Shown: piece by piece, positions 1 through 64,000 of the stretch | Layout: the number at the start of each line of letters is the position of its first letter | Numbering within the stretch: the first letter of the stretch is position 1 | Assembly: GCA_903813345.2 (NCBI GenBank) | Contig: CAIIXF020000004.1 | Span: forward strand, 5,477,525 to 5,541,524 | Length of the DNA stretch: 64,000 nt | Source of the DNA: Owenia fusiformis | Lineage: Eukaryota; Annelida; Polychaeta; Sabellida; Oweniidae | Direction: 5' to 3' | The notes under the pieces: model-generated | Databases searched by the model: none | What the model was told of the DNA's origin: nothing | The model's input: only the letters and a program-made list of their open reading frames with translations | Position numbers and translations under genes: made by a program

Positions 1-1384
1 GAGTGTTAAAGGAAAGGAATAGAAGGAAATGGGATATGGCTTGTGGGGTCCAAAGATTTAATACAGTACAAATGTCAGTGGTCAATTTTCTAATTTACTT
101 TTGAATCCCAATGTTCCATGGGATCAGTGTTTGATATGATACAATCTTTACTTTAAAGGACTTTTGTATCTTTATAAACCAATTACATTACTAAAATACA
201 TCTAAGATAAGAGTTGACAATCCTAGAGATATTTCTTTCTTTTATTTTTAAGATGATTGTCTTATTTACATCCTTTTAAGATTATTAGAGAACGCAAACT
301 CAAAATTGTTTGTAATTCTGGACTTCATGGTAGGTTATCAGAGCTGATGCGGCATCAAAAGATCCACTCTGCATTAAATCATTTGATTTCAGCGATGAAT
401 CGTAAACTTTCGTCATGGACCCCATACAAACTTCACGATAATATCTCTCACTGCTTTATCACTGATCAAAGCAATCAATCCTTGACGTAAAATATCTCAA
501 AACTCTAGATTTCATCAAAAATAGCTAAAAGACGTAATAAATAATGTAAAATGTAGAATATCTCAAGTTAGAACTTCACAGAGGTTATATGTGAAATATT
601 ACCCCGATGAATCTGATTTACTTTTTTTTCTATAAAGAGGTTGTCTGTAATTGTAACTTCTTAAAAATGGGAGGAAAACACAAGCTTGTTGAATGTCTCA
701 GTGCTATGTATATTGATGGACGATTACTGCTTTACCTTACAATAAAATGATACTGTCTGACGAGCGGGGGTATTTTTCCTGGATTTAATAGAGGCTCTGT
801 TGATTGGTATTTCTTAAATGTTACCCTTTGTGATTCAATCTCCATTATTATTAAAATTAGATGATTTTTCCTGGCTGCTAGTCATGTCCCAGCTTAAGGG
901 AAACCAGAGATAAACTATAAGCAAGGGCATTACAATTCCTATGATAGCGCCCTCTTTAGCTCAAAGTGTGGGCACACAGCTCATTAACTGAACAAAATGC
1001 CATTCTTCCAGGTATCTTCTTTTCCCTTGCTACAAGTGCAAACAGTGATAGAGTATAAGATGTGATTAAATTGGTGTATGTTAAATTTTATGGGAATATT
1101 GATGGATAGATCTGCTTATTTGTAGTATTTCCGTGAACTTATATGACTTATTGATCATTTGTTGACAAAATATCTCATTAATATTTAATTCCATTGTGGA
1201 GAGTGCCTAATTTGATGATATCAATTTATTTCCCATATGCTTCTATTATTCATTGGAAGAATCCCATAGAGGTCATGTTTGAACTGCAAAATAGAGTGAA
1301 AAGGCATGTAATAAACGAGGAATAAAATTAAAGGGATTTACCTAAAGTTAGATGATCTCTGATATTTTAGAATATAAAACAGAG

Positions 1385-1605
1385 GAAAATTAGAAGAAAT
1401 AGCAAGGAATAAAGTAATCTGGCTAAATTGTATAGAAATGCTTGAAAATCAAATGTTTCAATCAAATTTTAGAGAGAAATCAGAGGAATTAGCAAGGAAT
1501 AAAATAATCAGGTGTGTAGTGAAACTTTAAACTGTATAGAAATGCAAGAAAATCAAATGTTTCAATCAAATCTTCGAGAGAAATTTGTAAAATGAACACA
1601 AGCAG
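1385..1605 (-). repeat. ~150-bp hairpin repeat family, two tandem copies
   Basis: Two adjacent degenerate copies in reverse orientation. Each carries the marker stretches of the family: 'agcaaggaataaa', 'tgtatagaaatg', and 'ttcaatcaaat' followed by 'gagagaaat'. The family recurs at least eleven times in the window. Confidence 0.75.
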
Positions 1606-2079
1606 ACGGAAAAATTAACATGAATCTGAACTGGGAGGACACTTTAACAGGACACCAAATTGCCGACCTCTAATTATAATGATTTGTTGTGGCAGTTGAG
1701 AAAAATAACCTTACTATGACAGATTTTGTGTGTTTATAAGATTTGTTATGGTTTTCAAGCATGTGTGGGTCTTTTATGAGAATGTTTCGGTCTTTTGTTT
1801 TTGTCATGTTTTAAGGATGATGTTAAATGTATGAGCTATGTATTTGTGATTTTGAAAAATATGCCGTTATCCAGCCTTTTAGATTTTAAGAATTAAAAAA
1901 ATTCAGAAATTCAGTGATAATTGACCCTTAATAAGTAGATAGGTCCAGAAAATTTGTTGCAAGACTAGTCATCATCTCATAATTTGTTTGTTGGTTTTCT
2001 GCTGTCTTCAAGTTTTCAGCTGTTTCATATCTTAAATCTGAATCTGTATTATTACATATGATCAGATTGACATTATACA

Positions 2080-2157
2080 TACCCTGCATGCAGAGTCTAG
2101 TTAAACTACAGACGAAGCTCTCTTTTAAGAAGTGAAGTCAAACGAATGCAAAGGGTA
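2080..2157 (+). mobile_element. 78-bp MITE, copy 1, with 9-bp target duplication
   Basis: The element begins TACCCTGC and ends GCAAAGGGTA, giving short inverted ends. It is flanked on both sides by the identical 9-mer cattataca. Two more copies lie at 38164 and 59218, each also flanked by a 9-bp direct repeat. No coding capacity. Confidence 0.8.
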
Positions 2158-2519
2158 CATTATACACACCGTTGTTATAAAAAATACCAAAGTTAGAGGG
2201 GAGCATTTAAGACTTTTGGATCACCCCTCAAATACTTAATTTTCGATATAATTCTAACTTCATTTTCTACTCCATTATATCAGTCTTAAGATGAAGAAAA
2301 ACGAAATTTTAATATACTTGTGGAGTATTTACTCTTGGCAATTTGACACATGTTCAAATATCTCAAAATAGCAATTTATCAAATTTATCTCTAGTTCGAT
2401 ACAGTAAGACATGTAATCTAACATCAAAGAGATAAAAAGATATGGCCTGATATACCTGTTGATTAAAAAACAGACAGGTAAAAAAACAGCTTTCAGCCCA
2501 GGCCTAAAATGTCCATCTG

Positions 2520-2665
2520 CTCATGCTTATTTTACTCCATTTCTCTCCAAAATTTGAATAAAGTATCTGATTTTATGGAATTTTTGTACAATTTAGAGTG
2601 TTTACTACATACCTGTTTACTAAATTCCTTGCTAATTCTACTCTTTTTAACCATATTTGGAATTT
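2520..2665 (+). repeat. ~150-bp hairpin repeat family, forward copy
   Basis: Contains the paired blocks 'ctccaaaatttgaat' and 'acaatttagag', then 'acctgtttact' and 'ttccttgctaattc'. In better copies the first block is CTCTAAAATT, which can pair with AATTTAGAG to form a hairpin of about 50 bases. The open frame at 2509-2775 is a by-product of this repeat. Confidence 0.75.
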
Positions 2666-3319
2666 TAAAACTCAACCCCTTTGAATGTTCTTTGGGTGCA
2701 ACTCTTACTAAGTCGCAAGATGTTTCTTTTAATGAAACTATCAGGATTTATATTAATATAAATGTCCCAAAATAAGCAATAAATAAATAATTTATTGAAT
2801 AATATATTTACCTCTGTATAATGTATTAAAAACTGTAAAATAACCATTTATTTAAAGAAAAGTTATAAAGTACAAAAAACAACATTTTTGTGGGGTCACT
2901 GGATGATGCTGATCAATCACAATTTGTTTTTTACCATGTTAAAAGAGACACGTGATCTACAATTACATGGAAATTAAAATGTCTTGATTCCATTAGGTTT
3001 GCAAAAAATGATCCCGAAAAATGTTTGATGTTTCTTTGAGATATACTATTAAAATGTTGTTTTCACGATGAATCGACATCAAAGATGTATCTGTCATTTG
3101 ATCCAGCATAACATGGAAATTATAATGTCTTTTACATGTACAGTGTACATGAATTTTTAAAGCCAAAAAATCAAAGTAATAAGTGTTATTTAAGTACATA
3201 AATGAACTACTTATTTTCCCTCTAGAGCTGAAATGAACTACTGATTTTTGGTATATCTGTAACTACTAAAGCCTGTATTACTTTATTCATTGCTAATTCC
3301 ATTTATTCAGTTTGTTGTT

Positions 3320-3365
3320 TATTAGCCTGATTGTTTGTTTGTTTGTTTGTTTACCTGTTTGTTTT
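3320..3365. repeat. GTTT microsatellite
   Basis: About five perfect tandem copies of the tetranucleotide GTTT/TTTG, then diverged copies. It explains the asparagine/glutamine-rich reading frame seen on the minus strand here. Confidence 0.85.
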
Positions 3366-4467
3366 TTGAGACCATGTAATGTATGCCATTGTTAATTTGA
3401 CACATCAACCATATCCCATTGTATCCTGAAGGAGAAGGCTCTCTAAAAACATGACCACAAACACCAGTTTTTATGTCTCCACCAAAAAGTGGTGACTTAT
3501 TGTTATTGTTTCCATTTTTGTGACAGTGGTTGGTGTTTGGCGGTTGGTGTTTGTAACAAATGGTGGTAACATTATGCATGTTATTAATGCCTCGTCTTGC
3601 CATATTCATACAGCTAGAATTATTATAACTCATGAAAAATGTATTTAGCCTGGATGTATTAACATCTAGTAAATTTTGAGTAAATGTGAAAAATGTTTTT
3701 AATGTGACAGGGCATGATATTTATGAACCTCTAGACAGTAATCATTATTCCATATTATGTTCTGAATGTCATGTTGACCTTTCTGAACATTTATCTCTCC
3801 TATTTGATGTTTCTGGCTCTGATCATTCTTTGCATTCTCTATATTACACATATTTTATAAAAGTTTCAAGCTTTCTCAAGAAGTGGTGACATGTTGTTAA
3901 AACAATCATTTATGTGACTCATGATCAACAATTGGTGTAACAAATCTGCAACAAATTGTTACACTTTTTATGTAACTAGTTGTAATAAATTACCAGGTGA
4001 TGATGACATGTTATCATGTTAATGTCTAGTTTATGATATTTCAGTATATTCACTTACCAGCTTGATTTTCAATAAAATAAGACATCTTTGAGGATATGTA
4101 CCAGCGATTCATCGTGATAAGCCACACCCTCTCTATCTCTATCCATCTGCTATGCAACAGAGAGAAATGCTATGAGTATCAGAATGCCAGCGATTGGGGT
4201 GATTGTAATATTGCAAATTGGCAGCTTGAGGGGGGGGGTGTATAAGTTACAGCTGTTTTCCTTTCCTTAACTAGTTGATTGTTATTTGAAGATAATGCAA
4301 GATAATGAAAAGCTATCCCTACAAAGCATGTAGACATAAAACACAGAGTTCAAGTGAAATACAAGTTATGAATCAAGAACATCAGTGAAGTGTGTTCTCT
4401 GTATGGAACACCTCTACAAGGAATGGTTTCAGCCAGTCAGAAAGTGTTCCACTCTGTTTTACCAGGC

Positions 4468-4672
4468 CCATAGCCGGGGGGGGGGGGGTTTACAGGGTAC
4501 AGGCAAACCCCCCCCCCCCCTGGCCAAAAATTCTTTCAAAATCATGCTGTGTTTCACCATTTTGAGCACTTCTCAAGTGATTTTAGCCTTATTTTGCCCA
4601 AAATTGTCAAATGTGAATCCCTGGCCATGGAAATTTTTGAAAACTGACCCCCCCCCCCCCTTGGCAAATCAA
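4468..4672. repeat. Poly-G/poly-C rich repeat insertion
   Basis: Homopolymer runs of G and C separated by sequence resembling the 'gccagc...gggggg...ccaaaattgt' repeats at 51780-51930, 57540-57640 and 60716. It is probably a degenerate copy of one dispersed family; the runs vary in length and may contain assembly errors. Confidence 0.55.
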
Positions 4673-6524
4673 ATCCTGTACAAGAGATTGTCCAGGAATG
4701 AGAAACTATTTCACATTTCCTGAAAACTGTGTTGAGATAGACAAGCATTTTGATTAATCAGTATCTCTTTATACAACACTTATGAGTGCTCTGCTCTGCC
4801 ATTTGAAAAAAGAGCCAGAATATTTGCAAAGAATTGGCTTATCAAGGTGATCTCCCAAGCATTGTAGCAAGTGGAATCTTTACATCCTTGACAATTTGAG
4901 CATAGTTTACACCTATTGAAACTTGAGTACTCATTGCAATCATTTGCACTCATTTGAAATTATTGAAAATTTGGCAAATTTTAACCAACTTCAGTCAGAA
5001 TTTTGAAATGAAAATTTTGCAGCTACCTTTAGTAAATCCTGTAGTCCCTTGTAAACCCTAATTACACCACCTCCAAGTGAAGTCCTGCACCCCTTGATAT
5101 ATTGAAAATAAGCTTAATAGACTTAACCAATTATTAATTGTACTCACTTGAAAATATTGAAAAATTTAGTCAACTTTAGTCAGAGTTTTGAAATGAAAAT
5201 CTTACACCAACTTTCATCCAGAAAAAATCCTTTAGCCAATCTTTATGAATCCTGAATATACCTCACTTCTAAGAGAAGCAGAAGCAGGTAGGGTGGTCCA
5301 GAAACCCCATGCAGAAACTCTATTCTTCATGAGAATGCTGCAATCAATTCTGGGAAACATACCAATTTACATACAACCAGAACATATTTTTACCAGAAAC
5401 AACTCAGCCCAGAATTATTAGACATTCTTATAAAAGCAAACATTTTTTTCAATCTTTACACGCTTTGGAATACAGACTACCAGATCTTTATTTTTGAATA
5501 ACCAAAACTTCAGCCTACCTCCATCTATTTCACCTCAATACTCCTATTCGCGATAAGAGTTCAGGTGATAATTTACATATATTTCTCCCATGATGCATCG
5601 CTTTGGCCCCTGTGTAATCCAACGGGAAAGAACCTGGATGTAGACGAAGTTGTGCCATACATGAGAGCTCTTAAAACGGGAGGTAACTAAACTGAACTAA
5701 ACTAAACGTTATCGCGTATTGGAGTATTAAAACAGGATGCAAATGTTGCAAAGAGTGTACGAGTTTTAGTCTTGCATTGGGTCTCTCAGTCTCTGTCCCC
5801 GTACCTGTATCTATTTGTTTATGATCTTTTTTATTGTAGTGACTCCAGTATGAATGAAATATCCCTTGGTGTTCTGGTCTTGGATTGTTATATTGGTTCT
5901 TGAATGGGAGGGGGAAGGAGGTATTAGACATTGTTTCTTTTCATGTTAGATCATGGTTTTGGGATATATGGGATTTTCTTATGACTGATATATGTACACT
6001 TGCTTGCTTCCATTACAACTTTTGGTTCTTTCCTATCACTTGTGTTTAGTTATTTATTAAAAGATGAAGTGAGGTGTGGGGGAGGATCACAAGAGAGTCC
6101 AATCCTGCATATAAACTCGAAAAAACATTAGGACTTTGTCATTCTTGTAACTTATCTGCCTTATAAATAAGCTCACATTTTAGAAATACTATTCCAGGTT
6201 TGTATTCAGCACTTGTATGTTCAACAATTTCCATTCAGAATCTTAATTTAAAAAAGAAACAGCTTGTATCTCCCAAGATTTAATAGTCCAAACTAAACAT
6301 AAATAAGATGACCATTCTCATGAGAAAAGTGAAAACTTCCAAGTTTATATCCTAAGGGTTTAATAATTAAGAAATATAGCTGATATTTTGGTGATATTTT
6401 CAACTTGAAACAGCTGCATTAACAAACAATTCACAATGATTTGAGGTGTTGATAACTCTAAGAGTTATTTTATAGTGATCTACTACTACTTAAATAAGCA
6501 ATTTAGATGGTCATGTCTGTTTTA

Positions 6525-6662
6525 CGCTTGTTCTCTCTAAAATTTGAATGAAGTGTCCGGTTTTCTTGCATTTCTATACAATTTAGAGTATTGACTACAT
6601 CCCTGTTTACTTTATTCCTTGCTGATTCCACTCTTTTGTACTCCAATTTCAATTTTAAAACA
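6525..6662 (+). repeat. ~150-bp hairpin repeat family, forward copy
   Basis: Good copy with 'tctctctaaaatttgaatg', 'acaatttagagtattgact' and 'tttattccttgctgattcc' in order. The adjacent 6765-6905 looks like a diverged copy in the opposite orientation. Confidence 0.8.
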
Positions 6663-7539
6663 TGATCACTTGGTATTTTATCACAGGTTTTATAATGATC
6701 TAGTAGTTCACAAGTTTCTCAATGGCCCTCCCGGATATAATAGTCATGTTTAGATGTAAATAGGAGTGGAATGGAATGGAATAAGTAAGAAAAACAGACA
6801 TGCGTATTGTATAATATTATATATTCTGAATTGTATTGAAATGCCTGAAAATTTTATTTTCCTTTCAGCATTTTAGAGACAAATTGTTCATAAGCAGGGT
6901 GGTTTTTTTATGTGTAGATGCTCTGATTCCTATGTTTCTTTGATATTTGAGACATTCTTAAGAGTTTTTTCTGGAAATCTATAATCCAAGTTTTTAATGA
7001 GTTTTTTAATGAGTTTTGTCTCCTTAATATATTTTAAGCATCATGATGTGTCATTTAAATAGTAGAACCTGTCAATTCTAACATCAGTGGACCAGCCAAA
7101 AGTGTTCAGAACAGTGTTCACATTTCAAGGGTTCTTTAACAAGGGAGTCAATAGAAGATTACAATAGTAGGCTGAAAGGAAGTGTTCATATTCCGAGATA
7201 TGTTTAGATTTCTGTATTTATATTATATTATTTGCTTTCTCATGTTGCACAATTTCTCTGAATGAAATGCATATTATGACATATGTGTTTAAAGAGGAGT
7301 TTCATTCAAAAGCTTGTATATTTATTCCTGGCTAATTCCACTCTTTTCCATTCTATTTCATATTTTTAAACACAACCATCATGACATGGCTTCTTTGTAA
7401 TTCCTAGGAATGAACTTAGAACCAGATGCATAAATAGGAGTAGAGTTCCAACACAATGTATGAAAATACTCTTATCTCATCTAACAAGAATCAAACACAA
7501 CCCTGGCAAATTTTAACATTTATGTTTTGAAACACGGAA

Positions 7540-7670
7540 AATAGCAAAAAGGAGTGGAAATAGTCAGGAATTGATTGAATGGTATGGAAATGAGACCCTA
7601 AAGTGTATATTAGTGAGATAAAATCGGGAGGTTTATTCAAATTTTAGAGAGAAATTGCATGATTAAAGGT
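7540..7670 (-). repeat. ~150-bp hairpin repeat family, reverse copy
   Basis: Reverse-orientation copy: 'aaaaggagtggaaatag', then 'ggtttattcaaatttt' followed by 'agagagaaattgcatg'. A 3'-half copy in forward orientation lies just upstream at 7318-7380. Confidence 0.7.
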
Positions 7671-8114
7671 AAGCAGACGGACAATGTCGCACAGGTAAAC
7701 CTAAAACCATACTATGTTCGGAACAAGGACTTACCTAGTTAGTTCCTTTCCCATAGTACAGAGGTACCAATCTTTGATTTATTCATGAAACTATAAGTGA
7801 AATATCCAAAACTTTAAGATATATATTTCTTTTTACATCCGTATTCATGCTTCTGAAATAGTTTCTAAAGTAGCGCCATCTAAGTGTTAGGGTTAGAAAC
7901 ATTTTAGCCATGACTGACATTAGATTGACAGTCTCTCTGTATAAACACATTAGAATTGATACCAGTTATTTTTACAAGTTTCACAAAGAGAGTACATACT
8001 TTAAAAACATTCCACTTAGGGTGTTACTACATATGTCTATCTGTTGGACATCTGTATTGGAAATAAAAAGATTTGATTGTATGCCTAAAGTGTTCGTCTG
8101 CAGACGTTACTTCC

Positions 8115-8240
8115 GTCTATTTCTCTCTAAAATTTGAATGAAGTGTCTGATTTGGGGGGATTTCTATATATTTTAGAGTGTTCACTACACGCCTGTTTAC
8201 TTTATTTCTTGTTATTTGCATTCTTTTTTCTTTAATTTGT
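8115..8240 (+). repeat. ~150-bp hairpin repeat family, forward copy
   Basis: Matches 'tttctctctaaaatttgaat', 'gaagtgtctgattt', 'ttttagagtgttcactac' and 'cctgtttactttatttcttg' in the family order. Confidence 0.75.
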
Positions 8241-9489
8241 ATTTTTAAACGTGATGCCATTATTTTATTTTTGGGCATTACTAAATTCTATCTGTAAGTT
8301 GACTACATCATGCATGCAACAGATTTTGACCCTGCTATAAAACATCTATTCTATTCTTTTTATTACACCCTTTTCCCTAAAATGTTTTTGAAAAGGCATG
8401 CAAAATTATTAAAAATATGTCACTGTAAAAAATAAGCATTTCCCCATTAATATTATTTCACATAATTTTCTCTGAATTTTTCATGTTTTCACAGAAGTCC
8501 ATTTAAATATGTGTTGATATTTTATTCCAGGGTTTTAAACAACATTATCTATTCACCAGATTTCAGTAATTCTCTAACAAAACATCCTCTCCATCTGTCT
8601 CTTGGTGTAAAGTCAAATAAAAATAAAATATCAATAGCATATTATAGTATGGTTATGTTTTATAAACTAAAAAGATCTAAAAGAGCAAGGAATATAGTGG
8701 GGGTAGGGTGGGGGAGGGGTACTTCTATAGCAAGCCTTATACCTGCCATTTCACCCCACCTCAATTTTTATCATATATTTATAAATTATTAGTCATCATT
8801 TCTTGGCATGGAAATCTCACACTGATTATTATTAGTTTTTAGGCATGCTGGGTAAATTTTTAGTTTGCCATATTTTTCACCATATGCATTGTTATATCAA
8901 AAGCAAAGCTTTATAGACAACTCTTGTCAAGACTTGAAACTCTCATAGATATATTTTCAGAAAATTTCACAATGTTTCTTGCTCTGGTCATTTTTTTCAT
9001 TTGAGATAGTTCTCATTTTGAATGTATTTTCTTCATTTTATGAAGCAGTTCTGATTGCAATTTTGATTCAGATTTTAGATTTTAAAGCTTTATTATGTTC
9101 TCCATATACAAAGCATTACATCCCTAAACTACCATATACTCTAGTCAGTGGGACATCTCAAAAAGATAAAAAAAGAGGTTACATATTTTTACGCATATAG
9201 TACTCATTCTTAAAAATGCCAATTCTTGCTCAAGAATATGTTAATTATTCAATTTTAAAGAATTTAATGAATTTTTTATAGTAAAAGCGATGTTACCATC
9301 TTGATACATGATACATATATACTCCAGCTATATAAAACATTTCTTTTCTTTTTTTTAAAGTTCACACACTTACTAAAAATAATTTTTCACAGAAAGAATT
9401 TCTGCACTATGGCAATTATTCTGTGTGAACATTTGATCCACCCCACCTGTCAGCAAAAATAGCATGGTGGTCTGATTTTTAAACTTGAC

Positions 9490-9615
9490 ATAAAATATGA
9501 AAGAGAGGAATCAGCAAGGAATAGAGTAGCTAGTTATATAGTTCATTCTCCAAACTGTTACAAAATCCAAGAAAAACTGGTATTTCTTTCAAAATTATAG
9601 GGAGAAATGCCATTT
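9490..9615 (-). repeat. ~150-bp hairpin repeat family, reverse copy
   Basis: Reverse copy: 'gaatcagcaaggaataga', then 'ctccaaactgttacaaaat', 'ccaagaaaaact' and 'tttcaaaattatagggagaa'. Confidence 0.65.
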
Positions 9616-10375
9616 TTGGCAGGTGAGATATTTGAGATTCTGGGAAATATCTCCAGGTATTTTGATTCCCAGTTGATTCCTTACTTATCTTTCATAGTTG
9701 TGATAATCCAAGCGAGGTGCTATCCCACAATCCTTAACCTTATCATATGACCATTTTCATCCAATGAGGTGTTCCAGATTGAGGAAGAATCATGGGATTG
9801 ATTCATCCTCTCTGGGATTATCTCTGATGAATGTTTCAATTCAGTGAAGTTAATGAAATGAAAACAGAGATGTTTCCAACAGATGTATAAACAAGATTAT
9901 TGCCAACATTTTCATATTTTCTATGAAACTTAGAACTCCATTTTAAATTTGCCAGAGTTTATCTTTATCTTATCTTGGAGAGAGCCAGCAACTTCTCTCA
10001 GAAAATGTTGATAGTGTTATGCTTAATGTTGCTGAATATCTTTAATGCATTTGTTTGGTCAGTTTGCTATATAGGTACCAACCCCTTTACCCCCTGATGA
10101 TTTGTACAAATACATAGCCTGAGCAGTCTTTATATAATTATAATATCTGGGACACACAACTTATTGATCCTTCCCGACGAATAGATGGTATTTTAAAAAC
10201 AAGAGCTACCACTGACAGTAAAAGTCAACCCCCCCCCTTCTTTATAGTCTATATAATAACCTTATAGCTAATAAAGAGAGGTTGACTTCTACCCGTGGGC
10301 GCTACATGAAACTAAAGTATGTGATGGGCATGTAGGTTCCACAGCCTGTACTATATCTTGAAGAGAGGAAATCTC

Positions 10376-10818
10376 TTAAAGCCCAGTATACACTTATGGG
10401 GCAAAATCCCACTTGCCCCATCAAGTCCCATCTTGCCCTATAGAATCCCAACTTGCCCCATCAAATCCCATTGAGTCCCATGGGACCTCAATGACTTTGC
10501 CCCATCGAGTCCCAAAGTGCCCCATCAAGCCCCATGGAGTCCCATCAAATCCCACTGTACCCCATTGGTGAATGTTAGTCTTCACACAACACGTCATATG
10601 ATAGAAAATACCCATGGATTGCCCTATGGAAAGAATGAACATGTACATTCTCGATGGCTCTTGATGGGACTACTTGGGATTTTGCCCCCAAAATCCAAGG
10701 AAATCCCATAGAGTCCCAAAGACTCCATCTGGCAAAATCATATGAAGTCCCATGAGGTCCCACGCAATGTCAAGTCTATGGAGGTCCCAATTTGCCCCAT
10801 TGGTGTATTTGGGCTTAA
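10376..10818. mobile_element. MITE with TCCCAT-rich interior, Harbinger- or piggyBac-like ends
   Basis: The ends are inverted repeats: AGCCCAGTATACAC on the left and GTGTATTTGGGCT on the right. The flanks share TAA on both sides; TTAA on both sides is also possible if the ends are placed one base differently. The interior is a loose array of 'gccccatcaa' and 'agtcccat' units on both strands. Because of that array the minus-strand frame at 10421-10648 reads as glycine/aspartate-rich repeats; I do not regard it as a gene. A 3-bp TWA duplication would fit PIF/Harbinger and a TTAA duplication piggyBac; I cannot decide between them. Confidence 0.65.
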
Positions 10819-10992
10819 GTAGTACAAGAAAAGAGTTGCTTTAAATGAGTAACCATTACCAAATGTCAATGGGACAAGCTACATTTTGTCCATTTTACTA
10901 TTTCACTATATATAATTTTTTTTTTTTTTAACTTTCTTCTGGCATTGTACAGTCTCTAGTCTTTGTCACTCTAATATGGAGTGGACCATGCT

Positions 10993-12084
10993 TCAGAACC
11001 AGTAACCAGTGGTAACAATTATGCCCACACGTATCGATGTTTCCACTATTTGTTTTGTCATACCAGTTTTTTTATTTCCATTTTCTGTCTCACCCATTGC
11101 CTTTTCCTCACCACTCTTCTGTTGTTCCTCATTTATATTGTCATCCAGAAAGTGGGTTAGTTTTTCTTCTTCGGATGTATTGGTTGACTTTTTTTCCAGG
11201 TAGTCAGGTTGGTCCTGGTCAAGTTGGATGAAATGGTCACCAGATAGTGTTTTATAAACGAAATAAATACGATGGCCATATTTAACACCAAACTTGAAAC
11301 TAGATTTGATGAAGTCCTTTATCTCTTCTTTTTTGTTTTTCTTTATGTATAATAAGAACTCTCCTGGGCGCTTGGATTTGTTTACATAGTCCACAATTTC
11401 TTTATCCTTGTAGTTGTCCATATTCATATATCCAACAGACTCTTTCGAATTCTCTTTGGGATTTTCTTTGTGTTTGTTCCAAAAATCTTTCCGATATCTG
11501 CTCACATATTTGACAGACTCTATAAAGTCTTTCATTTCTAAGTATTTCTTCCAGAAATGCTTGTTGTGTTTGTTCATATATTTTATGAACTCAGCTTTCC
11601 TCGCAAACTCTTCTTTTCGTATGTTCATGTAATCTACAAACATGTTCCTGCCATACTCTTTGAACTTAAGTTTGTTGTAATGTTTTATAATTGTTTGCTT
11701 CCCAAATTCTTTCTCACTTGTTTTCTGTATATACTCTTTCATCCCTAACATCTTCCTCCCAAAATCTCCCTTCCATATTTTCACATATTCTACAGCGCGC
11801 CTCAATCCAAAGTTTCTCTTAAAATCTTTCCTTTGTTGACTTACAAGTTCCTTGCATTCATTCTTCCTAAATCCATCCTTTCGTTCTCTCTTCCCGCTAT
11901 ATCTTCCAGTATTTCTACCTCTCCATCTTTTTTGCTGGCTTTGCATGGATACGACCTTCACCCATTTACTTTCATCAAGAATGTTCGTCCTACCGGAATT
12001 GTCATTGAAGTAGATGTTCCTTTTAATGAGTTGTGTTAATGTCTGTGGAATCCTTCTATACGGATATAGTAGTGGAGATAACAT
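10993..12084 (-). CDS. Lysine-rich protein with degenerate 16-18-residue repeats, unknown family
   Basis: A 363-aa intronless reading frame on the minus strand, by far the longest in the first 13 kb. Codon use is even and there is no internal decay. The first ~26 residues are basic and hydrophobic with no acidic residue, so a mitochondrial presequence or other targeting peptide is possible. Residues ~80-205 hold five to seven degenerate units of 16-18 residues with the pattern [VIM]-x-Y-[VIM]-x4-K-x-[FY]-x-[RK] (for example around 97-114, 115-132, 133-149, 150-165, 166-183), predicted helical and very basic. Residues ~300-340 are acidic and polar, followed by a short hydrophobic C-terminus. 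I recognise no domain family. It could be a lineage-restricted gene; the lack of introns also allows a retrocopy. That it is coding is likely; the function is unknown. Confidence 0.65.
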   Translation of the reverse strand: MLSPLLYPYRRIPQTLTQLIKRNIYFNDNSGRTNILDESKWVKVVSMQSQQKRWRGRNTGRYSGKRERKDGFRKNECKELVSQQRKDFKRNFGLRRAVEYVKIWKGDFGRKMLGMKEYIQKTSEKEFGKQTIIKHYNKLKFKEYGRNMFVDYMNIRKEEFARKAEFIKYMNKHNKHFWKKYLEMKDFIESVKYVSRYRKDFWNKHKENPKENSKESVGYMNMDNYKDKEIVDYVNKSKRPGEFLLYIKKNKKEEIKDFIKSSFKFGVKYGHRIYFVYKTLSGDHFIQLDQDQPDYLEKKSTNTSEEEKLTHFLDDNINEEQQKSGEEKAMGETENGNKKTGMTKQIVETSIRVGIIVTTGYWF

Positions 12085-12536
12085 TGTTAATGTTTTAAGT
12101 TAATACGCTTGCAATAATGTCTCTTGAGCGTTTTGAATATTTCCTCATACAGTGTACAACACAGTTTAATATAATATTAGTCACTAGCTGTGATCTTAAA
12201 TTTATGCTATTGCTATAGCTAGTCGCAAATGTTGAGTAGAGGTGTGTCGCTATAAGTCAGAATAAATTGAAATAAATCAAATCTTGAATAAAGCTCTTAT
12301 CGCAAGAGGACACTTACTTTGTTTGACTTAGCAATTGTTATCATTGTGTACTTAACACACTGTGATATGGCTCCCTTTTCAGCGTTTTCAATAGGGACTA
12401 TGAAAAGTGAGTCCTGGGGACCCAGTGTTATAAAAATTTGGGGTCCCTCCCAAAAAAAGTGGGTCCCAATTGAAAAAAAGAGAAACACTAAACATGTATT
12501 CTTTATGTTGCTTTATCATGTTTTTATTGCATGTAT

Positions 12537-12785
12537 TTAGACCCTGGGGTCAGATTGTACAAGTGTAAATGATGAATAAGTAACGTTTATACACAAGGCG
12601 TTACAGAATGTCACATCCAAGGCCATTTGAAAGTCTTTGCACTCATTTCGGCTGGTGAAAATGTTCCTCTTTCCAGCCCTGATGCATAAACTGCACCGCA
12701 TTCCTTGGCCTGCAACATACTGCAGCCAGGGGTATGTGTTTTCCCATTCTGGGAGGTACCTCTTAACTTTAGGAGGGCGTGGCAT
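12537..12785 (-). CDS. Zinc-finger-like fragment, possible first exon of a ZNF862/TTF-type (hAT-derived) gene
   Basis: The first ~54 residues of this open frame look like the N-terminus of proteins with a TTF/BED-like zinc finger: a basic MPRPPKVKRYLPEW start, then aromatic YPWLQYV, then GMRCSLCIRAGKRN with a Cys-x2-Cys pair and a third Cys about 18 residues later. In animals such fingers sit in front of hAT-transposase-derived proteins (ZNF862, KIAA1586-like). The last ~28 residues (from about CNALC) do not look like protein, so the true exon probably ends near 12610-12630 or the gene is a broken remnant. No further exons of it were found downstream on the minus strand before 10993. Confidence 0.45.
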   Translation of the reverse strand: MPRPPKVKRYLPEWENTYPWLQYVAGQGMRCSLCIRAGKRNIFTSRNECKDFQMALDVTFCNALCINVTYSSFTLVQSDPRV

Positions 12786-13881
12786 GATAATACCCTTTAC
12801 CTCGTGACTTTATGATTCAATTAATAATACTCAGATTCTATCCTAAAATTAAAAATTATTTGCAAAAACATTAATTATATAGACCCAATTGACCCAATTC
12901 ATGCAAGCGAAGCGAACTCTAAAGACATGAAAGAGGGGCCTGAGCCTCCCCACAGAAATTTTCTATATTTATACCTTCAAAATTGAGCAATCTAAGCATT
13001 TCCAGGAAGTCTTTCAACAGCTTGCCTTGATGCATTTCTAAATTTCAATTTTAATATTCTCACATTTTGTATATCCTAAATAATCATCATATTTAATCCC
13101 ATGTCAAATTCTAAACCCCAGTCAATGCAATTCAATGTAATCACAGCTGTATATCTGAATATAGATGGCACGTGTGTAGACTGATTTCTAAAAGCAAAAA
13201 ACTAACTATAAAATCCAAAAGATGGCAGTGTTTATATCACTTCTCACATTGAAATCTTTTGCAAAGCCGGCCACATTTTGACCAAAATGTACCGGTTTTA
13301 TCATATTGTTTCAGCAAAATAAGTATTATTAAGGTAAGTTATACTATATTTTTTAAGTTTAAGTTGTATAAGCTTGATTTATTGGGTTAAACTTGGAGAA
13401 AATGCCGTTTGACCTAAAATAAATTACTTTCTATTTTTTTCATTCGACAATTTTATTTCTGATATGTTTTCGCCAATTAAGGACGTTTTTCATATAAAAT
13501 AACATTTGTTTGCAACCTATAGTGAGTAATGCGTCCCAAGAACGCACCAACAATTTTTTTCTGCGTCCATGACTATTTATTTACGTCCTCATAATGGGAG
13601 GACGGCGTTGTTAAAAACCCAGCTTTTGAAAATAAAACATGCAAATTATAAAGATCATTCAGTAATTGATAATCAAAAGTACTCAATTAGAGTATCAGTC
13701 CTTAACCATTTCATAATCTGTTAAAATATAACTTTGATAATCTTAAAATATATACATTTCGTTGTTTTGTACCGTCGCCTATATGTACTATTCAAGATAA
13801 CTATTTAAAATGCTATTAAGCTCTGATATAGTAAACAGTACATGTACATGAGCGAATAAAGTTCATTCAACCTAAGTAAAG
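12786..13881. other. Intergenic region upstream of the Mab-21/cGAS-like gene
   Basis: No coding signal. A good splice-donor match (AAG|GTAAGTT) at about 13333 follows a short open stretch and could end a 5' untranslated exon of the downstream gene, but I cannot show this. No clear TATA box or other promoter element is visible. Confidence 0.35.
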
Positions 13882-15726
13882 ATGCTAGACTTTTTTAGGC
13901 AAGAACAAAGTATTGAATTCACTGGGCCCTTCCCAGTCAGAATTAACAGTACCAATACACGTCTTAAGGATTTTGTGAACTTTATCGCCCATAAAGTGAA
14001 CATTAGGAGTATATTCACACCTGATCAATTGGACAGACACACAAAGTATATTGAAAAGAAGGTGAATGAAATCTGTATGAATATCAGTAAAAAACGAAAA
14101 GAAATTAAGATTAAGGAAATCAGAAGACGAGGGAGCTATTATGATGAGTCAAAGATTCTTTTCCCAGATGAATACGACTTTTTACCTATTTTGACATTGA
14201 CTGGATGCCAAATGGTTGAAGTAGAAAGTTTATCAGATGATCAAAAGATATGTGCAAAACAAGGATATCGAAAAATTAAGGTCAACGAGCCTGATATCTT
14301 AAGGCATTCACCAGGATGTATCAAAGAAATCGGAATAGGAAAAGCACGATTAACCAGCAAGTTTATTCAAGAACTTAAAACATCTGTCAGAGATGCTCTG
14401 GATGAAATTGAAGATGTTAAATTCATCGGAGAGAAAGATCATGAAAAAAATTCTAATTCCTCAGACCCCTTGAACACTGTTAGCATTCATCGTAACTTGC
14501 ATGGGCCAAGCATTTGGATCAGAATTGGTGGACCATTATGTATGACTGATATTGACTTGTGCTTTTGTATAGAGGGACAGGAGTCAAACTTAGGACCATG
14601 TGTACTGGTAAAGAGCAAATTAGATCACTGCCCATATTGTAAGAGTGAGAATGACCATTGGATTGAAACACCCATTAATCCCCCTGAGCAATATATGCTG
14701 ACTCCGGACCATCAGAAACTTCTCCTAACTTTGAAATATATCTCACATTTTGAAAAGAAGATGTTCAAACGAGAACTTTTAAGTACATCTTCATCGTACT
14801 ACCTCAAGGCGCTTCTCGTGGATCACCAAAAGAATTGCCAGTCAGAAAATGTAGGGGAGTGTTTTGATGCTGTTACCAAATATACCTTTCGTTTAGATAA
14901 TGATACTAGCGATTCATTGTCTAATGATATCCACGTTCGATGTGAATCACGCTTCGTACCTGACATTTTTCACCAAAAGGAGGTAAAATGTGGGACCTCA
15001 TATTTTCATATCGTCCTGTTGTGGTTTCTGAGAAGGATAAAGGAGTATGATGATACCACCTGGTGGCCACAATTAGACCAGGCTCTACCTAATAGTTATT
15101 CCATTTGGGAAAATGAGACATTGCCCGCAATGAAAATGGCGCATGCCAATATTCCAGATACATCGATGTCTACATTAGCAGTTGATATTGCTATCAAACT
15201 TAATATTTCTAATCTGGTATTACTGATTCTTGGTGCATCTAACCTTGAAAATGATTCTTTATCAAGAATGTTAATGATAGCTTTATGTATCTGGTTTATG
15301 TGCACCCAACTTAAACATCTCTCTCATAGTCTTGACCATCAGCCTAGAAAATACTTCTTGACCCATCTGGTAGCAGTTGTCCTTGTGGGATTCATAGCAT
15401 ATCTAGTGTATTTTGAAATTGTGACAGAATCTCAATTGTACATGTTTTCTGTTGCATTGGTAGCAGTGATTTTTGTCATGTGTATCAGGGCTGTTATATA
15501 CCTATTGATTTTGATGACATTTGGATATAGCCCTAAATATGAAAATGTTGAGATTGATAATCTTAAACTAATTGATTCAATAAGATATGATAGACCTATA
15601 GTCTGGAAGCATGAAATCAAAAAAGAAAAAAATATAAACATTATTTTGGAAACATATACATATTTTAATTATTGTGTTTATGAACAATTATTTTGTTCTT
15701 CAGGATGTTCTTTAATATCATTTTAA
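13882..15726 (+). CDS. Mab-21/cGAS-like nucleotidyltransferase (cGLR) with C-terminal transmembrane segments
   Basis: A 614-aa intronless reading frame. The N-terminal ~400 residues follow the Mab-21/cGAS plan. G84-S85 sits in RRGSYYDE. The E97-Y98-D99 pair (in FPDEYDFLPI) corresponds to the first two metal-binding acids of cGAS, and D223 in MTDIDLCFCIE corresponds to the third. A C-terminal helical part carries the Mab-21 signature SSYYLKALL (~304-312). H249-C250-PY-C253 with H259 could be a metal-binding knuckle, though not the human cGAS zinc-thumb arrangement. Cyclic-dinucleotide synthesis on sensing nucleic acid is known for family members that keep these acids; product and ligand here are inference. 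Residues ~462-477, 492-514 and 519-547 are hydrophobic (weaker: 440-452), so the enzyme is probably membrane-anchored, unlike cytosolic cGAS. The tail (~550-614) is polar then Cys/aromatic. The start is the first ATG of the frame. Confidence 0.8.
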   Translation: MLDFFRQEQSIEFTGPFPVRINSTNTRLKDFVNFIAHKVNIRSIFTPDQLDRHTKYIEKKVNEICMNISKKRKEIKIKEIRRRGSYYDESKILFPDEYDFLPILTLTGCQMVEVESLSDDQKICAKQGYRKIKVNEPDILRHSPGCIKEIGIGKARLTSKFIQELKTSVRDALDEIEDVKFIGEKDHEKNSNSSDPLNTVSIHRNLHGPSIWIRIGGPLCMTDIDLCFCIEGQESNLGPCVLVKSKLDHCPYCKSENDHWIETPINPPEQYMLTPDHQKLLLTLKYISHFEKKMFKRELLSTSSSYYLKALLVDHQKNCQSENVGECFDAVTKYTFRLDNDTSDSLSNDIHVRCESRFVPDIFHQKEVKCGTSYFHIVLLWFLRRIKEYDDTTWWPQLDQALPNSYSIWENETLPAMKMAHANIPDTSMSTLAVDIAIKLNISNLVLLILGASNLENDSLSRMLMIALCIWFMCTQLKHLSHSLDHQPRKYFLTHLVAVVLVGFIAYLVYFEIVTESQLYMFSVALVAVIFVMCIRAVIYLLILMTFGYSPKYENVEIDNLKLIDSIRYDRPIVWKHEIKKEKNINIILETYTYFNYCVYEQLFCSSGCSLISF

Positions 15727-16837
15727 ACTCTAAATGGGGGTGAGCTTAGAAGACAGAAGTCAACACACATTCCAAGTAATATCCAAATAATTGAATTTCA
15801 TATCAAGGACATGTTTGAAAAATATGTTATCACCCAGTTGAGACAAGGAAAATGACTAGAAATAGGAATGATTTGACCGTAGATGTTTTCACTCTGGTTA
15901 ATCACTCAGTTGGTTAAAAACTATAATAATTTATACTTTTAATTCTTTGATGATATGCCAATAGGTCTTTCAGAAAAGTGAAATGAATGTGACTATTTCG
16001 AACACGTCAATATAAATATCAGGATTTGTCATATGTCAAGGAGTTCTCAGTTTCTTATAGATTAAGTGACTTTTGGTTAATAAGTAATTAAAGCATCATC
16101 ACATTTCAGATATTTTTAGATTTCTATCTAACATAAAGTGTCAACTACTTGCTTTCTTTTTCAGAACTCCTTTTCTTAATTTCAATCAATTTTATGTTAA
16201 AACTTGACTAAAATGAAATTTTATTAGCAGGGAACAGTAAATTAAAACACGTGTATGCATGCTAATAATTGTAGTAATTGAATTATTATATGAAGTGCAG
16301 AACTAAGAATTATGAGTCATTCAATTACATTTATCATAAAGATTTTCTTAATTAATTCTGATAGAACTGAAGTCTTGAATCAAGAGTCAATACAAATGGT
16401 TAAGTGCTACTCCCTCTTCCTTTGTCTTTAGTGGAATACTGTGATGTTGATCTTCATGGACGTAAATTTTAGGAAAATGCTTCCATTGATAAGATTTGCC
16501 TCTTAGTCTATTCCCATTCCCCCCATAACTCATCTTTTTACGGCACTTTTCAACTGTTAAGGTTTTTGGCATGCTAGGTAAATTACTTGGTGGCCATTTT
16601 GATTTTGTGATAAAAGTGCAATATTTATCACTGTTTGTCTTTTATATCAACTAGCAGGTAGAGTATCAGACACTAAAATACACATTGCATTATCATAAAT
16701 CATGATCCTTTGAGATAATGTGCCAGGCACTACATGTATTAGCTCAGTCTAAAACATAAATATTTCTGAAGAGCAATTCAAATACATTGACATCTTCAAT
16801 CATATCCGAATATCACCATTACTTATCAAACATTTTA

Positions 16838-16925
16838 CAGTAAAACCTATAAAGTGGAATAAACTCTGTTTGTAGAACACCTCCAAAGTGTAATATTATT
16901 TTCAGATATTAAAGGTGTTCTACTG
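16838..16925. mobile_element. TACAGTAAAACC-end MITE family, degenerate copy
   Basis: Starts with 'acagtaaaacct' and contains 'agaacacctc' as in better copies at 22706, 47103 and 57281. The far end is not clear. Confidence 0.4.
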
Positions 16926-17034
16926 ACACATATTTTATTGTACTTCTTTTTTTTTTATTGTACTTTCTGTACTCTCCTCTGCTTTTCTCTCTTGCTTCAC
17001 TCTAAATCATAATGTATTATGGCATTTCATAGTT

Positions 17035-17110
17035 AAAAAGATTTACCAAATTCTTGTTTACTTTATTCCTTGCTAAGTTCACTCTTTCCCACTTTGTTAT
17101 AAATGTAAAA
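17035..17110 (+). repeat. ~150-bp hairpin repeat family, 3'-half copy
   Basis: Matches 'ttcttgtttactttattcct' and 'tgctaagttcactctttccc' of the family; the hairpin half is missing. Confidence 0.65.
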
Positions 17111-17790
17111 ACATGACAGTGAACAAAAGGGTTGTGCTGATTAATTAGGCACTTCATAACAAATGAAGACTTTGATAGATGGATCTTTAACTATTATCTT
17201 AATTAGATTTTAATTGTTCTTACCTATGTTATCTTTAATTGCTGCCACTTTGACCCTCTCAAGCTCTAGTGTTACATGCGGAGGGATATGGGCAAGTTGT
17301 TTGGACTTTTTTCTCAGTAAACAAGCAATACGGCACTACTTTATTTGTTTCAGCGACAGTTAAATCTGTCTCATCCAGATGCCACTGGGACTGGACTAGT
17401 CTAGCTCCAAGACTCTGTGACACCACCCCCCCTCTACTAGACTAAACACCTTCTCACACAGACTTGTGGGGAGGTGTTCAGGTGAGGGAAAACAAGGGCT
17501 TGTAGCTAGACTAGGACTGAACAAGTGTTCAGATTGGCAGGTGCTCACAATTTGAGGCTTTTAAACATGGTCAACATTTGGCAGATCAAAAATGTGACAA
17601 AAAAGGTTTCAAACTGAAAGGTGTTCAGATAAGAGAGGTGTTGGAATATACAAGTTTTACTTTGATGGGATGTGTAACATGGTAGAAGATGATAGTGTGA
17701 ATTATTTAGGAATATTAGACAAAGAGGATATGTATGAGAAGGACAATGGCACTTTGGTATAATAAAGAACCAAGCATTATTATTACCACC

Positions 17791-18110
17791 TTGCCGGGCC
17801 AGTTCTAGGGGTTTTAGTGCTAGTTTAGAAGGCGTTTATTTTACTATATCGACCTGAGAAATGTGTGACGTCATAGTGGTGGTCCATATGGACCGGTCTA
17901 GAATATATTCTGGACCGGCAATTTTCCCCGGGAAATTAGATATCGTTCAATGCGTAAGATTTTCTTGCTGTTTCAGTCCTGGTCGTTAACGGTGGTAATA
18001 ATACTAATAACGTCATTTCTGCGAGCGATATAGTGAAATATTGGACCTTGGGCCGACTTGGTCCAATATTTCACTATATCGCCCTTAGAAATGACGTTAT
18101 TGTACTATTG
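17791..18110 (+). mobile_element. CRE-containing repeat with palindromic 3' part
   Basis: Shares 'ttttagtgctagtttagaag' through 'gtgacgtcatagtggtggtc' with 62040-62130, so it is a dispersed element. It carries a perfect TGACGTCA at 17866-17873. Its right part, 18006-18101, is an inverted repeat with arms of about 41 bp: AATAACGTCATTTC... and ...GAAATGACGTTATT, with a 'ccttgggccgactt' loop region. No coding capacity. Confidence 0.65.
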
Positions 18111-18294
18111 ATGCTACAAGTCTTTTACCTTATATTTTGTGCAAATCAGAAAGGAGATTTTCGCATCTTACTCATTGGTCTCATGAGTATCTGAGATAAT
18201 GTAAGATGCTTTATAAAAAAGTATGTTATTGCATGATTGCGTTGTCTTAGAGAATCTGTCATTTTCTAAAATTATCCCTGGACATACTTATTCC

Positions 18295-18442
18295 ACTCCA
18301 TTTCTCTGTAAAATTTGAATGAAGTGTCTGATTTTCTTTCATTTCTATACAATTTAGAGTATTAACTACACAGCTGATCACTTTATTCCTTGCTTATTTC
18401 ATTCTTTTCCACTCTATTTTACATTTTAAAACATGACCATTA
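18295..18442 (+). repeat. ~150-bp hairpin repeat family, forward copy
   Basis: Well preserved copy: 'tctctgtaaaatttgaatg', 'tctgattttctttcattt', 'acaatttagagtattaact' and 'ctttattccttgcttattt' in order, ending in 'ttttaaaacatgaccatta'. Confidence 0.8.
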
Positions 18443-20907
18443 TGACAATTTTTATGGGACATGGAGATAATTGACGTTTACTTCTGTCTTTCTAAAGAAC
18501 GATTATAGATAATTTAATAACGCTATATTCCCAATGATGACTCACTGGATAAGTGATTTTGATTGGCCCTCGGGCATCCCGAGACATCTAGGCATTAATA
18601 TTGTCCATTTCCTTCTTTTTTGAGGAAAGCTTTTTTGGTTTCCTTGTTCTATACTTAGCTTATTCATTATTGATATGTGATGAATAAAAAGCATAAGAAA
18701 TATTTTTTAATTAAGTACAAATTATAAAAATCGAGATATAGGCTCTGAGTTCATCGTTTTTTCTCTAAAATCTGCAAGGAGACATAATTCAAAGAGCTAA
18801 TAACCTGTAATTGAACATTAAAGTTATAATTTTGCAAGAATTTGTTCAATCCGATGAGGTTTGAAATTGCTGTAATCAACAAAATGTTAGATGCCCTAAT
18901 AATCATCTTTTCAGTCTTCAATGCAGATATTAATTAAATAATGGAACATGATTTTCACAATGATATTAGAGATTGCCTTTAATCCCCTATTTCAATGAAA
19001 GTTGAAGTGACCAAATGTTTGGTACTTAACTACATAGTAGTAACGTCTCATAAGTCTTGCATCAACTCTGGCTACTCCATTTTCTGACCATATCAGGAAG
19101 GATATGTTAGGATAACACAGAGGCCTGATGTATGACTACAGGAGTGATATATTGGTATTCACTGTAATTAAAAATAGTATGGGATAACATGTTTTTATCA
19201 CACTTTCTCTAATTCATTTTCACCTTCCAGCGTGTGCATTTCTGTTTTAAAAACGAAAAAGACTAATATGGACTAATAAAATGAAAGAATATTCAGAATA
19301 TCCAGTATTTTTAAAGTGTGAGGCGATTTAAGTTAAAAATCAACTTTCTTGAACTTTTGTGAATATGCCATGGCGTTTCATGCGTATATGATGCAACGCC
19401 ATTGATTGCAAATTCTTTTTAACTGCTATGAGAAAAAAGTTAAAACTTAACCTGAAATGCAATGTTTTCTGGGTTGATCTGTAAAGTACCATACATTATC
19501 AAGTAAATATTGCTCACCTTAAATTCCGGGAAATAACAAAAAATGACATCATCCTATTCATAAACGTACTTACAGTTCTGTAACTCTTTGTTTTAAACAT
19601 TTTGAAATAAAACTGTTCTACACGCTTGTCACAGTTCCTGATAAATGCCTCATTAGCAAAGTGCCCTAACCCTTAATGACCAACAAAAAACACCTCATTA
19701 ATACCCCATTTGTTATAATTACACATGTCTGTAGGTCGGTAATAGGACTTTTTGTTAAATTGAAAAAACACAAATTATGGTTAGCAGTAAATAAAATTTC
19801 ACAATTGGCATGATCTTTGGTGTGAAATAAAGTGAAAATGAGTGGAGTTTGGGAGGAATTGAATATTCTTGTATGTAGGTACTGCCCAGAAGTGTATAGC
19901 AATATGAGAAAAGTTGATATTTTATATGGAATTAAAGAGAAATAATGTGAAAATGTGTGAAAATAGAGAAGTTTTAAGCAAGGGACTGTGATTGTGCCAG
20001 ATCAGGTGTATTAGTTTAAGTTTCATATTATCATTAATCATAGCTAGAAACAGAAGAAAAATATTTGAACTTTACTAAATCTGGTGATGTATACTGATAA
20101 GAAGAAGAGAAGGAGGATGGAGAAAATTTTCTCCTCTGGGATATCTTTAACCATAAGTTTCTCTCTGGGGTGAGGTTATTAAATGTAATAATTCTTTGGT
20201 AATGTTTCATGTCTCCATTTTAAAACTTGAGTCATATTCAAGTTTCTATGTAAAATAATTCTTGTTTAATAATGCTCATGCCACTGTTATGGCAAACTTT
20301 GAAGTTAACTGAGTGGTCAAAGGAGACCAAGAGTCACTCATGGGAGATCATTGGACACAGATCATTTGACTCCTGAAGGAGAAACAAGGACAAGAATATT
20401 TATTCCTTTTTAGTTTCATCCAAAAAATCTTTTAAAATATTTAATTATTCTCAGAAGATACACAAGTGCATTGACAATATATTTTTCAATTACTAAATTA
20501 AATCATATCGCTGTCATTATTTCATGTTAATTCCTCTTGTCATAGTGTTTAATAAGCAGAAACATGGATATTAGTTGCAGGATGGATATACATGCAAAAA
20601 GATATATTGGTCATCAAGGCTCTCGCCACATTGAAATCTTTGAGCTGCAGCAACTCCATAACACAAAAATTCTTCCTCGATATGTCCAGCGCTCCCTAAA
20701 ATCTCTATAAAAACATAAAAATCCTCAAAATGTACAACATAATTACAAAATCCTAAGATGTTGTTTTAAAAGAGAGCAAAGAAACTCCATATAAAAACAT
20801 CCGGAGGAAAGGACTGGGTCATGTATGTCTTTAAATTTGTTTCTCATTTTTTCAACTACTGCTGTAGAGTTTTGTTTCATGTGACCAATTCATGTAAATA
20901 TATATTG

Positions 20908-21500
20908 GTTACCCCCCTATCACACCAAACTAGTTCTTACCCGTTCTTGCCAGTCCTACGAAAATGTCGTAAAACGGGCTCGATCTGGCTGCGGTCGGGA
21001 TATACATGTATGTCTAAAATAATTAGCTACTTCGTTCATAAACAGTCTTCAATACGTCCATCATGTTCGCAGTTCATTCAGGTCGCACCACGTCCGTGTG
21101 CAACGTAGTATAAACCGTCCCTTAGTCTAGAAGGTCATCATGACCTGATTACAGAACGGTATGGTCGCCATCGAATTTTGAATCGATTCAAAATTCTAAA
21201 TCACATACCCCGTCCGGGAAAGTCCATGAAGTTCGTAAACAGAACGTAGAATGTTGTAGCTACGTTCATTCAGTTCGACACAGTTTAAAACCGATTCGGC
21301 AACGTTTTGATGATCACCAGAAAATGTTGAGCATGCTCTAAGTGCTGGAGGACCTACTCGTTCTAGTAGTTTCATGAAGTTTGTAAACAGATCCCAAACG
21401 GTTCTTAGTGGGTTCTTAGTACGTCAAATCCGTTCGTGCACAGTTTAAGCCCGTTTTCGAGAACGTAGTGAGAACTAGTTTGGTGTGATAGTAGGGTAAC
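20908..21500. mobile_element. 593-bp non-autonomous element with ~28-bp inverted ends
   Basis: Left end GTTACCCCCCTATCACACCA continuing AACTAGTTCT; right end AGAACTAGTTTGGTGTGATA then GTAGGGTAAC. These are inverted repeats with few mismatches. The interior is richer in G+C and CpG than the surroundings and contains repeated 'cgtt'/'aacg' motifs, but no reading frame for a transposase. Confidence 0.75.
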
Positions 21501-21625
21501 TTTGATATTTTTTATACTTCGTTCCATGTAAAGATGGCGTATTCATCAAAAGGAAAATTAATGATTCATCGAGATGGTTTCAAATAAATGAAGTGAATTA
21601 TGAGATATCTTATTATGAACTAACA

Positions 21626-21971
21626 GGTATATTATGGCGAATGAGTCTATGTATGTAATTTAATTTGATGTTTTATTTATTAACTGTACTTTTAGGTATA
21701 GAATAGATGGCGAGCTATTCTGTGTCTGCAACAGATATGCCCTTGTCTATATCCTACCCATATTTGCTTATCACCAAATCACATCCCCCGGTTATTTTAT
21801 GTATTTAATTTTGCTGTGATACAAGTATATTACAGGTATAGAGGGTGAGATATTCTATATCCAGAGTAAGATCATCAACAAATATTTATGCACTTTTTCC
21901 TACCTATACTTCCTTACCATCAAATCACATCTTTTAGTTATTTTAAAATTTTCATTTTGCTGTATTTCTAG
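21626..21971 (+). repeat. Tandem acceptor-side partial copies of the RYK WIF exon
   Basis: Two decayed copies of the exon start precede the real one. AG|GTATAGA... junctions lie at 21695 and 21835, then the functional one at 21971 (spacings 140 and 136 bp). Each copy runs from the splice acceptor into exon-like sequence ('gctattctgtgtc', 'gatattctatatcc', real 'ctattctatgtcc') and then into AT-rich intron sequence. The two upstream copies carry frame-breaking changes. A shorter, weaker acceptor-like copy is at 21626. Confidence 0.75.
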
Positions 21972-22105
21972 GTATAGATGGTGAACTATTCTATGTCCGT
22001 AACGGGATCATCAACAAATATGCACTTGGCTTTAACGTGCTCATCCCCTCACATATGCCTAGCATCAATTTCACATGGCAGAGTCTCAAACAGTCCCCAT
22101 CTGCC
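21972..22105 (+). CDS. RYK: RYK exon: start of WIF domain
   Basis: Acceptor tgtatttctag, donor GCC|GTAAG. Enters in phase with one base borrowed from the missing upstream exon. Encodes IDGELFYVRNGIINKYALGF and the following WIF strand residues. Confidence 0.88.
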
Positions 22106-25100
22106 GTAAGTAGATTTTTAGAAACTTGCTATTTAAGCTACAACCTTATGAAAAATTTCATTTTCACATAATGAAGTTATGTATTTTTGATAAACTGCTG
22201 AAATCATCATATTTAAAAGGTCACTTTCCAAGTGTCAGAAAAGATAGGGTTTAAAGGTTTAACTTTTTGAATATGATGATAATCAGCTAAATATTAATTG
22301 TTAAACACAACCTTTCTAGCTTATTATATATATTCTCAGCAAGAATCAATAAGACATCTTTGAATTAGGGTAAAAATTACCCTCTACCCTCCTACGTACC
22401 ATGCAAATGCTACCTTATTTGGACACCCCTCGTATTTACCATATCATTATTTCTGTTCTAGATGTATTACAAGATGGCCTTCAAGGTATCAAATCCTAAG
22501 GCCATGGCTCCACCAGTGCCAAGCCCACTTGATAAAGATGGGATCGTCCCAAATACACCTTCAAGTAAGTACTTAAATGAATTTAGGGGGATGGTAGAAA
22601 TCTTTTTATTAGTTTTTAAGGGGAGGCTGGTTCAATTTTGACTTATTAATTTGCTAATTATCTACCCTATCAGCACAGTGATTATGAAGTAGCAATTGTC
22701 CTATATACAGTAAAACCTGTGTATATTGAACATTTTTTTTGCCGAGAAAAATGTTCAGTGTTGTTAGAGAGGTGTTCACTAAGACAGGTTTTACTGTAGA
22801 TTTGAATAATCTAAATTAACTTTTAATATTCATGAGCAAAGAAAATTCAGAAATCTCTTGCTGCTCTTGTTCATCTCTTTTATACAATCATTTTAAGATA
22901 ATGATGAAGAACTGGACCACGTTGGTCTTCTCGAATTTCCTAGTACTCATTATCCATCACTTGATTGTAAAATACTTATGGCCATGAAATAGCAAAATAT
23001 TCATGAATTCATTTAAAGATGGCAGCACTTGTATACTACTTTGCATTTGCTAGATACTCCATATAGTCCCTAACCTGCTCCAAAAAGATGAGATGTCATT
23101 GTCCGGTACTCTACCACAAGAAATGAACATACTGTCTCAAAGTACTGACTTCCCTTATTAAGGAAATATATTTTGTTTTGATTATAACAGGGGCTTTTGC
23201 CTCTGAAATGGAGTCACACGACCCCCGAGACTGTATCAAGAACATAAGAATTTTTGTTAATTTTGAGATCTTTCTGAAGTATAGCTTTATTATATTCAAA
23301 TAAAAGGCAAATTAGAGTAGATTGCACATATTGTATCATTTTTCTGAATCGGGCCCAGAAAATTCAAAATGGTTCCCTAATGGGGATTTTGCATTAATTT
23401 TCTTATCTCTTCAAAGTAGGGCTATGTCATATTCAAATTGAAGAAATTTTAGAGTAGTTCACAATTATAGTGATGTTTTATTGGTTCATGCCTCAGAAAT
23501 TCAGAAATTCTGCTTAAAGCTGAATTTGCTTATAATTAAGAGATCTCTTCAAAGTATGGGGATGTCTGTCTTATTATCTGAAAATCAAGGCTAGGGTAGA
23601 TGGTAAATATTATATTGGATACATACCAATTCATGGATATTTTGTTCGTTGGGTTTTGCTCTATCATGGAGTTGCCATCTTCTAGTAATTTTAAAAAAGC
23701 ATGGCCACTGTTAGCCTCAAATCTATTGTACTGATTTGTGTGGAAGTAAATGGCATGCTGCATAAAATACATGTCTTAATGTCTTAATACAAAACATATG
23801 TAATTATTTCTCTATTTTCAGATTTTCACATCTCTCTGCCATGTACTGGAAAAGTTAGCGCTGTGGTTTCCGTGGAAATACAGCTAAACATCAGCATTTT
23901 TAGTGCCTCAAATCTTACTTCTCTAAACATCAAGCGACGTAAAGTTTGCGTCAAAGGTAAGTTAAGAGGGTCATGTTAAGATTTTTGAGTATTTTTTGTT
24001 TCACTTTTTGGGGGACTCCCATATAAGGAAAACATTGAAATGTGAACCTCTTAATTTAAAATGGCCACTGGTGTTTGGATAATACAGATTTTATAGTACA
24101 TTTAAATCTGACTTTATTAAGTATTTTAGAGCTGTATATCAAAAATTACAAATCTTTATCCTATACTTAGTGTACTAAATGTATAATAACATTAAAAAAT
24201 AAATTTGATATCTATTGGCAAAATGAATAACCGGAGGATATCGTGATGATATACTCCACATGTTGATTTTCCGCCAAATTGACTCTATTTGGCATGAAAT
24301 TCATTTTGCAATGATATTATATACATTTAGTACACTCCTTGTAAGTGTAGGATATATAGGCTATTTACTGGGAGGGATTGAATATGGGTTTTATTCCGAG
24401 GGACAATACAGGGTGTCCGGAAAGTAAAGATACAAATACTCTTATTTTAAGAAATTTGGGTTTTTTGAATTGAAATTGCTACAGATTGTAGAGGAACAAT
24501 ATGACAATATATCTACAAACTTTCATCACATATATATTAAATGTGTTCAAGTTATGGTTGTTATGGTTACGGATGTGAGAGGTATGTGGAGCAGTTCCAG
24601 AACAACGCTAAAAAGTGAAAAATTGCTAAAAGACAACCATTTGAAACAGTGTTTTTGTTGTATTTTCTATCTATGTTTTGTTTTGTTCATCATTGTATTA
24701 TTGCTGCTATAGTGTTTTCTTTTATATAATGATGTCATTGGCACATATCAGAACTATGCTATGTCACTAACCAGTAAAATAAAAGAAGTATTATACAAGT
24801 GCCTAGAAGAATGGTCCCTGACCATTAGTAGGAAAATCAATATTGCATCTCCACAATGCACCAATTCACAAAGCAAAAAAACAAATCTTACAATGGAGTG
24901 TCATGACATTAAAACTTTCTATACAATGCCCCATTTTCACCTGATAAAGCCTCTTTAGACTTCTACCTTAATGACCATTTGAAAGCAATATTTGTAAAAA
25001 GTTCAACATACAAATGAGACTCAGCTGGAAGCCAATGTTATCAGCAATCGGAGAGATGGACAGCAGTGGTTTTGTCAGGTCTTTGAATCGCCGGTCAAGA

Positions 25101-28100
25101 TGCACCAATAATGTATAGATAATGGGGAAAATACTGAATATTCAATGATAGTAGTAATATGAAATTATCAAATAATGTTACATTACTAATCCCTATGCTG
25201 TTGTGGTACATAATTTGATATAATATAGGAATAGATGGTGGAGTGCTAAGATTATATGAGCAGGAAAGAGATTTGTAAAGCACTATAGTGACGTTGCTCC
25301 ACATACCCTTGACTCCCGTAACCATAACAACCATAACTTTTTCATTTTGAAACTAAAAGTCATGACAGTTGCAGGATATATTCTTATAATGTCATTCTAC
25401 ATTCTGGAGCAATTTCATCTCAAAACAGGTAAATCTCTTAAAATGAGAGCATTTGTATCTTTACTTTCCGGACACCCTGTATGATATTGACCGAGGGAGC
25501 GCAGCGACCGAGTGTCAATATCATATTTCCTAAGGTCAATATCATATTTTCCAAAGAATAAAACCCATACGATTTTTTTCCCGGGGACAATACGATTTTT
25601 TCATGTAATACGATTCAATACGATTTTTATTCCTTCATATTTCCCTGGGAAAACAGTAGTATTATGGAATAAAGTAAGAACATTCTATGATTTTTTTCAG
25701 AATATCGTTTTAATCTACTCGGTGATATTGATATCAATATCACCTCGTAGATAAAAATGATATTCCTCAAAATCATAGGATATCCTATAAATATCAAACA
25801 GGGTGATCCAGAAGTTACAGATCAAAAACTATGAATTTAACTCATTTACTCTAAGACATAGCTTGTACTGTATAAATGGAAGCATACTGTTTCTCTCCCC
25901 TCCTCCACCATTAACTGTTATCCTTAATTGTTTTCAGATGGAGAATCTGTATATGATTTTGCAGCAGAAAATGCCAACCCAGTTGGTAAGTACATTTATT
26001 ATTTGACTGTTTTCCTGTGCATCACCTTAGGTCTATTTCACGAGGGGATTCAGATTGACAAAACAATGGGTCTCAAAAAACAATGGGTTTTTGAAAAACA
26101 AAATCATGGCTTCAAAGGAGTCACAGTTCAATTCGTTCCTCATTTCATTGGATGCATTTAATACCAATTACCCAGAGACTTTGTAACCATTCTGAATGTG
26201 AACCCCTTTAACCCATTTATCACACATTTTCCTACAACTATGTTGTATCTGCCTTTTCCTTAATGCAAAACTAAAGAGGAAAACATCTCTGATGATTCAA
26301 TTGGTAATTTTCTATTTCAGAAAATGTAGCAACAACATCGACTAATATTTTCTACATAGCTGTGGGTTGTGCATGTGCCCTGATATTAGTGATAGCGCTA
26401 ATTGTTGCTATTTACTATATATGCACGTCACGACGAAGACCCCCTAGAGACAGAAAAAGATATGAGGAGTATCAGCCAAGTCAATAGTAAGACCCCTTGA
26501 AATTTTAACAGTAACAATTAAAAGTATGAAGGTTAAGTAAATATTTCATAAATGGTAGATGAACTATGAGTAGATTATGATCTGATAATCCTGATTTTAG
26601 CTAGAAATCACGGGTCTACAGGGTGACCCAGAACTTCTGAGATTTTTGAGGAAGATCGAGGAAGTGAATAAATTTTCTTATTTCAAATTTGGATACACTC
26701 ACTCAGGAAAATCTGAAACAGTTTTCAATGATTTGGATCCAGTACCTCTGGGACACCTTGTATTTCTTTAAACCAAGGGATACTATGAATCTTTTTGCTC
26801 ATTGCTCATTTATTAATTTCAGTGATACTGCAAGTTCTCAAGCGCTCAGTGCCAACACACATAATCAACCTCCTCTGCATAATGGCTCTCAGCAGTACAT
26901 GTCACAGAATGGAAGCCTTGCAAGTAAGTTTAGAAAAAAAAATTTCTGTGACAATATTATTTGTTGGACATTGATTTGTGGAGTACCTAAATTATTTGAA
27001 AAATTTGTGTTTTCTTAAAGGCCCCATATGAAGTTTATTCCACTTTGGATAATATTGTAGTCAATATTTCTATGAAGATAATTGATATGTAGAACTTTTC
27101 TTTTGAAATCAATTAACAACTTTTTTGTTTTCTGAATATAATCTAGTGAAATTCCTGTTATTGGTTACAGGCAAAAATGTTTCAAGTAAAATTTGTTTAT
27201 TCCAAAAGTGATTCCCTCGAACATGATTATGACCTCATCTGAATGGATATTGCAATAGGATTATATTTTTTGGTCATGTGATACAATATTGACCAATCAG
27301 GGAATATGGTTTATGACATCGTTATAACAATGATATTAATCATCACTAGGTATCCCAGGAGGGAGACGTCCTGGTTACGCTTCATCCAACTCTGACTATA
27401 AGCCCCCTCCACAAGACCCCCGGGTGACCTTGAGTGACATCACAATCAACAGGAAATGCGTCACCCTTGGAGACTGTCTGCTTACAGGTAAGAAATATTA
27501 GAATATGTTTTTAAAGTTGTATGTTATATTTATACTATATGGTGCAATTGCAGGACAGAAAATAGATTTAATGACTCAACTGAAAATACCTCGTTTAGTA
27601 TCAGTTAGGCAAAAATCTCATTTCTAGTCATCAGGGCAGACAGGTATTTTTGGGAAGTTTCCAGAAATGTCTTGAGACTTGTCCAGATTTGTCAATTTCA
27701 ACCAAATTTTATTATATTATATGCTATATAGTAAATATGTTAATGCTGAAACCATGGATTTCTAGACACAGACCCATTTATCTTGATAATATCTTGATTT
27801 GTCGAGTCTCATCAAGAAATGGTATTTCATCTCTGAAAAATAACCAACTGTTTAAATTTGAATTTCCAGGGACATTTGGAAAAGTTTATCATGCTAAAGT
27901 AATCAGTGAAAGCGAAGAAGATGGAATAACGCAACAAGATGTCTATGTAAAAACTGTAACAGGTCAGTGAAAACTTTGAACATGCAACCTTTAACCAACT
28001 TTCAACTATTAAACCAGAATCAGGCTTGGCATAGCCTATCATAAATATTAATTTTAAAAGCCAAGTTGTATATTTCATATTTCCAGAAGAGGCAAGGTCT

Positions 28101-30720
28101 GACCAAGTGGAAGTCCTTTTCAGAGAATGTGCCACAATGAAAGGGTTCCACAACCCTAATATTAACCCTATAATGGCTATATGTATATGCATATAACAAA
28201 CGTGTATATTTCATATTTCCAGAAGAGGCAAGGTCTGACCAAGTGGAAGTCCTTCTCAGAGAATGTGCCACAATGAAAGGATTCAACAACCCAAATATTA
28301 ACCCTATAATGGCTGTATGTATATGCATATAACAAATTTGTATATTTCATATTTCCAGAAGAGGCACGGGCTGACCAAGTGGAAGTCCTTCTCAGAGAAT
28401 GTGCAACAATGAAAGGGTTCAATAACCCTAATATTAACCCTATAATGGCTGTATGTATAGATGGTTCTGAAGAAGGGATGTCTCCTCTTCTTATCTACAT
28501 GTACAGCAATGAGGGAAATATGAAACCTTTCCTGCAGAGGTGTAGGGTATCAGATATTGGCACTTCACATGTAAGTATTTAAGAAAATATTGCACCTTAC
28601 CTGTGTATCTAAACATCCCTCTGATCCGAACACTTCTCAATCAATCACATTTTCTTGGTCACAATTTTGTGAAAATCTCCCATTGGCGAACAAATTAAGG
28701 AATATGATTATGTAGTATAGTAGAACTTATGATTTTTTGGCATACATCGTAAACTTTAATGCAGCCATTTTGATATTTAGGTCAGTATTTTTTACAATAT
28801 ATTTTACAGTTTAAAAATGTTTTGTGTTTTTTCAGTTACTTAATACCCAACAGTTGGTGTTCATGTCAATACAAGTCATAAAAGGCATCCAGTATTGAAT
28901 TAAAGTACATTAATTTTAATAATAAATATTTTGTGTTTTTTTCAGTTACTTAATACCCAACAGTTGGTGTTCATGTCAATACAAGTCATTAAAGGAATCC
29001 AGTATTTACATCGGAAGCGTATCGTTCATAAAGATCTCGCCACGAGAAATTGTGTGTAAGTAAACATTGGCATAATTTAACATAATTTTGTGTCACATCT
29101 CGTCGTGATCTGTCACATATTGACATATTTTGTCATAACCTGTCATCTTGTGTTATGTCATTGCATATTTTGTCATATATTTTGCAAACATTGGCATACA
29201 TTGCAACTTATATTGGCATACATTGCAACTTATATTGGCATATTGTGTCACATAAATTTAATATACAAATATTTCTTATATTGCACATATTTTATTTTAC
29301 CGAACATCAAATGTAAAATCTTTCTTTGAATCACAGAGCTATATGTAGTACATCTGGTGTTTCATGAATCACCACATGTTTTTTCAGAGTGTCAAGTAAC
29401 CTTACAGTAAAACTCTGTGACACTGCGCTATCAAGGGATCTTTTCCCAAATGATTACCACTGTCTAGGAGACAATGAAAACAGACCTGTTAAATGGTTGG
29501 CCATTGAAGCATTGTTATATAGAAAATTCTCACCAGCAAGTGACGTGGTATGTATTTTGTTTTTCAAATGTTGCTGTCTGCAATGAGTTACATCAAAAAT
29601 CTGGCTAATTTATCACCAAAAGGGTTAGGAATTATATAATATGATTTATTATAATTCGGAAGTGATAACATATTGTTATAGTCTCCAACCTTTTTGTGGA
29701 CAGTGCTCACACTCGGAGTCTTGCATCTGTGACAATTTGCAATAACTTACAAGATGGTGACATTTTGTCATATTAATTCCTTGTTATTATTTATTGGAGA
29801 GGTATACTGGTTATTTTTATCATTAATTTAGGATTATTTACCATATAATACTAACTACTCATTTAATTCTGTTTACTTTACACCGGTTGTTTTCACAAAA
29901 TCAGCTGTTGTTTTTAGCGACTTTTCCATGTTAAATTTATGTTTTCCATTAATTTTGCTTGTAGTTTTCATTTATTTAGTCTGTTGTGAGAAATTCTTGT
30001 GAAACCCCTGTTGAAATTAAACTCTTATTTTTCAGTGGTCATTTGGTGTTGTACTTTGGGAGTTGATGACCTTAGGAATGCAGCCTTACGTTGACATCGA
30101 CCCATTTGAGATGTCAGCCTATTTACAAGAAGGATACAGAATATCACAGCCTCCAAATTGCCCTGATGAATTGTAAGTTTGGTCAAGTATTAATTTTGAT
30201 TATTGTTCAGGGGGATCCAGTAAAAATTGTGGGTTGAATATTGATCAACTTTTTTCAAAATCTTTTTTTTCAGAAAATGTTCTTTACATGAGGGTTTTAA
30301 ACTTTCTTACAGTAACTAAAGAAGGAGTCATGGATATAAGTGAATAATAGAATTGGAAATTAGGTAGAGATGTAGATGGTTGAAAACTGACCTACGATAT
30401 TTAAATTAGTTTTAGGTTGGAAGGCTACAGCTAGAAAATAAAAGATAATCCTATTTGGTAGATGCGATCGAAATCATGACCGACATTCGTCTGCTTTATT
30501 AATCTACTAAGCTTGTGTTGTGTTACAAGTATTATCGCAAAATTCCCAGACTTGTTTTTCTCATATTTCCAGCTGGTGTTTGTTTACATGCACTATTTAT
30601 CATTTCAGGTTTGCTGTCATGGCATGCTGTTGGGCACTTGCACCAGAGGAGCGACCAAAATTCTCACAACTTCTCATATGCTTACAAGACTTTTACACAG
30701 CTCTTGGACGCTTTATCTAG
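21972..30720 (+). CDS. RYK: RYK, Wnt-binding receptor pseudokinase (13 exons, first coding exon missing)
   Basis: Single-pass receptor that binds Wnt through an extracellular WIF domain and has a catalytically altered kinase domain. Exons: 21972-22105, 22462-22564, 23822-23956, 25938-25985, 26321-26486, 26823-26923, 27350-27487, 27870-27962, 28359-28570, 28946-29055, 29388-29547, 30036-30172 and 30609-30720. All junctions keep one continuous frame of ~549 codons. Exons 1-3 encode the WIF domain, ending in a tetrabasic KRRK site as in vertebrate RYK. Exon 5 gives the transmembrane helix. Exons 8-13 encode the kinase: GTFGKV loop, VYVKTV with the β3 lysine, HKDLATRN catalytic loop, and D-T-A where active kinases have DFG (vertebrate RYK has DNA). 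RDLFPNDYHCLGDNENRP and YVDIDPFEM are RYK-specific. The hydrophobic ending ALGRFI resembles the PDZ-binding tail of RYK. The signal-peptide exon (~45-60 residues) is not found. Several exons have duplicated acceptor-side copies. Confidence 0.93.
22462..22564 (+). CDS. RYK: RYK exon: WIF domain
   Basis: Acceptor ttctgttctag, donor TCAA|GTAAGT. Encodes MYYKMAFKVSNPKAMAPPVP and a proline-rich loop. Confidence 0.88.
22706..22799. mobile_element. TACAGTAAAACCTGT-end MITE in RYK intron
   Basis: Left end TACAGTAAAACCTGT, right end ACAGGTTTTACTGTA: a 15-bp inverted repeat, with 'gttca' and 'tgttcac' internal blocks. The TA at each end fits a Tc1/mariner/pogo-type target. Related copies: 47103, 57281, possibly 16838. 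Confidence 0.75.
23822..23956 (+). CDS. RYK: RYK exon: end of WIF domain and tetrabasic site
   Basis: Acceptor tctattttcag, donor AAAG|GTAAGT. Encodes the FHISLPCTGKVS segment, N-glycosylation sites NIS and NLT, and KRRKVC. Confidence 0.9.
24409..25479. mobile_element. 1.07-kb mariner-like element with ~200-bp inverted ends, decayed
   Basis: Both ends begin CAGGGTGTCCGGAAAGTAAA and stay similar for about 200 bp (including 'tatggttgttatggttac' on each side in opposite orientation). It is flanked by TA. The middle holds what looks like the eroded 3' part of a mariner-type transposase: around 24940-25000 one frame reads LDFYLNDHLKAIF, recalling the LDFFLWGYLK block of mariner/IS630 transposases, then a frameshifted NRRSRCTNN tail near 25085-25110. 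It is inserted inside another repeat whose halves ('ttttattccgagggacaata' and 'tgatattgaccgagg...') resemble 62210-62300. Not functional. Confidence 0.75.
25799..25830. repeat. CAGGGTGATCCAGAA repeat end
   Basis: Isolated 'cagggtgatccagaagttac', matching the left end of the element at 26617. It is probably a remnant of the same family. Confidence 0.4.
25938..25985 (+). CDS. RYK: RYK micro-exon, extracellular stalk
   Basis: 48-bp exon; acceptor ttgttttcag, donor GTTG|GTAAGT. Encodes DGESVYDFAAENANPV, which replaces the short linker of vertebrate RYK between the WIF domain and the membrane. Confidence 0.8.
26321..26486 (+). CDS. RYK: RYK exon: transmembrane helix
   Basis: Acceptor tctatttcag, donor CAATA|GTAAGA. 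Encodes a juxtamembrane TSTNIFYIAVG segment, a hydrophobic helix of about 24 residues, and a basic stop-transfer stretch (SRRRPPRDRKR). Confidence 0.9.
26617..26762. mobile_element. Small MITE with CAGGGTGACCCAGAA-type ends
   Basis: Left 'cagggtgacccagaact', right 'ctctgggacaccttgta': imperfect inverted ends, TA-flanked, no coding content. It sits just upstream of the RYK juxtamembrane exon. Confidence 0.5.
26823..26923 (+). CDS. RYK: RYK exon: cytoplasmic juxtamembrane Ser/Gln-rich region
   Basis: Acceptor attaatttcag, donor GCAA|GTAAGT. Low-complexity Ser/Asn/Gln-rich, as in the corresponding part of vertebrate RYK. Confidence 0.82.
27350..27487 (+). CDS. RYK: RYK exon: juxtamembrane to kinase start
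   Basis: Acceptor catcactag, donor ACAG|GTAAGA. Encodes DITINRKCVTLGDCLLTG, the strand leading into the glycine-rich loop. Confidence 0.85.
27870..27962 (+). CDS. RYK: RYK exon: glycine loop and β3 lysine
   Basis: Acceptor gaatttccag, donor ACAG|GTCAGT. Encodes GTFGKVYHAKV and VYVKTVTG. Confidence 0.9.
28076..28358 (+). repeat. Two 136-bp partial copies of the following RYK exon
   Basis: Acceptor AG positions at 28086, 28222 and (functional) 28358 are exactly 136 bp apart. Each upstream copy holds the intron polypyrimidine tract, the acceptor and the first ~100 bp of exon (through 'ataatggct'), then 'atatgtatatgcatataac' with an in-frame stop and no convincing donor. They are nearly identical to the real exon, so the duplication is recent or homogenised. 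Confidence 0.9.
28359..28570 (+). CDS. RYK: RYK exon: αC helix to β5
   Basis: Acceptor catatttccag, donor CAT|GTAAGT. Encodes DQVEVLLRECATMKGF, the strand NINPIMAVCIDG and YMYSNEGNMKPFLQRC. The third of three near-identical exon starts, and the only one that continues to a donor. Confidence 0.9.
28828..28897 (+). repeat. Partial 110-bp upstream copy of the catalytic-loop exon
   Basis: The acceptor-plus-exon start 'tttttcagttacttaatacc' occurs here with AG at 28835 and again with AG at 28945, 110 bp apart. This copy covers the first ~62 bp of exon then diverges ('attgaattaaag'). Confidence 0.88.
28946..29055 (+). CDS. RYK: RYK exon: αE and catalytic loop
   Basis: Acceptor gtttttttcag, donor TGTGT|GTAAGT. 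Encodes LLNTQQLVFMSIQVIKGIQY and IVHKDLATRNC. Confidence 0.92.
29070..29260 (+). repeat. Short tandem intronic repeat (ttggcatacattgcaactta-type)
   Basis: Runs of 'tgtcatat' and 'attggcatacattgcaactt' units directly downstream of the catalytic-loop exon donor. The exon itself is not included in the unit. Confidence 0.6.
29388..29547 (+). CDS. RYK: RYK exon: D-T-A motif and activation segment
   Basis: Acceptor gttttttcag, donor GTG|GTATGT. Encodes KLCDTALSRDLFPNDYHC, with DTA in place of DFG, and VKWLAIEALLYRKFSPASDV. Confidence 0.92.
30036..30172 (+). CDS. RYK: RYK exon: αF-αG
   Basis: Acceptor ttatttttcag, donor GAATT|GTAAGT. Encodes WSFGVVLWELMTLGMQPYVD and the DPFEM segment. Confidence 0.92.
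30609..30720 (+). CDS. RYK: RYK terminal coding exon
   Basis: Acceptor tcatttcag. Encodes FAVMACCWALAPEERPKF and ends ALGRFI then TAG. Two other frames across this exon are also open but are shadows. Confidence 0.92.
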
Positions 30721-33700
30721 CGACATAAGCTTATCGTCATAGCAATCATATTATGAGATGTAATTATCATTAAAGTGTCATGAGTCACCACATATAAACA
30801 TGATATTTTACTCAGGCTTATTGAAGAGGTGCACCGTAGATTGACACAATATATCTAAATGAATATTGGGTGTGTCACCGTCTGCTCTGAGGAATAGTGG
30901 GTGTGTCATGAGCTACCACATAGTCATAATCATGAATCACCATATACAAAAATATGTATAGCATGAAACAATTTGTATATTAAATGACATAGATCTTATC
31001 TGAAGCATTATAGTGGAGAAAGCATTGATTATCACGAAACAACAAAAATGGAGGAACCAAGGAGTCCCCAAATAGAACATATGAGTCACCACAAAGAGAT
31101 TTCATTCACTTGTCACTTGTGATCAACTACAAGTGTAATTATCAATCATATAATGGGGGTTTCGATAGTCATTGGGCTTTTAATTGTACAAATTGTCCTT
31201 CCAACGAATATTGCAATTTGTGTTAAAAAGTTGAATGTACATGAAAGTGATGAGTTGCTTAATTGAGAAATGTTACAAGAGTAACATTTTGAACAGTGGA
31301 ATTTTTATAGTCACATTTGTACAAATTTATTAACAGAATTTATACCCAATGAAAATTACAGTTTGTATTTAAAACACTGAATGATTTGTTGGTTGAATAT
31401 TGAATGATATGTTGGTTGAATATTGAATACCAGGATTATGCTTTAGCATATGTTTCTAAGGTATGAAATACCACATTTTTGTGTAAATGACATGCATGTG
31501 ATTTGAACAAAAAATTATCATAAATTTTGAAAAATCCTTTCTAATCTTAATTTTGAAACATTTGTATCACCATGTTTTGATTATGTTTCGATGTACATGC
31601 TAATATAGATGGTCTATGTGTTTTTCTTGTTTGATGTCAAAATGGCTTTAATTTATAAAAAGCAATACACTTATAAGCAATAAATCATATGCATATTGTA
31701 AATGGCCAGTAGAAAAATACCAAGGGTGAAAAGCATTTTTGATACATTGTATGTATGGTAAATGTAACAGCCAAAGCTGGCTCTTGATATGTATGTTTGT
31801 ACCCCCAACTATCATGAATTTAATAAGCTTATGCAAATAGAACACCTCTCAAGTGAAACATTATTTTGAAGTTTCAAAAGCCTTCCATTTACACAAGTTT
31901 TACCGTACGATGTGGGAGAAGGAAAGCATTCTATGATATTTCAATGTGTTATAGAAATATATTAGTAAAGTATAGGTAGTATATGTGCTAGTATAAAACT
32001 TACATAAATGGCCACGGTTTTAAGTTTTTGTTATACATTCTAAAATGTAAAACCTTGGTCAAATTCATTAATTATCATCTGAGGAGTTTTGTTTTTTGAC
32101 ACACCATTTGATTTTACTTTATAGTCTGGTATATAGATTGAAATTCACAGGCACCAATGAAATGTTTTTTTTCAATCTGCAAAATATAGAATGCTATCAG
32201 GGAAAATGCATTGGAATAATTGAATTAACATAAAATGTTCATTTTGTGACTTTTCTTGAGTAATCTGTTGAACAGGTTGTTGATTGATGTTAAAAATGAC
32301 ATATTGTGTTACAGTTGATTTCCTGTCATTCAGTTTGTCCACTTAAACTTGAATAGATTTTCTACATATGAAAAGAGTTTATGTTCAAAATGGATTTTCA
32401 AGGAAAGTGATCCATGTTATTTGGACATACAATAAGGGGCTCGTCAAGTCATGAATAATTATACATTAGTCATGTGTTCTTATTATACTCATGTATAAGT
32501 ATGAGTATACTAAGCTTGATTAAAAACTCAGCCGTGTATCATATATCATTAGAAAGTTTAACACGTTCAGTCATGTGTCATATTATTATACCAATGGAAA
32601 GATGATCTGCAAATGTGTTTGAACTCAGAACCAAAATTAAAAAATGTAAGCATCTTTGGCCAATCATGGAGCTTGTTGGTTATTTCAAGTTTGCTCACTG
32701 AAAATGTATTTGTGGAATAATTTTTTGTTTTTGCTATATTGAGTACTTAAGAGTACATTGTATTTAATAGTGACAATCATTGCATGTTTATAATTGTATT
32801 GTACTTATTAGGATATTGTAATTAATTGTTTGTTACATTTTTATAAGCTTTCAAGTATATTTGTGGTCACAATTAGCAAGGTTTAGAGAAATTTCTCGAA
32901 TTATTTGCCAATTCCAGCCCCTCATGATCATTTTTTATGATCGTATGATATAGTAATGTAGAATAATGTCAATAAATGTCTCTTTTTATGACTGACATCT
33001 TGTGAATTGTACCACACTAAAAAATTCAATTGTTTACATAATAATTGTTAATAAGTTATGTAAGTTATTAAGTATTACTTGAATAGTTCACAATTAATTA
33101 TTTTAGTTTAATTCTGTAGTTGTGTTACACTCTCATTGGTTAGTTTGAGAACTCAAACTATCCTATTGGACGATAATATCGAAGCCTGATTATGTCGGGT
33201 GTTTTTAAGTTTTCATGAACTTGAAACTTTTACATCTGAAGAAACCAATCAAAGTTCAAACAAACAGGCTTTTAGATGTCATCCAATAGGGACTTAGGAT
33301 TGTCAAACTTTTGAAGGGGGGGTGTACTTGAACACAAACTTTTCTAAGGGTTCTCTGGAAATCCAAATTTTGTTCAGTGATATAAAGAAGTTTTATTGTA
33401 TCCTCAATTTTGTTTATGATGTCCTTATATTTAACATTAAAGTGATTTAGTACAAAATACATTTTTATTGTATTTATTTCATTTTCCATTAATTGTACAT
33501 GTACAAATTGTATATATCAATTTGAATGAATTGTATAGAATTATTTAAAGTTGTAAAAAACAACTAATTGTATTATAGCTATAACCACATTGTGTGATGT
33601 AAAAATAATAAAGTCAAACAAATATTGTCAAAACAAAAGCAATGATTTCGTGGAGTTGTTTTTATTATGCAGTATTTGGTATTAGATGGCAGTATCCAAA

Positions 33701-34065
33701 TAATATGCCAACTACATATCAAATTTTCAATTCAGAGTTTAGTGTTACAGTACTGATTTTTTTCAAGAAAAAATTGGAATTTGGGATGAGAAATACATTT
33801 TTTGGATTAAAAGAGGGCACTATCCGTCTTCAAATGGAAAATCCGTGTTTGCTTTAAGCTCTGTTCTACTTATATGTCCATGTGTAGTTACCCTCTTTTA
33901 CTCCAAAGAAAGGTCAAGAAGAATGTTGAACAGAGCTCTTAATTAATATTGATTTCATTTTGTAGTTGGATTGAGATTTAGAAGATTTAGTTAAATAAAA
34001 TATGTGGAGAATTTACTGCAAAATTTTGGGAAGACTGGCATATGTTCAATTTCCAATATACACTT
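30721..34065. other. RYK 3' region and intergenic space to the ankyrin gene
   Basis: Presumed RYK 3' untranslated region. AATAAA signals lie at about 31679 and 32970, and a further AATAATAAA at about 33605. A 12-base motif close to TGAGTCACCACA occurs three or four times within ~360 bp of the stop (30781, 30905 variant, 30931 variant, 31083). No coding exon seen. Confidence 0.5.
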
Positions 34066-35160
34066 TCAACATGCTAAAAATTCTAAGCGTCTAAAGGCCA
34101 AAGGTGTGCGTCTTGGTATGCCCATACATGGACTAGCGGGGACATGTACACGTCGTGCCTGGTCCAGTTCAGCTTGTTCCAGTGTCTGCTTCATCACTTT
34201 GCTCTTCGTGTAATGTCTCGCTAACTTTTTCTGTTTATTCTCGATATAAACAGACGCTCGATTTTGAAGCAATGTATTCGCTATGTCATTATGTTTGTCC
34301 CGTAGGGCCAACATTAAAGCAGTCATACCTCCATTGTCTTGCATGTCAACGTTTGCGCCACGTGCCATGAGAAATTCAGCGATTGGTTTTAATCCGCGCC
34401 AACAGGCTAACATTAGCGCTGTATGTAGACTTTTTGTTTGGAGATTAACATTAGCGCCTTTACGCACTAATAATTTCACTATGTCAAGATGCCCTTCTTG
34501 TGCGGCTAATATTAGCGCTGTGTAGTTCTGTTGTTTTTCTTGTATGTCTAGTAACGCCCCCTGGTGGAATAATATTTTCATAATAATGATATGGTCTGAG
34601 CGTTCGTATCGATGGCGCACTGCTAACATCAAAGGCGACCACCCTTCACCTTGTACTGTGTTAACAGTTGCGCCATATAGTAACAACATTTCCGTCATTT
34701 TTATATGCGCCAATTGGACTGAATGATGAAATGAGGAGTATCCATTATAGTCCTGCTTGTTAACATCCGCGTTGTAATCCAGCAGAACGCGCGCTGAATT
34801 CAATGTATCTTTGATCACTGCATACATCAATGGCGTCAATCCGTGGGAATCCGGTAAATCGACAGGTACCCCGCAGTGAATAATCGTATTCAGAAAATTT
34901 AATTGGTTCATCATAGCTGCTAGATGTAACACAGAGATTTCTCCATCTTTTCCCCAGGATAAATCGCACGGGAGTAATAATGAACAAATTGGCTTTATAT
35001 GCTCTCGATTTGCCGCCATAATCAACTGAACACTTTGGAAATCGCATTCTGCGATCGCGTCTGCTAAATCAAGTGCTATCTCTTCAATTTCTTCATCAGT
35101 TAATTCCTTCGTAGTATCAGTGTTTTTAGTCCCTGTTTCAATATAGGATGATTCAGCCAT
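34066..35160 (-). CDS. Intronless ankyrin-repeat protein, seven repeats
   Basis: A 364-aa frame with an acidic N-terminus (residues 10-45, TKELTDEEIEEIALDL) and then seven ankyrin repeats of about 33 residues: ~75-104, 105-137, 138-170, 171-209 (longer, with a 5-residue insertion), 210-242, 243-276 and 277-309. Each has the helix motif [TS]PLMLA/TALMLA and a loop GANVN or variant. The C-terminus (310-364) is basic then Cys-ended, with no SAM, SOCS or death domain. Ankyrin repeats bind partner proteins; the partner cannot be told. It lies tail-to-tail with RYK, lacks introns (retrocopy or naturally intronless), and has more CpG than its flanks. The ATG gives a plausible MAESSYIETG start. Similar seven-repeat proteins are common in invertebrates and I cannot name an orthologue. 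Confidence 0.85.
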   Translation of the reverse strand: MAESSYIETGTKNTDTTKELTDEEIEEIALDLADAIAECDFQSVQLIMAANREHIKPICSLLLPCDLSWGKDGEISVLHLAAMMNQLNFLNTIIHCGVPVDLPDSHGLTPLMYAVIKDTLNSARVLLDYNADVNKQDYNGYSSFHHSVQLAHIKMTEMLLLYGATVNTVQGEGWSPLMLAVRHRYERSDHIIIMKILFHQGALLDIQEKQQNYTALILAAQEGHLDIVKLLVRKGANVNLQTKSLHTALMLACWRGLKPIAEFLMARGANVDMQDNGGMTALMLALRDKHNDIANTLLQNRASVYIENKQKKLARHYTKSKVMKQTLEQAELDQARRVHVPASPCMGIPRRTPLAFRRLEFLAC

Positions 35161-36439
35161 GTTGCATTAATGGTCCTTTTTGTGTTTTGAAGAACAGTGT
35201 TTCGGCCCTCTGTATATGACCTTATATGGTATGCTCCTTGAATTCACTGAAAATAGAACCATCATGTTACCTTAGTGATGCTTATGTCTTAAGATATATT
35301 TTTTAATAAAATGCGGATATCCCAAATAACAGATGTTTATTTATGCTTTTGTTGTAACAAGTGAACTAAAATAGGCTAATTATGACATCATAGTTCTTGT
35401 AAAGTATTAAATTATTTCAATAATGGGATACCCAAAGTTAGAAAAATATTGATAATATCACAGTGTGATAACTCATTCTTAAGTAATTGAATATCATTAC
35501 GATGACATCACACAAATAGTATTGTTTAAATCACTATAACTACTATTTTGACTTAATCATACCTGTATGTTTCTTTATGATTAATAAAGATGAATTAAAT
35601 TGTAATATTCACCATTAATTCCATATAACCGTTAAAAAGATATGGTATTCCAAAAAAGAAATACCTAGAGATCCAAAACTTTGAAAAAACTATATAGAAA
35701 AATATTGATAAATCAATTACAGTATGTACACATGAACCTAGCAATGCATTGCCTATTGTAAAAATGTCACTAAAAATGTCCAGTTTCATGAGTTTTAATC
35801 ACATTTACATTGAATCAAACTGTCTTATACTCAAACTTCTAGATATTCAAAAAGCAATGAACTTACCTTCAGCGATGAGTGTTTATTTTGCCTATTGTTT
35901 ATTCATTTGATTTATTGTGGTTACTAAGATAATGAGAATCTTAGAACATGTCAACCTTGAGATATCTTACTTTATCTTGATACGTTGATATTTTAACTGT
36001 CCTAAGATTGTGACTATTTCCTAGTTACGACCTGTATACAAGCAGGTTGGTCTAATTCACTTATTCCAGAAATTAAACTTAAAGTAATTTGGATTAACCA
36101 TAAAATCCTTGTAAAAGCTTCAACCTCAATGGTTTTGTATCCTTAACAAGAGGAATGTCATATCCCATGATTCTTTGTTCTTGATTTGGGAGTGGTTTGA
36201 TATAATTGGTTTAAAGGGGTCATGTGATTGGTGTGATGCATGCTGGGATTTTGCTTTGTTCGTTCTGGTTCTATTGAGAATATCAAAGACTATTGGATTT
36301 ATAGGTTCTGGTTGAATTTTAAAAGTTGAGTTTATTTGATTTGGATTTTACATATGTGAGTTGAATGGTATAGTGGAATGATCCAATAATAACTGAATCA
36401 CACAATCCCCAACGATAATATGTGATCGTGGTCCTAATT

Positions 36440-36562
36440 TTAAAGGGAAAATTTAGTGAAAAAGAGTGGAATCAGCAAGGAATAAAGTAAACATGTATGT
36501 AGTCAACACTCTAAAATTCAAGAAAATCAGGCAGTTCATTCAAATTTTAGAGAGAAAGAAAG
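36440..36562 (-). repeat. ~150-bp hairpin repeat family, reverse copy
   Basis: Best reverse copy: 'gagtggaatcagcaaggaat', 'gtatgtagtcaacactctaa', 'ttcaagaaaatcaggcagtt' and 'cattcaaattttagagagaa' in order. Confidence 0.82.
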
Positions 36563-38163
36563 GGGAATAAATATGATCAAAATAAATTTTATTCCTAGTC
36601 ACAAATAAATAATTTCATTACACCGGGTTACAAACTCTGCATCCATCTATTGTTACAGAAATATGATAATGTTGATTATTTCTAAATGTAGACCAAAAGC
36701 CGACATAGTTTTGATTTTCCAGGGTATTCTCCCTGGGGGTGAGACCCTGGGGTTGAGACCCTGGGAGTCAGTCAGGGGGGGGGGTAATAATTGATTAAAT
36801 TGATCTACTTTATTGTTTACCATGAAATCGATTAATCTCTTACCCTGACAAAATGTAACGACCTGGTTGTATTTACAAGTGTAACAACTGTTACAGAAGT
36901 TACAGATGTTGGGTGCTGATGCCTAATGCTGGTTACTTAACACTAAAGTTGCCAAATCATATTGCTTCACATTTTCTATGTTCTAGCATCAAAGGGAGTG
37001 TTTCGTTTGCCAACAATATTTGAGATCAATATTTCATAGTAGCACGGACAAATATGAGGCAAAATGGTGAATTACGTATTTGCGTCACTCATACTATGAA
37101 TGCCTATAATGTCTACAAATTAAAAAATGTTCCTTATATATTATTTTTGTATGTCAGAATTTCACTCTAGTTTTCTAATGTGTAATCAGATTTTGATAAT
37201 ACTGAAATTTAAAAAAGTTATTAAAGAAAAAGTGACCATTGAATAGTTCTGTCCGGGCTACTATGTATTCCAAACAAGCATTTGAGAATGTTCAAATTGT
37301 GAGCACCCTAGAATACAAATGTACAGACCTAGGGTCAAACATCTTTATTTGAAAATGCATGTCTCCCAATATTTGCCAAATATAGTCTCGGTTCCTATGT
37401 CTCCCACTCAGAAGTTCTCGAGGGCCATGGTTTAAAATCCACAATAATTAAAAGAAAAAGCAAGAAATCTTATGAAATGGAGTTAATATATCCTCGTATA
37501 TAAAATCAATACTCAATACAATACATGTACTTAAATACAAGAAATACAATGATTTCAGTCATTTCATCTTAACTTAAAGAGAAATGAGTGAAATAAACAC
37601 CACCAAAAAACACTTTAAGCATGGGTTAACGAGAGCCGTGAGATGGTTATAGAATGTCAATTTTCCTTTGAGTCTTGAATTATTATTGATCCTAGTATGT
37701 TTATTGATTTGCATTGAGAATTCTTTGAGTTTAACCTGTGCTGAAATATAATTCTACAAATGTCATTGGTTTTGTATTGCAGATTTGTATGTTTTAGTTT
37801 TGAGTCTGTGTCAGCCTATTGAAAAATCTGAATTGGAGTTATCAAAATGTAAATAGAAGATACAAGATCTTATATCTTATAACATAAGATATTGGTGATA
37901 GTGTTGCCATTTTATATTTTATATAAGCTCATGAATTTACTTGATTTCTCTATTTAATACAATATTAACTTCATTTAGTAATTTTATTTACCCCTTATCA
38001 AACGTCATTTGTCAAAGGTCATTTTCAATTTTTGATATCTTTACAAAGGCAAAATAAAAAAAACATCACATACCTGATTAAGACAAATGCACATTCCAAC
38101 ATCCAATATCTGTTAAAAACATTTTCAATGTAATTCTTGTTCCTTTAAAATTGTGAAAATGAA

Positions 38164-38249
38164 TACCCTGCGTGCAGTCTAGTTACAAACTACTATTTAG
38201 AAGACGAAGCTCTCTTTTGAGAAGCGAAGTCGAACGAATGCAAAGGGTA
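38164..38249 (+). mobile_element. 9-bp-TSD MITE, copy 2 (86 bp)
   Basis: TACCCTGCG...GCAAAGGGTA with the internal 'gacgaagctctctttt'. The flanks are gaaaatgaa and gaaaaggaa, a 9-bp duplication with one mismatch. Confidence 0.78.
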
Positions 38250-41200
38250 GAAAAGGAATGATTTGATCAAAAATATCGTAAAACTGGAACAATTTTTCCA
38301 AATAATATTCTTAACCTGCCTCCTGAACTTCCTCAGTAAGAAAAATGAAGTGTTCCTTTTGCGATTGCATGTATAATTTCCCATGGAAAAGGCATCCGTA
38401 ATTGGCTGCTTAGTCTAGTTTGTCCTTCATTCTGTTTACACACCAGAGAAAATGACCTTGTATTGGAATACATTGAAAACACACAGGATGCAACTAAATT
38501 GTGTTAATGATCAACTTTCTCTAAATCAATGTTTTGATTGCTATACTGATTGTTTAATGGAAGGGGTAATGTTCACTCGTTGATAGTTTTGGAATAATAC
38601 TGTTGTAGCATGCACATATATATGCACTGACGTCAGAAGGGTGAGGGCGTTGGGCCCCTTTTTTCCCAGATTTTTAGATTTGAAACCGAGCCTAGAATTG
38701 AAAGCTCTAGAGCTAATTAAAGTCAAAGTCTTATAATGACAGAAATGATACTATGTCAGGTATCTAGTCTAAGATTGTATACCATGTATAGTTTCTCAGG
38801 AACCCATACAATATGTAAATACTGTACTTTGAAGAATAAGTGCAAAATCAAAATGTATATTTTAGTAAAAGTCAAAGTTTTTAGTCAAAGTCAAATTAAG
38901 TTTTCTAAAAACACATTTTTCTTGTTTTTATGATTGAAAATGTTGTGCTGCATGCCCATGCCCGCCCCCCCCCCATCCCCCTAGATTGCGCCGCATGGAT
39001 CGTGTGCGACATGCTTCACGCATGACCCATCCATACCCAAAAGTCGCCCCTACCCCTCTTGGCAAATCCTTCAGACGCCCCTGATATGTCATGTTATTAA
39101 TTTAACTATGACTGCTTAAAGATCTTAAAGGCCCCGTGCAAAGTTCAAAAATATGTTATTATCTTTCATTTACAATTTTTCATGACTTTACAGTTATTTT
39201 AGAGATATTTGAAAGAAATGTCTTCCAATAGCAATATAATACTTTGATGAAGGCTCTGGATTACTATGGATTAATTTTACATTATTCTTTTTCTCTGAAC
39301 TAAGAACATAAACACAAAACACCAATATCCCAGATCCGAGTAGAAATTATCTTGATTTACGTCATTAAAAAACTGATGTCATATTTGGAATCTACATGTA
39401 AAATTACATCTAGAAATGTGGTTTTAAAAAGTGTTTATCAACTTTGAAAAATTAATTTTCTTTGAAAATGTGACTTCTAGGTCGGGGAGATTCCCCATAG
39501 AGCCCATGTTGTAAAACCACAAAAAGTGAAATATATTTTCTTGTGCTGGGCAGATAATATTTTCTTTTACTGGACATATTTGAATTTGCATAACTATTAG
39601 ATACATAATAGTAATATGAAAAGTGAACCATTAAAACTGATGCATATTCAAGTTTAAGGGAATTTTGCAATAGCCTGCCATGTTAATTCCCCCGAATCAG
39701 CCACCTAGTGGCGAAACTGGTAACTACCTACTCGCATCTGAGTAATTCAGAAAGAACATAATAATTAGAAAACTTATGGGTAATCTGAAAAAAAAGAATT
39801 TTATGTTTCAGTCTCAGAGTGGATGGAGGCTGGTGTTTTATCGATGAAAATAAAGATGGCAGGTTGATCAAGTCACATACAATTCTTATCAAAACATTAA
39901 TAATGGCACTATCAAAGCTTCTTTGTTACTAGTATTTACCCTACATACCCTAAGTCTAAAATCAGGTCTTTAGTTTGATTTAAGGAGTTCATGTTGCCTT
40001 ATTTTCTCATCTCTTCATTGAAGTTTGGGACAGTCTGGTGATGTAACACAGAATTCGAGGTCGTGGTTGATATGGTAGTGAACACAGTCCACCATGGTCT
40101 ACCATAAAGACGTTTTACTACTTAAGAGTAAAATTTCAAAAAGCAAAAGCTTTAACGTCCAGTATTAGAATCCCTTTTCTTACTACAGTATTGAAAATAT
40201 ATACCATTAATACTATCCAACAAGAATCTACTTGTTGAGCTTCACTGAATCAACTTGAGTTCTGAGAAAATGAGGATTCCAGCAAGGACACATTGACATA
40301 ACATGGTGACATACATGTACATGATGGTATCTTGATGCGAAGTCCTTGGTCAATGGTGTATGTCCCCATGTTAAGTCAATACACCCTTTTTGAAAGAACA
40401 TGTACATGTATGTTAATGTGTAGTATTATGGCCCTATTCTGGGACAAAACTGTTCAACTTATGTGATAAAATTAAAACGTTTGTAATCTTCATTTATGGA
40501 GGAAATGAAGAAAATACATCTATATACATACAGTAAAATACAAATACTATTAAAAAAAAAGATTCATGGGAAACCAACCGAGGGGGATAGCGACACCTGA
40601 TGGTAGCAATGTTAAACATTTGTGGACAAGTTCTCTTAAGAACATGTCGGTTAAACCCAAGAGGGGGAAGGTTAAACCCAAGAGGGGGAACACCCCAGGG
40701 TTCAGAGATGGCCATAAATTCAATGTATAGAGATGACTACCATCACTAATTGGTCAAATGACACTGGAGCTGACATGAACAAAATGGCAGATGAAAAATT
40801 TGTAAAAACTGATAAGATGTTAATTTCTGACATGTAAAAATCTTTAGTTTTCCTGAAATATGGTGTGCAATATGGGGATTTTTAGAAAATAGACAGGACA
40901 AGGAATGACATGAGCCAGAAATATTCTAAAATTGAAACAATTTTCTGTTGGCCTGCTCGCTAGATCTGATATCCTTTGATATTATAGCTATAATAGTTAG
41001 TTCACATAAACATAAAGATGTAAGGGATATGTTAACATCGATTAAAACATCTCATGGATGTGTGATTTTCAGAAACTAGATGGTTGAAATGGACAAGTAA
41101 AGGTGGTAAGCAAAAGGGGTAATTAAGAGGTCATCTCCAAGCTCTGGGATTTTTCCTCCTCTCATTAAACCTTCTACAACCTCTTAGTAATCTCTGGATA

Positions 41201-42049
41201 TATCAAAATATATTACATGTTTTGTTTTCAAATCTCCAGAGTTGATAGATAATTGAATGATGTATCACTGGTAAGAAAATCAAAGGGATTGGTTAATAAA
41301 TAGCATCTGTGTAAAAAAGCGTCCATTACTTATAACCTCAAAGCATTACTCTGTTTTACTACATTAGAATATAATCATAATCCATTTTTAACATGACATG
41401 AAACAAAATATCTAAATTGATTGTTTCTATATTTATTGTACTGCAGTACTACTTCCATAGCGACAGAGACCATGGTAACAATAAATCAATTGAAAATTAT
41501 CTCATACATGATTTTTAGGAATTAAACAATGATCAAAACGAATGTGTTAATTGAAAACATTTTCATGATAACATAACATTTTTGATCCTCGGTGCAATGA
41601 ATATAACATTCAACATTGTACACATTTAAATCACATACAAAACAAATCTGTAACAAAATTATCATACAAATTTTACACATATCTAACATCAGCTTTTTGA
41701 ACTTTAAACAACCAATACAATAAAATACAGTGAAACTGATCAATGTTAAGACATACCACTAGAGATCACCTCACCTCACCAGGGTTAATTTCATTCTTGA
41801 CTATAAGTTGGAGAAACTGGCTGCCTTTTGTGCAGTGGAATGAATGTTAATATGGTAAATTGTGGCAATCATTTTTGGTGCTCAAATGTTAATCATGAAC
41901 CCCATGTATTCACAACCCACACTCTTAGCATGACCTCAAAGTTGTTCACATTATATAAGCTTTACTGTATTTTACTTTACATATTAGATATTCTTTCTAT
42001 TCAACAATATGCCAAGTTTCTACATACAGGTTTTAACTAATATTGCACA

Positions 42050-42370
42050 TTACATATACTGAGATAGTCATGTCTCAAACTCCTGCATTTCCCTTCTAAT
42101 TCTCAACTACTATAGTTGGGAAAATATGTGTATATCGGGTTGGACTTGAATCAAGACTATATATATATTGAAATAGTCATGTATTAAACCCCTATACCCC
42201 TTTTCTAATTCTCAACCACTATAGTTGGGGAAATATATGGTGGGGGAGGACAGTGACTTAATGCAAGACTTATTCAAACATATTGAGATAGCCTTGTATC
42301 AAGCCCCTATATTCCCCTTCCAATTCCCAATAATTAGTGAAATATATTAAGTGAGGGGGGGGGGCAGTGG
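42050..42370. repeat. ~120-bp degenerate tandem repeat, three copies
   Basis: Units share 'tattga(g/a)atag(t/c)catgt', 'cccctttctaattctcaac', 'actatagttgggg' and 'gaagcaagact', spaced roughly 120 bp apart. No coding frame. Confidence 0.6.
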
Positions 42371-42897
42371 CTTGAAGCAAGACTATTATTTAGAATGATA
42401 TATACTTGGAATGCTTGTATCTCATACGCAAATGTCACAATGTAAATGGATTAAAATATTTGAACAATATTAAGAGGAATGCGCATAATAATATAAGAGA
42501 TTGGCAGCCATTTTGAAGAGGCATTGTCAACCATATTGAAACAGAAAATCTGGGTAGACCCACATGTAGAAATATTTTAGAGAAATGTGTGAAATGGTAG
42601 TAACCAAGACATAGCGGCATTTAGGCTTGAGACTCATATAATTTCACATAAGCAGCCATATTGTTCATTTCTTTGCAAATGAGGTAGCCAAACGATCCCA
42701 AAATTCCCCAAATCCATCTACATATATTTGTCTCTGACAGGATATGTATTTTGGGTTTATGGGATTGCATTAACTTCCTCTTTTCATTTTACATAAAACA
42801 GTTATATTGTGCAGAGCTCAAAAAAATTTCATTTCATAATTCTTTTCGATGATCCTTTTTATGATGTATACATTTGTAAACTACACATATACAAAGT

Positions 42898-42993
42898 TCA
42901 ACCAAAGCCAGTACCGATCAAAATCAACACTGAAATCAAAACCGAAAAAATAAAACAAGCAATTCCTCGTGGTAATGGCATTGTTCGGGGTGG
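42898..42993 (+). CDS. Possible exon on the plus strand, opposite the ATP6AP2 3' end
   Basis: A short frame reading VQPKPVPIKINTEIK, then basic and glycine-rich residues ending IVRGGG. It lies between an AG (tatacaaag) and a strong donor, GGAG|GTGAGT. The composition looks coding rather than intergenic. No partner exons were found and the acceptor is poor in pyrimidines, so this may be chance. Confidence 0.2.
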
Positions 42994-43033
42994 AGGTGAG
43001 TAATCGCAATATAACTGTTCTACGCGTCAACTG

Positions 43034-43219
43034 CTATTCTTTCTTCATCCTTTGGCTGGTCATTCTATAGATGATGCTGTCCCTACCAGGATCCATCCCC
43101 CAAATACCATAAGAGATGGCGAACAGGGAGATGATCAAGATGATCCCGAGCCATAATATGATGTTAAAGATGACTGCATAGTTTGGGTCTACATCATCGG
43201 TAAGGTTGATTTTAGGCAA
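43034..43219 (-). CDS. ATP6AP2: ATP6AP2 exon 8: transmembrane helix and cytoplasmic tail
   Basis: Acceptor tatactttcag. Starts LPKINLTDDVDPNYAVIFNI, contains the helix, and ends with the conserved MDPGRDSIIYRMTSQ tail and stop. Confidence 0.95.
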   Translation of the reverse strand: MPKINLTDDVDPNYAVIFNIILWLGIILIISLFAISYGIWGMDPGRDSIIYRMTSQRMKKE

Positions 43220-46200
43220 CTGAAAGTATAAAGTATTTGTGTAAAGTTGAAGTACAGTATACTGTGCTCCCAGTTATGTTCGACAATACTATATTTCATG
43301 TTTTTGTGATTTTGATATTTGGCGGCTGTTGATTGTCACTCGTTTTGAAACTGTGAGTTCAGTAACCCTTCGTCAGAGTTAAGTACATAAGCTTTGAAAT
43401 AAGTGAAATGAGTCTTGGTGCTGATAAGACGGACAATGACCCCAAAAGTTAGATGTCATGACTTTAAGGAAGAATTTCATTCTATGTTGTTTTAGAAAAC
43501 ACATCAGTCACCTTTTTGTTCTCAGAAATGGAACATCTATCCGAACCTCATTCAACAAGTTAGCTTGTTTATTCATACAATATATGACATTCATTGTACC
43601 ATCTGACTTAGGGTGTTTATTATAATAAAATTATTTTCATTCTATTTATGTTCTGATGGGTTTTTATAGCATTTTTGATTCGACATAAAACAACAACTTC
43701 CTCATGATTACACTCTACTATACCTAAACCCTAGAAATGCATAAGATACTCTGTTTGTCTAATTGTATTGTTTAGTATATTTTTGCAAGTACCTTATTAA
43801 CATCTAACAGTCTTCCGATAAACCATTCATAAGGAACAGACAAATAAAAACAAATAAGATAATTATTACTAATAAGCCAAATGGGTTGCTCATGAACACC
43901 AAATGCAAGGTATAGTAGAGTGGAATGGCTAATATAGTTTCCATCACTGATCCCGTGAATGTCAATAATACACTGTATGTGAGACAAAACCCATTTTGCT
44001 CCTGTAAGAAAATCACATGCTGGTCATGTTTTGGAATGCAAAATGGAATGAATTAGCCAAGAATTGAGTTACCAGGCATGTAGTTAACACTCTAAATTGT
44101 ATAGAAATGCAAGAAAATCAGGTAGTTCCTTCACATTTTTACAGAAAAAGCATGATATAGACATGATCAACCCAAATATTCTCAAATCAATAATTGCTAA
44201 ATGTTCATTTATTATTATGAACAGATGCTTTCTCTCTTGTCTATGTACCACCTTTGTTTGACATGAAATGCATGAATGATTATTAACCACATTGCTTTAT
44301 TACTTTGTTTTCAAATTAGTGGCTGTTGAATTAAAATGTTATTGCGGATTGTTTTTCTGCTATGACACGCAGCCAATACAATTTGGTGCTGCAACTGCAT
44401 TAAATTAGTATCAAAATACTGTCAAATCCATGATTTTATTTTGGGGGTGTTAAAGCAAGCGAGAAACTACACAATCTTAAAAGCAAAAATTTATAATTCA
44501 GAGATCAACATTCTATACATATTTTGAATTCGGAGCGGCGAAACTAACAAATATGTGGCCCTTAATATTCTGATGCTTTTTGCCATTCAGGTACCTGGTA
44601 AAATTGTTTCATCTCTGCTTCATGCAAATTGAAAAGAAAATGTCCATAAAATTGTCTCGCCTAACACTCCAAGTTAAAATGGTTTCAAATCTAGCTTTTT
44701 CTTCGTAACATATGTAGTAGCAATTTAGAATGAAAATGTCCATAAACTTGTTCAGTTTGGTGTAACATTCCAAGTTAAAAAGGTTTCAAATCCAGCTTTT
44801 CTTCGTAACATATGTAGTATAAGCAAATTAGAGCGAAAATGTCCATAAAATTGTTCAGTCTAACATTCCAAGTTAAAAAGGTTTCAAATCCAGCTTTTCT
44901 TCGTAACATATGTAGTAGCAAATTAGAATGAAAATGTCCATAAACTTGTTCAGTTTGGTGTAACATTCCAAGTTAAAAAGGTTTCAAATCCAGCTTTTCT
45001 TCGTAACATATGTCGTATAAGCAAATTTGAGCGAAAATGTCCATAAAATTGTTCAGTCTAACATTCCAAGTTAAAAAGCAAATTAGAGCGAAAATGTTCA
45101 TAAAATTGTTCAGTCTAACATTCCAAGTTAAAAATGTTTTAAATCTAGGTTTTCTTCGTAACATATGTAGTATAAGCAAATTAGAAAGAAAATGTCCATT
45201 AAATTGTTCAATCTCACATACCAAGTAAAAATGGTTTCAATTCCAGCTTTTCTTCGTAACATAGCATAACATAACTATGTAGCATTCCTTTAAATATTAT
45301 AGATATAAATTATTTTGATTGGTTAAATCTGGGTGTCATTCAATTCTTCAAAAATTAACTTTGTGATGAGCTCTGATTGGTCTAATCCAGTTTCTAATGT
45401 TACATATTCATAAGTTTCTATTTCAGTTGATTTATTTTCTATAATAGCAGTTTGATTCCTTTTCATATTTCCAAATTCCAATGCTGCAAATATTTGATCT
45501 TGTAGGCGTAATCTTACAGTTATCTCGCGCATCCAGTCATCTTGATATTTTATACCAAATAGAATTAAAATAAAGATAAGGTATAAAAATAAATACTGAA
45601 AAAATCTATCACGTATAAACATCCTATGTGTTATAACAGTATTCAGTTTTTAGAAATGTAATGAAGTTGAAAATTGATGCTCTGACTTCAGGTCATTAAT
45701 CAACTTTAATTATCAACATTTAATGGACCTTACTCAAACTTTAATGTCAAACATTTTCAAAACAATTTTAAAGTAAAAAGTTATTGTTTGTAGGCATGGA
45801 TGTTTTAAAGGTGTCATCCAGAGCAGGTTTTCAACTTCCTGCAATTGTTATTTAAACAACTCCCTCGAAACATTATTTTAATTTCAACATATGACCCCTT
45901 AAAACATTCTGCGTAATTATAAAACTAACGTCACACATTGACTTTGAATAGCGCTGAACATTATCTTACAATTAATTGAGAATCCCAATGGATATATGAA
46001 TAGCCATTATGTTTAGAGGTCTCATCAAACTTAGTCATACATTTTCTTTTAGACCAACAATTTCAGAGTATTAGTTATTGTGACATCACAAGAGAATTTT
46101 TGAAATTTTTGTACCGGATTTTCTCGCATATACGCCCCCCTAATTTTAGGCCCATGGGCCAAAAATCGAATGTAGTACGCTTATACGCCCATGGGCCTAT

Positions 46201-49200
46201 AAAAAATGACTATTTATTGATTTTTTCAATAAATTCAAGAGTATTTTGTCACTGGCAGATCGTTACTTTGTTTCAACATTAAGTTCAACGCTGTGCTGTA
46301 AGTGGCAGTGTTGGATTGTTCTGTTGTTACTTTGTTTCAACATTAAGTCCAAGGTTGTAGGTGACATTTCCTTTATAATTCTTACAAAACATGCGGTAGG
46401 ACTACAACAGTAGGTACGGTAGTCTTTGAGGAAGATGGCACCTACCAGTACTAAACCATTGTATTCATCAGCTCTTCTCACCTTTACGCCCACTGGGCCA
46501 AAAATCAAAAGTAGTACACTTATACGCCCATGGGCGAAAAATAAGAGGTAAAATAACAGACGAAATTAACCCTTCTTTCAGTTATACGCCCAGGGCTTAT
46601 ATGTGAGAAAATCCGGTACATGTCAAGTTTTTTTTATTGAACTTCATTCCGACTCACCAAGGAGGATTGGCCCCCAGAGTGCAACATCGATATTCTGTCC
46701 CATATATGGGCATGTTGTGATACAAAATTTGAAAACAGCCACCATTTTATTCACTTCAACATTTGAATCGTGAATTTTGGTCTTATTTCCCAGCGACAAA
46801 TTCCAAAACGCACAAGAAATGATCGAGATATTGGTTCGAATCTTTTTTATCTTCAAATTTTATATTGATCCTAAAAGTTAATTCGCATTAAAATAATTTA
46901 TAAATATAACTGGAAACTGAAGATAAATATTAAATTTTTAGTAATACAAACATTCATAGTGTGTCACTGATGTTAGGACAGGTGCTACAATAACTACAAA
47001 TTAGTGATAAAATCGAATCAATACACATATGTACTTCATCAAAAATAGCTTTCATAGAAAATGAACTATCTGTGCTAAGTTGCTATTGGCAAATATCTCA
47101 GCTACAGTAAAACCTGTAAATCCAAGCACCTTAGAACATCTCTCAATGTAAATGACATTTTGTCTATCCCAATTTTGTACTCTCCAATTGAGTCGCATGT
47201 TAGGAGATGCTGGAATGTGAATACCTTATCTGAACACTTTTGGTTAGCCTCAGTGGTATTCATACTAGACGGGTTTTACTGTATATTGCACTGGCGGATC
47301 CAGGGGGCTCTGGGTCCCCCCTTGGGGGGCCCAGAAAAAAAATTTTGGGCCCAAAGATTTTGTAGGGCCTCAACTAGTGGGCCTTTTTGGGCATTACTTG
47401 GGTTTTTTGGGCCTTTTTAGGCCAAATTGTCAAAAATGGGTCTCAAATCTGGATTTTTTAAAATTTGCCCCCCCCCCGCCCTCTTATTAGCTTCTGGATC
47501 CACCAATGTATTGTATATGTCAGTTTACATCTGAGGCTACTTGTAAACAATGATACTTTTACTTACTTCAGAGGCTGCTTGTAGAATATCTCTAGACTTC
47601 CTCACTAGGGTCCGGGCTGGTACACCACCACTCAAAGTAACGATCTCAACGAGGACATTTTTGTTGTATAATATCTTGAACTCTTCGGTCATCTAAAATG
47701 TACCACAATATATTACAATATATAAGGAATGAGGTAATCAATAAAGACTAAAACTGATCCATCCTGTGAATATCATGTCAAAATCCTGGCCAATGGTTAT
47801 TTACTAGTAAATTGACTTCAATAGTTGAATAGATATCGTATCACAGCCTACTCAGTGTCTGATTTAGTTAAGAGTGGGGCATAGTGAACAAAGTATTTTT
47901 GTTGGAGACACACATAAAAATATTTAAGCTTATAATTTTAGATTTTAAACTCGATGAAGTTTGAAACAGACAAGGGGTATTAGCCTGGAAATGTTTCTTA
48001 GAGTTTATTTATGCTTATATTGATGTAAGAATAACATTAAACACTTCTGACCAACTCCATATAATTAAAATTTCCTACATCAATTGCTCTCTTACTTTGA
48101 CTCATATCCATGGTAACAACCGATTCAGGCTACAAGGCAAATTGTTACCTTTTCTAGAAATCCTTGGATGAGTTTCAATGCATCCTTCACTTGTGTGGAC
48201 TCAGCCCCATATTCCTGGACAAGAGCCTGAAATCCTTCAATGTTAAAGTTGAACACATCAGGAGTATTGTCCTTCACACTTGATTCACCCTTTACCTAAA
48301 ACACAGAAAACATACATTTATTTTTCAATGGAATTTTCCACTGTGACATATATTTTCAATGGAAATTTCCACTGATCATTTTATTGACCATGGAGTTTTC
48401 CACTGATAGATATTCACTTTACAACATTTAGCTTATGTCCAACAGAATTGTTCAGCATTTTCCACTTGAAGGTATTGAATGGAAATTTCTAAAAATATCA
48501 CCCACCTTTTCTTCTATTTTACCGTCAATACCACCCACCTTTTCTACCATTTTCCCACCAATATCACCCAGCTTTTCTACTATTTTACCACCAATATCAC
48601 CCACCTTTTCTACCATTTTCCCACCAATATCACACACTTTTTTTATGATTTTTCCACCAATATCACCCACCTTTTCTACTATTTGTCTGATAACCTCTAG
48701 CTCTCCTAAAAGCAACATGTCCGCTCTGTTGGAAGTATTCAAAGTTCCAATATTCTCCTTCAATGCCACTGAACTAGGGTCAATAAGAGCATCTTCCAAA
48801 GATGAAAATGTTGCGGGAATGTCCTTGAAGAGCATTGGATGCTGGGATTGGATGTCGAGCATCTATAAAAAATGTACACATACATATAATAGTTTTATAC
48901 AAAAAAAATTATTCCATTTCTAAAGTATTAAATTTTTTTTAGATTTAAAATTTTAACACAAGTTTAAGCTACAGAACATCATGATCGACTCGACTCTGCC
49001 TTGTTTACTGTTTAGTATCTTAGCGGGACCCTCAAGTTTACAATAAAAAAGAGGTCTCTCAAAGTCAACTTACTGTATTATCTGTCCTCGAGTCAACAAT
49101 AAGAGGGGGACTCAAAGTCAACTTACTGTATTTTCTACCCTTAGGTCTACAATAAGAGGGGACCTCTCAAAGAATACTTACTGTATTATCTGCCCTCAAG

Positions 49201-52200
49201 TCGACAATAAGAGGGGACCTCTCAAAGAATACTTACTGTATTATCTGCCCTCAAGTCTACAATAAGAGGGGACCTCTCAAAGAATACTTACTGTATTATC
49301 TGCCATCAAGTCTACAATAAGAGGGGACCTCTCAAAGAATACTTACTGTATTATCTGCCCTCAAGTCGACAATAAGAGGGGACCTCTCAAAGAATACTTA
49401 CAGTATTATCTGCCCTCAAGTCTACAATAAGAGGGGACCTCTCAAAAAATGTGTTCTGTATATTGTCCACCAAACTTTCAGAACTCACAGCCATGTCATC
49501 CTGAAAAATAAATTTTAATATAGCATTTCATTTCAAATCTCTGCTCAATATTATCAATGAACTTTAAAAGTTCAATATTTGTACTAAAATAGAGCTTATT
49601 TATGTTTAACATATTGCTCACGTTTATATTAAAAATAATGTGTACAAAACTAGGAGTTATATTATCCAGCTGTTTTAGCTTGTAAGAGTTTCATCATAGA
49701 GCATATATCATACAAGTGATATATTTAATTAATAAATAGAAATTCATTGATTTTTTTAAACTTGAAGTTTGATGCTATAATGTACACAGTATATTGGTAC
49801 CCAGGCTTTACATCTAAAAATATGGGCAGAATATACTGTAAACCATGGTTAACATAGGTTTAGTTCAGCATGCAATTTATTCACATCCTTTTTTAATTAA
49901 CTTCATGTTGAATCAAAATTTACTTTTTCAAAATTTTATCTTTTCCAACACCTGATTTGTGTTATATACCAGATCTTTCAATAAGTTCACGGAAAAATGC
50001 TCTCATTTCAAAGGTTTTTAATATTTTTTCATGAAATTTTAACATAACATCCAAACTTATTGAACGACCTGGTATCATTAACATCTAAACATAACATAGC
50101 AAAATTCAAATGTTTTACAGTATTTAAAATTCATCTTATTTTGTATGAATCTCATTGTGTTTTCAACAGGATTTTTTATCACGTGGGTGCACAATTCTCA
50201 TTTTCACAATTCAGACCGAAATTGGTCAAAATATGGCCATTTTTTATGATTTTTCTCATTTTCATGTGGGCGTTCAACTGCAAATCGATTTTCAGATGGA
50301 TGCGAGCCTGTTTTTTTAAATCTCAGGTGGGACAGGTGTTACACCAACATGTTTTAATGCTGGGGTGTTACACCCACTTGTTTTAATGCTGGTGTGTTAC
50401 GCCCACTTGTTTTAATGCTGGGGTGTTACGCCCACTTGTTTTAATGCTGGGGTATTACGCCCACTTGTTTTAATACTGGGGTGTTACGCCCACTTGTTTT
50501 AATGCTGGAGAGATCACTGTCATACTCACTTTCTTAACTGGGAATTTAACATGGTGTTTGATATTCAGCTGTGTGTTATCATTGAAGCCGGGGATTGTAA
50601 ACATCACATTGGCCTTAGGACGATGGAATGGGTTGCCTTCTTTCAATCCTGTCCATTCTATGCTCTGGAAAATCAGATTCATGAATATAAATACTATAAT
50701 TTATACAGGAAATCAAATGTTGAACATCAAATCAACCTTAGGATGGATCATCCAATCCAATTATTTCAAGGTGACATTTAATATTTATAAAAAAAATAAT
50801 GTTCATAAATTAAATATTACATTAAGGTTATAAATTATTGACTTGTTCTATCAGACACATTGTATTCATTAATCCTGTATGCCCATTATAACAAAAATAA
50901 TATATAACCTTGAAATAAAAAATCAATAGTGCACTGCCTTGAAGTACAATAACATGTAGCTGGTGAAACAAAATGATCTCCCGATCCTTTTTTAGAAAGC
51001 TTACTCAAACTCTCATTTTTAAAACAATTGGCCTTATTTGAAAAAAAAATGAGCCTCAATTTTGAAAAATAGGCCCACATTTTACAATCAAGTCCCAAAC
51101 TTCGTCCAAACTCTTGTATTAAAAAATATTTTTAGAACACCCTGTCAGTTTTTCAAATCTGCCCAAGAAGATGGTAACCCCTGCCTAAAAAACTATAATA
51201 CACTCTTCCTTTTCTAAAGGTGTCCACCAAAAGAGATTTTACTGCATAAAGCATTAGTGTCGAAGGCCATCAACATGGGCTTAACCAAACATGAGGCAGC
51301 AAGGCAATTGCCTCATCAACATTTTGCACAATTTTTCAGACATATTTCACTAAAATTGCTGTGAATTTGAATTCGAAAGGTAGTAGACAAGACATGTACA
51401 TTCTTTAGGTTAAATTTGTCTTGCCTATTTCAATGTCACCGGTCCCTAGTCCCCACCTCACCCCATGTATAGTCTGTCGAGTGACTTTATCATAGGGTAA
51501 CACAGGGTGCACCTGGTCCTCAGACTCCTCACCAACAAAAATTCATCCATTTTGTTACAAACACAGTGAATTTGCCTCACCTAGATCCTGGCTTCACCTC
51601 TGATCTGAACATACCTGTGTTGGTAGACCCAGTGCAGTAGAGACAATTTCAGGCAATTCTGATGCACCAATGGCTCCTGCATTCTTCATGAATGACACAT
51701 AGCTAGGTGTATGGGCCACAAACACCTCCTGTGATCCAAATACAACTGAAAATGAAGATACATTTATATAGTATGCTTCCCCGTAGCCAGCTTTTACCAG
51801 GAGGGGGAGCTTTTTTCAGGGTGGGGAGCTTTTTCACAATTTTGGCTAAAAATCATGCAAAAAATTCTCAGAATGGTGAAAACTGCATGATTTTGAAAGA
51901 ATTTCTGGACGGGGGGGGGGGGGGGGGGTCCAAGCACCTCCTGTGATCCGAAAACAACACAAAATAAATGTGTCAGACACATTTATAATGCTTCTTGGAA
52001 AATAGGTTTGAAGCAATATCTGAAAGGCAAAATTTTATGTTTGAAAAAGTGCAAAATAAGTGTGCAAGCACAATTAAAAATTTTCTCTGAAGTTTTTCGA
52101 TAAAAATTTGCAGTTGATACACCATAGGCATTATAATTGATCAAAATTTCATTTACATATTACAATACAATAGCAAATAGTTTAAAGCATCACATGTCTT

Positions 52201-54773
52201 TCAAATCAGATTGACATTATATACTTTGGCTTTCTTAATGACATTATTGGAAATTCAAAAGTATGAGTGTAGTGCATGTAATAGACCGAACATATACTAG
52301 GGTTGTGCCCAAGTACATTATCAGGATTGGTTTTACTAGCAACTAGGTTTTTTCCAAAATCTGATAAAATACCTGTTATAGTGTTAGAATTTCTCATAAA
52401 ATTTATTCAGACAATAAATTAAGACTTGTCTCATATTGAAAGAAGTCTTTTTCATTAAGTTTTAATAATTGTTATGTGGGAAAATGCTAAGACTATGCCT
52501 CCAATTACACTCTATTTAAAAAGGTTTTCGGGTACACCCCCCCCCCCCACATACTGATACTCGACATTCATTCTAACGCATATTTTTCGGATATATTAGC
52601 ACCCCCTCTTGCCCAAAATCCTGGATCCGTGTGGTGGTTAATACATGCATGAATGCTTTTAAATCCAATACAGAATGACACATTGTTCTTTATTACAACT
52701 CAAACAATCTATCACAATACTTTACAAAATGGCCATTTCCTGTATATTTTACCCAGAATGCACAAAAACCAATCTGCTGTAAACTTTCCAAGAAATATCT
52801 CTGAAAATTTCAGATAAATCTATCGAACTTTTGACTGAAATTGTGTAGACAAGACAAAAATGTCCAAAATTGCCACCTAGAAATTTTCCCAAAAGATTCT
52901 TTTATGCAGTTGATTCCCCAATGTTGTATGGGTTAATTAGTCTAGATGGAGGGATTTTGCGATTAAAAACGAAAATTTCCTTGTTCTACCAATTAACTAA
53001 TATGGTTGGAGATTCAACTCCATAAAAATAATTCCAGTACTTAGTTATTTATTTCTATGTTGTTGAATCCCCAATCGTATGGGTTAATCGCCAGAATGAG
53101 TAAATTTCATTTCCCCCGTCTATTGGTATATTTGGGCTCTGCAAATTAAGGGGCTTCCCCTTTCGCCATCTTGAAAAGAAGTGACAAATGTTGAGATGCA
53201 GCACGAAAATCTTCTCGTTCTGCTGATAAACCAATACTATTTTGGATTCAGCTGCATAAAAAGAATCCTGAAATGCTCAGGAATATATCAAGGTAGGTAT
53301 TTTAAGTGAAGGAGGCGTGAATTTTTCTCCCAGGGCAGTATTCATGCAGGCAACAGATTGGACCTGTCGCAGGACTATAGTCATGGAATTGGATAACTCC
53401 AAAACTAATCAGTTTTTAAGAAGTTTGTACCAAAAAATGGTTTGGCTTGGAACTAGGCCTGCATCAAATGTTGGTACTGTTGCCAGTGAGGTTTGATAAA
53501 GTTTGAGAACCTCAACTGATTCTAGTCATCACCTGAAGGCTGAAGCGTTCTCCCAAAGTTGCGACTGTCTCAGATTGTAGAAGCATACACTTAACTTTTC
53601 AAATTGGCCAGTATTTCAAAATGTCTACCATCAGCGCCAGCCATGAATATCTCTTCCAGGCCCCAGGGTGCACCTTTCTTCATTTCTTAATATAATACGT
53701 AGTCCAGGAAGTGATGTCACTAAATCTCTTATTGGTCTTATTGTGGACATTTTGAAATACTGGCTGATTTAAAGATTGAAGTGTACTTTACTGCAATTTG
53801 AGACTGCCACAACTTTCTTGTGATAAGAATCGATAAAAGTAAGCATAGCTATTATTAGCTCGAACCATTAATTTTTGTGTTTTGAAATATAACATAGTCG
53901 CCTATTGTATGTGCACAAAATATGAATGAAGAGATGGTCTTGGTACTTAATAAATACTGAATACACTGGGATACATCAGGGGCTGTGAATTGGTACAATC
54001 CGAAATCCGATCCGGATAATTTTTATCTTTTTGGATAAATCTTGAATTACTTATCACAAAAATATTTGGAATTTGGTGAATCCTAGATTAGATTAGACGG
54101 ATTAAGATTAGAGAGGGAATCCCCAAAATTGGAATTCGGATAAAATTTATCCCAAAAGTAATACACCTATATAGGTGGATTGCAATTTATCCTAAGATTA
54201 ATCCCAAGATCGCACTAATTCGCGGATTTTTGGGTTAATTCTAGGATCTATCGCACAATGCATACTTAGCATAAAAATTTATTTGGAATCCAAATCGTAT
54301 CAACTAACTGCCCCAGATCATGAGGTTTGGCTACTGCTACAAGCGAGATCATCAGGTCATTGACTGATTGAATCCTCGGCTTCAATAATGGAGTTTCATA
54401 AAAAATTCATACTCAATGCAAGGAAACAATAAAATAGGTAAAATATCATCAGTGATAATTATCTTATTTACATAGTTTCCTGACTTTAAGTATTTCGAAT
54501 ATCGAGTCAATTTACACGAACCGATCTCAGAATTCGATCATGTGATTCTGAATCGAAAGAAAAAATGGGAGGAAATTTCAATTTTCAATTGACCTTGGAG
54601 TTTTTTGTTGATAACTCGAAGATTACACTGTAAATGAAACTATTTTTAAACTGAATACACCCGTTAAATGTTTATACACCATATTATCACACAAAATATC
54701 ATATAGTCTTACCGTTAAAGAGAAATACACACAAAATCACAAAGAATCGATTCGATAGAATTCTGTCCGCCAT
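43034..54773 (-). CDS. ATP6AP2: ATP6AP2, (pro)renin receptor / V-ATPase accessory protein 2, eight exons, complete
   Basis: Type I membrane glycoprotein that assists V-ATPase assembly; also known in animals as the prorenin receptor with Wnt/planar-polarity links. Exons in transcript order (minus strand): 54713-54773, 51615-51745, 50530-50664, 49402-49500, 48671-48862, 48149-48295, 47567-47692, 43034-43219. They total 1077 nt = 358 aa plus stop; the human protein is 350 aa. All internal junctions after exon 2 are phase 0. Residues 1-~24 form a signal peptide. Exon 3 has the family signature GLKEGNPFHRPKANVMF. R286-K-S-R289 keeps the Rx[KR]R-like processing site. A single helix at ~312-336 is followed by the highly conserved tail IWGMDPGRDSIIYRM, ending in a lysine-rich MKKE that could act as an ER-retrieval-type signal. 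Exons 4 and 5 end in tandem arrays that repeat the donor. The promoter is shared head-to-head with an exon at 55167. Confidence 0.95.
43711..43922. mobile_element. 212-bp MITE with CACTCTACTATACC ends, copy 1
   Basis: Left CACTCTACTATACCT, right AGGTATAGTAGAGTG: a perfect 15-bp inverted repeat. A second copy is at 62588-62798. On the minus strand it contributes a hydrophobic open frame (43804-44001, after an acceptor ttttcttacag) that mimics a membrane exon; the repeat explains most of it. Confidence 0.85.
44040..44150 (-). repeat. ~150-bp hairpin repeat family, reverse copy
   Basis: Reverse copy with 'aggcatgtagttaacactct', 'aaattgtatagaaatgcaag' and 'aaaatcaggtagttccttca' in the family order. 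Confidence 0.8.
44635..45270. repeat. ~99-bp satellite-like tandem array, about 6.5 units
   Basis: The unit contains 'aacattccaagttaaaaagg', 'tttcaaatccagcttttctt', 'cgtaacatatgtagtataag' and 'gaaaatgtccataaaattgt'. The 'ccaagtta' landmark recurs at intervals of ~100, 99, 99, 98, 58 and 98 bp; one unit is internally deleted. Lies in the last ATP6AP2 intron. The minus-strand frames here (NNFMDIFALIC-type repeats) are by-products. Confidence 0.92.
45323..45622 (-). CDS. Small putative type II membrane protein, unknown (inside ATP6AP2 intron 7)
   Basis: A 99-residue frame: basic start MFIRDR, a hydrophobic segment at about residues 7-24, then a polar, acidic stretch with three N-glycosylation sequons (NQT, NKS, NDT). 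The layout resembles the signal anchor of a Golgi-type enzyme, but no enzyme domain follows and no good donor ends the frame. Same strand as ATP6AP2. It may be a small gene, an orphan first exon or chance. Confidence 0.3.
   Translation of the reverse strand: MFIRDRFFQYLFLYLIFILILFGIKYQDDWMREITVRLRLQDQIFAALEFGNMKRNQTAIIENKSTEIETYEYVTLETGLDQSELITKLIFEELNDTQI
46111..46619. mobile_element. 509-bp non-autonomous element with GTACCGGATTTTCTC ends
   Basis: Ends are inverted repeats of about 27 bp (GTACCGGATTTTCTCGCATA left; TATGTGAGAAAATCCGGTAC right). Subterminal 'cttatacgcccatgggc' blocks occur in direct and inverted copies at 46130-46200 and 46485-46600. No transposase frame. It lies in the last ATP6AP2 intron. 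Confidence 0.8.
47103..47283. mobile_element. TACAGTAAAACCTGT-end MITE in ATP6AP2 intron
   Basis: Left TACAGTAAAACCTGTAAAT, right GGGTTTTACTGTA, same ends as 22706. Interior has 'cacctt', 'gaacat' and 'tgaacac' blocks. Confidence 0.65.
47289..47508. mobile_element. CACTGGCGGATCCAG-end MITE, copy 1
   Basis: Left CACTGGCGGATCCAGGGGG, right CTTCTGGATCCACCAATG. Flanked by tattg on both sides, suggesting a 5-bp duplication. The interior is rich in 'gggcc' and poly-C. A related copy is at 56024. Confidence 0.65.
47567..47692 (-). CDS. ATP6AP2: ATP6AP2 exon 7, with RKSR processing site
   Basis: Acceptor acattttag, donor GAA|GTAAGT. Encodes NVLVEIVTLSGG and TLVRKSRDILQAASE. Confidence 0.93.
48149..48295 (-). 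CDS. ATP6AP2: ATP6AP2 exon 6
   Basis: Acceptor ctgtgttttag, donor AAAAG|GTAACA. Encodes FNIEGFQALVQEYGAESTQV and DALKLIQGFLEK, the helical region before the processing site. Confidence 0.93.
48455..48671 (-). repeat. 33-bp tandem array carrying repeated splice donors at the end of ATP6AP2 exon 5
   Basis: About six 33-bp units reading on the minus strand as VEKVGDIGGKI-type 11-residue repeats in frame with exon 5. The exon/intron boundary lies at the first unit (GAAAAG|GTGGGT). The same donor context recurs after 48605, 48539 and 48506, each a multiple of 33 bp from 48671. Other units have lost the donor (AAAAGC|TGGGT and AAAAAG|TGTGTG). Confidence 0.9.
48671..48862 (-). CDS. ATP6AP2: ATP6AP2 exon 5 (shortest form; four possible donors)
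   Basis: Acceptor tttttatag, donor GAAAAG|GTGGGT chosen because it gives the length and alignment expected from other ATP6AP2 proteins. Encodes MLLLGELEVIRQIVEK at its end. Downstream donors would add 22, 44 or 55 residues in frame. Confidence 0.85.
49022..49450 (-). repeat. 55-bp tandem array of ATP6AP2 exon 4 end plus donor
   Basis: About eight units. The landmark 'gagggg' recurs at 49051, 49103, 49156, 49211, 49266, 49321, 49376 and 49431, so the period settles to exactly 55 bp in the units nearest the exon. Each unit, on the minus strand, holds the last ~38 bp of exon 4 (CCTCTTATTGTAGACTTGAG...) and the donor GTAAGT. The first (exon-proximal) unit is the real exon end. Confidence 0.93.
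49402..49500 (-). CDS. ATP6AP2: ATP6AP2 exon 4
   Basis: Acceptor tatttttcag, donor AATACT|GTAAGT. Encodes DDMAVSSESLVDNIQNTFFE and PLIVDLRADNT. Its last part is repeated downstream as a 55-bp array. Confidence 0.9.
49967..50074. mobile_element. 108-bp MITE with TACCAGATCTTTCAATAAG ends
   Basis: Left TACCAGATCTTTCAATAAGT, right ACTTATTGAACGACCTGGTA: imperfect inverted repeat of about 20 bp. No coding content; in an ATP6AP2 intron. Confidence 0.65.
50325..50512. repeat. ~30-bp intronic minisatellite next to ATP6AP2 exon 3
   Basis: About six units of 'gggtgttacgcccacttgtt' followed by 'ttaatgctg'. The array starts ~18 bp downstream of the exon 3 donor; unlike the other two ATP6AP2 arrays it does not contain exon sequence. 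Confidence 0.92.
50530..50664 (-). CDS. ATP6AP2: ATP6AP2 exon 3 with HRPKANVMF signature
   Basis: Acceptor gattttccag, donor AAA|GTGAGT. Encodes SIEWTGLKEGNPFHRPKANV and TIPGFNDNTQLNIKHHVKFP. Confidence 0.93.
51615..51745 (-). CDS. ATP6AP2: ATP6AP2 exon 2
   Basis: Acceptor cttcattttcag, donor ACACAG|GTATGT. Completes the signal-peptide region and encodes FVAHTPSYVSFMKN and ELPEIVSTALGLPTQ. Confidence 0.92.
51780..51930. repeat. Poly-G rich dispersed repeat
   Basis: Contains 'gtagccagcttttaccagg', 'gggagcttttt' and a long G run. The start matches 57542-57580, and part resembles 4468-4670. Confidence 0.55.
51931..54712. other. ATP6AP2 intron 1
   Basis: Long first intron; no nested exon recognised. 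It contains a poly-C tract at ~52538 and a pair of diverged direct repeats around 52915-52960 and 53063-53095 ('ccccaat...gtatgggttaat'). Confidence 0.5.
54713..54773 (-). CDS. ATP6AP2: ATP6AP2 exon 1: start codon and signal peptide
   Basis: MADRILSNRFFVILCVFLFN: basic start, then a hydrophobic core typical of a signal peptide. Donor AACG|GTAAGA. The ATG is the first in this context, and an in-phase junction with exon 2 supports it. Confidence 0.88.
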
Positions 54774-54804
54774 CTTGTCTGTTTTGATCGATGATCATGC
54801 GCAG
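54765..54804. promoter_or_regulatory. YY1-like and NRF1-like sites at the shared promoter
   Basis: On the minus strand the ATP6AP2 start lies in CAAGATGGCGGAC, close to the YY1 consensus AANATGGCGGC. Just upstream, CATGCGCAG (54796-54804) resembles an NRF1 half-site. Both are typical of TATA-less housekeeping and bidirectional promoters. Motif matches only. Confidence 0.4.
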
Positions 54805-55166
54805 TAGGGAGAAAATAAAAAATTGGAGCTTGGACTGAAATTTTTAACAATTGATATTAAATTTATGATGTACATGAGCCAAATAGAACCTAAAATCGCA
54901 TCTGCATTATCAAAATATATATTCGTTATTACAGTTTTGCTATTATTTAGAGGGTCTAATTTTGATTGTGGTCAATAAATGCTAAACGCTGGCACCTGTC
55001 TCTGAACGGTTTTTCATATTCTCCCTAACTTCTGTTTATTGTAGTCAATTCTTTACGTGTTCAGTGCAAAATCTACGACATATTTCTCGATCTGCAATGT
55101 CGGTTTGAAAACATATGGACTTTGAGCACATTAATACTGGATTTCTGGCTATGGAATAGTACTCAA

Positions 55167-55252
55167 ATGGCAGACAACTCCGAGAGGAATATTTGGGACG
55201 CGCTAGGAGGCTCCGATGGTGCGTCAAATGGGCATAGATCGATGGGAAATAG
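55167..55252 (+). CDS. First coding exon of an unrecognised gene divergent from ATP6AP2
   Basis: MADNSERNIWDALGGSDGAS, then eight more residues to GNR, ending in phase 2 at a strong donor (AATAG|GTATGT). It starts 393 bp from the ATP6AP2 ATG in head-to-head orientation, in a locally CpG-richer stretch, which is how a bidirectional housekeeping promoter would look. The residues are polar and protein-like but match no family I recognise. I did not find the next exon in the remaining 8.7 kb; first introns of this size are common. Confidence 0.5.
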
Positions 55253-56023
55253 GTATGTGTGAAGGGATTTATTTTGAATCGTAAAGATGAACAAGGAAAT
55301 GTCCGGATCGCATTCGCAATCGTTATCTGAAATTCCGTGTTATTTTTGGTTGGGTCATTGCGAATGGTAATCCATGTTGCAATCGTTAACTCAAAGGGGC
55401 ATTATATCACACGATTTTGTTATATTTCCGGCAGATCTTTTCAAGGGAGGGAACTAAATCATGATTCCCTCACCATCAGGAATTTTTAATGACGCACGTT
55501 TTCACCTCTGTCCGGGCGTTCATTACTTGGCCTTACAGTTTATCCAGACCGGGATGATAACGACCGGATTTGAAGATGGGATTCATAGGAGAACGATATT
55601 ATTGTGAACAGGGGAGAATGCGGTAAAATGGACCTCATTGGGCTAGCTAATCATTGATTAACCTGATTAGGCCTGGTGATTGCCAAGGGTCTATTTGATA
55701 AAATGTTTGCCCGGAATTAATGGCAACATGGCCTGAGAAATTACATGAATTTAATTCGGTTTGGCTTTGTGGCACATTGATCAATCTGATGTCTTGCCTA
55801 TGATGCTTTCAGTCGTCATCTTAGGCCTAGGCTATGTCCACCGCAGCCACCGGGGAAATTGTTAGGCCTATAGTGTAAGTTACTGATATTACCTCCTCAA
55901 TGAGCAAACAATGCGAAACTGTCAATAAATAGGTCACTGTTAATGGCCCTATCCCAGTTGGTGACTGAACTGATCACAAGTATCTATAAATCTAGGCGAG
56001 CATTGGATAAGACGGACATCTGC

Positions 56024-56306
56024 ACTGGCGGATCCAGAAGCTACCAAGGTGGGGGGGATTTCAAGTCAAGAAAAAAACTTTCCGCGCTTGCCCCTCAAAC
56101 CCAAAATTGGGCCCAAAGTTTGAAAATTTAAGGCCCTTTTTGTGTCTGATAATTTGGCATTAAAAGGCCCAAAAAGGCCAAGTTATGACCCAAAAGGCCC
56201 ATTTTTAAGGCCTTGCAAATTTTTTGGGGCCCTAAAAAATTTCAGTGTCTCTCTTTATCTAAAGCTTGTGTTCTCTCTTCCAAGGGACAGTAGGTGGATC
56301 CCACAA
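56024..56306. mobile_element. CACTGGCGGATCCAG-end MITE, copy 2 (degenerate)
   Basis: Left CACTGGCGGATCCAGAAGCT, then a G run and 'aaaggccc' blocks; right GTGGATCCCACAATG. Same family as 47289. Confidence 0.55.
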
Positions 56307-56348
56307 TGGCATTGGACTATTTTTGAAAAGTAAGCTGAAAATGAGTTT

Positions 56349-56837
56349 TTGAAAAATGAGCTGAGATTCTTGAAAAGGATTCCTAGAATTTTAAAATGGA
56401 TGGAATTTTCAATGTCTTCTCTGGATAATTTCCAGGTCCGCCTCCTGGAATATCAGCCCAAGTTCCATAATTTCAACTTATGCGGAAATCGATTAAAATC
56501 GTCCCTTTTTGCTTCTTCAGTGTCCGTCTTGCCACAGCCTCTCCAATCAAACCCGAAAAACAATACTAACATACGATGTTAGAAAAATAATGGCCTGGAC
56601 GTTCTGGAACAGATACAAGTCTCAGTTGATAAAAGCAAACACGTTAAGTCCATTCACACCAAAACATGGAATAGTTTACGTAATACATGCTTCTTTGACA
56701 ACATCAGTAAGTTTATTAATAGTAAGAAAGGTCTCGCTATTTCATCTGATGCTACTTTACCACATGATTCAACAATGAATAAAATGACACAATCACCTGA
56801 TGCAAATACCTCACATATACGCACCGTAACACCGTAA
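56349..56837 (+). pseudogene. Long open frame interrupted by one stop, unknown
   Basis: One plus-strand frame stays open for 163 codons except for a single TAG at 56580-56582. The second half (from about 56583) reads NNGLDVLEQIQVSVDKSKHV and NSLRNTCFFDNISKFINSKK, which look like real protein. AG sites precede both halves (tttccag at ~56434, gcttcttcag at ~56519, gttag at 56582), so they could be exon pieces; equally it may be a decayed transposon frame. No family recognised. Confidence 0.25.
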
Positions 56838-57280
56838 CACCCTGACAACGGTAACGTCAGATTCCGTTGTCCCAAATGGCGGATGGAAGTTCGTTTTCGT
56901 ATTCGATTCGATTTTTTCACTCACTCAGACTGTATATTTAATACAACACGTAGATTAAGTTATTTTGGTACACCAATCAATAAAAGTGTCTTGCTAATTA
57001 TAGTGGGGTAGTTATGTTCAAACATCAAGAGAAAGTCCTCATTTTACCGATTAGAAATATGGAACTTGACATCGGAAAATGTATACCATTGCCCTTGTGT
57101 TCATCTGTTATATTTAGTCTCCGTTGTCGTTGATGCGTTCGTGATGATTTGTGGCAATGGTATCTGACGCCGTTGTCAGAGTGTTCCGGTGTAACATATG
57201 TAAAACTTTGGGCATGATGCTGAACCCGCATGAGATATTTGCAAATACACATATGTTCAAACTTAACTCCTTCATTTATA

Positions 57281-57453
57281 TACAGTAAAACCCCTCTTAG
57301 TAAACACATCTTTCTCGTGAACACAGTTTTCCCAGTGAACAACTGTCTCCCTCTGACATTATTCTGTATAAATAACCCTCTCTGCATAACATGCACCTGT
57401 ACCAACAATGAATGTCGGTAAAAAAAGTTCAATATACACATGTTTTACTGTAT
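57281..57453. mobile_element. TACAGTAAAACC-end MITE
   Basis: Left TACAGTAAAACCCCTCTTAG, right ACATGTTTTACTGTA; interior 'gtgaacac' and 'agtgaacaactg' blocks as in 22706. Confidence 0.6.
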
Positions 57454-59217
57454 GTTGTCATTTCAAGGAATAAAAGAGCTTTAATTCCCATCCAAAGTAA
57501 CCGTTAATATCAATACATAAAAATATGTCAGGTCCGTACTCACTAGCCAGCTTTTACCAAGGGGACGGGGGGGGGGTAGTTTTTAAAACTTACTTTCAGA
57601 AAATATTATATATACTATCAAGGGGGGGGGGGGAATCACATTCTGAAAAAATGTGGCCCCTTAGACCAAAGATCTAGGCCCATTTTCTTGATGATTTGGC
57701 CTGAAATTAAAAATAAGGCCTATAGAGGCTCAGAACGACAATTTGATAATTCTATTCTCGAAAATAATTGGAAAAAACGCTTTTACCAATGCAAAATCCT
57801 CTGTATAAGCCGGTTGACATCATTTTGCTTCTTAAAAACAAAAGTAACACATTTATGTACATGTTGTAGAGTATTATGCAGGGTGAAGTGGAAACTCAAA
57901 TGTTTTGTTTATTACAAACGTTTATGAACGTCCTGGCCAATTACTTCCCTATCACCTTTGCTTTATAAGGTGACATTGTTATGTTCAACCAGAACCACTT
58001 ATGTTTTAAAAAAATTTTAAATCTCGGGGGCCATTTCTTTTGTATACCGCCACTTGTAAAACTGAACCCTAAAAATGATAGAAATTTGTAAAAAAATCCA
58101 CGGTTTAATTAGCCATTTTGCCCCGATCTCCCCTTCTTAATTGAACCTTATAAACTGCAAAATTAATTAAGACAGGTTATTCTAGTTCAGATCTTCAGCC
58201 ATGCTGAAATATTATTTAGCACGTTCAAGGTCACTGGTGGGCACATTGAATTTTCATTGTGACTTAGTTATCGGACCGCTATCAGACTCCTTAAATTGTA
58301 GATTAGAATTTTAAAGAGAGTGCTTATGCCCTAGATCTATATAACTTCTTGACATTTGAAAGAGGTTTGGACACATTAACGCTACCTTTATCGGGTCATC
58401 GGTTAGTATCGCTGTGAGATTGTTAACCCTAGATTTCCTAAGAGGGGGTGGGGGTACAAAGTAGCCCCCCTCGTGTAAATTTTTATATATGGGTAAGCTG
58501 GGGGCCTAGTTATTACCTTTTTATGAATTAGCAAAGTCAAGTATCCTGTATATATTTTTCTATGTTGCGCGAATACACGAAGTACAGTTTACAGTGCTGT
58601 AATTAATTAATTAATTAGTTAACTATTATTGATTATAATCAATTAATTAGTTAATTACATTCATTATGTAATATAGCATTTTGATTTTTTTTCACATCAA
58701 TATGTTAGATTTGATGTTCTTAATTGTTTAAAATACACAGAGACACGGTAAATCATCATTCTGATACTCATAGCATTTTTCTGTTTCACTTGGGCTGAGA
58801 AGATTTGAGATGTCATGATTTATCATGATGGTAAATCATAAGAAACGCGATTTCTCCATATTTTGTTATACCCAACAAAGGAGATAAACTTTCAAATAAC
58901 ATAAAGTCCAATAGAACGAGTCGTCATTAGGTAATAGTAATTATTTGGTAAAATAAGGATATTGAGACGTATGGTCACTTTCCACCAGCCCCCCCCCCCC
59001 CCGGAACTCCCGTAAGTGCAATTAGCATAGGAAAGGAACTCTAGGGTTAAAGACTGCTTTCGATTTGGTGCAGTTATGATTTGCCAGAATAGTGAGGAAC
59101 GATTTTCAGCAAGATGGGTTTAACGATTCAATTTCGTATAATAAAGCAATTTAGAGCATTTTTAAATAGGGAAAGTGTGAGGGTGAGGAATGTCAGAATG
59201 ATACACAGCTCTTTTTC

Positions 59218-59300
59218 TACCCTGCGAGCAGAGTCTAGTTAAACTACGACGAAGACGAAGCTCTCTTTTAAGAAGTGAAGTCAAACGAATGCAAAGGGTA
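59218..59300 (+). mobile_element. 9-bp-TSD MITE, copy 3 (83 bp)
   Basis: TACCCTGCGAG...GCAAAGGGTA, flanked on both sides by the identical 9-mer ctctttttc. Confidence 0.85.
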
Positions 59301-59691
59301 CTCTTTTTCAAAATTACTAGTACAATTATTTTTTACATTTTTTTCTCGAAAATGACGATCTCGGATGTAGCCTATATAGTTATGATAATATCAAGGAATG
59401 TCATATAGGAAATTTCTAAGCTATAACCAGTATCTAAATCCGGGTGAAGCAAGGCGTAAAGGTGAGGCAAATTTGGATTAAAGGACATATTAAGACGAGG
59501 CAAAAATTAATAGTTGCGACGGACTAACATGACTAAAGGAGTATATTAGTTACTACCGTTGTGTCAAGATTTCCACAGTTTTAGCTGAAAAAGTATAAAT
59601 ATTTTTCTGGAAAATTTTGTTGAGGCATTTGCCTCGCCTGCCTCATGTCTGACGAGTTAAGATTGGTTTATTTTTAAATTTTTAACCATGA

Positions 59692-60170
59692 CACTGGCGA
59701 TCCACTCGATTACGCTGGAACCGTTTCGGTAACAAAATGTCGGAACGTCGAAGGCACGATTTTTCTTTTTTCCTTATTTCACACGTTGTAGGCAGAATTC
59801 CCACGACATTTTTATCACAAACGTGTATCAATATCATATGATGTACACAAATAGTTCAGAAGACAACGGAATCGTCGATTTAATCCCTCACTTAAGTTAC
59901 CGAAACGGTATTTCGAAAAACAGTTAAGATCTGCACTTTTAACTCTTACCGTTTATGTAACTTAATATAAGTGAGGAATTCTGTTGTCTTCTGAGCTATT
60001 TTTTCGCAAACATGTACCTTTTATAAAACATATGATACTGATACACGTTTGTGAGAAAAAATGTCGTGGGCATTCTGCCTACAACGAGCGAAATAATCGT
60101 ACCTTCGACGTTCCGACATTTTGTTACCGAAACGGTTCGTTTCGGTAACCAGCGTAATCGAGCGGACTGG
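59692..60170. mobile_element. ~480-bp fold-back element, arms ~230 bp
   Basis: The two halves are inverted copies of each other. Matching landmarks are 'ttacgctgg', 'aacaaaatgtcggaacgtcg', 'tgtaggcagaat', 'acgacatttt', 'acacgtttgt'/'acaaacgtgt' and 'agaagacaac'. Only a short unpaired centre near 59920-59945 remains. No coding frame. Confidence 0.88.
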
Positions 60171-60715
60171 TTGTAATCATTAAATAAACACCAAATTTAA
60201 GTCAAAAGCGAACACTAGCATATTACTTCAAGATTTCAATGTGAAAAAGACTCTGAATTTTTATTTTCTGTAAATTTTTTTTAGTAAGTAAAAATGATCA
60301 AAACAAGAAGTCCTTCATGTTAACAACATATGGCAACCCCTATAACATCAGTCGTTCGTTCTGCATTGTTATCGGCAAGCTAATTTTACATTTAATTGTT
60401 TTATACAGCCCGCCACTGTTTTATAGAGGCCATAAACCTGAAACCCAGTCTGAATTCCTCATGGTGATATATCGCTTAGGTCACAATCGAGAGTTCTGTC
60501 GTACACCTTAAATCAAATTGCAACCTAAGTGTAATCATTGCAATACGTTCTGATTGCTAATCGCCAACGCCATTGTTTCTACATATGTTATGTTGTTTTA
60601 TTTTATTTGCCATCCGGCTTAAAGTTGAGAACCTATATATCATAACATATATATCATATGATAGAATTACGTTTGATACAACACTAGAAAAATGTAGACA
60701 TAATACTCTTATTGT

Positions 60716-60808
60716 ACAGGCCCGTAGCCAGGATTTGCCAAGGGGGGGGGGGTAGTTTTTTGGCCAGGGGGGAGGTTCGCCCGAACCCTCCTCTGGCTAC
60801 GGGCCTGT
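60716..60808. mobile_element. 93-bp MITE with ACAGGCCCGTAGCCAG ends
   Basis: Left ACAGGCCCGTAGCCAGGATT, right CTGGCTACGGGCCTGT: a 15-16-bp inverted repeat around a G run. Pieces of it occur near 4468 and 51784. Confidence 0.8.
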
Positions 60809-60991
60809 TGTATAGTATAATATCCATGACTATATATCATCACATGGACACCCTTGTTGTAATATGTCCTGATATATTCCTGACACTCTTATGGCTATAT
60901 ATTCTGATCGTTTACCTGACATCATTGTTATTATCATATACTGCCATATGCTGTGACATCATCAACGTGCGAAGCTGCTATATGTTATATA

Positions 60992-61428
60992 CACTCCCCT
61001 CCAAAAGTTTGGCAACATTAGCTCGCCCATTGGTCTACGTATCAAAGCCTCTTTTTATTCACATAACCAAAGCGAAATTACTTATGATGGAAGATGGAGG
61101 TGTAACTTGACTTTATTTCCTATACCTCCAAATCGCAAATGTTTTCAAATAAGTTGAAAATTTATTATTTTGATAATTTCGGTGAAATCAAATTAACTTG
61201 CGGCAAACAACCATTTCCCATTGGTTTACATGGGAATGTCGATTTTCAAAAATTCAACAGTTTTGTCATCAATCAATTGTAATTCTTGAAAAAATAAGTT
61301 AGATGTTTTTGAAATTTTGTCAATTTATATTTCCGCCAAAGTAGTTTTTCCTTTCCAGATTATGCAAATGAGAATTAACACTTAGTCCAATTCGAGATTA
61401 AAGGTTGCCAAACCTTTGCATGGGAGTG
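60992..61428. mobile_element. 437-bp Tc1-like non-autonomous element
   Basis: Left CACTCCCCTCCAAAAGTTTG continuing GCAAC; right GTTGCCAAACCTTTGCATGG continuing GAGTG. Flanked by TA on both sides. These ends are characteristic of Tc1-type transposons. The interior has no transposase frame. Confidence 0.85.
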
Positions 61429-61470
61429 TACGTGTGGGTTTCCATCATTTAGGTATACATGATGTGATGT

Positions 61471-61880
61471 ACATATATCACGCGGTACTAACTTCGACCG
61501 TTAATTTGAATTTCTGGCCTACCGGATGTTTGAAAATCGAGGATTACGAGTCTCATACTACACCGTTTTTCTTCAAACTTGTTCCATTCAAAGCATAACA
61601 AAAATCCCTTTCTGATGGTACATTATTCTCTTAAACAGAGTCCCTACTTCCAGCGGCATTTTGGTCCCCAGCTGTTAGAAGGCCTTCCCAAAACGCTGCT
61701 AGAACGAGGGACTCTTTACAATAAAGTAATGCACCTACAGAAAGGCAATTTTGTTTTGCTTTTAATGGTACAAGTTTGAAGAAAAACGGTGCAGTATGAG
61801 ACTCGCAATCCTTGATTTTCAAGCATCTGGTAGGTCAAAAATTCAAATTAACGGTCGAAGTTAGTACCGCGTGTATATGT
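61471..61880. mobile_element. ~410-bp fold-back element, arms ~190 bp
   Basis: Inverted halves: 'atatcacgcggtactaactt' left versus 'aagttagtaccgcgtgtata' right, 'cgaccgttaatttgaatttc', and 'accgtttttcttcaaacttg' with its complement. It abuts the Tc1-like element. The frames at 61416-61822 on both strands are mirror images of the same sequence. Confidence 0.88.
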
Positions 61881-62035
61881 TCCGTTCTTGTGTAAATATA
61901 GGGCCTCCAAATGTCCATGTCGACGTGATATCGGCCTTAACTAAACAATTTTATTCCAATATTTATAGAATACTGGTGAACGCTCATATTTATGAAATCG
62001 GGGTTACATAATAGCATTGTAATCTTTATTATACC

Positions 62036-62310
62036 CACATTGCCGGGTTTTAGTGCTAGTTTAGAAGGCATTCATTTTACTCTATCGACCTGAGCAATAT
62101 GTGACGTCATAGTGGTGGTCCATAATGGCGGTCAATAATGCAATTAATGACCGGCAATTTCCCCGAGAAATTAATGAATTGTTACATAGGCAATATATAA
62201 AAGTTCTTTTATAGGGAAGGAATATGGTTTTTATTCCGAGGAACAATATTGTGGTATTGACCCAAAAAAATTTCACATCGACCGAGTGTAAAATTCCTTC
62301 CGGAATGTTA
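62036..62310 (+). mobile_element. CRE-containing repeat, copy 2
   Basis: Shares 'ttttagtgctagtttagaag' through 'tgacgtcatagtggtggtcc' with 17791-17900, and 'tttttattccgaggaacaat' and 'gaccgagtgt' with the repeat that hosts the mariner element at 24370-25510. The TGACGTCA is at 62102-62109. Confidence 0.6.
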
Positions 62311-62587
62311 ATAACCTATCATTTCATGAATATGAAATTGTTATACGCGGGATTTTGACGAATAAGGGTCCGAGTGTAGGATTATCAAATATCAATTTTA
62401 TTTTGATATTAGTTTCCAGTGAAAATGGTTTTCATAAAATAAAAGCCTGTATTGCCTTGCTACTTGACTTCTAAGAATAAACGTGTTTCTTATAAAAAGT
62501 GTATTCCAACGATTGCATGATTGACTGGTAATTACGCTACGCCTACTGTATTCTTACACCGAAGGCTCTGCAATAGTTAAGCTAGAT

Positions 62588-62798
62588 CACTCTACTGTAT
62601 CTTGCATTTGGTGTTCATAAGAACCCATTTGGCTTATCAGTAATAATTATGTTATTTGTTTTTATTTGTCTGTTCCTTATTATTGGTTTATCGGTTGAAA
62701 GATAGATGTTTACAAGGTACTTTCAAAAATATACTTAACATTGCAATTAGACAAACAGAGTACCTTATGCATTTCTAGGGGTTAGGTATAGTAGAGTG
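62588..62798. mobile_element. 211-bp MITE with CACTCTACTATACC ends, copy 2
   Basis: Left CACTCTACTGTATCTTGC, right GGTATAGTAGAGTG. Strongly similar throughout to 43711-43922 in the reverse orientation. Flanked by tagat on both sides. The hydrophobic frame seen in copy 1 is frameshifted here. Confidence 0.82.
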
Positions 62799-63610
62799 TA
62801 GATCTCATATCTCTCAGAGAGAGACTCTACACATGTGAATGATCTTAGAGGATGTAATGTCAAACGCAGTACCATTATAAACTACGTCATCAGACAACGT
62901 GACAAGAGCATGATGGGCAAATCTGTAGGCTGTAAACAATTAATGCCATCGTTATTTCTTGTTATGCTAAAATATTGCACAAGGGCCAGGCAACATAAAT
63001 TGTAAACATTATTGTACCAGGGGCGAAGTCAGGATGTAAAATAAAGCGAGGTGAAAATGAAATAGGCGAGGTATATAGCCAAAAAGAGACGCCGCTATAT
63101 GTTCATGAAATGTTCAATATAAGAAATAATTTTGCAAAATTTTCTTTGTTAGTTTGGAATTTCTCCTTCAAGGAATAGCTATTTTTCTAGTTTGCCAATA
63201 AATAAGGTCAAAAATGAGAAAGCTGAGTTTTTCTCGTGTTCTTATTTTGGCCGACCCTGTAGGCTTAACTAAAATGTGAAAACAGAAACAGATAGAACTC
63301 CACGACACCAATGCGCAATACCCAGCTCGCATTACTTCGTTGTTATAAGGAAGGGAGAAGTGCGACTGATTATGGAAGGTGAAAAGATGGCAATAACATT
63401 TGCATCAAACCTCGCGAACCCGCACCATCTCCAGCTGCATGACAAGCATACCAACAAAAGATCTATAATATATTATCGGAAGAGTGTAGTTAAAGGAAAG
63501 CTATCCAAAATGATATTGGCTGTTTAATAATAAACATTTACAGGGCCTCAATTTTTAGATCCGTATCAAAATTAAATATATGTCGTTTTTGTATCGATTG
63601 TACCTTCCCA

Positions 63611-63895
63611 TTATCGCCCAAGGGAGATCATCTCGATAAGTTGTTCATCCACCGGTCGAATCGACTTAAAAGATATTACCGTCGTATTGCCTTGTGAATC
63701 GAGCGAGAATGACTGACGCATTCCGGATTCATGGAGAGATAGCGCAATGAGAAATTGTAGCCTGCCTTGTTTATTCGTAGGTTGTAGACAGAATCGCTTT
63801 AGATAAATCAATTTTACCAGGATACTAGGGAATGTAAGGCCATGCAACATCTGAACAGGCAAGAACCGTACTGACGTATATAAGCATTCTCTCAT
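63611..63895 (-). CDS. Uncharacterised reading frame, possible exon
   Basis: 94 residues from the ATG, open a further ~24 codons upstream (to about 63967) where an AG (ttccaag) could be an acceptor: YDIFPRNPAYDLPAAEKTNE precedes the ATG. The text is protein-like (FLPVQMLHGLTFPSILVKLI; NTTVISFKSIRPVDEQLIEM) and the DNA has more CpG than its surroundings, as the other real genes here do. No domain recognised. It may be the last coding exon of a gene running in from beyond the window's right edge, since the frame ends in a stop at 63611. Confidence 0.4.
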   Translation of the reverse strand: MRECLYTSVRFLPVQMLHGLTFPSILVKLIYLKRFCLQPTNKQGRLQFLIALSLHESGMRQSFSLDSQGNTTVISFKSIRPVDEQLIEMISLGR

Positions 63896-64000
63896 GCGTT
63901 CGTTAGTTTTCTCTGCGGCTGGCAGATCATATGCTGGATTCCGAGGAAAAATATCATAACTTGGAAATATTCAAGATAATATCTTATTATTTCCCTGTGC

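What the first reader, a model, noticed from the sequence alone, without database searches (positions are those of the whole stretch)
21626..49500. Tandem duplication of exon edges with their splice sites, recurring in two unrelated genes
In RYK three exons have duplicated acceptor-side copies (periods 140/136, 136 and 110 bp). In ATP6AP2 two exons have duplicated donor-side arrays (55 and 33 bp). Five events at exon-intron borders out of about 21 exons is far more than chance placement of minisatellites would suggest, as introns make up most of the sequence. From memory, minisatellites spanning splice donors ('mirages') were reported in amphioxus genes; if that recollection is right, this may be a related phenomenon, here on both donor and acceptor sides. 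A mechanism such as recombination, repair or replication slippage at transcribed exon edges is worth considering.
Basis: partly seen in the sequence, partly recalled or inferred. Interest (0 to 1): 0.75.

Follow-up and report, generated by a model that had tools for sequence, protein, structure and literature searches.

The report
Tandem copies of exon edges
Two ordinary animal genes carry several small tandem copies of exon edges, splice sites included, like the "mirages" described in amphioxus; the extra copies are presumably spliced away, and whether exon edges are truly hotspots for such duplications is still open.

Summary
RYK (+ strand) has acceptor-side partial copies of three exons; ATP6AP2 (- strand) has donor-side arrays of two exons (55 and 33 bp). 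I add a sixth, older event: an acceptor-side copy of ATP6AP2 exon A1. Models using only the splice site joined to the intact exon give a RYK kinase-like part and an ATP6AP2 that align almost end to end with solved relatives, so the extra copies are probably removed as intron. Extra sites in RYK B, k2, k3 and ATP6AP2 A3 lead into stop codons (11 of 11); only the 33-bp array is in frame and open. These match amphioxus "mirages", reported on both boundary sides, so the kind is known. In the two genes 6 of 10 local duplications include one of 36 known junctions (1.49 expected, nominal P 8e-4). Host unknown; no genome held. Best reading: neutral tandem duplications tolerated at exon edges; an exon-edge hotspot is not excluded.

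The parts
21684..21732 (+). RYK exon B extra copy 1: acceptor (AG ends at 21695) plus start of exon; reads into a stop after 3 codons
   Evidence: (E 0.081)
21752..21885 (+). RYK exon B extra copy 2: intron end plus first ~50 nt of exon; acceptor below the listing threshold, no donor seen
21972..22105 (+). RYK exon B (WIF domain), functional
   Evidence: Pfam WIF E 3.5e-13; junctions
28067..28338 (+). RYK k2: two extra 136-bp units, each with an acceptor identical to the functional one
28359..28570 (+). RYK exon k2 (kinase-like domain), functional; its first ~100 nt belong to the third unit
28815..28896 (+). RYK k3: extra copy of acceptor plus about 60 nt of exon, followed by 27 nt without match to the exon
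28946..29055 (+). RYK exon k3 (HKDLATRN motif), functional
49402..49500 (-). ATP6AP2 exon A3, functional
49029..49461 (-). 55-bp array: last 45 nt of exon A3 plus GTAAGTATTC; six extra donors scoring as the real one
48671..48862 (-). ATP6AP2 exon A4 (RENR_N), functional
48494..48684 (-). 33-bp array of exon A4 end plus intron start; in frame, no stop, 4 of 5 extra donors intact (one of the four weaker)
51615..51745 (-). ATP6AP2 exon A1 (RENR_N start), functional
51931..51994 (-).
50335..50508 (-). 29-bp intronic array starting 22 nt after the A2 donor; no junction inside
48314..48414 (-). 31-bp intronic repeats ending 18 nt before the A5 acceptor; no junction inside

Best explanation
Mirage-type tandem duplication. 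A DNA segment that happens to include an exon-intron border is duplicated in tandem, and some copies then multiply like a minisatellite. Only the splice site still joined to the intact exon gives a normal mRNA: the last acceptor on the acceptor side, the first donor on the donor side. The extra copies therefore become part of the intron, have no function and drift. Shown here: the anatomy, the open frame and homology of the exon-adjacent products, stop codons behind the extra sites of RYK B, k2, k3 and ATP6AP2 A3, and loss of splice signals in some old copies. Inferred: that splicing really ignores the extra sites; that the first duplications arose by break repair or slippage; that retention is neutral.
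For: Composite proteins that by construction leave out the extra copies align with solved relatives: the RYK kinase-like part with RYK chain 6tua over 274 of 274 residues (E 5e-105), ATP6AP2 with renin receptor chains over residues 7-336 of 338 (E 3e-52). At the array-bearing joints k1/k2 and k2/k3 there is no gap, at A3/A4 none, at A4/A5 one residue. The B and A1 acceptor joints are not tested by these, because the exon before each was not found. Use of any of the 11 extra sites of B, k2, k3 and A3 brings a stop (11 of 11). Old copies decay: B copy 2 has 7 non-synonymous and 3 synonymous differences from the exon and its acceptor is not listed at 4 bits; the A1 copy has lost its AG. Spacings of 140, 136, 110, 55 and about 212 bp are not multiples of three; 33 is. 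Purely intronic duplications also exist (23252-23566, 44624-45263, 46262-46358, 50335-50508). Amphioxus precedents on both sides, with RT-PCR suggesting undisturbed splicing, in PMC3087553 (passages) and PMC3902484 (passages).
Against: No RNA data, so splicing is inferred. Neutral retention alone does not predict an excess over intronic duplications, yet 6 of 10 events include a junction (1.49 expected, P 8e-4) and 4 of 7 among copies at least 84% identical (0.82 expected, P 3.5e-3), an age range in which simulated detection bias is small. Differences between functional exons and their youngest neighbours lean synonymous (k2 copy 2: 5 syn, 1 non; k3: 2 syn, 0 non), more than free drift of the extra copy predicts, though numbers are tiny. 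All six extra A3 donors keep the full score.
Confidence: 0.72

Rival explanations
1. Exon edges are a genuine mutational hotspot for small tandem duplication in this lineage (for example breaks or slippage tied to transcription, R-loops or splicing), followed by the same neutral retention.
For: 6 of 10 events in the two genes include a junction against 1.49 expected (P 8e-4); 6 of 12 with two TRF-only arrays added against 1.57 (P 1.4e-3); 4 of 7 young ones against 0.82 (P 3.5e-3); whole window 6 of 16 against 0.59, though that set includes unannotated sequence and one dispersed-repeat pair. Arrays spanning or within 25 nt of a junction: 8 of 12 against 2.65 (P 1e-3).
Against: The window was selected for the pattern. 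RYK alone: 3 of 5, P 0.07; ATP6AP2 alone: 3 of 7, P 0.008. At the oldest age simulated border copies are detected 51/60 against 16/60 (120-bp units) and 9/60 against 3/60 (60-bp units) for intronic ones. With odds raised three-fold P is 0.057.
Confidence: 0.22
2. The copies are functional: alternative splice sites or decoys that tune RYK and ATP6AP2; in particular the in-frame 33-bp array would add 11-residue units to ATP6AP2, a length-variable coding repeat selected by alternative donors.
For: Array open in frame over five extra units with 4 of 5 extra donors intact; six extra A3 donors and two extra k2 acceptors score as the real ones.
Against: One open 33-bp unit makes the whole array open, so openness is weak evidence. 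In A4 units 10 of 12 differences from the exon are non-synonymous (units not independent). Extra sites of B, k2, k3 and A3 bring stops. None of the copies is a full exon. The renin receptor chain aligned has no such insert.
Confidence: 0.07
3. Assembly artefact: allelic versions of the same exon edge were placed in tandem.
For: Young pairs differ by a few per cent and mainly at synonymous sites (k2 copy 2, k3), as alleles would. PMC3087553 reports one mirage aberrantly assembled in the amphioxus draft (passage).
Against: Old copies are 72-76% identical, the two donor-side arrays have at least six units of fixed period, k3 copies are separated by 27 nt absent from the exon, and some splice signals are mutated. 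Six separate short events are hard to explain this way.
Confidence: 0.06

Closest known systems
Mirages of amphioxus (Adh3, globins BflGb6 and BflGb9, TnC, PGBD5)
   Different: Here six events in two neighbouring unrelated genes; host not identified; G+C 0.34 against about 0.41 recalled for Branchiostoma, so the host may not be amphioxus; no haplotype or RT-PCR data.
Intron gain by tandem genomic duplication (Rogers model)
   Same: Local tandem duplication involving splice signals (PMC3443670, passages).
   Different: There an exonic AGGT is duplicated and a new intron lies between two copies. Here none of the 43 local pairs links the donor and the acceptor of one intron; existing borders are copied.
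Direct repeats in new Daphnia introns, attributed to staggered breaks
   Same: Local direct repeats at or near intron ends, break repair proposed (PMC4202315, passages).
   Different: The repeats shared with an adjacent exon are 4-12 bp at new introns; here 33 to over 100 bp at introns not shown to be new.
Internal tandem repeats modifying human genes in segmental duplications
   Same: Minisatellite expansion alters gene structure (PMC2812944, outline only).
   Different: Not centred on splice borders as far as the outline shows.

Membership tests
Mirage (amphioxus exon-intron border minisatellite) | Tandem repeats that include an exon-intron border | tested here: met
   6 of 36 known junctions have a second local copy (junctions)
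Mirage (amphioxus exon-intron border minisatellite) | Either 5' or 3' boundary affected | tested here: met
   4 acceptor-side and 2 donor-side events
Mirage (amphioxus exon-intron border minisatellite) | Many, not all, copies keep AG/GT signals | tested here: met
   k2 (2), k3 (1), A3 (6), A4 (4 of 5) and B copy 1 keep them; B copy 2 weak, A1 copy lost
Mirage (amphioxus exon-intron border minisatellite) | Normal splicing not disturbed | not testable with these tools
   Only indirect: exon-adjacent products match RYK and renin receptor; B and A1 joints not covered
Mirage (amphioxus exon-intron border minisatellite) | Copy number varies between haplotypes or somatically | not testable with these tools
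   One sequence only; no genome held
Mirage (amphioxus exon-intron border minisatellite) | Found in cephalochordates | tested here: inconclusive
   G+C about 0.34; two repeat patterns without match in viral contigs, one without match in genome contigs; these collections are not animal collections
Rogers-type intron gain | Copies at both ends of the same intron | tested here: not met
   None of the 43 pairs (offset up to 1000) links a donor to the next acceptor; the introns bearing k2, k3, A3 and A4 copies are all shorter than 1000; the introns before B and A1 could not be fully checked
Mutually exclusive exon duplication | Full-length exon copies with both splice sites and open frame | tested here: not met
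   Copies are partial; reading through the 11 extra sites of B, k2, k3 and A3 meets stops

The most novel reading that the evidence does not exclude
Exon edges in this animal are true hotspots for tandem duplication, so that splice-border copying is a genome-wide mutational process, perhaps beyond amphioxus, that supplies spare splice sites, in-frame exon extensions (as in ATP6AP2 A4) and raw material for new introns.
Probability: 0.2. Interest if true: 0.75.

Novelty: new member of a known kind. Interest (0 to 1): 0.42.

Why it matters
If border copying is a general mutational process rather than neutral debris seen by selective looking, it would give a simple source of alternative splice sites and of new introns, a long-debated question. 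Even as neutral debris, six events of different age in two genes are a good test bed for how splicing copes with identical competing sites (three identical acceptors at RYK k2; seven equally scored donors at ATP6AP2 A3).

Tried and rejected
Whole-genome search: no genome held for the window. Identifying the host: two repeat patterns in viral contigs and one in genome contigs gave 0 matches; Rfam at gathering threshold 0 matches; tRNA scan 0. Other genes in the window as a second test set: 20 further open frames gave no family at or above Pfam's cut-off (one sub-threshold hit), so no further junctions could be added. Filler between k3 copies has no template nearby (longest shared 8 nt; 196 of 300 random places do as well); the 13-nt match of the k2 filler is only its own sister copy. 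Functional alternative exon for RYK B rejected: copy 2 has no donor seen and 7 of 10 differences are non-synonymous. The duplicate at 1381-1584 is part of a dispersed repeat family with copies at about 2.5, 6.5, 8.1, 9.5, 18.3, 36.5 and 44.1 kb, so it is not a clean tandem event, though it stayed in the whole-window count. Rows dropped from the event list: one search pairs with E above 1e-3 (such as 2953/3099 and 52969/53203) and copies more than 250 bases apart (such as 46145/46483 and 6611/7321). Event borders and unit lengths used were set by me. The A1 copy was first seen by eye and then found by the self-comparison; the ungapped scan did not list it.

Full report
What is there. The window is animal-like DNA of about 34% G+C with no tRNA found and no Rfam match at gathering threshold, and no genome is held for it. 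RYK lies on the + strand and ATP6AP2 on the - strand. Pfam finds WIF and PK_Tyr_Ser-Thr in RYK exons, and RENR_N and Renin_r in ATP6AP2 exons. I placed 19 exons and 36 junctions. The N-terminal exons of both genes and part of the RYK transmembrane region were not found, and acceptors H, A4 and A6 score poorly.

The duplications. RYK: exon B has two partial acceptor-side copies (21684-21732, 21752-21885), k2 two (28067-28338), k3 one (28815-28896). A possible fourth RYK B copy at 21626 is inconclusive. Two further arrays lie 22 and 18 nt from a junction without including it.

Which copy is used. Proteins made with the last acceptor or first donor, which leave out the extra copies by construction, align with RYK chain 6tua (kinase-like part, 274 of 274 residues, E 5e-105; human by recall) and with renin receptor chains (residues 7-336 of 338, E 3e-52). 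The joints k1/k2, k2/k3 and A3/A4 show no gap and A4/A5 a gap of one residue. The B and A1 acceptor joints are not covered, because the preceding exons were not found. Extra sites at B (2), k2 (2), k3 (1) and A3 (6) all lead into stops, 11 of 11 read. Only A4 is in frame and open, adding up to five 11-residue units. None of the copies is a full exon. Splicing itself is inferred; no RNA was available.

More than chance? A self-comparison of the window (pairs within 250 bases, E up to 1e-3) gives 10 local duplications in the two genes; 6 include a known junction, 1.49 expected, nominal P 8e-4. With two TRF-only arrays added it is 6 of 12, 1.57 expected, P 1.4e-3. For copies at least 84% identical it is 4 of 7, 0.82 expected, P 3.5e-3. 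RYK alone gives 3 of 5 (P 0.07), ATP6AP2 alone 3 of 7 (P 0.008). Simulated detection at equal age is about equal for young copies and favours border copies for the oldest, 51/60 against 16/60 for 120-bp units and 9/60 against 3/60 for 60-bp units at 20% change per copy. Raising the odds of border events two- or three-fold gives P 0.015 or 0.057. Since the window was picked for this pattern, I treat the excess as suggestive.

Mode of evolution. Old copy B2 differs from the exon by 7 non-synonymous and 3 synonymous changes, as a free copy would. Young k2 copy 2 (5 synonymous, 1 not) and k3 (2, 0) lean synonymous, while k2 copy 1 is mixed (3 synonymous, 4 not). The lean could come from constraint on the functional copy, unequal exchange between alleles, or misassembly; the numbers are too small to decide. 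The k2 and k3 units hold 15 and 27 nt not found in the exon edge, which would fit repair with filler, but no template for the k3 filler was found. Small tandem duplications at DNA breaks are a described mutation class (start of the abstract of PMC8355091 in the search listing).

Comparison with what is known. Passages of PMC3087553 describe mirages in amphioxus Adh3 (units 10-72 bp) and globins (150-160 bp), at both boundaries, with splicing apparently undisturbed, length differences between haplotypes and a model for intron gain. Passages of PMC3902484 add PGBD5 (60 and 108 bp) and mention TnC. The structures here match these in anatomy. Two features, undisturbed splicing and length instability, could not be tested, and the host is unknown; G+C of 34% is lower than the roughly 41% I recall for Branchiostoma. 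In the listings of searches, which cover open-licence papers only, I saw no genome-wide test of border enrichment.

Verdict. Observation confirmed and slightly extended; the kind is known; the claim of strong enrichment is only partly supported.

Noticed in passing
13876-15723 (+): 616-codon open frame with a weak Mab-21 nucleotidyltransferase match (E 0.0012, below Pfam's cut-off) and hydrophobic stretches in its last third; perhaps a cGAS-like receptor relative (inference).
   Followed up: no
34069-35166 (-): 366-codon open frame of ankyrin repeats (Ank_2 E 1e-60).
   Followed up: no
1370-1620, 2495-2680, 6500-6690, 8075-8275, 9450-9615, 18260-18455, 36420-36585, 44020-44180: Dispersed AT-rich repeat of about 160 bp in at least eight places on both strands, MITE-like.
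   Followed up: partly
46144-46205 and 46483-46544: Pair of palindrome-bearing repeats with CCCATGGGC cores.
   Followed up: partly
44624-45263: Deep intronic array in ATP6AP2 with mixed 98/57/198-bp periods, no known junction inside.
   Followed up: partly
43709-43922 and 62588-62800: Inverted dispersed repeat of 214 bp, 90% identical.
   Followed up: no
10996-12099 (-): 368-codon open frame, lysine- and glutamate-rich, no Pfam match up to E 0.1.
   Followed up: no
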